This document shows, piece after piece, positions 1-37,893 of a DNA stretch of 37,893 nt; position 1 is the first letter of the stretch, and each line of letters starts with the position of its first letter. The DNA is from Prevotella sp. (GTDB taxonomy: Bacteria; Bacteroidota; Bacteroidia; Bacteroidales; Bacteroidaceae). The notes under the pieces were generated by a model. It was not told the origin of the DNA. It was given only the letters and a program-made list of their open reading frames with translations, and made no database searches. The stretch is taken from positions 1 through 37,893 of the forward strand of contig JAFSKJ010000045.1 of assembly GCA_017449025.1 (NCBI GenBank), in the 5' to 3' direction. The position numbers were made by a program, and so were the translations under genes.

Positions 1-32
1 AAAGATGCTGCCTTCATGATTTTCCCTATCAT
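1..32 (-). CDS. Relaxase/mobilization protein, N-terminal fragment
   Basis: The ATG at 30-32 overlaps the stop codon of the MobC-like gene (ATGA overlap). The ten visible codons read MIGKIMKAAS, close to the usual start of Bacteroidales MobA/relaxase proteins (MIAKI.. or MIGKI..). The rest is off the left edge. Position directly downstream of a MobC-like gene in an overlapping pair supports the call. With only ten residues the catalytic motifs cannot be checked. Confidence 0.55.
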   Translation of the reverse strand, partial: MIGKIMKAAS

Positions 33-415
33 TTTTTCTTCTTGTAGTTTTCTTGTTTGTACCCTCTGATTGTATTGGTAATCTCTTCGAGTAGGTTTCC
101 AATTGGTGAGTATAGGTAGATGATACCGTCTTGATGAGCCATTTTTGTCAGTTGGTTGAGGTTGTTCGCCAGTCCCACCAATGTACGAAACTCTTTCATG
201 TACGCCTCGGTTCGGGGCTGCACCACTTCTGACTGTAAGGCAGACTCACGTACGTACTCTGCCATACGCTTGTTTGCCTTTTTGCTCCTGACTTTCAATA
301 GTTCGTAGTCCTTCTTGGAGAACTTGACCGTAACTGCCTTTGACAGACGTTTGCCATCGGCAACGGTTGGTCTGCCTCCGTGCTTCTTATTATCTTGATT
401 CCTTGTTGCTATCAT
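29..415 (-). CDS. MobC-like relaxosome accessory protein
   Basis: 128 residues. Proteins of the MobC type bind oriT together with the relaxase and help open the DNA for nicking. The basic N-terminus (residues 1-30) is followed by a ribbon-helix-helix-like stretch (VTVKFSKKDYELLK, about 28-41). A helical C-terminal half carries LVGLANNLNQLTKMAH, the conserved 'x-NLNQ-xAK' signature of MobC proteins, at about residues 79-94. Its stop overlaps the start of the relaxase, so the two are translationally coupled. The 205-nt spacer upstream holds a strong hairpin that may be the oriT it acts on. Family assignment is from motif recognition; function in this element is inferred. Confidence 0.75.
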   Translation of the reverse strand: MIATRNQDNKKHGGRPTVADGKRLSKAVTVKFSKKDYELLKVRSKKANKRMAEYVRESALQSEVVQPRTEAYMKEFRTLVGLANNLNQLTKMAHQDGIIYLYSPIGNLLEEITNTIRGYKQENYKKKK

Positions 416-620
416 AACTTCAGTGTATTCACTTTAGTGACTGTACTCACAGAATCTGCGACCAATGGGGAGCGGATTCCCCCGCATCGTGAGGGCGGGC
501 GAGGTGGTTTTCGGGATGCCGAAAACATAACCTCGCCGCACTCCATACGAAGTATCCAGACGTTTGTGCCACCTTCGGTGTCAGCCCATTGAGTGCAGTC
601 GCAGACTCTGTGCTTATCGC
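416..620. other. Candidate oriT region upstream of mobC
   Basis: This 205-nt spacer has no convincing gene. It contains a two-step hairpin at 498-537. The outer arms GGCGAGGT (498-505) and ACCTCGCC (530-537) match perfectly. The inner arms GTTTTCGG (507-514) and CCGAAAAC (519-526) match perfectly around a 4-nt loop. A stem-loop next to mobC and the relaxase gene is where oriT is normally found in mobilizable elements. The nick site itself cannot be assigned from sequence. Confidence 0.45.
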
Positions 621-1151
621 TTACAATTTATACCATTCCTTCAGTTCGTCGCCATACACTATCAGGTGGTGCTTCACCAAGTTCTCAACGATGCCTGATG
701 CACTCATGCGCTTGCCTCCCAGCCGTCGTGCCATCTTATCCAGTTCGTCGCGGAGTCTGGCACTGATGAACACGGGCATACGGTTCTCTATCTTGGGGAC
801 ATGGAGATAGACAGAGCGGTATTCCTTCAAAGAGAGTCTTCGCTGCTTGCTACTTATCCGTCTCATGGGAGGTTCTTCTTGTGTCGGTTCCGCAGACAGA
901 GGATCATTGACTGTTGCCGATGGAGTCACTACACTAGAATCAGTGACATCAACGGTTTCATCCTTTTTTGGTTGCTCTTTGGCTGATGGCTCTTGTCGCT
1001 CGTCGCCATGCATGGAATATGCTACGGGATAGCGTTCGGCCATTTTCTCATCAGGCAAGAGACTGCTCCTCCCTTTTGACTCCCGAATCCACATTGCCAC
1101 TTTTTCTTCGTCTTCCTCACTCATCTTCTTCACTTTTACTTTTGATGTCAT
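621..1151 (-). CDS. DUF3408 family mobile-element protein
   Basis: 176 residues. It has a charged, low-complexity N-terminal half (acidic and Ser/Thr/Pro-rich to about residue 100). A C-terminal helical domain (about 105-176) carries the DUF3408 pattern: PVFISARLRDELDKMARRLG followed by SGIVENLVKHHL. Proteins of this family occur near mobilization genes of Bacteroides conjugative transposons (TraB-like position). The C-terminal part resembles a ribbon-helix-helix DNA-binding fold, so a role in DNA binding or partition is possible; no function is established here. A good promoter box lies upstream at 1214-1221 on the minus strand. Confidence 0.72.
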   Translation of the reverse strand: MTSKVKVKKMSEEDEEKVAMWIRESKGRSSLLPDEKMAERYPVAYSMHGDERQEPSAKEQPKKDETVDVTDSSVVTPSATVNDPLSAEPTQEEPPMRRISSKQRRLSLKEYRSVYLHVPKIENRMPVFISARLRDELDKMARRLGGKRMSASGIVENLVKHHLIVYGDELKEWYKL

Positions 1152-1213
1152 TTCAATTGGGTTTAATGGTTACTACTATAGCCAGAGATGTTGCTACTGA
1201 CCGTTTTTCTTGG

Positions 1214-1221
1214 CAAAGATA
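1214..1221 (-). promoter_or_regulatory. Promoter -7 box for the DUF3408 gene
   Basis: Read on the minus strand this is TATCTTTG, an exact TAnnTTTG match (Bacteroidota sigma-ABfr -7 box). It would start a transcript near 1207, about 55 nt before the ATG at 1151. The box lies inside a weak 72-codon reading frame, which argues that this frame is not a gene. Confidence 0.6.
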
Positions 1222-2030
1222 GGGTGATTGAAATAACCCTCCAAGCGTTTGGATTTTCCTGCGCCATTCTGCATAGGATATGGTCGAGGGTGTCATTTTC
1301 GGGTTTTATATTCCCTATTTTGCTAAGTGGATTCGGTGGATGGAGTGTAACGGGTGGACTCATTGTTGTGAGTGTACCCACTGGCTACAGTGAATTCATT
1401 GCTGTCACTATAATAATATATAAGGTACAGGCTTCGTGAATCTTTCGTTGGTAATAACGTATATTCCATAGTCCGTCCCTTAGCACGTCCGTTAGTCCTT
1501 CCATCCTTTAGTCCGTCCGTCGGTTAGTACGTTGGTACGTACCAACATCGCAACAAAAGGATGCTGCTATTCTTGGATAATGTTTCTGTTCAGGTTAATG
1601 TAACTTACATAGGAAATGAATCAAAGGTGGCACTCGTGGCCCCCATGATAGCAGCCACAGAGGCCAGTTGAACTGAAAAATTTGGCGCGTCTGCCTAGAT
1701 TGTGTAATTTCGCATTGGATTTGAGGTCATGGATGCTCTGGATGCACAATTTTAGAGCGCATATGAGGGTAAACCGCCTTGTGGGTTACTCATGAGATGT
1801 GAAAGAAGCATACCTTTGCATTGGATTTGAAGGAAACTCTGTCACCAATGTCACCGTTTTCGTGGGACATTCGGTGACAGTTGCCCTGAAAATTTGGTCT
1901 GGTCAGAATCCTGCCGTACCTTCGCGGAGACAAACGGTTAAAGACATATTGAGAGTCGAATGGTTAAAGTCACTGTTAAAAGTGAGCACAACCTACTAGT
2001 AAGTTGCGGACATAACTCGAAGGTTAGGTT
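1222..2030. other. Long non-coding segment with repeats
   Basis: No convincing gene is seen here. It contains the iteron-like repeats and palindrome at 1469-1546. It also holds a direct repeat GCATTGGATTTGA(A)GG (1712-1726 and 1818-1833) and a related pair CTGAAAAATTTGG / CTGAAAATTTGG (about 1673 and 1886). An inverted pair CTGTCACC (1839-1846) / GGTGACAG (1873-1880) has an extra half site TGTCACCG (1849-1856). A box TACCTTTG (1811-1818) fits a + strand promoter but has no gene right behind it. The arrangement fits a control or replication/partition region of the element. Confidence 0.5.
1469..1546. repeat. Iteron-like direct repeats ending in a 16-bp palindrome
   Basis: Five imperfect copies of TTAGTCCGTCC are visible at about 1468-1478 (first base A), 1480-1490 (TTAGCACGTCC), 1492-1502 (TTAGTCCTTCC), 1508-1518 (exact) and 1524-1534 (TTAGTACGTTG). 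The last runs into the perfect palindrome GTTGGTACGTACCAAC at 1531-1546. Spacing of the last three is 16 nt. Such arrays commonly bind a replication initiator, partition protein or repressor; the binding protein is unknown. Confidence 0.6.
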
Positions 2031-2038
2031 TACCTTTG
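2031..2038 (+). promoter_or_regulatory. Promoter -7 box for the HTH gene pair
   Basis: TACCTTTG matches TAnnTTTG exactly and lies 49 nt before the ATG at 2087. A TTG at 2004-2006 could be the -33 element, with spacing slightly longer than usual. Confidence 0.55.
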
Positions 2039-2086
2039 CCGACAAAAAGAGAAATCGAAATAAAAACAGAATAAAAAAGGAACAAC

Positions 2087-2434
2087 ATGATTGAAATCGT
2101 TAACATTGAGAAAACGGCCTACGACAAGTTCGTAGGGCAGTTTGAAGGCTTCGTCAAGAAGATGACGGAGATGGGTAATCGTGGCACGAACAAGTGCCTG
2201 GGTGGCTGGCTTGATAACGATGATGTATGCAGAATCCTGCGTATCAGCAAGAGGACGTTGCAGACTCTGAGAGACAACGGTACACTGGCATATTCTCAGA
2301 TAAGTCACAAGACCTATTACAGGCAGGAGGACGTGGACAATGTCATTAAGGATGTCAAGAACAGGAAGAAAGCTGCTGCATGGCGCAAGCCTCGCAAGGT
2401 GTCCGAAGCACAAGCAAATAACGAAGTTTTTTAA
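2087..2434 (+). CDS. Excisionase-type helix-turn-helix protein
   Basis: 115 residues. The central part (about 43-90) is a MerR/excisionase-like HTH_17 domain: LDNDDVCRILRISKRTLQTL gives the helix-turn-helix, followed by the wing RDNGTLAYSQISHKTYYRQE. The N-terminal 35 residues are helical and the C-terminus is basic (KNRKKAAAWRKPRK), suited to DNA contact. The gene is followed 20 nt later by a second protein of the same type. Tandem small HTH proteins near the integrase are typical of Bacteroides integrative elements, where such pairs (for example Xis2c/Xis2d of CTnDOT) act as recombination directionality or regulatory factors. The specific role here is inferred. Confidence 0.72.
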   Translation: MIEIVNIEKTAYDKFVGQFEGFVKKMTEMGNRGTNKCLGGWLDNDDVCRILRISKRTLQTLRDNGTLAYSQISHKTYYRQEDVDNVIKDVKNRKKAAAWRKPRKVSEAQANNEVF

Positions 2435-2454
2435 CAACAAAAGATTAACGGAAT

Positions 2455-2793
2455 ATGGATTTACAGAGCAACGTGAATGAACTGATTACATTACGGACTA
2501 ATGGTGTGGAGGATGCCATGAAGTCTATGAAGGACATTGAGAGCCTGTTTGACAAGGTGACGAGCAACTATCGTCCCTTGCTGAACGGTGAGCGGTATCT
2601 GTCAGATGTGGAGGTGTCGCATCGCCTGAAGGTAAGCCGACGTACCTTGCAGGACTATCGGGACAACGGCACTCTTCCGTATTTCAAGTTGGGAGGTAAG
2701 GTGCTGTATCGTGAGAGTGACTTGGAGGAACTGCTCCAGAGGTGCTATCATCCTGTTATTAGTAAAGCGGTATCGCAGAGGATTACCCGCTAA
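2455..2793 (+). CDS. Second excisionase-type helix-turn-helix protein
   Basis: 112 residues, paralogous in layout to the preceding protein: helical N-terminus (1-45), then HTH_17 domain at about 47-95 (YLSDVEVSHRLKVSRRTLQD, followed by YRDNGTLPYFKLGGKVLYRE). The domain ends in a short helix (DLEELLQRCYH). It is the more canonical of the two, with the KLGGKVLYRESDLE wing seen in Bacteroidales excisionase-like proteins. It is co-transcribed with the gene upstream and ends before a strong terminator. A role in excision or regulation of the element is inferred from family and location. Confidence 0.75.
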   Translation: MDLQSNVNELITLRTNGVEDAMKSMKDIESLFDKVTSNYRPLLNGERYLSDVEVSHRLKVSRRTLQDYRDNGTLPYFKLGGKVLYRESDLEELLQRCYHPVISKAVSQRITR

Positions 2794-2823
2794 ACGGAAG
2801 ATCCATCACAAAGAGAGAGAAGA

Positions 2824-2862
2824 AAAGACGGATGCCTGACAATTGCCTGAACATCCGTCTTT
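2824..2862 (+). terminator. Rho-independent-type terminator
   Basis: Perfect 11-bp inverted repeat AAAGACGGATG (2824-2834) / CATCCGTCTTT (2852-2862) with a 17-nt loop, followed by TCTTGGTTTT. It lies between the HTH gene pair and the converging RhuM-like gene, and could act in both directions because the stem begins with A residues and ends in T residues. Confidence 0.7.
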
Positions 2863-2891
2863 CTTGGTTTTGAGCATCACCCGTCTGTTTC

Positions 2892-3296
2892 CTACTCCTC
2901 CTTGGAGGATTGCAACTGATGCCTGAAATCCACGTCATCAACGATAATGCAGATATGCTCATAAGGGCTGCGTTCGTATGCCTTGTTCATCATGTACTTG
3001 CGGAATATCTGCGCATTACGGCTTGGCAGTTTGTAAGTCAAGTAGAGTATCAAGTCCAGATTATAGACTTCCATCATCCAGCCTTGATGTTCATGCCTTG
3101 GGAACGGTATCCTCTGCATCGCTTCATGCTCATTTAGTTCACTCTTCTTGTGGATGGAACGGATTGCCCGAAAGACGGACGCTTCTAGAAGTCCGAACAT
3201 GTCGGCTATTTCTCCCTTCGTCATCCACACGTCTATCAGCGGCATACTAACCTTGCCGCCTTCTGTCATTCTGATGATTCCTCTTTTCATAGTCAT
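2892..3296 (-). CDS. RhuM-like DNA-binding protein of a mobile element
   Basis: 134 residues. It resembles the N-terminal region of RhuM ('virulence protein') family members. VWMTKGEIADMFGLLEASVF (about 24-43) looks like their helix-turn-helix. A later YNLDLILYLTYKLPSRNAQI segment (about 78-97) matches the 'YNLDvIiavgYRv.S..a..Fr' motif of that family. The start chosen (3296, or ATG at 3290) overlaps the 3' end of the integrase gene by about 50 nt. An ATG at 3245, one base after the integrase stop, is possible, but would remove the conserved KRGIIRMTEGGKVSMP lead-in. Co-transcription with the integrase is likely. Function is unknown; regulation is a reasonable guess. Confidence 0.6.
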   Translation of the reverse strand: MTMKRGIIRMTEGGKVSMPLIDVWMTKGEIADMFGLLEASVFRAIRSIHKKSELNEHEAMQRIPFPRHEHQGWMMEVYNLDLILYLTYKLPSRNAQIFRKYMMNKAYERSPYEHICIIVDDVDFRHQLQSSKEE

Positions 3297-4512
3297 GCCA
3301 TTTTGATGTTACTGAAGATGCATTGAGTTTGGCGCCCAACATCGTCAGGTCATTGTTCAACTTCTGGGATGTTATCTTCGCATAAATCTGAGTCGTGGTA
3401 ATGTTTGTATGTCCCAGAACACGGCTTACGCTCTCGATGGGCATACCATTTGTCAAAGCGATTGTGGCAAATGAATGGCGCCCGCAGTGATATGAGATTT
3501 GTTTCTCTATTCCACACGCTTTCATGACAGTCTTCAGCTTCTTGCACATCGACCAGTAGTTCATCTTGCCAAACACCAGTTTGTCTTCTTGCAGGTGTTT
3601 GTAGCGATCGATAATCTGCAAGGGTACATCCATCAGTTTTACTTGGAAAGGAATGTTCGTCTTATGCCTCCTGCCGATGATCCATTTGTCACCGTTGGCT
3701 TCTACGATGTTGTCCGTAGTCAGTTCCTTCACGTCGATGAATGAAAGGGCAGTGAAGCAGACAAAGATAAAAGTATCACGCACAAAGGCAAGCTCGGCAT
3801 CCTCGAACTCATGGGTCATGACTGTCTTCAGTTCATCCTCTGTCAGATATGCCCTTTCCTTGCAGTTGGGGCTGATGTGGAACTGTGCGAATGGATTACG
3901 GGGAATCTTGCCGTTGTAGTGTGCCCTAAGAACGACACCTTTCAGCCACATGCAGCGTTGCCAGATGGTTCCGTTTGCCAATTCTCTGTCAGTGCTGAGA
4001 TAGGCAGCGAAGTCCTTGATGAACTCGGGCGTTAGTTCCAGCATGGATATGTCTGTGCGGCGTAGATTAGACTGGAGGAATTCGGCAACATCTTTACGAG
4101 AACGTTGCATAGCCCATAGTGTACTTGCAACCCTGTCCTTGCCAACCCGTTTCTTCAGACTGGCGATGTCCTTGTCGAAGGCATTCAGCAGGGTCTCATA
4201 CTCACTGCCAAAGCCCTGATAGGAGTTGCGTACCATCTCAGCCGTGACGAATGCCTCACGGTCTGACAGGTGCTGATAGTGCTTGATGATCTGCGCCTTG
4301 ATGTTGTCGAGGTCACGGTTTATCTGCAATGTTTCCTTGCTTCGTCCCTTGGCACAGTTGCCCTTTACGTCCCACATAGCCAGTGGTATGCTGTGCTTGC
4401 ATGAAAACTGGCACTGTGTACCGTTGATGGTAATCCTGCCCATGATAGGAACAATCCCGTCCTTCTCCTTGCCCTTGTTCGCATAGAACAAAATCTTGAA
4501 TGTACTTCTCAT
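3247..4512 (-). CDS. Tyrosine recombinase (integrase)
   Basis: 421 residues from the ATG at 4512, chosen over an upstream ATG at 4542 because MRSTFKILFY is the usual start of this family and AAAGGA lies a few bases ahead. It integrates and excises the element. An arm-binding domain (1-85) and a SAM-like core-binding domain (about 100-200) precede the catalytic domain. Catalytic residues visible are H342 and R345 (HCGRHSF), H368 (LGHTNITTT) and nucleophile Y377. The usual first arginine is replaced by S257 (FTALSFIDV), as in IntDOT of CTnDOT, which also has serine there. This groups it with the CTnDOT/NBU-type integrases, which tolerate mismatches between recombining sites. The gene sits at the element end, next to the probable att site. 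Confidence 0.92.
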   Translation of the reverse strand: MRSTFKILFYANKGKEKDGIVPIMGRITINGTQCQFSCKHSIPLAMWDVKGNCAKGRSKETLQINRDLDNIKAQIIKHYQHLSDREAFVTAEMVRNSYQGFGSEYETLLNAFDKDIASLKKRVGKDRVASTLWAMQRSRKDVAEFLQSNLRRTDISMLELTPEFIKDFAAYLSTDRELANGTIWQRCMWLKGVVLRAHYNGKIPRNPFAQFHISPNCKERAYLTEDELKTVMTHEFEDAELAFVRDTFIFVCFTALSFIDVKELTTDNIVEANGDKWIIGRRHKTNIPFQVKLMDVPLQIIDRYKHLQEDKLVFGKMNYWSMCKKLKTVMKACGIEKQISYHCGRHSFATIALTNGMPIESVSRVLGHTNITTTQIYAKITSQKLNNDLTMLGAKLNASSVTSKWHDYEKRNHQNDRRRQG

Positions 4513-4539
4513 TTCTAATTCCTTTTTAACTTCAGGCTG

Positions 4540-4547
4540 CAAATATA
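4540..4547 (-). promoter_or_regulatory. Promoter -7 box for the integrase gene
   Basis: Minus-strand TATATTTG is an exact TAnnTTTG match, placing the transcript start near 4533, about 21 nt before the preferred ATG at 4512. This also argues against the start at 4542, which overlaps the box. Confidence 0.6.
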
Positions 4548-4839
4548 ATACCTTTTTCTGAAATGCTTTTTTGGCGATTCATTGCAGATCGTTGAGTCGA
4601 AAACCAGTCAGTTTGAACTGCGTCATTCTTCCTTTTTCGTACCTTCGGAATTAGAAAAGTTTAACTGTCAATTGCGGGTTAAGCGGGTTACGATTTAGAG
4701 ACCTAACTCTTGCACCAATCCGCATCAAGTTGCATTTTCACATCGTTCGTAAATTCCTCGTTTTTCCCCGTCTTGCCTTTTATTTACGGTCATTCTACGT
4801 TAATCTTCTAAAATCCGTCTTTCGTTACAGACTTTTTTC

Positions 4840-4849
4840 GTAACTTTGC
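4840..4849 (+). promoter_or_regulatory. pepP promoter -7 box and candidate att core
   Basis: GTAACTTTGC contains TAACTTTG (4841-4848), an exact -7 box 25 nt ahead of the aminopeptidase ATG. The same ten bases match GTAnnTTTGC, the core I recall as preferred by the CTnDOT integrase. A related sequence, TTTTTCGTACCTTCGG, lies 200 bp to the left (about 4634-4649). The 4548-4839 stretch has no gene; it also shows a tandem 9-mer GCGGGTTAA/GCGGGTTAC at 4674-4691. Confidence 0.5.
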
Positions 4850-4872
4850 ACATATTAACGAAAAGTAATCTT

Positions 4873-6687
4873 ATGGAAACAATTAGCCAACGATTAGCTG
4901 CGCTGCGCGAAGAGATGCAGCGCGAGCATCTGGGAGCTTTCATCTTTCCCAGCACAGACCCCCATCAGAGTGAATATGTGGCCGACCACTGGAAGGGTCG
5001 CGAGTGGATTAGCGGTTTCAACGGCTCTGCCGGCACGGCCGTGGTGACAATGAACAGTGCAGCCTTGTGGACTGACTCCCGCTACTTCTTAGCTGCCGAG
5101 GAGCAGCTGCGGGGCACAGAGTTCCAGCTGATGAAGCTAAAGTTGCCTGACACGCCGACGATAGCAGAGTGGCTCGGACGGGAAAATGCGGGCGGCGGCT
5201 TTCCTGCTGGCATCTCTGAAGTGGGCATTGACGGCACCTGCTCGTCGGCATCGATGGTCAGGAAACTCGCAGCCGAGCTCCGCAGCAACGGTGGCCTTAC
5301 CCTGCGCACTAATTTCGACCCACTGGTGCGCATCTGGAGCCACCGCCCGCCAATACCCATAAACCCGGTGGAGATATATCCCATAGAACTGGCCGGAGAG
5401 AGCACCCGCGACAAGATAAAGCGCATACGTCAAGCACTCAGGGAGAAGCATGCCGACGGCATGCTCATGGCCTCTCTCGACGACATTGCCTGGACGCTGA
5501 ACCTCCGCGGCACCGACGTTCACTGCAATCCTGTCTTTGTAAGCTACCTGCTCATCTCCACGACAAGCGTCACGCTCTATATAGACAAGCATAAGCTCAG
5601 CCCTGACACAGAAGGCTACCTTAGACAGGAGGGTGTGGAGGTTGCACCATACGAGGGCGTTGCAGGCGGGCTGCGCAACTACTTTGAGTACAACATACTG
5701 ATGGACCCGGAGGAGGTGAACCACACGCTTTTCAGCAGCGTCAAGCGCGAGGTGGTGGAGGTGCAGTCGCCGGTAAAGGAAATGAAGGCTGTGAAGAACG
5801 CCGCAGAGCTGGCCGGGTTTCGCAAGGCGATGGAACGCGACGGTGTGGCCATGGTGCGGTTTCTGAGGTGGCTCTTAAGCGAAGAGCCGACGTTGAATAG
5901 CGAAATATCGGTAGCCGCCAAGCTCGAGGAGTTCCGCGCACAGCAGCCGCTCTACCGCGGACTGTCGTTCGACACCATATCGGCATACGGGATTCACGGT
6001 GCCATTGTCCACTACGAGCCAACGCCTGAAAGCGACATTCCTCTGCAGGGCGAGGGCCTGCTGCTATTAGACAGCGGCGCGCAATACTTGAACGGCACTA
6101 CGGACATCACGCGGACGATAGCCCTTGGTCCGCTTACGACGCTCCAACGTCAGGTTTACACTCTTGTGCTGAAGGGACACCTGCGACTGCAGGCCGCCAT
6201 CTTCCCGGAAGGCACTACGGGCACCCAGATTGACGCCATTGCGCGTGAGCCGCTGTGGCGCGCCGGCCTTAACTACCTGCATGGCACAGGTCACGGCGTG
6301 GGTGCCTACCTCTGCGTGCATGAAGGCCCTCACCAGATACGCATGGAGTGGAAACCTACACCGCTTCAGGCGGGCATGACCATCACCGACGAACCCGGCA
6401 TCTACCTGGCGGGACTCTTCGGAGTGAGAATAGAAAACACATTAATGATTGTGCCATGCTCCGACGACGATTTCACTCCAACAGATGCTGGTGTCAGCGG
6501 GCGGTTTCTGCGATTTGAGCCTCTGACGCTCTGCCCCATCGACACGACACCTATTATTATAGATATGCTCACCGACGAAGAGCGCCGCCTGCTTAACAAC
6601 TACCACAGGACGGTGTGTGAACGCCTGTCGCCACTGCTCAACGATGACGAGGCAGAGTGGCTGCGCAAAGCCACGGCACCGGTGTAG
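4873..6687 (+). CDS. pepP: Xaa-Pro aminopeptidase (aminopeptidase P, M24B)
   Basis: 604 residues. It removes the N-terminal residue from peptides with proline in second position, in the cytoplasm. It has the long three-domain layout: creatinase N-terminal domain (about 5-140), second creatinase-like domain (150-310), and the pita-bread catalytic domain (320-560) with a C-terminal extension. All five metal ligands are visible: D400 (LLLLDSG), D411 (TTDITRT), H474 (HGTGHGVG), E507 (TDEPGIY) and E521 (VRIENTL). The start at 4873 is used because an in-frame ATG at 4846 lies inside the promoter box. The gene converges with the next one, 14 nt apart. It is the first chromosomal gene beyond the mobile element, whose insertion lies at or near its promoter. 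Confidence 0.93.
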   Translation: METISQRLAALREEMQREHLGAFIFPSTDPHQSEYVADHWKGREWISGFNGSAGTAVVTMNSAALWTDSRYFLAAEEQLRGTEFQLMKLKLPDTPTIAEWLGRENAGGGFPAGISEVGIDGTCSSASMVRKLAAELRSNGGLTLRTNFDPLVRIWSHRPPIPINPVEIYPIELAGESTRDKIKRIRQALREKHADGMLMASLDDIAWTLNLRGTDVHCNPVFVSYLLISTTSVTLYIDKHKLSPDTEGYLRQEGVEVAPYEGVAGGLRNYFEYNILMDPEEVNHTLFSSVKREVVEVQSPVKEMKAVKNAAELAGFRKAMERDGVAMVRFLRWLLSEEPTLNSEISVAAKLEEFRAQQPLYRGLSFDTISAYGIHGAIVHYEPTPESDIPLQGEGLLLLDSGAQYLNGTTDITRTIALGPLTTLQRQVYTLVLKGHLRLQAAIFPEGTTGTQIDAIAREPLWRAGLNYLHGTGHGVGAYLCVHEGPHQIRMEWKPTPLQAGMTITDEPGIYLAGLFGVRIENTLMIVPCSDDDFTPTDAGVSGRFLRFEPLTLCPIDTTPIIIDMLTDEERRLLNNYHRTVCERLSPLLNDDEAEWLRKATAPV

Positions 6688-6701
6688 ATTGAAGACTGTA
6701 G

Positions 6702-7526
6702 TTAGAAGCTCTGCAGCCAGGCCTTGAAGTCGAGAATCATTTCAAGATGATAAGCAAAGTTGTCGCGGTAGCCCCAGCCGTGGCCGCCAGTGGGATATAC
6801 ATGGAGTGTTGCGGGAACATCGTGACGGTAACACTCCATGTAATAGTTCACGCCATTCATGGGCAGCACCAAATCATCGTCATCGCTAAGGGCAATGAAC
6901 GCACGGGGCGTGGCGCGGGTCACCTGCAAGTCGTTGCTGTACAGTTTCTCCAGCTTTTTCTTAGGTTTGGCACCGAGAAAATTATCGTGCGACCCCTTGT
7001 GGGTGAATCCCGGATCCATAGTTATTACCGGATAGAAGAGTATCTGGAAGTCAGGCTTGGCCAGCTCGGTAGAGTGCGTGGCAATGGTCGAGGCCAAGTG
7101 ACCTCCGGCCGAGAATCCCATGATGCCCACCTGATTGGGATCGATGTGCCATCCCTTAGCCGTACGCCTCACAGTCCTGATGGCCTGTTCGGCATCGCTG
7201 ATGGGCACCTCCCAATTGCCATGAGGCAACCTGTACTTGAGCACTATGGCTGCTATGCCCTGACTGTTGAAGAAATGGGCCCAGTCGGTGCCCTCGTGCT
7301 GGAATGCCAAGCCGGCGTATGCACCGCCGGGGCAGATGACCACGGCACGACCCGTAGCTCGTTTCGAGTCGGGAAGGAAGACGGTGATAGTGGCTTTGTC
7401 GCCAGAGTCGCTGCTGGCCACGAGCGGCCCGTCGGGCCAAAGGGCAAACTCCTTGCCTTTGAGGTTCTGGCCCATTGCGGCCACACTGACGGTAATCATT
7501 ATAAGAAACAGTTTTAGCGTTTTCAT
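6702..7526 (-). CDS. Secreted alpha/beta hydrolase (esterase-like)
   Basis: 274 residues from the ATG at 7526; longer upstream reading lacks a signal peptide and runs through the promoter. The signal peptide (MKTLKLFLIMITVSVAAMGQ) is followed by a compact alpha/beta-hydrolase domain of the BD-FAE/Aes esterase group. Visible motifs are the oxyanion segment CPGGAY (about 73-78), nucleophile elbow GFSAGGH (about 134-140), the acid region ALSDDDDLV and the catalytic histidine in PTGGHGWGY near the end. Enzymes of this group remove acetyl or feruloyl groups from plant polysaccharides, but substrate cannot be told from sequence. Monocistronic, with its own promoter box (7553-7560) divergent from the DUF2851 operon. 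Confidence 0.82.
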   Translation of the reverse strand: MKTLKLFLIMITVSVAAMGQNLKGKEFALWPDGPLVASSDSGDKATITVFLPDSKRATGRAVVICPGGAYAGLAFQHEGTDWAHFFNSQGIAAIVLKYRLPHGNWEVPISDAEQAIRTVRRTAKGWHIDPNQVGIMGFSAGGHLASTIATHSTELAKPDFQILFYPVITMDPGFTHKGSHDNFLGAKPKKKLEKLYSNDLQVTRATPRAFIALSDDDDLVLPMNGVNYYMECYRHDVPATLHVYPTGGHGWGYRDNFAYHLEMILDFKAWLQSF

Positions 7527-7552
7527 TCTTGCTGTTATTACGGTTCGGGCGG

Positions 7553-7560
7553 CAAAGTTA
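7553..7560 (-). promoter_or_regulatory. Promoter -7 box for the secreted hydrolase gene
   Basis: Minus-strand TAACTTTG matches TAnnTTTG exactly, 27 nt ahead of the ATG at 7526. Confidence 0.6.
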
Positions 7561-7625
7561 AGCATTTTCCTTAAATAAACCATGAAAAATGCGGATAAAT
7601 ATTTGCAGGAGTAGATTAATTTTCC

Positions 7626-7633
7626 TACCTTTG
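7626..7633 (+). promoter_or_regulatory. Promoter -7 box for the DUF2851 operon
   Basis: TACCTTTG is an exact match and lies only 8 nt before the ATG at 7642. With the usual start about 7 nt downstream of the box, the transcript would be leaderless or nearly so. Confidence 0.6.
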
Positions 7634-7641
7634 CGCTGGAT

Positions 7642-8943
7642 ATGGAAGAACTGCTGCAATACACATGGAAGCACCGCCTGCTGCCCCTCCACCCACTTAC
7701 CACCACCGATGGGCGCGAAGTAGAGGTGATAGACCCTGGTCTGCACAACCGCAATGCCGGTCCCGACTTTCTGAATGCGAAGGTCAAGATTGACGGCACG
7801 CTGTGGGTGGGAAGCGTGGAGATACACATGCACGCCTCCGACTGGCTTCGCCACGGCCACAACACCGACGAGCGTTACAACAACGTAGTTCTCCACGTTT
7901 GCGAAACGGCGGATGCCGACTGCTTCGACTCCGCAGGAAGGCAGCTGGCACAGATGGAGCTGAGCGTTCCCGAGACGGTGCACCAGCACTACTCCGAACT
8001 GATGGCTGCCGACCGCTACCCGCCATGCTACAGCATTGTACCCGACCTGAGCCGGCTGACGGTTCATTCGTGGATGGCGGCCCTGACAACAGAAAGACTT
8101 GAGCGCAAGACGCGCGACATAGCGGCAAGGGTGGAACTCTGCGGCGGCTCATGGGAGAATGCCTACTTTGTAACATTGGCGCGCAACTACGGCTTCGGCA
8201 TCAACGGCGAAGCCTTCGAGCAGTGGGCACTCAACATCCCTCTACAGGCTGTGGCTCACCACAGAGACGACCTCTTCCAGGTAGAGGCCATATTCATGGG
8301 ACAGGCCGGGCTGCTCGACATAGAGACCATTCCACAGCATTATCAAGCCGAAGCACTGGCCGACGGCTACTTTGCCCGACTGCGCAACGAATACCTATAC
8401 CTGCAGCACAAATTCCAGCTCAAGCCCATGAGCGCGGCACGGTGGAATTTCCTGCGGCTACGCCCTCAGAACTTCCCACACATCAGGCTGGCCCAGTTGG
8501 TGACACTCTACTGTGAGCGCCGCGCAGGACTGAGCTCACTGCTGGAGTGCAAAACCGTAGAGGAATTGCGCCAGCTGCTAAGCTCGCATGTCACTCCATA
8601 CTGGGAGACCCACTACACATTCGGCTCACTGAGCGACAGCAACACCAAGCACCTGAGCTACGGCTCTTTGACGCTGCTTATCATCAACACGGCCATACCC
8701 ATGATGTTTGCCGTGGGAAAGCACCGCCACCAGGAAGCGCTCTGCGACCTCGCCTTCGACCTGCTTGAACAGGTCAAGCCAGAGAACAACCACATAATAC
8801 GCATGTGGCAACAGTGCGGACTCGTGGTGCAGTCGGCCGCCGACTCTCAGGCACTGATACAGCTCAAGCGCGAATACTGCGACCGCAAGGACTGTCTGCG
8901 CTGCCGCATAGGATATGAATACTTGCACGCTGCCCGCAAGTGA
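7642..8943 (+). CDS. DUF2851 family protein
   Basis: 433 residues, cytoplasmic (no signal or membrane segment). The N-terminal half has the DUF2851 signature: GREVEVIDPGLHNRNAGPDF (about 24-43), then VGSVEIHMHASDWLRHGHNT (about 56-75) and NVVLHVC. The C-terminus has a cysteine cluster CDRKDCLRCRIGYEYL that looks like a metal-binding hook, also usual in the family. The H/E/D-rich motifs suggest a nuclease-like or metal-dependent fold, but function is unknown. It leads a + strand run with a thioesterase, dprA and rnhB. Confidence 0.85.
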   Translation: MEELLQYTWKHRLLPLHPLTTTDGREVEVIDPGLHNRNAGPDFLNAKVKIDGTLWVGSVEIHMHASDWLRHGHNTDERYNNVVLHVCETADADCFDSAGRQLAQMELSVPETVHQHYSELMAADRYPPCYSIVPDLSRLTVHSWMAALTTERLERKTRDIAARVELCGGSWENAYFVTLARNYGFGINGEAFEQWALNIPLQAVAHHRDDLFQVEAIFMGQAGLLDIETIPQHYQAEALADGYFARLRNEYLYLQHKFQLKPMSAARWNFLRLRPQNFPHIRLAQLVTLYCERRAGLSSLLECKTVEELRQLLSSHVTPYWETHYTFGSLSDSNTKHLSYGSLTLLIINTAIPMMFAVGKHRHQEALCDLAFDLLEQVKPENNHIIRMWQQCGLVVQSAADSQALIQLKREYCDRKDCLRCRIGYEYLHAARK

Positions 8944-8986
8944 CAAGTTAAGACAAAAGGACAAGAATTGAATATACAATAAAAAG

Positions 8987-9391
8987 ATGAAATATTGTTT
9001 TGAGACACTGATGTCGGTGCGCGACTATGAGTGCGACATTGAAGGGATTGTGAACAATGCCAACTATCTGCACTATTGCGAGCACACACGCCACCTCTTC
9101 CTTAAGAAGTGCGGACTGAGTTTCGCAGAGATGCACGCCAAGGGCGTGGATGCTGTCGTGGCACGCATGCAACTTCAATACAAGGCGCCACTCCGCCCCG
9201 ACGATGAATTTGTGTCGAAGATGAGGCTCACGAAAGAAGGCATCAAGTATGTGTTCCACCACGACCTGTTCCGCGCCGCCGACAACCAGATATGCTTCAG
9301 GGGAAAGGTGGAGCTGGTGTGCATAGTCGATGGCCGGCTGGCCGACAGCCCCGACTACGATGCCGCATTTGCCCCATACATTAATATATAA
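8987..9391 (+). CDS. Acyl-CoA thioesterase, 4HBT hotdog fold
   Basis: 134 residues. A YbgC/FadM-type hotdog thioesterase, which hydrolyses acyl-CoA thioesters in the cytoplasm. The family motif is at residues 9-27: RDYECDIEGIVNNANYLHY, with the Asp and the following helix at the usual place. It continues with HTRHLFLKKCGLSF. Length matches the family. It sits 43 nt after DUF2851 and 9 nt before dprA, so co-transcription is likely. The actual acyl substrate is unknown. Confidence 0.85.
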   Translation: MKYCFETLMSVRDYECDIEGIVNNANYLHYCEHTRHLFLKKCGLSFAEMHAKGVDAVVARMQLQYKAPLRPDDEFVSKMRLTKEGIKYVFHHDLFRAADNQICFRGKVELVCIVDGRLADSPDYDAAFAPYINI

Positions 9392-9400
9392 TAAGAAACG

Positions 9401-10528
9401 ATGAGTGACGACGAGGTATTCTACGCAATGGCGCTAAGCCGCATGACTGGCTTCAACAGCCAGACGGCCCTCCACCTCTATCACGAGCTGGGGAGCGCAA
9501 GCCGTGTGTATGCCGAGCGCACCAGGATAGCCGACGCTGTTGACGGCTGCTCACCGCGGTTAGTGGAGTCGATGCAGGACTGGGACGAGGCACTCATGCG
9601 CGCCGAGGCCGAGATGGACTACATCAGCAGACATGGCATCAAGGTTCTTACACCTGCGGCCGAAGAATACCCTGCACGCCTGCGCGAAACGCCCGACGCT
9701 CCACTCGTGGTCTACTACTTAGGCACGGCAGACCTCAACCAGCAGTACGTGGTGGCCATTGTGGGCACACGCCGCTGCACCACTTACGGTCAAGACCTGA
9801 CCCGTCGTTTCATTGCCGAGCTGAAAGAAATGTGCCCGCAGGTGCTCATCGTAAGCGGACTGGCCTACGGCATAGACATCTGCGCCCACCACAACGCCCT
9901 CGAGAGAGGGTATGAGACGGTGGGGGTCATGGCTCACGGCCTCGACACCATCTACCCGCGCAGCCACCGCGACACAGCAGCAAAGATGGTGGGCCACGGT
10001 GGCCTGCTGACAGAATACATGTCGGCATCGACGGTCGACAAGAGCAACTTCGTGCGGCGCAACCGCATAGTTGCGGGGATGAGCGACGCCACCATCGTAG
10101 TGGAGTCGGCAGCCAAGGGCGGCGGCCTAATCACAGCAAGCATAGCCCAAAGCTACGACCGTGCCGTCTTCGCATTCCCCGGAGCCGTAGGCGCCAAGGC
10201 CAGCGAGGGCTGCAACAACCTGATACGCGACAACGGCGCAGCACTCATCTCCACAGCAACCGACTTTGTACAGGCCATGGGATGGCAGACCCTTGCCGAA
10301 CTCCAGCACGCAAAGGCAACTGGCATAGAGCGCACGCTGTTTCCAGACCTCACCGCAGAAGAAAGGCTGATAGTGGATGCCCTCACCGCCGTTAACGACC
10401 AGCAGCTGAACACGCTCAGTGTGAAGACCAACACCCCCATAGGCCAACTCACCGCCCTGCTCTTCCAGTTAGAGATGAAAGGAGTGGTAAAGGCTCTGGC
10501 CGGGGGCACCTATCATCTGATGAATTAA
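9401..10528 (+). CDS. dprA: DNA-processing protein DprA
   Basis: 375 residues. DprA binds incoming single-stranded DNA and loads RecA in natural transformation. An N-terminal SAM-like helical region (1-75) is followed by the Rossmann-like DprA core: [20 protein letters not shown] (about 114-133), [29 protein letters not shown] and [21 protein letters not shown] small winged-helix C-terminal domain (about 310-375) is also present. Start is 9 nt after the thioesterase stop. All expected parts are present and uninterrupted. Confidence 0.93.
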
Positions 10529-10553
10529 AACCGTTAGTCCCAGAAAAATAAAG

Positions 10554-11156
10554 ATGTTGAAAAGCCACTACCACGAAGGCCTGCTTGAGGCAGGCTGCGA
10601 CGAGGCCGGCCGCGGCTGCCTTGCCGGCAGTGTCTATGCCGCAGCAGTAATACTCCCGCCTGACTACGAGAACGAGCTGCTCAACGACTCCAAGCAGCTC
10701 ACCGAGCACCGACGCTACGAGCTGCGCAAGGTGATTGAGCACGACGCCCTCTGCTGGGCGGTGGGCGTAGTGTCGCCGGAAGAGATTGACCGGATAAACA
10801 TATTGAACGCATCGATACTGGCCATGCACCGTGCACTTGACAAGCTGGAGCTTCGCCCTGAGGCCATAATCATAGACGGCAACCGCTTCAAGCCCTACGG
10901 CAACCTGCCGTCGGCAACAATAGTCAAGGGCGACGGCAAGTACCTGTCGATTGCGGCAGCAAGCATACTGGCCAAGACCTACCGCGACGACTACATGAAC
11001 ACCCTGGCTGAGGAATACCCACAGTACGACTGGCGCAGCAACAAGGGATACCCTACAAAGAAACATCGCGAGGCCATAGCCCTGCACGGCATCACACCCT
11101 ATCACCGCCGGAGCTACAACCTCTTAGGCTGCAGGGAACTGTCACTGTGGGACTGA
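10554..11156 (+). CDS. rnhB: Ribonuclease HII
   Basis: 200 residues. It cleaves RNA in RNA-DNA hybrids and removes misincorporated ribonucleotides. The catalytic acidic residues D16 and E17 lie in [12 protein letters not shown] further aspartate lies in [10 protein letters not shown] (about 106-115), and the last is in the KTYRDDYM helix after [15 protein letters not shown]. Length is typical for bacterial RNase HII. It follows dprA by 25 nt in the same orientation. Confidence 0.95.
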
Positions 11157-11238
11157 CAATGCCCCGGCTTAGCCTGTACGGAAAATGACATACAAAAACA
11201 AAATGAACTTATTTATTTACAACCAAACTAAGAAGACA

Positions 11239-11889
11239 ATGAAAGCAATTAAGACTTTGGTCGTGGTAGCCATAGCAGCCATGACCGCAGGATGCGGAGT
11301 GCCCATGGGTGGCGGAACGACAACAAGTACAGGAACTTCCACCGGCAACGTGCTCGGCGACGTGCTCACAGGAGTGCTCACCGGCGGAACCCTTGAGAAT
11401 GTGATTACCAGCGTCATAGGCGCACAGACCGTGACCCGCCAGAACCTGATCGGCTCGTGGACCTACAGCAGTCCCGGCTGCGCCTTCACCAGCGACCAGC
11501 TGCTGGCCAAGGCTGGCGGCGAGGTGGTGGCAAGCCAGATCAAGACGAAGCTGCAGCCCTACTACCAGAAGATTGGCATCAGCAGCCAGAACACCAACGT
11601 GACATTCAACAACGACGGCACCTTCTCGGCAAACTTCGACGGCAAGCCCTTCAGCGGCAACTGGACCTACGACGAGAAGAGCTGCAAGGTGACCATGAAG
11701 GGACTGCTGCTCTCCATCAACTGCTACGCCAAGCGCAACGCCAACGGCATAGGCCTGCTCTTCGAGGCCAAGAAGCTGCTCTCGCTGCTGCAGACACTGG
11801 CCGCCCTCAGCGGGAACTCGACGGTGAGCAGCATCGGCGAGATAAGCAAGAGCTACGACGGCGTGCGCATTGGTTTCGACTTCAGGTAA
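11239..11889 (+). CDS. DUF4923 family lipoprotein
   Basis: 216 residues from the ATG at 11239; an upstream in-frame ATG (11185) would bury the signal peptide. A lipoprotein signal (MKAIKTLVVVAIAAMTAGC, lipobox TAGC, acylated Cys19) is followed by a Gly/Thr/Ser-rich linker (22-55). A lipocalin-like beta domain then holds LIGSWTYSSPGCAFTSDQLL, FNNDGTFSANFDGKPFSGNW and TMKGLLLSINCYAKR. This is the DUF4923 pattern in Bacteroides and Prevotella. It is probably anchored in an envelope membrane. Function unknown. The ABC exporter starts 4 nt after its stop, so the two are probably translated together. Confidence 0.85.
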   Translation: MKAIKTLVVVAIAAMTAGCGVPMGGGTTTSTGTSTGNVLGDVLTGVLTGGTLENVITSVIGAQTVTRQNLIGSWTYSSPGCAFTSDQLLAKAGGEVVASQIKTKLQPYYQKIGISSQNTNVTFNNDGTFSANFDGKPFSGNWTYDEKSCKVTMKGLLLSINCYAKRNANGIGLLFEAKKLLSLLQTLAALSGNSTVSSIGEISKSYDGVRIGFDFR

Positions 11890-11893
11890 TGCG

Positions 11894-13774
11894 ATGAAGG
11901 AGTTTCTCAATGTGCTGAGGCGCTTTGTGCCGCCGTACAAGAAGTATCTGGTCATGTCGGTGGTGTTCAACATCCTCTCGGCCATACTCAACATCTTCTC
12001 CTTCGCCGCCCTCATACCCATTCTTGACATCATCTTCAAGACGGGCGACACCGAGAAGGCCACAGCCCTGATGGCGTGGAACTGGAGCCAGGCCGAGACG
12101 GTGCTCATGAACAACATGAACTTCTACGTGAACCAGCTCATCGGCGCCGTGGGGCATACCACGACGCTACTTGTCATCGGCATCTTCCTCGCTGTGATGA
12201 CAGCACTCAAGACTGGCGCCTACTTTCTCTCTTCCGCCACCATCATACCCATACGCACAGGCGTGGTGCGCGACATTCGCAACCAGCTCTACCAGAAGAT
12301 CACGTCGCTGCCATTAGGCTTCTTCTCAGAGGAGCGCAAGGGCGACATTATTGCTCGCATGAGCGGCGATGTGCAGGAGGTGGAGAACTCCATCATGGCC
12401 TCGCTTGAGATGCTCTTCAAGAATCCTATACTCATCGTGGCCTATTTCTCCATGCTGCTCTTTGTGTCGTGGCAACTCACAATCTTCACATTGGTCATCG
12501 TGCCAGTCATGGGATGGTTCATGGGATGGATAGGACGTAAGCTGAAGGCGCAGTCGGTAAAGGCACAGTCGCTGTGGAGCGACACCATGAGCCAGGTGGA
12601 GGAGACCCTCGGAGGCCTACGCATCATCAAGGCTTTCTGCGCCGAGGACAGGATGAACGCCCGCTTCGACAGGACAAACAGTGCCTACCGCAACGATATA
12701 ATGCGCGTGAACATCCGCCAGTCGTCGGCCCACCCCATGTCGGAGTTCCTCGGCACGGTGATGATTGTCATTGTGCTCTGGTTTGGCGGAGTGCTTGTGC
12801 TCAACTACAAGACCCTTTCCGGCCCCGTGTTCATATATTACATGGTGATGCTCTACTCCATCATAAACCCGCTGAAGGACCTTTCCAAGGCCAGCTACAG
12901 CATTCCCAAGGGCTTGGCGTCGATGGAGCGCATAGACAAGATTCTCATGGCCGAGAACTCCATCAAGGAGGCAGCACACCCCCGACACATATCATCGTTC
13001 GACCACCAGATAGAGTTCCGCAACGTGTCGTTCAGATATGGCGAGAAGTGGGTGCTTCGCAACATCAACCTCACCATTCCCAAGGGTAAAACCATAGCCA
13101 TAGTAGGACAGTCGGGATCGGGCAAATCGACACTCGTCGACCTTATCCCGCGCTACTACGACGTGCAGGAGGGCGAGGTGCTCATCGACGGCATCAACGT
13201 CAAGGAGCTGGGCATACACGACCTGCGACAGCTGATAGGCAACGTCAACCAGGAGGCCATACTCTTCAACGACTCATTCCGCAACAACATCGCCTTCGGC
13301 ACCCCTTGCCCTCCCCTCAGCGACACTGTCGCAGCCAGCCATTTCCCGGAAGCCCCAACAGCCTCAGACAGCAGCATTGCCGAGGCCGCCAGGATTGCCA
13401 ACGCCTACGACTTCATAATGGCCTCCGAGCACGGCTTCGACACTAATATCGGTGACCGCGGCGGACGCCTCAGCGGCGGACAGCGGCAGCGCGTGTCCAT
13501 AGCCCGTGCCATACTCAAGAACCCGCCAATCCTGATTCTCGACGAGGCCACATCGGCACTTGACACCGAGAGCGAGCACTTGGTACAGGATGCACTGGAA
13601 CGCCTGATGAAGACGCGCACAACCGTGGCCATAGCCCACCGCCTCTCCACCATACGCAATGCCGACGAGATTGTGGTGCTGCACGAGGGGAAGATTGTGG
13701 AGCGAGGCACACACGACGAACTGCTCATGGCCAACGGATACTATAAGAAACTGCACGAAATGCAAAAAGCGTAA
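11894..13774 (+). CDS. ABC exporter, MsbA/lipid A-type half transporter
   Basis: 626 residues from the ATG at 11894. The N-terminal six-helix ABC membrane domain (about 15-330) is fused to the ATPase domain (about 375-626). Walker A GQSGSGKST (near 405), signature LSGGQRQR (near 525), Walker B ILILDEATSAL (near 545) and the H-loop AHRLST are all present. It exports a hydrophobic substrate, possibly lipid A core or another lipid, through the inner membrane; family membership alone does not fix the substrate. Oddity: about 20 extra residues (TPCPPLSDTVAASHFPEAPT) lie between the Q-loop and the signature. The gene is 4 nt behind the DUF4923 lipoprotein and 13 nt ahead of the LtaS-like gene. Confidence 0.88.
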   Translation: MKEFLNVLRRFVPPYKKYLVMSVVFNILSAILNIFSFAALIPILDIIFKTGDTEKATALMAWNWSQAETVLMNNMNFYVNQLIGAVGHTTTLLVIGIFLAVMTALKTGAYFLSSATIIPIRTGVVRDIRNQLYQKITSLPLGFFSEERKGDIIARMSGDVQEVENSIMASLEMLFKNPILIVAYFSMLLFVSWQLTIFTLVIVPVMGWFMGWIGRKLKAQSVKAQSLWSDTMSQVEETLGGLRIIKAFCAEDRMNARFDRTNSAYRNDIMRVNIRQSSAHPMSEFLGTVMIVIVLWFGGVLVLNYKTLSGPVFIYYMVMLYSIINPLKDLSKASYSIPKGLASMERIDKILMAENSIKEAAHPRHISSFDHQIEFRNVSFRYGEKWVLRNINLTIPKGKTIAIVGQSGSGKSTLVDLIPRYYDVQEGEVLIDGINVKELGIHDLRQLIGNVNQEAILFNDSFRNNIAFGTPCPPLSDTVAASHFPEAPTASDSSIAEAARIANAYDFIMASEHGFDTNIGDRGGRLSGGQRQRVSIARAILKNPPILILDEATSALDTESEHLVQDALERLMKTRTTVAIAHRLSTIRNADEIVVLHEGKIVERGTHDELLMANGYYKKLHEMQKA

Positions 13775-13787
13775 CAAAGAGACGAGC

Positions 13788-15701
13788 ATGAAGAACCAGC
13801 ATACACCTCCCACCCCGCTGCGCTACACCTCCTACAGGTTGCTGTTCCTGCTGACAGCATACGCTGCCACGGTGGCAATCTTCGTGGCGGCAAAAGTGGT
13901 GTTCATGCAGGTGTGCGGCCAGGGGCAGCAGGTGTCAATAGCCGATATGGCCGACGTGGCGCTGCACGGCCTGTCGCTCGACATGTCCACGGCTCTCTAT
14001 TTCCTTATTCTGCCACTACTGACATGCGTGGCAAGCCTGTGGTGCAGCAGCGGCGTACTGCGGAAAGTGCTAAACACCTATTTCGCCATCATCGCCGCGG
14101 CCTTCGCCCTGGCCTTTGTGGCCGACTCCACGCTCTACCCCTTCTGGGGCTTCAAGCTCGACGCCTCCTGCCTTCAGTATCTTGAGACACCCTCTGAGGC
14201 CACGGCAAGTGTCAGCATAGCATTTCTTTGCGTCAGAGCGGTGGTGCTCATAGCAGCGGCAATAGTCATCTACATAGTCTACACACGCTGCATGCTTCTC
14301 TTCGACTGCCGCCGTAAGGTTTCTTCGCTCCCACTCTCGTTGGCAACCTACGTGCTGCTGGTGCCAGTATTCATAGTGGGAATACGCGGAGGCCTTGACG
14401 AGTCAACCACCAACATCGGACAGGTTTACTTCTCGCAGCGGCAGTTTCTCAACCACTCTGCCGTGAACCCCGTGTTCAGCTTCTTGGCGTCGATGGAGAA
14501 GACCGCCAGCGCAAACGTTGTCTACAACTTCTTTACTACAGAAGAATGCTACCGCCTCGCCGACGGCATCTACCCTGCCACCACCCGCCATGGCAGCGAT
14601 GCCACCCCCGCCCTCACCGACACTCTTCTGCGCATACAGCGCCCCAACGTGGTAATCATACTGCTTGAGAGCTGCGGCAGCCAGTTCCTCACCGTCATGC
14701 CACGGCTAAGACAGCTCATGGCAGAAAGCGTTAGTTTCACCAACTGCTACGCCAACAGCTACCGCACTGACCGCGGCACACTCTGCGCACTATCGGGGTA
14801 CCCATCGTTCCCCACCATGTCGGTAATGAAGATGCCGGCAAAGACGCGCACGCTGCCATCAATAGCCAGCAGTCTCAAGGCCGAGGGCTACAACACACAC
14901 TACCTCTACGGCGGCGACATCAACTTCACCAACATGCGCAGCTACCTTGTGGGCACGGGCTTCGAGAAGCTCACATGGAAGGCCGACTACAGCTCCTCCG
15001 AACAGAACACGGCAGAATGGGGAGTGCGCGACGACATCACTTTCCGCACACTCTACAACCTCATCACCTCAAAACCCCAAAAACCCAAAACCCCAAAACC
15101 TCAAAACCTTATCTGCTACTCCACTCTCTCCACACATGAGCCATGGGATGTGCCAGTACACATAGATAGCATCAACGACGAGGTGCTCAACGCTTTCGCA
15201 TACTTAGACCTATGCATCGGGAAATTCATTAACAGTCTGCGGCGCACGCCACAGTGGGACAACCTGCTGCTTGTGCTACTGCCCGACCACAGCATAAACC
15301 ACGGACAGTTAGACGAGCTGCACCCTGACCGCAACCGCATACCCATGATCTGGACGGGCGGGGCCATCATAGGCCCACGACAGCTCACTGCCCTCTGCAA
15401 CCAGACCGACCTGGCCGCAACCCTGCTCGCCCAAATGGGCATCGACCACAGCGCCTTCACCTTCAGCCGCAATGTGACAAGCACCGATTACCGCCGACAG
15501 ATGGCCTTCCACACATTCAACAATGGATTCTCAATGGTCGACAGCACCGGATTCACTGTCTACGACCTCGATGCCAACCGCATCATAAAGCATTCAAGCG
15601 CCATCGGCGGTTCACCCGCCGACTCCACCCACGCCCTTAGCATGGAGCGCTTGGGAAAGGCCATACTACAGCTCACATCCACCGACCTGAAAGAAAGATA
15701 A
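13788..15701 (+). CDS. LtaS/sulfatase-fold membrane enzyme
   Basis: 637 residues from the ATG at 13788. Five membrane helices (about 15-36, 62-82, 90-115, 143-165, 178-198) precede an extracytoplasmic alkaline-phosphatase/sulfatase-fold domain (about 280-600), as in LTA synthase and phosphoglycerol transferases. Metal and catalytic sites visible are E in ILLESCG (about 293), catalytic Thr in YRTDRGTLCALSGYP (about 327), and Asp-His in LLPDHS (about 500). It probably transfers a phosphoglycerol or phosphoethanolamine group to a surface glycan or lipid; the acceptor is unknown. Oddity: a Lys/Pro-rich patch (SKPQKPKTPKPQN) is encoded by a CCCCAAAA-type repeat at 15067-15106 whose 7-9 nt units would shift the frame if copy number changed. 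Confidence 0.85.
   Translation: MKNQHTPPTPLRYTSYRLLFLLTAYAATVAIFVAAKVVFMQVCGQGQQVSIADMADVALHGLSLDMSTALYFLILPLLTCVASLWCSSGVLRKVLNTYFAIIAAAFALAFVADSTLYPFWGFKLDASCLQYLETPSEATASVSIAFLCVRAVVLIAAAIVIYIVYTRCMLLFDCRRKVSSLPLSLATYVLLVPVFIVGIRGGLDESTTNIGQVYFSQRQFLNHSAVNPVFSFLASMEKTASANVVYNFFTTEECYRLADGIYPATTRHGSDATPALTDTLLRIQRPNVVIILLESCGSQFLTVMPRLRQLMAESVSFTNCYANSYRTDRGTLCALSGYPSFPTMSVMKMPAKTRTLPSIASSLKAEGYNTHYLYGGDINFTNMRSYLVGTGFEKLTWKADYSSSEQNTAEWGVRDDITFRTLYNLITSKPQKPKTPKPQNLICYSTLSTHEPWDVPVHIDSINDEVLNAFAYLDLCIGKFINSLRRTPQWDNLLLVLLPDHSINHGQLDELHPDRNRIPMIWTGGAIIGPRQLTALCNQTDLAATLLAQMGIDHSAFTFSRNVTSTDYRRQMAFHTFNNGFSMVDSTGFTVYDLDANRIIKHSSAIGGSPADSTHALSMERLGKAILQLTSTDLKER
15067..15106 (+). repeat. Intragenic CCYCAAAA short tandem repeat
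   Basis: Five units follow each other inside the LtaS-like gene: CCTCAAAA (15067-15074), CCCCAAAAA (15075-15083), CCCAAAA (15084-15090), CCCCAAAA (15091-15098) and CCTCAAAA (15099-15106). Units are not multiples of three. The sequence resembles the spacer minisatellites at 15702-15775 and 16931-17006. Confidence 0.75.
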
Positions 15702-15775
15702 ACTCAAACCTACAAAACCTACAAAAACCTACAAAACCTACCAAACCTACCGAACCTACCAAACCTACAAAACCT
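15702..15775 (+). repeat. Spacer minisatellite of AAACCTAC type
   Basis: The whole 74-nt gap between the LtaS-like and CE2-like genes is built from 9-11 nt units (AAACCTACA, AAACCTACC, GAACCTACC) and runs up to the ATG at 15776. No Shine-Dalgarno or promoter box is seen in it. Confidence 0.85.
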
Positions 15776-16930
15776 ATGAAGAAAAATCTCTTTATCACAC
15801 TTGCCCTAATCGCCGCCACACTGTCGCAGCCTGCCGCCTCTCTCAGTGCCAAGACTTCAACCACCATCCCCCAACGCGGCACCATAATAAAACCCACCGA
15901 CCCGAACATCCAGTACACGGGCCGCATAAGTTTTCACAATCCCGAGCGCCCCGTGTTCAACTACCCCGGCACACAGATTGCCGCCACCTTCACCGGCACC
16001 AGCCTGAAGCTCATAGCAAAGCCGCGCAGCGGATATTTCATGGCGCAGATAGACCGCGCCGAGCCGTTCAAGGTGGCATTGCGAGGCGAGCGCGACTCTG
16101 TGGTCACTCTGGCCACCGCACTTCCCTACGCCCGGCACACCGTCAGGTTGATGTACATTGTCGAGGGCTTCGAGCTGATGCCAGAGTTCTGGGGGTTCAT
16201 CCTCGATGAGGGCTGCTCTCTCTGTGAACCGCCGCAGTTGCCAAAGCGGAAGATAGAGTTCGTGGGCAACAGCATCACCTGCGGCTACGGCAACGAGAGC
16301 ATGGAGCGCACCGACCCCTTCGAATACGAGACAGAGAACCACTACTACACCTACGCCGCCATCACATCGCGCGCACTCAACGCCCAGCACTGGGTAGTGG
16401 CACGTAGCGGCATTGGGGCCTACCGCAACTACAACGGTCCACGGGCCGGTACGCCCGACAACCGCATGGACGCACAATACAACTATACTCTCTACGCCGA
16501 ACGCTCTAAGTACCGCCAAAGGAGTGCCGCCGAGGGAGAGAAGTGGGACTTCAGCCGCTGCCAGCCCGACGTGGTGTGCATAAACCTCTGCACCAACGAC
16601 CTCTCCACTCCCAACTACGACCTGCGCCTCTTCAAGCAAGGCTACAAGACGGTGCTCGGACAGGTGCGCAGCGGCAACCCCAACGCCGCCATCGTGCTGC
16701 TTTGCGGCAGCATGCTCGGAGGCAAGGAGCTGGAGCTTGCCAAGCAGACGCTGAACGAGATAGCCGACGAATGTCACCGCTCAGGCGACAAGCGCGTCTA
16801 CCGCTTCGACTTCACTCCCCAGACCGGCGACCTCAAGTATGGTGCCAGCTGGCATCCCAGCCTGTGGCAGCACGAGAAAATGGCCGGCGAACTAACCGCA
16901 TTCCTAAGAACAGTAATGCAGTGGTACTGA
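15776..16930 (+). CDS. CE2-like SGNH esterase, secreted
   Basis: 384 residues. Signal peptide (1-25) is followed by a beta-sandwich domain like CE2_N (about 45-145). An SGNH hydrolase domain (about 155-384) follows. Catalytic serine lies in EFVGNSITCGYGNE (about 162-175); this is the block I canonical place, with GNS instead of GDS. The oxyanion Asn-Asp lies in CINLCTNDLSTPNYD, and the catalytic His in SWHPSLWQHEKMA near the C-terminus. Carbohydrate esterase family 2 enzymes remove acetyl groups from sugars. The neighbouring acyltransferase and second SGNH hydrolase suggest glycan acyl editing, an inference. Both flanking spacers are AAACCTACC-type minisatellites. Confidence 0.85.
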   Translation: MKKNLFITLALIAATLSQPAASLSAKTSTTIPQRGTIIKPTDPNIQYTGRISFHNPERPVFNYPGTQIAATFTGTSLKLIAKPRSGYFMAQIDRAEPFKVALRGERDSVVTLATALPYARHTVRLMYIVEGFELMPEFWGFILDEGCSLCEPPQLPKRKIEFVGNSITCGYGNESMERTDPFEYETENHYYTYAAITSRALNAQHWVVARSGIGAYRNYNGPRAGTPDNRMDAQYNYTLYAERSKYRQRSAAEGEKWDFSRCQPDVVCINLCTNDLSTPNYDLRLFKQGYKTVLGQVRSGNPNAAIVLLCGSMLGGKELELAKQTLNEIADECHRSGDKRVYRFDFTPQTGDLKYGASWHPSLWQHEKMAGELTAFLRTVMQWY

Positions 16931-17006
16931 AAACCTACCGAACCTACTAAACCTACCGAACCTACTAAACCTACCGAACCTACCAAACCTACAAAACCTA
17001 CCCAAA
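16931..17006 (+). repeat. Spacer minisatellite of AACCTACC type
   Basis: Eight to nine tandem units such as AAACCTACCG, AACCTACTA and AACCTACCA fill the gap after the CE2-like gene. It is related to 15702-15775 and faintly to CCTCAAAACCTCA at about 18916-18928. Confidence 0.85.
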
Positions 17007-17021
17007 AAAACACTATGAACA

Positions 17022-18030
17022 ATGACCCAATCCAAGAGATTTGACGAAATAAGCATTATGCGCGTCATGGCAATGATAATGATTGTTGCCTTTCACAGCA
17101 TGTGTTTCTATAACGGGCGATGGACAAAGGTGGATGCCATCTATATTCCTTTTTGGGCAAAGACATCCATTCTTCTCGACTCTATCGACTTGAACATGTT
17201 TGTCTTTATCTCCGGCTATCTCTACGGTTACCTGTATATTTTCAAGAACAAGTATCGTCATCCGGCAGAAGTAATCCGCAACAAGGCCATCCGTTTGTTG
17301 ATACCATATTTCTTCTGGGGTATTCCAATGGTCATCGTTTGGCCTTGGAATACATGGTCTAAGCTGCTATACGGTGTAGGCCATCTCTGGTTTCTGCTGA
17401 TGCTCTTCGGAGTGATAACAATAACTGTTCTTCTTCAATTGTTGAACAGCCAAAGAATCAGGTTCACAGGCAGGCTTGGCATCGTTTTGATTGTTATAGG
17501 TTATTTGCTTTGGTTTGTCTTCTCCAACTATGTCTACAAGGGGGATTTTCTCTGCATCAACAAGGTGATGTCTTATTTCCCCGCATTTATGATTGGATAT
17601 GTTTGCGCAAAAAAAACAAATAGCGTGGTTCCTGCCCAACTGGTCATACATTCTCTTACCTCACGTAGTCATTCTTCTGTATGTTTTAGTATGGTATCGT
17701 CTTCCTCTGCCTTGGTCACTCATAAGCCTTGCCAGGACTCTTAGTTCCTATGCCATCTGCATCTTTCTATTGATAATACTAAGCAAGGAATCGATGTCTG
17801 AACGCACAGGGCGTGTCGTCAGGGAGATAGAGCGCCTGAGTATGGGTATATACATCTTCAACCAGATAACTATGGACATTGTGTTTACAACACCTGTCTT
17901 GCATCAGTTTTTTGAGACACATTGGAAGATTGGGCCTTTCCTGCTATTCTTGATAGGATTCTTACCCCCGATGTTGCTGTCGTACGTGTTCAACAAATAC
18001 AAATGCCTGAAATGGACTATTGGCGGGTAA
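17022..18030 (+). pseudogene. Acyltransferase-3 membrane protein, frameshifted at an A8 run
   Basis: The first part reads MTQSKRFDEISIMRVMAMIM with the histidine motif IVAFHSMCFYNG (about 23-34) of acyltransferase family 3 (OafA/WecH type) and several membrane helices. Around 17609-17616 there are eight A residues. The rest of the protein (QIAWFLPNWSYILLP onward to GFLPPMLLSYVFNKYK) is in the next frame. With seven A residues one continuous 335-residue protein results, the usual family length, with about ten helices. So it is a broken gene, an on/off (phase-variable or slippage) gene, or a sequencing error. The intact enzyme would O-acylate a surface glycan. An alternative ATG at 17014 opens only a 9-codon frame. 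The last 14 nt overlap the converging SGNH gene. Confidence 0.8.
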
Positions 18031-18892
18031 CATGATCCCTGATGATTTCCGAGATGATGCATGAGTCAAGGCGATGATAGCCATTCAGGTTCAGATGCAG
18101 CCGGTCGGTCAAGAACATAGTTGTATCGGTTGCTCCAGCAGGGTTCCATTGCTTTGCTGAGATGTATAGCACACTGTCTTGGAGTTTTGTTTTGGCAAGC
18201 ATATCCTTGAGGGCATTCTGATAGTCAGCCCCTTGGTTGTTGTCCGCCCCCATCAGCACAGCACGCATTTTGTAGAACACCCGCTCCCGTAATAATTTTC
18301 TGCCCATGGGTTCAGTGAATTCTACAATGGGGATTTCCATCACCACGGGGCGTATCTTGTTGTGCAGGAGAAGCCTGATGATTAACCTCATATTCTCCGC
18401 ATAATAAGACAAAGGCCGCAGGTATGTCACATCATTGATGCCGGCAAAGACAACACAATAATCGGGATGGTCTTCTATCAGAGGTTGTGTGCAACGGTCA
18501 GGCTCATTCGAATGTTCAACGGTCTTGTCACTATACATGAAGTAATAAATCTCCTTGCTCAATGCCCCCTTCTTGCCTCTCGTCATGGCTTTAATGGGTT
18601 TGTCGTATATTCTTTTCCCTGCGTTGACAATGATGGTGTCACCAGAGAGCAGCGTGTGATAGTCAGCCCAGCTGTCGCCAATAAAAGCTATACGTAAAGT
18701 ATCGTCTTGATATGTCTTTCTGATGGTGTATAGTGGCAATTCCTCCGGCACATAGAAAAACCGGTATTGAGGAATGAAATAAAGAATAACAGACAACAGT
18801 AGGGCAACGAAGACCACTCCCCATAAAATTCCCTTCTTGAATTTATGGAAGACGCCCAGCGACGGCTCTTCTGGCATTACCCTTGGTTGCAT
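18017..18892 (-). CDS. Membrane-anchored SGNH/GDSL hydrolase
   Basis: 291 residues. A short cytoplasmic N-terminus is followed by one membrane helix (about 22-42) and an external SGNH domain. Block I is AFIGDSWADYH (about 69-79) with the nucleophile Ser. The central VFAGINDVTYL holds the Asn of block III, and the catalytic Asp/His lie in LTDRLHLNLNGYH near the C-terminus. It probably removes or transfers acyl groups on envelope glycans. Pairing with a converging acyltransferase-3 gene (14-nt 3' overlap) is a common arrangement in O-acetylation loci; here it is inferred. The minus-strand promoter box is at 18941-18948. Confidence 0.82.
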   Translation of the reverse strand: MQPRVMPEEPSLGVFHKFKKGILWGVVFVALLLSVILYFIPQYRFFYVPEELPLYTIRKTYQDDTLRIAFIGDSWADYHTLLSGDTIIVNAGKRIYDKPIKAMTRGKKGALSKEIYYFMYSDKTVEHSNEPDRCTQPLIEDHPDYCVVFAGINDVTYLRPLSYYAENMRLIIRLLLHNKIRPVVMEIPIVEFTEPMGRKLLRERVFYKMRAVLMGADNNQGADYQNALKDMLAKTKLQDSVLYISAKQWNPAGATDTTMFLTDRLHLNLNGYHRLDSCIISEIIRDHVTRQ

Positions 18893-18940
18893 ATCTTTAG
18901 AATAACATCAATAAACCTCAAAACCTCACACTTTTTGGGG

Positions 18941-18948
18941 CAAAATTA
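18941..18948 (-). promoter_or_regulatory. Promoter -7 box for the SGNH hydrolase gene
   Basis: Minus-strand TAATTTTG matches TAnnTTTG exactly. The transcript would start near 18934 and carry a leader of about 42 nt, which includes the CCTCAAAACCTCA repeat remnant. Confidence 0.55.
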
Positions 18949-19066
18949 CGAAAAAACTCCCATTCCATGACAATACGTGAGATTCTTTTACGGATTATTA
19001 AGCCATTGCCTCAAATCAGGATTCCGCTATCACCACCCTCATCATAGGTTGGATGGAGACCTTTTC

Positions 19067-19127
19067 TACCTTTGCAAGAATTTTGCATGGTAAAATGACA
19101 TTAATATAGAATTATTTCTTATCTTTG
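19067..19127 (+). promoter_or_regulatory. Two tandem promoter -7 boxes before the porin-like gene
   Basis: TACCTTTG (19067-19074) and TATCTTTG (19120-19127) both match TAnnTTTG, 53 nt apart, ahead of the ATG at 19160. The nearer one gives a leader of about 26 nt. Confidence 0.55.
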
Positions 19128-19159
19128 TACCCAAATTGCGACAATGGAAAGGATTTAAT

Positions 19160-20560
19160 ATGAGAAAACGAAAATACGGATTATTGGCGTTGTTGCTGGC
19201 ATCAACGGTCTGTTTTGCGCAGACAGACTCCGTCAAGACTGTCATTGAGCGAGAGAAGCCACATTCCGCCTTGGATTCCGGACAAGAGCAGGCCCGGCAG
19301 GATGTGAATAAGTTAAGAGTGGGCATCGACTTCCTGACACACGGCGAGATGTGCGGCGGCGGACTGCCAAGATCTGCCGACGGCAGCAAGTCGACAGAAG
19401 ACCGCTCGAGTTTCCTCTTTGGGCGGTTCCGATTGAATGTTGACTACGAGAGGCCCGGCTTGCAGGCCCATGCCACAATACAGAACAAGGCGGTATGGGG
19501 CATGTCTGGCAACCAGGCCCTCAACCTATATGAAGGGTGGGTGAAGATGACGGCAAAGAACGGCCTGTTTGCTCAGTTGGGCCGTGTGGCACTGGCCTAC
19601 GACGATGAACGAATCATAGGCCCTAACGACTTTGCCACTGCGGCCATGTCGCACGACGTGTTGCGTGTGGGCTACGAGGGTCACGGGCATAAGGCGCATG
19701 CCATACTGGCCTACAATCAGACTGGCGATCAGGTCTATTCCGGTTCATATTACGACAATGGGGCACAGTACTACAAAACCTTGCACACCCTATGGTATCA
19801 CTATGACGTGCCCAAGTTTCCCTTAGGCGCCTCGCTGCTCTTCATGAACATAGGCCAGCAGACAGGCATACAGGGCTCTGAGGCGCAACCCCCGAAAACA
19901 GAGTATCAGCAGATGTTTGGCGGCTATGTCAACTTCCACCCGAAGCACCTGACGGTGGAGGGGTCGTACTACCGCCAGACGGGAAAGATGGCGAACGAAT
20001 ACAAGCAGTCGTCCCCTATCAAGGCCTGGCTGTGTAGTGCCAAGGCTACGGTCAAGCCTACCGACAAGTACGGTTTCACACTGGGTTACGACTATCTTAG
20101 CGGCGACGAATATGTGCCAGTGATATATGGTGGAACAATGGGGCTGCCCCGCCACGCAGAGAATGGGGGCTTTGCACCGCTTTTCGGTTCGCGAAACAAG
20201 TTCTACGGCATCATGGATTATTTCTATGCAAGTGCATACACGCAAGGCTTTACGCCCGGACTGCAGAATGCCTACGTGGGCGTGTTGGGCAAGCCTGTAG
20301 CAAAACTGAACTGCAGCGCCACCTACCACTATCTGGCAGTAGCCACCGACCTCAATGGCCTTAACCGCACACTGGGCTACAGCATAGAACTTCAGGCCGC
20401 CTACCAGTTCTCGAAGGACATCAAGCTGGTGGCAGGCTATACGCAGATGAGAGGCACTGAGACCATGGACCGCCTGAAGCAGGGCAACACCAGCAAGAAT
20501 GCCCGCTGGGGATGGTTCTCGCTGGTTGTATCGCCAAGCATCTTCACCACCAGATTCTGA
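19160..20560 (+). CDS. Outer-membrane beta-barrel protein (alginate-export/porin-like)
   Basis: 466 residues from the ATG at 19160; an upstream ATG (19136) would extend past the signal peptide start. Signal peptide MRKRKYGLLALLLASTVCFA is followed by alternating aromatic beta-strands throughout: RLNVDYERPGLQAHATI, NLYEGWVKM, FAQLGRVALAYDDERIIGPN, HAILAYNQTGD. The chain ends in a C-terminal Phe (SPSIFTTRF). The arrangement and the 'LGRVALAYDDERI.GPNDF' segment resemble the alginate-export domain proteins, often annotated as putative porins in Bacteroidetes. The transported substrate is unknown. Monocistronic, with its own promoters. Confidence 0.75.
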   Translation: MRKRKYGLLALLLASTVCFAQTDSVKTVIEREKPHSALDSGQEQARQDVNKLRVGIDFLTHGEMCGGGLPRSADGSKSTEDRSSFLFGRFRLNVDYERPGLQAHATIQNKAVWGMSGNQALNLYEGWVKMTAKNGLFAQLGRVALAYDDERIIGPNDFATAAMSHDVLRVGYEGHGHKAHAILAYNQTGDQVYSGSYYDNGAQYYKTLHTLWYHYDVPKFPLGASLLFMNIGQQTGIQGSEAQPPKTEYQQMFGGYVNFHPKHLTVEGSYYRQTGKMANEYKQSSPIKAWLCSAKATVKPTDKYGFTLGYDYLSGDEYVPVIYGGTMGLPRHAENGGFAPLFGSRNKFYGIMDYFYASAYTQGFTPGLQNAYVGVLGKPVAKLNCSATYHYLAVATDLNGLNRTLGYSIELQAAYQFSKDIKLVAGYTQMRGTETMDRLKQGNTSKNARWGWFSLVVSPSIFTTRF

Positions 20561-20581
20561 GTTTCAGTCCGAAGGAAAAGA

Positions 20582-20606
20582 AGCACTCCTGACATGCAGA
20601 AGTGCT
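20582..20606. terminator. Weak hairpin between converging genes
   Basis: AGCACT (20582-20587) and AGTGCT (20601-20606) can pair in the 88-nt gap between the porin-like gene and the converging hypothetical gene. There is no T-run, so terminator function is uncertain. Confidence 0.25.
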
Positions 20607-20648
20607 CCAATCGTTAGAAGTTCACAGAGGGATGTGGCTTTTGGGAAA

Positions 20649-21296
20649 TCAGTAGTCAAGAAACGAGAAGTCCTCTCTGTAAGGTCTCTCATGCCAGTAC
20701 TCATAGAAATTCTGGCTGCATGGAGGGAGATTGTCTCCCTGACCTTCACGGAAGATAATGTCCGCATCCTGTGCCTTCCTATACCCGGTCAGCTCCTCTT
20801 CCCATTCCATCTGCAACTGGGCTGGATCCCAGTTGCTGTCATACTTCTCAGCAAAAAGGTAGTAATAATAGGTTCCAAAAGTCTCGCTGGTGATATGCTC
20901 CCAGTATCTGTCCCACCAAGACTCCTCGGGAAATCCCAGTGCTCGCCACAGGTCGCTACAGCGCCGTGACAACAGCTCGCACTCTGTCTCTGAGATGACA
21001 TCCGTGAGCCTGACCCGCTTGTTGTCGAACCACACATAGATCCAGTCGTCAAAGTCCTTTTCCTCAATCAGTCTCATTGTCAGCCTCCAGACCTTCAGTG
21101 CCCACCAGAAATGTCCTGTCTCGGCGCAGAGGTCGCCAATGTACATGCCTTTCTGGAACTTCCTCTTGCAGCTCTCCGCGCAACGGATGGGATGAATCTC
21201 GCGGTTTACCAAGTCCTTCAGCAGACGCGCTTCCAAGTGAGTAACAACGCCATTGGGCATGCAGCGGCATACCCGATAGGGAATTCTTCTTCTCAT
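20649..21296 (-). CDS. Hypothetical protein, Trp/Tyr-rich
   Basis: 215 residues from the ATG at 21296; an upstream TTG (21323) is less likely because it falls inside a leader hairpin. I do not recognise the family. It is basic at the N-terminus (MRRRIPYRVCRCMPNG), then has many aromatic residues in clusters (GHFWWALKVWRL, ESWWDRYWEH, FGTYYYYLFAEKYD). No signal peptide or membrane segment is visible, so it is probably cytoplasmic. Cysteines occur in the N-terminal half (CRC, CAESCKRK) without a clear metal motif. It stands alone, between two unrelated converging or parallel neighbours, behind a leader of about 150 nt with strong secondary structure. Confidence 0.6.
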   Translation of the reverse strand: MRRRIPYRVCRCMPNGVVTHLEARLLKDLVNREIHPIRCAESCKRKFQKGMYIGDLCAETGHFWWALKVWRLTMRLIEEKDFDDWIYVWFDNKRVRLTDVISETECELLSRRCSDLWRALGFPEESWWDRYWEHITSETFGTYYYYLFAEKYDSNWDPAQLQMEWEEELTGYRKAQDADIIFREGQGDNLPPCSQNFYEYWHERPYREDFSFLDY

Positions 21297-21314
21297 AATG
21301 TCTTTGAATTTGAT

Positions 21315-21391
21315 GTGTAACAATGTAAAAGAACACTTACACCAGCCTTGTCAGGCCAGTGTGTTTAGGGGCTTGCCCCCCATTGTTACAC
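21315..21391 (-). promoter_or_regulatory. Structured 77-nt leader bounded by 11-bp inverted repeat
   Basis: On the minus strand GTGTAACAATG (21391-21381) pairs perfectly with CATTGTTACAC (21325-21315). The closed 55 nt hold two further hairpins: GGGG/CCCC around 21368-21379, and a bulged stem in which AACAC and GTGTT form the outer part and ACTGGCC with GGCTGGT (two wobble pairs) the inner part. The predicted three-way junction lies between the promoter box and the ATG of the hypothetical gene, so it could be a cis-regulatory RNA or a small mobile repeat. Confidence 0.5.
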
Positions 21392-21448
21392 GGTGCTTGG
21401 AAGCAGATTCTTAGCTACGTCATCTTGCTTGTGCTAAAATTGAGGCTG

Positions 21449-21456
21449 CAAAAGTA
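21449..21456 (-). promoter_or_regulatory. Promoter -7 box for the hypothetical gene
   Basis: Minus-strand TACTTTTG matches TAnnTTTG exactly, giving a start near 21443 and a leader of about 147 nt that contains the structured element. Confidence 0.5.
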
Positions 21457-22017
21457 CAAAAAATCTATTAAACAGCCAAAAATATCGCCATATTTTCAAA
21501 CATTTTTTAGATTTCCTTGAACTGTTCGTTACTCAGCACCCTCAAGATGAGTGCCCCATTCGGGGCAGAAATCGAACAAATCTGACCAAGTCTTACAAAA
21601 AGAAATAAGGTATGTTCTATAAATTCGTTTTTCTGTAGGGACTTACTTTATGTATGTCCGATTCTATGCTGTTTTGCAGACATACATAAAGGACTCGCTA
21701 CGCGCTTCGCTCGAATCGAAGAAGTCCCTACAATTAATAGATATTTCCTGATGGACTTCATTATCATTGTTGTTAGATTTGTGCATATTTTTGTTCTTTG
21801 TAAGGAGGCGGTGCTGAGTACACATGTCAATATGCATATTAGTGCTTACCATACACATACAGCTCGGCATCTTTACATCCGTCTCAGCCTATCCCCACCT
21901 GCTTCGTGCTTAAGACCAACGAGCACCCCCTTTGTCCAGTTCATTTCGTCGGCCACCTACGGCAGAAACATTCTGATGCGATAGCACATGCGGATTATTT
22001 AAAATAATGTCTTGCCA
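21457..22017. other. Gene-free stretch between hypothetical and TonB-like genes
   Basis: No convincing gene is seen in about 560 nt; the two short minus-strand frames within it carry no recognisable domain. The only structure is the foldback element at 21634-21732 and a 7-bp inverted repeat around 21994-22008 (ATTATTT/AAATAAT), just after the stop of the TonB-like gene, which may help end its transcript. Confidence 0.6.
21634..21732. repeat. Foldback (MITE-like) element, 99 bp
   Basis: Terminal arms TGTAGGGACTT (21634-21644) and AAGTCCCTACA (21722-21732) are perfect 11-bp inverted repeats. Inside is a second perfect 12-bp inverted pair TTTATGTATGTC (21647-21658) / GACATACATAAA (21679-21690) with a 20-nt loop. 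The right side adds a small hairpin CTTCG/CGAAG (21705-21721). No obvious target-site duplication flanks it. It could be a non-autonomous transposable repeat or a structured RNA gene. Confidence 0.6.
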
Positions 22018-23487
22018 CTAAAAACCACGCCTTTTACGGTAATCATCAAAGGTGTTTAGTCTGTTATAAACAGGAACACTCCTACGAACTACCGTAACCA
22101 CAGTCTTGTAAGAAAAGAAATGAGAAATGCGTGCTCTGACAGGCATACCATCTTTGACAGCAGGCTGCCACCCTTTTGTCTTTCGGAGACAGCGGATGAC
22201 ATCTTTTACGGCCTTTAAGTCATTACCCCGCTCCACGACTGGACAAGAAATACGTCCGTCTGTTTCAACTATGAAAGATACAACTACGTTCACTATTTCA
22301 TTTTTTTTGCTAAGGTGCTGCTTCATGTACTCATCTAAACCGTCTTCAGTTTTTAGCCGTGGCCTGATAATACTCCCATTAGCATTATATGACGTAAGGT
22401 CATATACGACATCAGTGCCATTTTTCTCTCCATACTTTTTCATTATATCGCCAGACACTTCTTTTGATTTTTTACTAATCGTTGTTATGTCTTCGCTTGA
22501 AAGAGCTGAGATTTGCTTATTAATGCCACTTATCCAGTACTCATTATCCAGCAAATATAGATGCATATCCTTATATGGTTTCTTGTCTTCCGCATAAAGA
22601 TTCCCTATGCTATTTCTTCCTCTAATATATACACACAAGTTACTTGACGAGGGTGAAACATTATTATTTCCAGCCCCAAAAACTGCTACCAACATCATTC
22701 TGTATCTTACGGGATTTCCGTCAATTGTGGCAGGAGCAAATCTTTGTATCTTTTTCAATCCATCCTTAACCGCATCAATGAAAAGGTCGTTGCAAGATTT
22801 TGAAATGCTATTTGAAACATTACCATAGGTGGTTATGCGAGTATTTCTTGGCAACACGTTGGAAATGCTTCCGTCTTTTTCGACAACAAAGCTCAAATGC
22901 ACGACACCGTCAACGTTGTTATCCTCGGCAAGTTGTGGGTATTTTATTGTCTTTGATGCAATTTCTTGAAATTGAGCTTCGCCTTCTGGATAGGAAGGCA
23001 CGACATCAACTTTTTCGTATATTGAATCATTATCGTCGACAACATCAGTGTTGGCGAAAGTATTATCATCTTGAAGATTTTTTGTTGGCGTATAGTCAGT
23101 TGGCCTAAGACGAAATGTTACAGGAATGTTATACTTCACACGGACAGCCTTTCCATTTTGCATGCCAGGTCTCCACTTAGGCATACCCTTTACAACCCTA
23201 ACAGCCTCTTTGTCAAGTGACGGTTCTACGGACTTTACTACTCTAACGTCAGTGACAGAACCGTCAGTGCCAACTATGAACGAACAAACGACCTTTCCTT
23301 CTAAACCATTTTCTTTAGCGTCAACAGGGTATATAATCTGATTTGACAAGTAATTAATGAGAGAAGAAGCACCACCAGGGAAAGAGGGCATCTGGTCTAC
23401 TACTTTATACACTTTGTTTTCTTCTGTTTGCGCTTGTAAAAGCGAGCAGAAGCCTCCCAACAGAAGCATTAATAAGAAACTCTTCAT
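22018..23487 (-). CDS. Secreted protein with three TonB C-terminal-like domains
   Basis: 489 residues. Signal peptide (1-20) is followed directly by a TonB C-terminal-type domain (about 25-130): DQMPSFPGGASSLINYLSNQ, then EGKVVCSFIVGTDGSVTDVR. A second, more diverged copy is at about 160-285 (VVPSYPEGEAQFQEIASKTI, GVVHLSFVVEKDGSISNV). A third lies at about 380-475 (VNVVVSFIVETDGRISCPVV, then KGWQPAVKDGMPVRAR). The N-terminal membrane anchor and Pro-rich spacer of an energy-coupling TonB are absent, so it probably works as a periplasmic binding or scaffold protein, not as an ExbBD partner. It is the last gene of the minus-strand cluster, separated by 186 nt, so it may have its own promoter. 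Confidence 0.78.
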   Translation of the reverse strand: MKSFLLMLLLGGFCSLLQAQTEENKVYKVVDQMPSFPGGASSLINYLSNQIIYPVDAKENGLEGKVVCSFIVGTDGSVTDVRVVKSVEPSLDKEAVRVVKGMPKWRPGMQNGKAVRVKYNIPVTFRLRPTDYTPTKNLQDDNTFANTDVVDDNDSIYEKVDVVPSYPEGEAQFQEIASKTIKYPQLAEDNNVDGVVHLSFVVEKDGSISNVLPRNTRITTYGNVSNSISKSCNDLFIDAVKDGLKKIQRFAPATIDGNPVRYRMMLVAVFGAGNNNVSPSSSNLCVYIRGRNSIGNLYAEDKKPYKDMHLYLLDNEYWISGINKQISALSSEDITTISKKSKEVSGDIMKKYGEKNGTDVVYDLTSYNANGSIIRPRLKTEDGLDEYMKQHLSKKNEIVNVVVSFIVETDGRISCPVVERGNDLKAVKDVIRCLRKTKGWQPAVKDGMPVRARISHFFSYKTVVTVVRRSVPVYNRLNTFDDYRKRRGF

Positions 23488-23673
23488 ATTTTTTTCGTTA
23501 GATATTATGTCTATGCAGTAATAGTAGTTAATCTGTATCAGGTCTTCGGTAGTACTTCTGTGATTCTGGATTGCGCTCTACTGTATAGGCGTCTGACCGC
23601 GGTACTCCTTTTTACCTCTATATTGTCACGATTATGCCATACATGTATAATAAACTAAACATATTGATGTTAG

Positions 23674-24510
23674 TTACCTACTGGTTTTTCCATTATAAAA
23701 TAACGCCTTGATGTATCTAATAACGCCTAATAATGCGTAAAAGCCTCCACAGCCCAGCGCCCCCCAAGCAAGGATATAACGTCCACCTCCATTGCTTTCA
23801 GCAATACGATGTGTTACACCAGTGATAATCATTCCTATAATAAAAATAATGCTTCCTACCAAAATAGTCTTTATGGCGGACTTCTTTCTTTGCTGCTTTA
23901 CGACTAATATCATTCTGTCTGTAATCATTGCTGCCCCTTTTTCCTTGAGACCGTCCTTTTTCAGAATCTGTATTACCTCTTGTCTTGACCTGTCACATTG
24001 GGCTAATTGAAAACCGGCTTTGAGGTGGGAGCTATGATAGGCATACGAGGGGATTCCGTTTGCATCACAGCCCCTATTGAGGTCTATGTCAATTTCTGAA
24101 TAAAGCAATGACAAATCCATGTCACCGAAATAGACAGCAATTCCCTCCAAGCGTCCTATGTAGCCATCATCAAAGGGAGATATTCCTTTTTCGCTCTGCT
24201 CCTTAATCTTCATCTGTAACTTTTCAAACGCTTCAAGTTCCCCAACAGAGGCATAGGGCCTGATGGTGTCTATGTTGATACCGATTTTTTCTTTAGGTTT
24301 AATCCGCTCAGCCACAACAGCATACATATAGCCTAACAACCTTCCCTCAAACCTGTTTGCAGGAAAGCCGTTGGTTTCCGGTACTTTTAAATAGAGACCT
24401 CCGTTCTTTGAAGTCTTTATCAATTCCAATGCTAAAGGAAACTCACTCTTTGGAGAATCGATCCACTCTGCCGACATTCTAACTTTTTCTTCCATTCTAT
24501 CAATATTCAT
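23674..24510 (-). CDS. Hypothetical protein with two C-terminal membrane helices
   Basis: 278 residues, family not recognised. The first 210 residues appear soluble, with no signal peptide. Two membrane helices follow near the C-terminus (KTILVGSIIFIIGMIITGV, about 214-232, and ILAWGALGCGGFYALLGVI, about 244-262) joined by a short loop, and a basic tail. Topology with both ends in the cytoplasm is likely. It lies 55 nt behind the ABC permease gene, in the same orientation, so it probably belongs to the operon and might be a cytoplasmic partner of the transporter; that is inference. An ATG at 24495 is an alternative start. Confidence 0.65.
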   Translation of the reverse strand: MNIDRMEEKVRMSAEWIDSPKSEFPLALELIKTSKNGGLYLKVPETNGFPANRFEGRLLGYMYAVVAERIKPKEKIGINIDTIRPYASVGELEAFEKLQMKIKEQSEKGISPFDDGYIGRLEGIAVYFGDMDLSLLYSEIDIDLNRGCDANGIPSYAYHSSHLKAGFQLAQCDRSRQEVIQILKKDGLKEKGAAMITDRMILVVKQQRKKSAIKTILVGSIIFIIGMIITGVTHRIAESNGGGRYILAWGALGCGGFYALLGVIRYIKALFYNGKTSR

Positions 24511-24565
24511 TTATTACAATAATGCTTATGGGTAATCGACTTTTTATAACACTAATTCAAGCTCC

Positions 24566-26170
24566 TCACCCTCTGTCGTAAATCAAGTCTCCTGGGGTTT
24601 GGTTGAGCATGCGTGACATGACAACAATGACAGTGGCGATAGTAGACAAAAGAATAACTGCTGTTGCAACATAAGTAGTAACATTCCATAGACAAAGGTA
24701 ATTGAAACCGTCTTTTTCCACACCCATGAGCGGCAGCAATACTTGAACAAGCCAAGTTATAAACAAAGCGAATACCACCGCCGAACATACTATGCACACC
24801 AGAATTACCACATAAACATTGATAAGCTCGGCAGCATTCATACCAAAAGCCTTGAAAGTTCCAATGTTCCGTTTCACCTTCTGGAAATAGCTTTGCAGCA
24901 TGTTTACCAAGAACATGATGATGCATACAATGCTGAAGACAACCATTGCAACAGAAAGAATGCCTGCCATCACACTGACAGCGTTGAAGTTCTCCTTTGA
25001 GTTAACTTGCGTCATCTCTATCTGAAGCTCAGAAACCTGTTTGACATAACGTTCAAACGGACGAATGGAATCGAGACGAATAAAATGAGCAGAAATGACA
25101 TCGTCAGAAGTTGTGTTTCTTGTATTCCCGCCATCGTTAAGTTCTTCCATTGTCTCCTTCATGCTTTCATTATAGTCGTACACACGGATGACACCTTTCC
25201 CCTCATAGAGCTTAAGGATCTCTTTTTCCACAGTGCAGTATGCCATAACCGGAGTTCCGGGGAAACCAACTTCCACACTCATAATATGCCCCTTTTTCCA
25301 AGACAGCAACCGCTGCTGCACCCTCTCTTCTGTAGCATCCACATAGGCACTGTTTCTCAATGAGTCCGGCAAAACGGTCTGGATATGCTGCAGGTCAAAG
25401 TCGGTGACCTCTTCAGGAACAAAGAAACGCAGTTTCCTTACATATTTCTCATTGTTCATGTTGAAAGGCTTGTCAATGGCATCGTCGTTCAACTGCTTAT
25501 AGAGATATTTCGACGAAACCATCTCTTTATTCATCGGGAGTCTCTTCACTACAGCAAGCAGCGGCAATGGCGAACGCACATAATCGCCATCAAGAAGATC
25601 ATAGCCCAAAGTGTCAGCACCTTCGGCCTTCTGGTGACAATCAACAAACGATGGGGGATTGTTACGGTTGAACCCCAAATGCTCCAAAGCATCAGCTGTC
25701 ATAATAACGCCAAGGGAGTTCTCGCTAATACTGTCGGCATCTATACTTAGCCCATTTACCACATTGTCCTCGCTGAGAACTGCAGCAATAAGGTCGCTGC
25801 CCATATCCTCGTAATAAAGTATACTGAACAGAGGAACCTTACCTGAAGGAGAGACCAAGTCAAGAGAGGCATTTATCTCAGTCTGAATACCATCAAACAA
25901 ATATCTTTGGCGAATCGACTCGTTTTCAAGTGAGTCCCTAAGAATACCTATTTTCTCCAACGAAGCGTCACGGTTTATGTTAACCCAGTTGGTAAAAGGG
26001 TCGTTCATCTTTTCCTTAAGATAGTCCATGCTGCCAGAAGAGAAGGCAATGGAAAAGAATGTGGCAGTCAACACCATGACAAGTAGCCAAAAATTGGATG
26101 CGTGACGACCAATGATGACGCGAGCCTCGCGCCGCATAAGCAAATCCTGATATTCCTTAAAAAGTTTCAT
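24566..26170 (-). CDS. MacB/FtsX-like ABC transporter permease
   Basis: 534 residues. One N-terminal membrane helix (FWLLVMVLTATFFSIAF, about 27-43), a large external domain (about 50-390), and three C-terminal helices (about 395-425, 450-475 and 495-520) give the MacB/LolE-type layout. The FtsX signature region reads YFQKVKRNIGTFKAFGMNAA. Such permeases move no substrate across the inner membrane; they use ATP to drive work in the periplasm (mechanotransmission), for example on lipoproteins or exported peptides. The ATG is one base after the stop of the ATPase gene, so the two are coupled. The substrate is unknown; the neighbours suggest a role in assembling or servicing the envelope complex. 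Confidence 0.82.
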   Translation of the reverse strand: MKLFKEYQDLLMRREARVIIGRHASNFWLLVMVLTATFFSIAFSSGSMDYLKEKMNDPFTNWVNINRDASLEKIGILRDSLENESIRQRYLFDGIQTEINASLDLVSPSGKVPLFSILYYEDMGSDLIAAVLSEDNVVNGLSIDADSISENSLGVIMTADALEHLGFNRNNPPSFVDCHQKAEGADTLGYDLLDGDYVRSPLPLLAVVKRLPMNKEMVSSKYLYKQLNDDAIDKPFNMNNEKYVRKLRFFVPEEVTDFDLQHIQTVLPDSLRNSAYVDATEERVQQRLLSWKKGHIMSVEVGFPGTPVMAYCTVEKEILKLYEGKGVIRVYDYNESMKETMEELNDGGNTRNTTSDDVISAHFIRLDSIRPFERYVKQVSELQIEMTQVNSKENFNAVSVMAGILSVAMVVFSIVCIIMFLVNMLQSYFQKVKRNIGTFKAFGMNAAELINVYVVILVCIVCSAVVFALFITWLVQVLLPLMGVEKDGFNYLCLWNVTTYVATAVILLSTIATVIVVMSRMLNQTPGDLIYDRG

Positions 26171-26171
26171 G

Positions 26172-27038
26172 CTACTTCTTTCTTAAATACTCCTCAAAAT
26201 CATTAGTAAGATATTCCCCTTTGCCGCCACTCCACTTACTACGGCTCTTGTCAGGGCGGAACACACAGCCATCGTCAATGAAGCCGTATGTTATCTCCTC
26301 ATCGCTAACATTGTTGCTCTTGCGTGACTCTTTGCGGATTTTTATTATTACATCGGCGAAACTTGTCGCCAAGTGCATGTCGTGGCTGACAATAATGGCA
26401 GAAGTGTCCTTCTTCTCGTCCACGCTGGTCGCAATAATCTGCATTACCTTTGCAGCATTGTCGGCATCTAAGTTTCCCGTTGGCTCATCACCAAAAAGAA
26501 CCGTAAATTCCGGTAATATTGCACGGGCGAAAGCCAGTCTTTGCTGTTGCCCGCCAGACAGTTCATGAGCCATGCGAGCCTCGTCAACATGTTCAAGCCC
26601 AAGCGAAGCAAGCACCTGTTTTGTTCGTTCGTAGCACTCCTTTTTATTGTAGCCCTGTAGCATGCGCGTGTAAGCCACATTCTCGTAAGCAGTAAAGTTA
26701 CGCATCAGGTTTGTGCTTTGGAAGATGAAGCTGTACTCCTCCTGGCGGAACTTTGAAAGAGCTTTGTCGCCAGCCCTCCAAAGAGCACAAAGGTCAATGT
26801 CTTTTCCGTCAAGACCATGGAACAGAAACTTTGTTTGGACATCTGGCACAATGGTGTTGTTCATCATGCCTAATGTTTCCAAAATAGTGCTCTTGCCTAT
26901 GCCAGACTCTCCTACAATAAACACTTTCTCTCCGCGGTCAAGCTGGAGATTCTTTATCTCCAGCACCACGCGCGACACTCCCTCTTGGTATGGATGGTCG
27001 TAGGAACACCTAAGGTTCTCAATTGTGAACAGTTTCAT
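26172..27038 (-). CDS. MacB/LolD-like ABC transporter ATPase
   Basis: 288 residues. Cytoplasmic ATPase with Walker A GESGIGKST (about 43-51), Q-loop FIFQSTNLMRNFTAYENVAY, signature LSGGQQQRLAFARA, Walker B VLFGDEPTGNLD and H-loop IIVSHDMHLA. The EPTGNLD sequence and the FQ..NL.....A.EN pattern place it with LolD/MacB-type ATPases. About 60 C-terminal residues after the core (SRKSNNVSDEEITYGFIDDG and on) exceed the usual length and may be a specific contact. It is coupled to the permease gene immediately downstream. Confidence 0.9.
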   Translation of the reverse strand: MKLFTIENLRCSYDHPYQEGVSRVVLEIKNLQLDRGEKVFIVGESGIGKSTILETLGMMNNTIVPDVQTKFLFHGLDGKDIDLCALWRAGDKALSKFRQEEYSFIFQSTNLMRNFTAYENVAYTRMLQGYNKKECYERTKQVLASLGLEHVDEARMAHELSGGQQQRLAFARAILPEFTVLFGDEPTGNLDADNAAKVMQIIATSVDEKKDTSAIIVSHDMHLATSFADVIIKIRKESRKSNNVSDEEITYGFIDDGCVFRPDKSRSKWSGGKGEYLTNDFEEYLRKK

Positions 27039-27056
27039 TCGAAGTGGTAATTTGCT

Positions 27057-28571
27057 TTATGGCAACATTTCAATTGGAATCCAGTAGTAGAATACATGGT
27101 TCACCTCAAGGCGGTACTTGTAACCACTGTATTGCAGTCGTCGAAGCTCCTCGTATTTCTTTGAGAAGTTATCAAGTATTTCAAAATATTCGGGGTTCTT
27201 TACCACGCTGCTGTTAGCCATGTCCTTAAGAGAATACTTGGTGAATCGCATGCTCTCGGTAGGTATGTTCAAGCCATAGATTGCTGTTTCAAGCTCACTT
27301 GATGACATGTTGTTGATTCTCTTCTCGTCATCGTCGCCTAATTGCATCTTGAGAAGTGCGCGAATTGCATTGATAAAATGAGTTCGGTCCTGGCTCTTCA
27401 TCTTTGCAGCCTCACTTATAGTCTTCAACTTGGCAATCAAGTCTTCAAGCTCCCCAGGAGAAAGATAAATAATATAGTGCCAATAATCATTTCCGTCAGA
27501 ATCCTTCAACTTAACATAGCTGTCAATCAAATTTTCGGCTCTAACTTGTTTCCATGAATCATAGCCACGCTCTCCCAAAATTCTTTTTATTAATTCCTTA
27601 TTAATAGTATTGTCTATTCTCGTATTGTCAACAAACGCCAAACACCTAATTGCATTCTTTTTTTTATCAGGTTCTTCCAGAACAGGGTAACGGAGCAGAC
27701 TTGGCTCCATCCTATACATTGTGCTTCTATTATTGTCAATGTGGTTTTGTTGGCCGTACTGCCAGTAAGTAATTATTTCATCTTCAGAAAAACTATCTGA
27801 GTTGTAGAAATATGCTCTCTCATTAATGTGATTATCCACGAAATCCGGATTCCAATTCGGCTCGATGCATAAGCGCTGGTTCCAAGCGACATAGTCATCG
27901 CGATTCACCCATCCATAAAGGTTGTTTCCTGTAAGTCTTGATTGCAGGGAGAGCAATGCTCTGGTTCCGTCTGGTGTTTCCTTCATTATGTAAGAGGCCC
28001 ACACACCATGAATAGAACATTCTGGGTTGGTGTTCTTCGTTGGATGTTTGTAGTAGTTGCCACTAAACCCTTTTCTTGAATCCTTTTTATTAAGAATGTG
28101 GCCAACAAATGCTTTTTTTAACACCCCTTGGTCGTCAGACGGGCAAATACTCCAAAGTAGCAAGTGTTCCATAGGCACCCAACCTATGCTTTTTGCATTA
28201 GATGGGATATCCGGGAATTTGTCCAATTTCGGGTCTGTATACACCAAAGCCATGTTATTCTCAATCTTTGCAACAACGACCTGCTCTCCGAAACTCAGCC
28301 TCTTAGGAGATATGGCCGACCCAACCGTCGGTTCCATATATGCCACATTTCTGTCTCTGTCGCTATATACAACCCATGGCCTGTCACTCTTTTTCATCTG
28401 CCCCCACCTGCCTCCAGCCTTGAATTCTGTTTCAAGGTCGCTTAATTTCAATACGTTATTGCGGAGCATTGCTGGCATGAAAGCATCTGCTTTTGGGGGC
28501 AATAGCGGCTGTGCGCTTACGGAAAGCAAGCAGCAAGCCAAGGAAGTCAGAATAGTGGACAAACGCATCAT
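27057..28571 (-). CDS. TssR-like secreted protein, short paralogue without VWA domain
   Basis: 504 residues. Signal peptide (1-20) is followed by two SH3-like units: first WVVYSDRDRNVAYMEP to GWVPMEHLLLW (about 66-140), then YYKHPTKNTNP to NLYGWVNRDDYVAWNQRLC (about 172-235). A C-terminal helical domain (about 330-504) ends in YYWIPIEMLP. These resemble the Bacteroidota T6SS component TssR. Compared with the upstream 777-aa paralogue it lacks the roughly 210-residue VWA domain and the segment after it. The C-terminal 175 residues are almost identical in the two proteins (also at DNA level), while the N-termini differ more. The gene starts 3 nt after the stop of the longer copy. It probably acts with, or competes with, the longer copy in one complex. 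Confidence 0.62.
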   Translation of the reverse strand: MMRLSTILTSLACCLLSVSAQPLLPPKADAFMPAMLRNNVLKLSDLETEFKAGGRWGQMKKSDRPWVVYSDRDRNVAYMEPTVGSAISPKRLSFGEQVVVAKIENNMALVYTDPKLDKFPDIPSNAKSIGWVPMEHLLLWSICPSDDQGVLKKAFVGHILNKKDSRKGFSGNYYKHPTKNTNPECSIHGVWASYIMKETPDGTRALLSLQSRLTGNNLYGWVNRDDYVAWNQRLCIEPNWNPDFVDNHINERAYFYNSDSFSEDEIITYWQYGQQNHIDNNRSTMYRMEPSLLRYPVLEEPDKKKNAIRCLAFVDNTRIDNTINKELIKRILGERGYDSWKQVRAENLIDSYVKLKDSDGNDYWHYIIYLSPGELEDLIAKLKTISEAAKMKSQDRTHFINAIRALLKMQLGDDDEKRINNMSSSELETAIYGLNIPTESMRFTKYSLKDMANSSVVKNPEYFEILDNFSKKYEELRRLQYSGYKYRLEVNHVFYYWIPIEMLP

Positions 28572-28574
28572 TAC

Positions 28575-30908
28575 TTATGGCAACATTTCAATTGGAATCC
28601 AATAGTAGTATACATTACTCACTTCAAGGCGGTACTTGTAACCACCTGTCTGTAATCGTCGAAGCTCTTCGTATTTTTTTGAGAAGTTATCAAGTATTTC
28701 AAAATATTCGGGATTCTTTACCACGCTGCTGTTAGCCATGTCCTTAAGAGAATACTTGGTGAATCGCATGCTCTCGGTAGGAATGTTCAAGCCATAGATT
28801 GCTGTTTCAAGCTCACTTGATGACATGTTGTTGATTCTCTTCTCGTCATCGTCGCCTAATTGCATCTTGAGGAGTGCGCGAATTGCATTAATGTAGTGAG
28901 TTCGATCCTGACTCTTCATCTTAGCAGCCTCACTTGTGGCCTTCAACTTGGCAATCAAGTCTTCAAGCTCTCCCGAAGAAAGGTAAATGATATAGTGCCA
29001 GTAGTCGCTGTCATCGGCTCCCTTTAGCTTTGCATAGCCATCATAGGAAGAAATAGCCCTGACTTGTTTCCATGAATTATATCCACGTTCGCCCAGTATC
29101 TTTTTTAGAAATTCAGGATAGAAGTCAAGATTGTTCTTTGCCTTCTCAAATGTTACTTTTTTCGTGTTTGCGGAATTGGCAAAACCATCAAGTCCCTTGT
29201 CTATATAATTTGTCACGGCTGATGGAGCAAGTGATTTCCCCATGTCCTTTGAAAATCGTATACGCGCAAAAAGAACGCTTTCCTCTTTCCGAGATGAACG
29301 GAAGCCATAGCCGTCATTGTCTTTTGAGGGTGAGAACTTCGCTTCAGCATTTATTTCCTTATATTGGTTTTCCACATTCTTGACCACCAAGTCAGTCATT
29401 TGGTCTGTGTAACGTGCCCAGCTACCCATTTCATTTCTCATAACCTGTATAGACATGATTTGGATATTATTGTCAGAAAGGCGCTTTAGTAGTTTCTGAT
29501 CTCCCAGTGAATTGTCGCCTTCTGCGGCTCCTCGGTTTCCCACCACGAGCAACAGGTTGCTCTGGTCTTTGCTGAATCCCATTTTGGAAGCATCGATAGC
29601 AATATTTATGGCTTGTGGAAGGGCCACGTCGCGAGCATTGCCCGTAAGTTTTCCGTTTGCCTTGGAGGCATCAAGCATGGAGAGGAGTCGGGCATCGTCA
29701 GTGTTTGTCAAAGGAATTACGTCGATGGCAGAACTACCGTTAGCAGCCGCACGATAGAGCACCAGGCCTGCTTGGACTGTCAATCCCTGGTTGGCATAGC
29801 TCTTGCATTTTGCGAGTGACGCCTTTATTGCCGGCAGATACTGGCTCATCTCCGTTGTAGCCTCTACAGCAAAAATAATATTTATCTTGCGCATTTCTCG
29901 CTCCACCTCATTTACTATTTCGTTGCCTTTACTAACATAAGCCACACTTTCATTTATATTACCTCTTCTGTCAGCAAAAGAAGTACACTTCACTGCATTA
30001 TTTGTAGGCTGCGAGAGAATGGGGAAACGCAACAAGGCAGGTGCCATACGATATTGTAAGTTTCGATTGCCCCTGTCCACATTATTTATTTCTCCGAATT
30101 TCCAATGTGTTACAATCTCGTCGTCGGTTAGTTTGTCTGAAATATAAATATTGGCTATGGCATCCTTATGCTTTTCCACGTAAACTGGATCCCAGTTGGG
30201 TTCAAGGCATGTACGCTGATCCCATGGAGTATAGCTATTACGATTTACCCACCCATAAAGATTGTTACCCGTAAGTCTTGACTGCAAACAGAGTAATGCA
30301 CGCATACCGTCAGGAGTTTCTTTCATGACATAATAAAAATGCATATCCATTTTCAGATCTTCAGGATTGGTGTTTTCCGTAGGATGTTTGTAGAGCTTTC
30401 CATGAAATGTTTCATTCTGCCCGATCTTATTCAAATTTATGGCGATGAGTGCCTTGCGTAGCACTCCGCGGTTGTCAGACGGGCATATATTCCAAAGCAG
30501 CAAGTTCTCCATAGGCACCCAGCCTATGCTCTTTGCATATGATGGAATTTCCGGGAAATTGTCTACTTTCGGGTCTGTATACACCAAAGCCATGTTATTC
30601 TCAATCTTGGCAATAACGACCTGCTCTCCGAAACTCAGTTTCTTAGGAGATAAGGCCGACCCAATCGTTGGTTCCATATATGCCACATTTTGGTCCCTGT
30701 CGCTATAGACAATCCAAAAACGCTTTTCTGTTTTTCTCTGCCCCCATTTGCCGCCTGCTTTGAATTCTGCTTCTAAGTCTGCTACTTTCAATATATTACT
30801 ATTCAGCATAGATGGCATTTGAGCCATCACTTTGTTTGGTAAGCTCGGCTGAGCTGAAAGTGATATGGCACAGACAGAAAATACTATTGTAAAAAAAAGA
30901 CTTCTCAT
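28575..30908 (-). CDS. TssR-like secreted protein with VWA domain
   Basis: 777 residues. Signal peptide (1-19) is followed by two SH3-like units (WIVYSDRDQNVAYMEP to GWVPMENLLLW, about 64-138; KLYKHPTENTNP to NLYGWVNRNSYTPWDQRTC, about 172-235). A von Willebrand A-like domain (about 340-545, beginning IIFAVEATTEMSQYL and including LLLVVGNRGAAEGD) and a helical C-terminal domain (about 600-777) ending YYWIPIEMLP complete it. The order SH3-like, VWA, C-terminal domain and the '..GW.P...LLLW' and 'YGWV....W..R' motifs fit my memory of TssR, a periplasmic part of the Bacteroidota type VI secretion system. The MIDAS metal motif of VWA (DxSxS) is degraded (EATTE), so metal binding is doubtful. No other T6SS gene is in the window. 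Confidence 0.62.
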   Translation of the reverse strand: MRSLFFTIVFSVCAISLSAQPSLPNKVMAQMPSMLNSNILKVADLEAEFKAGGKWGQRKTEKRFWIVYSDRDQNVAYMEPTIGSALSPKKLSFGEQVVIAKIENNMALVYTDPKVDNFPEIPSYAKSIGWVPMENLLLWNICPSDNRGVLRKALIAINLNKIGQNETFHGKLYKHPTENTNPEDLKMDMHFYYVMKETPDGMRALLCLQSRLTGNNLYGWVNRNSYTPWDQRTCLEPNWDPVYVEKHKDAIANIYISDKLTDDEIVTHWKFGEINNVDRGNRNLQYRMAPALLRFPILSQPTNNAVKCTSFADRRGNINESVAYVSKGNEIVNEVEREMRKINIIFAVEATTEMSQYLPAIKASLAKCKSYANQGLTVQAGLVLYRAAANGSSAIDVIPLTNTDDARLLSMLDASKANGKLTGNARDVALPQAINIAIDASKMGFSKDQSNLLLVVGNRGAAEGDNSLGDQKLLKRLSDNNIQIMSIQVMRNEMGSWARYTDQMTDLVVKNVENQYKEINAEAKFSPSKDNDGYGFRSSRKEESVLFARIRFSKDMGKSLAPSAVTNYIDKGLDGFANSANTKKVTFEKAKNNLDFYPEFLKKILGERGYNSWKQVRAISSYDGYAKLKGADDSDYWHYIIYLSSGELEDLIAKLKATSEAAKMKSQDRTHYINAIRALLKMQLGDDDEKRINNMSSSELETAIYGLNIPTESMRFTKYSLKDMANSSVVKNPEYFEILDNFSKKYEELRRLQTGGYKYRLEVSNVYYYWIPIEMLP

Positions 30909-30921
30909 AATCTGAAAAAAA

Positions 30922-31566
30922 TTAATAATTCTTTCTTACATTGATAGTTTCATTGATATTGTCAGGGTTCAATATTCCAAACGGATTGTTTTCGTCTATT
31001 TCGATTGAACGGGGACAAATTACATTAAAACGAAATCTGTCATTGGCAAGATAGAAAGAAAGATCCAACTCAAAATACATAGCTGCAATCAATACTTCGT
31101 TGTTACTCATAGTCCAAAATGACTGACCAACATTGAATACGAAATATGTGCTTCCATAGATGAGATTTCTTTCGTTGTCCACAAAGTTATACTCTTTGAG
31201 CAATTCCAAGATACGCTGCTTGTCATAAGAACCGTCAACAGAGCTTGATGTATTCTGTCTCAACCAGTTAAGAAGTCTTTCTTCGAAGTCATCGCGGTTG
31301 TCATCGCTCATGTTCACCTTTACTATAATAGGTTCACTGCCATTAGCAAGATAGAAGATGGCAGGGCCTTCAAGTAAAGCATGGTTATATGCATCCTGCA
31401 AATCCTTGAGCAGAGCCTGCAATGGAATTGATGGGTCCATTGCTGTATAGACAAATCGGAATGTTTGTTTAGAAGGTGTTGTCTCAGCCTCGTCTTGAGC
31501 CATCGTTGGCGTTGACGACAGAAGTGCTAAGCATAATAAAGTAAAAATTAAAGATAATCGTTTCAT
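30922..31566 (-). CDS. Small secreted protein of unknown function
   Basis: 214 residues. Signal peptide MKRLSLIFTLLCLALLSSTP (1-23, ending in MAQ) is followed by an acidic, mostly beta/alpha mature protein without membrane segment or lipobox. Visible segments include FRFVYTAMDPSIPLQALLKD, ALLEGPAIFYLANGSEPIIV, FVFNVGQSFWTMSNNEVLIA and a charged C-terminus. No family is recognised. It sits between the lipoprotein gene (26 nt) and the TssR-like gene (13 nt) in the same operon, so it is likely a periplasmic subunit of the same complex; this rests only on position. Confidence 0.65.
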   Translation of the reverse strand: MKRLSLIFTLLCLALLSSTPTMAQDEAETTPSKQTFRFVYTAMDPSIPLQALLKDLQDAYNHALLEGPAIFYLANGSEPIIVKVNMSDDNRDDFEERLLNWLRQNTSSSVDGSYDKQRILELLKEYNFVDNERNLIYGSTYFVFNVGQSFWTMSNNEVLIAAMYFELDLSFYLANDRFRFNVICPRSIEIDENNPFGILNPDNINETINVRKNY

Positions 31567-31592
31567 ATCAGTATGTTTTTAGTTGTTTCATT

Positions 31593-32279
31593 TTAAAAGT
31601 CTTCATCATAGTCCTCATCTTCAATTTGCTGTTCCCCAACAGGTTTAAGCTTAATTGCAGTAATCAGGTTGTTGTCATCATAACTAACATCTGTGACGGT
31701 AACAGATTTCCACACGCCGTTTTTCAGGAGTGTTATTACATCTTGTAAAGAAGAAGCTTCCATCTGTGTGTCAGTAACAACCACGCTTAGCCCTTGAGCC
31801 AGATGAAGATTGTTTCCAAGTATTAGACTTTTGTCTTGAGAGTTTATTAGTTTCTGCAGCTCATCTGCCGGAATCTTGTCGACAGGTTCCCGCGGAACCA
31901 CAAATCCTACAATATGCGTCAGTGGTGTAGTGATGGTTGTATCGCTCCACTCTGCCTGCAGCCTGACATTATATCCTTCTTCAAATGGTGGTATGCCACT
32001 AAACTGCCCGTCAGTGTTCTGCATCAGGATGCTGTCTCCATCAAGCAGGAAGAATGTAACCTTTGCGTCAGCAGTACTGTCGGCATGCAAGGACAGGTTG
32101 AATGTCTTGCTTGCCTCATCAAAGACAATAGTGTCGCAGACTAAGGTCGGCTCGCCACGGGGAGTAACCTCCGAATCGGTCGGTGCTGCCGTATTCTTAC
32201 AGCCCACGATTAGGGAGGCAGAGACGGCTATAAGCAATGTTCCAAAAAATGAATTCTTTCTTTTCATCTTCTTTGCCAT
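31593..32279 (-). CDS. Operon lipoprotein of unknown function
   Basis: 228 residues. Lipoprotein signal with lipobox IVGC (acylated Cys27), then a Thr/Pro-rich linker and a beta-rich domain (about 45-130: PTLVCDTIVFDEASKTFNLS, KVTFFLLDGDSILM). A second part holds about 135-215, and the chain ends in an acidic tail (EDEDYDEDF). No family is recognised. Its ATG overlaps the stop of the coiled-coil gene (TAATG), so the two are translationally coupled and probably made in fixed ratio. A lipoprotein partner beside an inner-membrane protein and a periplasmic VWA protein is a usual composition for an envelope-spanning complex; the role is inferred. Confidence 0.7.
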   Translation of the reverse strand: MAKKMKRKNSFFGTLLIAVSASLIVGCKNTAAPTDSEVTPRGEPTLVCDTIVFDEASKTFNLSLHADSTADAKVTFFLLDGDSILMQNTDGQFSGIPPFEEGYNVRLQAEWSDTTITTPLTHIVGFVVPREPVDKIPADELQKLINSQDKSLILGNNLHLAQGLSVVVTDTQMEASSLQDVITLLKNGVWKSVTVTDVSYDDNNLITAIKLKPVGEQQIEDEDYDEDF

Positions 32280-33031
32280 TATTGTTCATCGTAATTTTGG
32301 CTGGATACAGCAGAAACATTAACACTACGTACCATCCCGTTGTCGTCTATGTCAATACTGTTTACTCTGATGTTAGTGTAAGTATGGCCTCTAACACCTT
32401 GTCTGAAGTTCTGATAATCCATCGCTCTTCCATTAACATTAATTTTACAGCTGTCAGGGATTTTCTTACTGGAGCTGCCAGAGACTACTATTATTGAAAT
32501 TTGGCTCTTCAGTTTGTCCTCGGCAGCCTTTCGTTCCTTTGCCTCTATCTCTTTTCGAGCTTGCTCTTCTCTTTCTTTTTGAGCCTTCAGTTCTTGCTCT
32601 TTCCTTTCTTTTTCTATTCGAGCTTGCTCTTCTCTTTCCTTTTGAGCCTTCATCTCCTGTTCTTTCCTTTCTTTTTCTATTCGAGCTTGCTCATTTCTCA
32701 GCTGTATGTTTCTCTCTATAGCAAGTTCTTCCTCCTCAGTCAGATCCCTCTTCTCTCTTTTCCAAGTGTTTGTTTCATTCAATTCGTTCTGACGATTCAC
32801 ATCAGTTGTGTCATTGTCATTCTTCAACTGTTTTTGGTCAGAAACATTTTGAGTCTGATTTCCAGAAGAAAGAGTATCATTATCATCCACATCAGGATTA
32901 TTATATTCACCCTTAATTGTTTTTACCTCTGTATCCTTCTCCTTAATCAAAGGAGCCGCAAAGTAGCCGACGACAATACTAACTCCAAAGACGGCATACA
33001 GCCTCATAAGGCTTTTATTGTTTATATGCAT
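32279..33031 (-). CDS. Inner-membrane protein with long coiled coil
   Basis: 250 residues. One membrane helix near the N-terminus (LYAVFGVSIVVGYFAAPLI, about 11-29), then an acidic/Asn-rich linker (30-95). A highly charged helical segment (about 96-180) is made of a 21-residue repeat (cores such as IEKERKEQEMKAQKEREEQA, then IEKERKEQELKAQKEREEQA), and a small C-terminal domain (about 180-250) includes KINVNGRAMDYQNFRQGVRG. The arrangement recalls TolA-type proteins: inner-membrane anchor, rod across the periplasm, end domain. The repeat is 63 bp at DNA level (32556-32618, 32619-32681, partial third copy from 32682). It lies 12 nt behind the outer-membrane barrel gene and overlaps the lipoprotein gene by one base. 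Confidence 0.75.
   Translation of the reverse strand: MHINNKSLMRLYAVFGVSIVVGYFAAPLIKEKDTEVKTIKGEYNNPDVDDNDTLSSGNQTQNVSDQKQLKNDNDTTDVNRQNELNETNTWKREKRDLTEEEELAIERNIQLRNEQARIEKERKEQEMKAQKEREEQARIEKERKEQELKAQKEREEQARKEIEAKERKAAEDKLKSQISIIVVSGSSSKKIPDSCKINVNGRAMDYQNFRQGVRGHTYTNIRVNSIDIDDNGMVRSVNVSAVSSQNYDEQ
32556..32700 (-). repeat. 63-bp in-frame tandem repeat of the coiled coil
   Basis: Two full copies (32556-32618 and 32619-32681) differ at few positions and are followed by the beginning of a third (32682 on). Each adds 21 residues, or three heptads, so copy number would change rod length without a frameshift. Confidence 0.85.
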
Positions 33032-33043
33032 AACTCAACCGAT

Positions 33044-34609
33044 TTAGAATTTGTAAATAAGTGATACGGCAGCTTTCAGAGCACCGTGGCTGACACCTTC
33101 AGAGTGGCGGATAAAGCTATAGAACTTTTCACCACCCTCCTTGGTATAGTGCGCAAGATCATTACTCTTGTTGCTGGTCTTCCAGCTCTTTGTACCTGTC
33201 TGGTACTGTATGCCAGCATCTACTGCAAACGACTTGCCTATATTCAGACGCAGTCCCAAGCCCAATATGGCATCTATTGCCATGCTCTTCGTCGGGTCGG
33301 TATCATCAATCTCAATATCACCAGCCTGATGATAGCCAAAATCGTTCAACACAACTTCGCCTTTTTTTCCGACCTCGGTTAAACCTTTGTATTTCTCTGT
33401 CTTGCTGTAGTCTCCCCACACCGTATACCCATTACTGGTGCTGCCAGTGAGCTTGCCCGTTGATGTCTGGAACTTAACGCCCAGGTCTGCATATACAGAT
33501 ACTGTTGGGGCCACACGGTACTCTAAATCCAGATAAACGGGAATGGCAAGGTCTGAAGCCTTCATCTCTTGAGTAATGCTACTTACAGAGTCTTTTCCTA
33601 TCTGATACTTACGGGTATACGTGTCACCATCTTCATCGTAGTTATCTGCATCTGCATTTGATTCAAGCGTCCCTCCATTTGAGGTCATTTCCATGGTTAG
33701 CGTGTTCGACGACAACCCGATACCGACAAACACACCTGTCTGAAGCCTGCCTGTCGACGGGAACACATATCCCAAGTCCACTCCAAAGCTCATCTCTCCT
33801 GCTTTAGATGTCTTAATATCGTTAGAAGCTTTACTGAGTTTGTTGAAGTCAGTCAGTGCAAAAGCCATGTTGGGGCGAACGCGGAACGAGCGGTCGTTGT
33901 ATTTGGCATACACTTTATTGTCACATTCTCCCTTGACCTTTTCCTCTTCCACATCCGATCCCAAATACTTTATCTTGTCGCCGGGGTGAAGCAGCACCTG
34001 GTCGTAAGGGTTGAAGGACAGTATGCTGCCGTTGATGGTCAGCTTGTCGTCGCGCTTGTCGTTCTTCACCAACACCTTGTAGTTCTTCGGGAACTTCACC
34101 GGCTCGCCATCAGCCTTCAGTGCACTGATATAGCAACGCCCCGAGTACTTGTCAATGTTGAGTGTGGCTATCAGCTTATAGTTGTTCTTGAAGTACTCTT
34201 GAGAGTCGAAGAAAGTGCCGCACGAGTTCACGTACGAGATGCTCTTCTCCATCATTATAGGCAGAGACCAGTAGTCCCCTTCGTCCTTTATCTGGCCTTT
34301 CCTGATATTCTTCACCGTAACAGTCACCGTCTTGGCACTGCGAAGTGTTTTCACATAGTCATCAACGGTCAGCGTTGGCGCTTCACTCAGGCTCATCAGG
34401 TCGTTGTATATTTTCATCGACGTATTGGCGAACAGACTCTTGAAATGATCCTCCTTGTTGTCGTCATACACCGATGCCGCCTGCGCATACTCATTAACCA
34501 CGGCATACGCCTTCTGGTAAACACGTCGCTCCTCTTGTGTGGTCAACGATTGGGCTATAGCCGCAGTTGCCATTATCGAGGCAATCAAAACTAATATATG
34601 CTTTTTCAT
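33044..34609 (-). CDS. Outer-membrane beta-barrel protein with N-terminal periplasmic domain
   Basis: 521 residues. Signal peptide MKKHILVLIASIMATAAIAQ. The first half (about 20-240) is a globular domain with helices and beta strands (EERRVYQKAYAVVNEYAQAA; VTVTVKNIRKGQIKDEGDYW). The second half (about 265-521) shows barrel strands: EMSFGVDLGYVFPSTG, GVFVGIGLSSNTLTMEM, IPVYLDLEYRVAPTVSVYAD, AILGLGLRLNIGKSF, and a terminal strand LKAAVSLIYKF ending in Phe. This fits an outer-membrane anchor (eight-strand type) with a periplasmic part. Family not recognised. It lies 19 nt behind the BACON gene and 12 nt ahead of the coiled-coil gene. Confidence 0.72.
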   Translation of the reverse strand: MKKHILVLIASIMATAAIAQSLTTQEERRVYQKAYAVVNEYAQAASVYDDNKEDHFKSLFANTSMKIYNDLMSLSEAPTLTVDDYVKTLRSAKTVTVTVKNIRKGQIKDEGDYWSLPIMMEKSISYVNSCGTFFDSQEYFKNNYKLIATLNIDKYSGRCYISALKADGEPVKFPKNYKVLVKNDKRDDKLTINGSILSFNPYDQVLLHPGDKIKYLGSDVEEEKVKGECDNKVYAKYNDRSFRVRPNMAFALTDFNKLSKASNDIKTSKAGEMSFGVDLGYVFPSTGRLQTGVFVGIGLSSNTLTMEMTSNGGTLESNADADNYDEDGDTYTRKYQIGKDSVSSITQEMKASDLAIPVYLDLEYRVAPTVSVYADLGVKFQTSTGKLTGSTSNGYTVWGDYSKTEKYKGLTEVGKKGEVVLNDFGYHQAGDIEIDDTDPTKSMAIDAILGLGLRLNIGKSFAVDAGIQYQTGTKSWKTSNKSNDLAHYTKEGGEKFYSFIRHSEGVSHGALKAAVSLIYKF

Positions 34610-34628
34610 GTTTGTTCCTCCTTTCTGT

Positions 34629-37600
34629 TTATCTAATCACCATTTTTTCTTCTATTTTCTTATCACCAATGTTGCAGCGAACGATGTAGAGGCCGCTGGG
34701 TAGGCCGTTAAGGTCTATCTGCTCATCGAATATGCAACGAGGCTCAAAATCTATACGTCTCACTGTAGCTCCACTCATAGCAACAATTTCTGCGGTTGCC
34801 GAGACTGGTGCGGAGACATTTGCCACCAAGTGACCATGCCTAAGCATTACATCAGCTTGCTCAACCGAACTAATACCTGTATCTGAAGCACGCGTATTAG
34901 AATCGTACTCTATTCTACAGCTTTGAATAGGCTTGCCGGCAATCTCCCACTGGGTACGTACCCATTTCTCTTTATTGTTGTCTGCCACAATGCTATTGCC
35001 ATACTGGTAATATCTATAGTTATAGCCTTTAGTAGTACATTCTTTGTTGTCGTATCCAAAAACAAAACTGTAATCCTTCATTTCACTGTCACTCAAGCCC
35101 TCAAAAGTAGCAATCAGTATTCCAGAATTTCCATTTCCTTTTAAAACCAATTTAGCCGGAGCCACTGGGCTGGGATAAATCTCAAATGATATTTCTTTAC
35201 TGTTTTCTGATGGATAGTTCTTATAATACAATGTAACCTTACCATCTAATGGCTTTTGGGGTCTTGTTTTGCTGATTGAGTAATTGCAGCTTAAGCCGTC
35301 TTTCTCTATAGTTGTACCGTCAATGTCCCACTTTAGTGCCCATTCATCACGAACAAAATCGGGGGTCGGATTATCTGTGCTCACTTTAAATGTTGCTTCC
35401 TTTCCTGCCTCTGGTGTAAAAAAACCATCATTATCATCAGCAAGCTTAATAAAGTCTGGAATTTGAGGCCTAGCCCTCTGTTCTATTGGAAGCGATACAG
35501 TATTTAGATTTCCATAACCATCATAATAATCAATTTTTATTTCTGCACTATGTTCTTTGTACTCACTATTAGGATTAATATGCAAAAAGATTTGTTTCTC
35601 TACCGACGTTTTATCCGACTTTGTAACTACAACAGATGTGATAGAAACCCAAGACTTATTGCCACCTATCTCTGGCTTCCAGTCTGTATTAACGCCTGTT
35701 ACAACAATTTCAAAGTTGCCACCACTTACATCCGAATGAAGCGTACCATCAGAATGCTTGTCATCAACAATTTCAAACTTGAATTCTTCCTTGCCACCCT
35801 GTTTTATTATAACAGAATCTTTTTTCTCACCTTCTTCTGTTTCCCAGGAGAAAGCAATTGCCGATTGACGCTCTTCACCTTCGTTCTTTTCAATAGTGAT
35901 CTTTAATTTTTCTGTCTTTTTCCCCTTATATTCTTTATTTCCATTTATCTCAACCCAACCTTTTTCGGAACTTGCTTCCCAAGAATCTATTGATGTCGAA
36001 ACGTCAATTGTAAACTCTCCTCCATCCTTGAACAGGTTGACTGTCTTCGGTTTTATTTCAATGCTGGTTGGAGCTGCCTGTTGAGTGACTATTATTGTAT
36101 CATTAACATCAACACTCCCATTATTCCAAGTAACAATGATATTGGCTGTACGTTCTGCACCCCCATTCTTCTTGGCCTCATATTTTACAGTGTAATTGTT
36201 TTGGCCTTCTCCGTTTTCTGGGTCAGTAATAACAAGCCATGAATCATCACTACTAACAATATTCCATTTAACATTGCTTGTAATGTCAAATTGTTTTTCG
36301 CCACCTTCATATACAAATCTTGGAGAATCATTTATTCCTATGCTAAGATCTTTTTCAGTGCCAATCTGAATAACGGTAATTGTTTCATTTTTTTCTTCTT
36401 TACCATCGTTCCATGTCACCGTTACTTGACCATAACGTGTAGGTCCGTCGTTTTCTTCTGCTTCAACAGTGACTTTTGCATTATTCTTGCCTTCCCCATT
36501 TTCAGGTTCCTTAATCGTCAGCCAGTCAACTAAACTCTCCACCTTCCAATTAACGTTGCTAAACACCTCGAAAGATGCAGTCCTGTCATCTCCAATTCGA
36601 GTTTCATTTGTGTTTACAGTAAGTTCTAAATCGTTGCTGAACTGTGTGACTGTAATTGTCTCAACAATGTCTTCTTTACCGTCATTCCATGTTACCGTAA
36701 CTTGGCCTTCACGAGTGGTCTCACTGTCCTCTTTTGCTTCAATAGTAACTGTAGCATTGTCTCTGCCTTCTCCATTTTCAGGCTCCTTAATCGTCAGCCA
36801 GTCAACCAAACTCTTTACCTTCCAGCTAACGTTGCTAACAATGTCGAACGATGCACTTCCATTCTCAATTAAGAGAGCCTTATTGTTTACCTTAAGTCCT
36901 GGGGTGTTGCCAAGCTGGGTAATGGTAATAGTCTCCACGACATCTTCTTTACCGTCATTCCATGTTACCGTAACTTGAGTCTCTCGCGTATCGCCAGGGT
37001 TTGTTTCAGCTTCAACAGCAACTTTGTAAGTATCCTTGCCACTTCCATTTTCAGGATCCTTGATTGTCAGCCAGTCAGCCAAGCTCTCTACCTTCCAGCT
37101 AACATTGCTGGCGATTTCGAAGGAGCCATCTCCGCCTTTATAATCAAATAGGATTTTATCAGTACTTACCTTTAAATCAGGTTCGTTGCCAAGCTGAGTA
37201 ATGGTAATAGTGTTAAATTTATCCTTAATGCCATTATTCCATCTTACAGAAACTTGCGCTGTACGTTTTGGTCCATGGTTTTCTTTGGCCTCAATGATAA
37301 CTGTAGCATTATCTTTACCTTCTCCATTTTCTGGTTCTTTTATGCTCAGCCATTTTGCATCACACGTGACTGTCCAGTTAACATTGCTGGCTACATCGAA
37401 AGTCTTTGGGCCACCTTCAACACCGAAATTCAGTGTGTTAGTACTTAACTTTAAATCAGGGGTAAGTCCAAACTGAGAAACAGTCACAGTTACAGGCTGA
37501 AGACCCTCACCGTTGACAGTGAAAGTTGCCGTTCTGTTTGTGGGAGCAGAATTCTCGGAAGCAGAGACTTTAATCTTGCCATCTTCCTTTGTAATGGTAA

Positions 37601-37893
37601 GCCATTCTATGTTCTGTTCTCCTTTATATGAGACTTCTGACAATTGCCACTCAACGTTAGTCGCAACTTCTATTTCGTATTCGCCACCTGGGACGGCAAA
37701 AGACAATTGGTGAACGTTAAGAACAATATATGGGGCGTAGCCAAACTGAGTAACCTCTATTGTCTGGCTTGTGCCACCGCCTGATACTGTAATTTTTGCA
37801 GGACGTGAGTCAGAATTTGTGTTTTCCTTCGCATGCACAGTAACGGTAACAGGAGAAGGTTCATTTCCTTCACCACTGTCATTTTTAGTTATC
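34629..37893 (-). CDS. Large BACON-repeat protein with T9SS sorting tail (5' end off window)
   Basis: At least 1,087 residues; the reading frame is open to the right edge, so the start is missing. At least eight BACON-like Ig repeats of about 90 residues are visible, with the consensus 'GG...F.V.SNV.W.V......WL.I..PENG.GK' and ending '..TITVTQ'. The middle copies (36,300-37,300) are almost identical. BACON domains bind carbohydrates or mucin-like ligands, or serve as surface spacers. After a further beta domain, the C-terminal 75 residues (LRHGHLVANVSAPV, then GLPSGLYIVRCN and KIEEKMVIR) look like a type A sorting domain of the type IX secretion system, so the protein should reach the outer surface. 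It is the first visible gene of the long minus-strand operon and is 19 nt ahead of the outer-membrane barrel gene. Confidence 0.82.
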   Translation of the reverse strand, partial: ITKNDSGEGNEPSPVTVTVHAKENTNSDSRPAKITVSGGGTSQTIEVTQFGYAPYIVLNVHQLSFAVPGGEYEIEVATNVEWQLSEVSYKGEQNIEWLTITKEDGKIKVSASENSAPTNRTATFTVNGEGLQPVTVTVSQFGLTPDLKLSTNTLNFGVEGGPKTFDVASNVNWTVTCDAKWLSIKEPENGEGKDNATVIIEAKENHGPKRTAQVSVRWNNGIKDKFNTITITQLGNEPDLKVSTDKILFDYKGGDGSFEIASNVSWKVESLADWLTIKDPENGSGKDTYKVAVEAETNPGDTRETQVTVTWNDGKEDVVETITITQLGNTPGLKVNNKALLIENGSASFDIVSNVSWKVKSLVDWLTIKEPENGEGRDNATVTIEAKEDSETTREGQVTVTWNDGKEDIVETITVTQFSNDLELTVNTNETRIGDDRTASFEVFSNVNWKVESLVDWLTIKEPENGEGKNNAKVTVEAEENDGPTRYGQVTVTWNDGKEEKNETITVIQIGTEKDLSIGINDSPRFVYEGGEKQFDITSNVKWNIVSSDDSWLVITDPENGEGQNNYTVKYEAKKNGGAERTANIIVTWNNGSVDVNDTIIVTQQAAPTSIEIKPKTVNLFKDGGEFTIDVSTSIDSWEASSEKGWVEINGNKEYKGKKTEKLKITIEKNEGEERQSAIAFSWETEEGEKKDSVIIKQGGKEEFKFEIVDDKHSDGTLHSDVSGGNFEIVVTGVNTDWKPEIGGNKSWVSITSVVVTKSDKTSVEKQIFLHINPNSEYKEHSAEIKIDYYDGYGNLNTVSLPIEQRARPQIPDFIKLADDNDGFFTPEAGKEATFKVSTDNPTPDFVRDEWALKWDIDGTTIEKDGLSCNYSISKTRPQKPLDGKVTLYYKNYPSENSKEISFEIYPSPVAPAKLVLKGNGNSGILIATFEGLSDSEMKDYSFVFGYDNKECTTKGYNYRYYQYGNSIVADNNKEKWVRTQWEIAGKPIQSCRIEYDSNTRASDTGISSVEQADVMLRHGHLVANVSAPVSATAEIVAMSGATVRRIDFEPRCIFDEQIDLNGLPSGLYIVRCNIGDKKIEEKMVIR
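36330..37330 (-). repeat. Tandem BACON-coding DNA repeats of about 275 bp
   Basis: The segment TCGTCAGCCAGTC or a close variant recurs at 36515, 36791 and 37064, 276 and 273 bp apart, with long similar stretches around each. The near identity indicates recent duplication or gene conversion among the repeats. Confidence 0.75.

What the first reader, a model, noticed from the sequence alone, without database searches (positions are those of the whole stretch)
22018..37893. Possible new envelope-spanning system built around a TssR-like protein
Eleven minus-strand genes, most 1-55 nt apart, encode in order a T9SS-exported BACON giant, an outer-membrane barrel with periplasmic domain, a TM plus coiled-coil rod, a lipoprotein, a secreted protein, two TssR-like proteins, a MacB-like ABC pair, a two-TM protein and a triple TonB_C-like protein. 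Together they can cover inner membrane, periplasm, outer membrane and surface. TssR is known as part of the Bacteroidota T6SS membrane complex, yet no sheath, Hcp, VgrG, ClpV or baseplate gene is seen. Inference: a TssR-based complex was recruited for another job, such as surface display, adhesion or export, powered by the ABC pair. The region is AT-richer than the 4,873-16,930 block, which suggests separate acquisition.
Basis: partly seen in the sequence, partly recalled or inferred. Interest (0 to 1): 0.78.

Follow-up and report, generated by a model that had tools for sequence, protein, structure and literature searches.

The report
TssR envelope machine without T6SS
A Bacteroidales genome carries a conserved set of genes that seems to reach from the cell surface to cytoplasmic on/off switch enzymes and is built around TssR, a protein known as an anchor of a bacterial injection weapon, although two marker genes of that weapon were not found in this genome assembly; it may be a relative, or even the ancestor, of that anchor.

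Summary
In detail: eleven minus-strand genes in one tight row, with two TssR homologues (Pfam TssR above cut-off). TssR is followed directly by the ABC ATPase and/or FtsX-type permease in 14 of 16 non-T6SS TssR loci (12 with both, 1 ATPase cut by the contig end, 1 permease only) and in 0 of 11 T6SS-layout loci. Of 20 genomes with an ABC-linked TssR, 18 lack TssN and TssC (one a probably misbinned contig) and 2 have them. TssR splits into a T6SS-containing clade and an ABC clade (100/100); the ABC clade keeps the VWA metal site in 15 of 19 rows, T6SS rows in 0 of 14. A second contig of the assembly (C127) very probably holds the operon's 5' half: zinc ribbon, Ser/Thr kinase+FHA, FHA, PP2C, kinase, start of the BACON gene. 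Such genes follow the ABC pair in 5 of 9 relatives with enough sequence. Best reading: a trans-envelope complex wired like Pseudomonas TagQRST–PpkA–PppA–Fha but without a T6SS. The signalling role is inferred.

The parts
34629..37892 (-). Giant secreted BACON-repeat protein, 5' end cut by the contig end; weak T9SS-type C-terminal tail
   Evidence: Pfam BACON, 8 stretches, Por_Secre_tail below cut-off; homologue in the same place in L026; N-terminal part with a hydrophobic leader probably on contig C127
33044..34609 (-). Outer-membrane barrel (OmpA-like, about 8 long strands) with an N-terminal domain
   Evidence: AF2: whole-model mean pLDDT 58, barrel half 34-91 per 10-residue block with strands mostly above 72; Foldseek OmpA TM domain, TMt 0.66; homologue in L026 at 5e-52
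32279..33031 (-). N-terminal TM plus charged coiled-coil rod and short C-terminal domain
   Evidence: sequence; hydropathy TM at residues 8-26; only weak coiled-coil-type family matches
31593..32279 (-). Probable lipoprotein; place of TssP or the Zn-ribbon/TM protein of relatives, homology not shown
   Evidence: sequence (Cys27 after a leader, read by eye); no family match; blastp and hhalign negative
30922..31566 (-). Small secreted protein of predicted VWA-like fold, gene directly upstream of TssR
   Evidence: family HMM, AF2 pLDDT 71, Foldseek mostly VWA domains, low TM-scores
28575..30908 (-). TssR homologue with VWA domain; MIDAS residues lost in this copy
   Evidence: Pfam TssR, TssR_VWA above cut-off; MIDAS reading
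27057..28571 (-). TssR homologue without the VWA domain, tandem duplicate of the previous gene
   Evidence: Pfam TssR above cut-off; 87% DNA identity to its neighbour over the last ~545 columns, 75% over a 655-column stretch near the 5' end
26172..27038 (-). ABC ATPase with Walker A, signature and H-loop motifs
   Evidence: ABC_tran; best NCBIfam models LolD and FtsE type, below cut-off (25 of 199 shown); motifs
24566..26170 (-). FtsX/MacB-type permease, four TM by hydropathy, about 360-residue periplasmic domain
   Evidence: Pfam FtsX above cut-off; TM positions; family profile's only PDB hit up to E 0.1 is FtsX, E 0.014
23674..24510 (-). Protein with two C-terminal TM helices, function unknown
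22018..23487 (-). Secreted protein with three TonB_C stretches; 186 nt gap, membership in the system less sure
   Evidence: PF03544 3.5e-38, three stretches; weak relatives in L028 and L029

Best explanation
This is one copy of a Bacteroidota trans-envelope system that uses TssR without a T6SS. Anatomy (by sequence): surface giant, outer-membrane barrel, periplasmic rod and lipoprotein, a small VWA-like protein, one or more TssR proteins, an FtsX/MacB-type ABC pair in the inner membrane, and (here on contig C127, linked by inference) Ser/Thr kinases, PP2C phosphatase and FHA proteins. Mechanism (inferred): an event at the surface or outer membrane (contact, ligand or damage) moves the TssR/VWA relay; the ABC pair couples ATP hydrolysis to periplasmic movement, as type VII ABC proteins do (recalled), rather than exporting a solute; and the state is read out as kinase phosphorylation of FHA proteins, reset by PP2C. 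This is the logic of TagQRST-PpkA-PppA-Fha of Pseudomonas H1-T6SS, with the injection machine absent. What FHA recruits here is unknown; in one relative SrfB/SrfC and a subtilase stand in the operon.
For: ATPase and/or permease directly after TssR in 14 of 16 non-T6SS loci, 0 of 11 T6SS-layout loci; small VWA-like gene or domain directly upstream in 11 of 15, 0 of 11. Kinase, PP2C or FHA genes in 5 of the 9 loci that extend at least 3 kb past the permease, 0 of 11 T6SS-layout loci, and on C127 of the own genome, whose BACON start shares a 154-bp, 92% block with the window's end and with no other place in the assembly. TssN and TssC absent in 18 of 20 genomes with ABC-linked TssR, while both ring in T6SS genomes. 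Separate TssR clade, 100/100. Intact MIDAS 15 of 19 against 0 of 14. FtsX-type topology. TagQRST logic read in passages of PMC6657622 and PMC11881912.
Against: No experiment. C127 is tied to the window only by inference; there is no exact end overlap, and the genome has a second kinase-FHA-PP2C cluster elsewhere. 4 of the 9 long loci lack kinase/PP2C/FHA genes; one has SrfB/SrfC instead. The local profiles behind searches were built partly from the loci they then hit. The permease was not compared with TagS, and no TagQ or TagR homologue was shown. W06 (28575-30908) itself has lost the MIDAS. Two genomes carry both T6SS and a TssR-ABC locus (G537, G657), so some copies may serve a T6SS; G615 has the small VWA gene beside a T6SS TssR. 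The rod and lipoprotein have no demonstrated relation to TssO/P/Q. Direction of signalling is unshown.
Confidence: 0.55

Rival explanations
1. A surface-display, adhesion or export machine: the ABC pair drives assembly or release of the giant BACON protein through the barrel, and the kinase/phosphatase set regulates it.
For: Large surface proteins, several with T9SS tails, stand upstream in several loci; barrel present; MacB-type ABC pairs can drive export (recalled).
Against: Proteins with T9SS-type tails would leave by another route; no TolC-like or adaptor gene among the window-operon proteins scanned; the permease profile's only PDB hit is FtsX.
Confidence: 0.2
2. A degenerate or scattered T6SS: TssR and partners are the membrane complex of a T6SS whose other genes are missing from the assembly or lost.
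For: G537 and G657 have a T6SS cluster on one contig and TssP-small VWA-TssR-ABC on another, with no second TssR found at E 1e-8; G615 has giant-barrel-type protein-TssP-small VWA-TssR in one gene row with TssN; the window genome is only 80.65% complete.
Against: Six genomes at least 94% complete have ABC-linked TssR and neither TssN nor TssC; a separate clade with a conserved MIDAS that T6SS TssR lack.
Confidence: 0.12
3. An FtsEX-like system that controls peptidoglycan or envelope remodelling, with TssR as periplasmic activator.
For: Permease profile hits FtsX in PDB; ATPase close to LolD/FtsE models.
Against: No cell-wall hydrolase or amidase family among the operon and C127 proteins scanned; surface giant and barrel not explained.
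Confidence: 0.08
4. A defence system against phage or invading DNA.
For: ATPase matches a MADS model and the C127 kinase matches MADS and PD-T4-6 models.
Against: These look like generic ABC and kinase domain matches, the library has no cut-off, and no nuclease or methylase family was seen among the operon and C127 proteins scanned; most parts look extracytoplasmic.
Confidence: 0.05

Closest known systems
T6SSiii membrane complex TssNQOPR of Bacteroidota (PMC10781749)
   Same: TssR with N-terminal, VWA and C-terminal domains; in G537, G657 and G357 a protein matching the TssP profile stands two genes upstream of TssR
   Different: No TssN or TssC; no hit of the T6SS TssP and TssO/TssQ-position profiles on the five upstream window proteins; an ABC pair, surface giant, barrel and kinase/PP2C/FHA genes; MIDAS intact in most ABC-clade TssR
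TagQRST-PpkA-PppA-Fha threonine phosphorylation pathway of Pseudomonas H1-T6SS (passages of PMC6657622, PMC11881912)
   Same: ABC ATPase and permease, periplasmic and outer-membrane parts, Ser/Thr kinase, PP2C, FHA
   Different: No T6SS found; TssR and a small VWA-like protein where TagR/TagQ would be; homology of the permease to TagS not tested
FtsEX / MacB / LolCDE type VII ABC proteins
   Same: four-TM permease with a large periplasmic domain, LolD/FtsE-like ATPase
   Different: None of the 25 NCBIfam models shown (of 199) reaches its cut-off for the ATPase; no NCBIfam match for the permease
SrfABC operon (PMC6950479, seen as search listing and abstract start)
   Same: SrfB and SrfC families in one relative's operon, L021
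   Different: Not among the window-operon or C127 proteins scanned; seen in one relative only

Membership tests
TssR (PF17643/PF20782) | N-terminal barrel domain above curated cut-off | tested here: met
   44.2 and 39.4 bits, cut-off 25.7
TssR (PF17643/PF20782) | VWA domain | tested here: met
   51.3 bits in 28575-30908; absent in 27057-28571
TssR (PF17643/PF20782) | C-terminal and middle domains above cut-off | tested here: not met
   TssR_C 23.3 and 24.5 bits, TssR_M 16.7 and 16.5, cut-off 25.7
T6SSiii | TssN | tested here: not met
   absent in G000; the same family rings in 17 of 35 genomes (16 distinct)
T6SSiii | Sheath TssC | tested here: not met
   absent in G000; present in 10 of 29 genomes of the same search
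T6SSiii | TssP, TssO, TssQ next to TssR | tested here: inconclusive
   profiles of the three genes before T6SS TssR do not hit window proteins 30922-37892; hhalign of the lipoprotein and rod C-termini no better than decoys
T6SSiii | Hcp, VgrG, ClpV | not tested
   no genome-wide search made; none among the window proteins scanned with Pfam
TagQRST-PpkA-PppA-Fha pathway | ABC pair of FtsX type | tested here: met
TagQRST-PpkA-PppA-Fha pathway | Ser/Thr kinase, PP2C and FHA encoded with it | tested here: inconclusive
   together on C127, whose link to the window is inferred; all three in L026 (Pfam), L052 (local profiles) and on G114's contig (Pfam)
TagQRST-PpkA-PppA-Fha pathway | TagQ and TagR homologues | not tested
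   no reference sequence in hand; an FGE-sulfatase protein, the family I recall for TagR, was seen in one relative's locus, L022/L032

The most novel reading that the evidence does not exclude
The TssR-VWA-ABC-kinase system is the T6SS-free ancestor (or closest living relative of it) from which the Bacteroidota T6SSiii membrane complex was built: a surface-sensing envelope machine with a metal-dependent VWA site and a phosphorylation switch, which then gained a contractile injector and lost its ABC pair and its MIDAS, with G537, G657 and G615 as intermediates.
Probability: 0.3. Interest if true: 0.9.

Novelty: new variant of a known kind. Interest (0 to 1): 0.76.

Why it matters
[quoted passage not shown] a passage of section 16 calls its origin difficult to identify. 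Here TssR of one clade sits in 16 genomes that lack TssN and TssC (17 with a probably misbinned contig), 15 of them with the ABC pair or part of it. That makes the origin question testable, offers a defined multi-gene envelope signalling candidate in mostly uncultured Bacteroidota, and warns that TssR alone is not a T6SS marker.

Tried and rejected
VipB (PF05943) as the T6SS test: 0 of 35 genomes, including genomes where TssN rings, so it cannot see T6SSiii here; its negatives were discarded and replaced by TssN and by a TssC protein from G537.

TssP homology of the lipoprotein and rod: similar-looking C-terminal ends by eye, but hhalign gave 0.1-1.1% probability, and of 60 decoys drawn the best gave 3.6% once three that were TssP proteins themselves are set aside; blastp against the L026 counterpart gave E 0.97. 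Dropped.

PDB sequence searches with the single permease and with the TssR profile: no hit. PADLOC: generic-looking domain matches only. Papers holding TssR, ABC transporter, Bacteroidota and protein kinase, or TssR, kinase and FtsX: 0; at least four of SrfB, SrfC, von Willebrand, FHA, Bacteroidetes: 0.

The AF2 model of the barrel protein is poor overall (mean pLDDT 58, N-terminal half mostly below 60); only its barrel half is used. Near relatives (L039-L041, L046-L048, L061) were left out of the tree and of the MIDAS table; L054 is the same locus as L033 and was not counted; L030, L032, L034, L044 and L049 are the same contigs as those of G114, G056, G203 and G156. L031 is a 4.9-kb contig in a MAG labelled Erysipelotrichaceae, probably misbinned; its TssR is kept in the tree and locus counts, but its genome says little about T6SS absence.
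Full report
What is there. The window is a complete 37,893-bp contig (C86) of a 3.5-Mb, 80.65%-complete assembly. Eleven minus-strand genes fill 22,018-37,892, with gaps of 55 nt or less except the last (186 nt). Pfam shows two TssR homologues, an ABC ATPase, an FtsX-type permease, three TonB_C stretches and eight BACON stretches. The region is AT-richer than 4-17 kb. Below, W06 is the TssR at 28575-30908 and W05 the one at 27057-28571.

The system recurs. A search of 295 same-order genomes with the VWA-bearing TssR found it in 5, the window's own included. A profile search of a named genome collection gave 27 loci. Of these, 11 have a T6SS layout (TssP just before TssR; a protein of 704-842 aa just after it, which I take from the known layout to be TssH/ClpV) and 16 do not. 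In 14 of those 16 the ATPase and/or permease directly follow TssR, against 0 of 11 T6SS-layout loci: 12 have both (some cut by contig ends), in L031 the ATPase is cut by the contig end, in L036 only the permease is seen; the two exceptions are L049 and L051. A small VWA-like protein or domain directly precedes TssR in 11 of the 15 with an upstream gene, against 0 of 11. These counts use profiles built here: four of the 14 loci (L030, L032, L034, L044) gave sequences to the ABC profiles, and 6 of the 11 small VWA proteins were seeds of that profile; the other 10 and 5 were not. A class-wide search (32 of 395 genomes with a match, the weaker ones covering only the VWA region) added further loci outside the seeds: of the seven best non-own ones (L053-L059), six have the ATPase next to TssR (L054 repeats L033), and L053 is a T6SS locus. 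The closest locus, L026, has FHA–kinase–BACON–barrel–(Zn-ribbon/TM protein)–small VWA–TssR–ATPase–permease–kinase–PP2C–177-aa protein–FHA–FHA.

T6SS markers. TssN (PF17555) rings in 17 of 35 genomes (16 distinct, since G537 and G685 are one assembly), among them all 14 genomes tested whose TssR is a T6SS one by layout. TssC from G537 rings in 10 of 29. Nineteen genomes with non-T6SS TssR have neither. In 18 of them the ABC pair or part of it follows TssR; in the nineteenth (G697, locus L051) none is seen. One of the 18 is the MAG labelled Erysipelotrichaceae (L031), where the contig is probably misbinned. Completeness is told for only some; G056 (98), G203 (94), G492 (100), G357 (99), G606 (100) and G559 (99) are at least 94% complete. 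Two genomes, G537 (= G685) and G657, have both an ABC-linked TssR and a T6SS cluster on another contig, with no second TssR found at the threshold used. G615 has a giant, a barrel-type protein, TssP, the small VWA protein and TssR in one gene row with TssN and no ABC pair next to TssR. These look like intermediates and are evidence against a clean separation. Hcp, ClpV and VgrG were not searched genome-wide.

Two TssR clades. A maximum-likelihood tree of 42 sequences splits 18 rows (all 14 T6SS rows plus 4 ABC-linked: L033, L055, L057, L059) from 24 (17 ABC-linked, 5 VWA-less paralogues, 2 without a seen ABC pair) at 100/100; T6SS rows are one group at 98/94 (quick version). It is midpoint-rooted for drawing only, and several rows have long branches. 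Of the 19 VWA-bearing rows of the second clade, 15 have all three MIDAS elements of the VWA domain (DxS/TxS, the D of YRD, GD); the exceptions are W06, L036, L056 and L058. All three are present in 0 of 14 T6SS rows and 0 of the 4 in-between rows. A metal site is more easily lost than gained, so this hints that the ABC type is nearer the ancestor, but no root was tested. VWA-less paralogues group with a VWA-bearing neighbour of the same locus in three cases (W05 with W06, L029, L030_12968), while two (L030_11562, L032_8345) are deep; either the VWA was lost repeatedly or gene conversion has blurred older copies. In the window the two genes are 87% identical in DNA over the last ~545 columns and 75% over 655 columns near the 5' end, as conversion would leave.

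The missing half. FHA and kinase searches of the own genome led to contig C127, 8,022 bp: Zn-ribbon protein, kinase+FHA, FHA, PP2C, kinase, then a BACON protein with a hydrophobic N-terminal segment like a signal peptide that runs off the contig end. A 154-bp block near that end is 92% identical to the first bases of the window's BACON gene, and no third copy is found in the assembly. There is no exact end overlap, so the assembly probably broke within near-identical repeats. Kinase directly upstream of the BACON giant is also the order in L026. The genome has a second kinase–AAA–FHA–PP2C cluster on C23, so these families are not unique to this system here. Among relatives, kinase, PP2C or FHA genes occur in 5 of the 9 named loci that extend at least 3 kb past the permease (L026, L028, L029, L030, L052) and in 0 of the 11 T6SS-layout loci; Pfam supports them in L026, L028, L029 and on G114's contig.

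Other parts. The small protein (30922-31566) is predicted as an alpha/beta domain (pLDDT 71); its PDB matches are mostly VWA domains (complement factors, TFIIH subunits, CMG2), with some other folds; best E 8e-4, TM-scores 0.2-0.5, so a moderate match. Several relatives keep a DxSxS-like motif in its first strand (read by eye). The barrel protein's C-terminal half matches OmpA-type barrels. The permease has TM at 27-45, 404-422, 454-472 and 501-519 by hydropathy, with a large domain between the first two, the topology of MacB/FtsX/LolE proteins (recalled); its profile's only PDB hit is FtsX, E 0.014.

How it may work. TagQRST of Pseudomonas is described as an outer-membrane lipoprotein, a periplasmic protein and an ABC pair that, upon contact or outer-membrane damage, lead to PpkA phosphorylating Fha, reversed by PppA (passages of PMC11881912 and PMC6657622). 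The same functional parts occur here with TssR in the periplasm. Shown: gene content, order and conservation, and the absence of two T6SS markers from the assembly. Inferred: localisation, the C127 link, that the parts form one complex, that the ABC pair transmits movement, and that the signal runs outside-in. What the FHA proteins act on is unknown. In L021/L032 SrfB, SrfC and a subtilase follow the permease, and in L028 an FHA–ABC2 transporter follows further downstream, which suggests variable outputs.

What is known. Section 11 of PMC10781749 reports the TssNQOPR complex only with T6SSiii and that no genome had a complete complex without the other T6SS genes; our loci are not complete complexes either (no TssN), so they do not contradict that sentence, but they show TssR in genomes without TssN and TssC, with a different partner set. 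A word search of its main text found no 'ABC transporter', 'kinase', 'phosphorylation' or 'orphan'. Searches for TssR with ABC transporter and protein kinase, or with kinase and FtsX, found no paper; one search listed four papers, of which only PMC10781749 was opened. The library holds only open-licence PubMed Central papers. The abstract start of PMC6950479 (search listing) describes srfABC as a cytotoxic operon; nothing here tests that.

Verdict. Real, conserved and unusual: a TssR-centred envelope system in Bacteroidota genomes without TssN and TssC, most likely a signalling relay. The anatomy is well supported (about 0.85 by my judgement); the mechanism is an inference (0.55 overall).

Noticed in passing
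window 29-4542, minus strand: NikA-like mobilization protein, DUF3408 protein and a tyrosine recombinase: what looks like the end of an integrative mobile element at the left end of the contig, about 17 kb from the TssR operon.
   Followed up: no
L104 (G000 contig C23) 10424-18120: A second own-genome cluster: kinase, a 1104-aa protein with several AAA modules, FHA with zinc ribbon, and PP2C; no TssR there.
   Followed up: no
L021 384-9683 (G056): SrfB, a 329-aa protein, SrfC and a subtilase directly downstream of the TssR-ABC genes: a possible lead to the role of the SrfB/SrfC families.
   Followed up: partly
L049 9917-12403 (G156 contig 1): A TssR with intact MIDAS and no ABC pair beside it, in a genome that also has an ABC-linked TssR.
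   Followed up: partly
Pfam VipB (PF05943) does not detect T6SSiii genomes in this search, while TssN and a Bacteroidota TssC do; a caution for surveys that use VipB.
   Followed up: yes
window 27057-28571 and 28575-30908: Neighbouring TssR paralogues more alike at the 3' end (87% DNA) than near the 5' end (75%), as if gene conversion were at work.
   Followed up: partly
L028 15506-17998: FHA domains fused to an ABC-2 type transporter two genes downstream of the permease.
   Followed up: no
L031 (JARKSP010000056.1): A Bacteroidota-type TssR-ABC fragment in a MAG labelled Erysipelotrichaceae, probably a misbinned contig.
   Followed up: no
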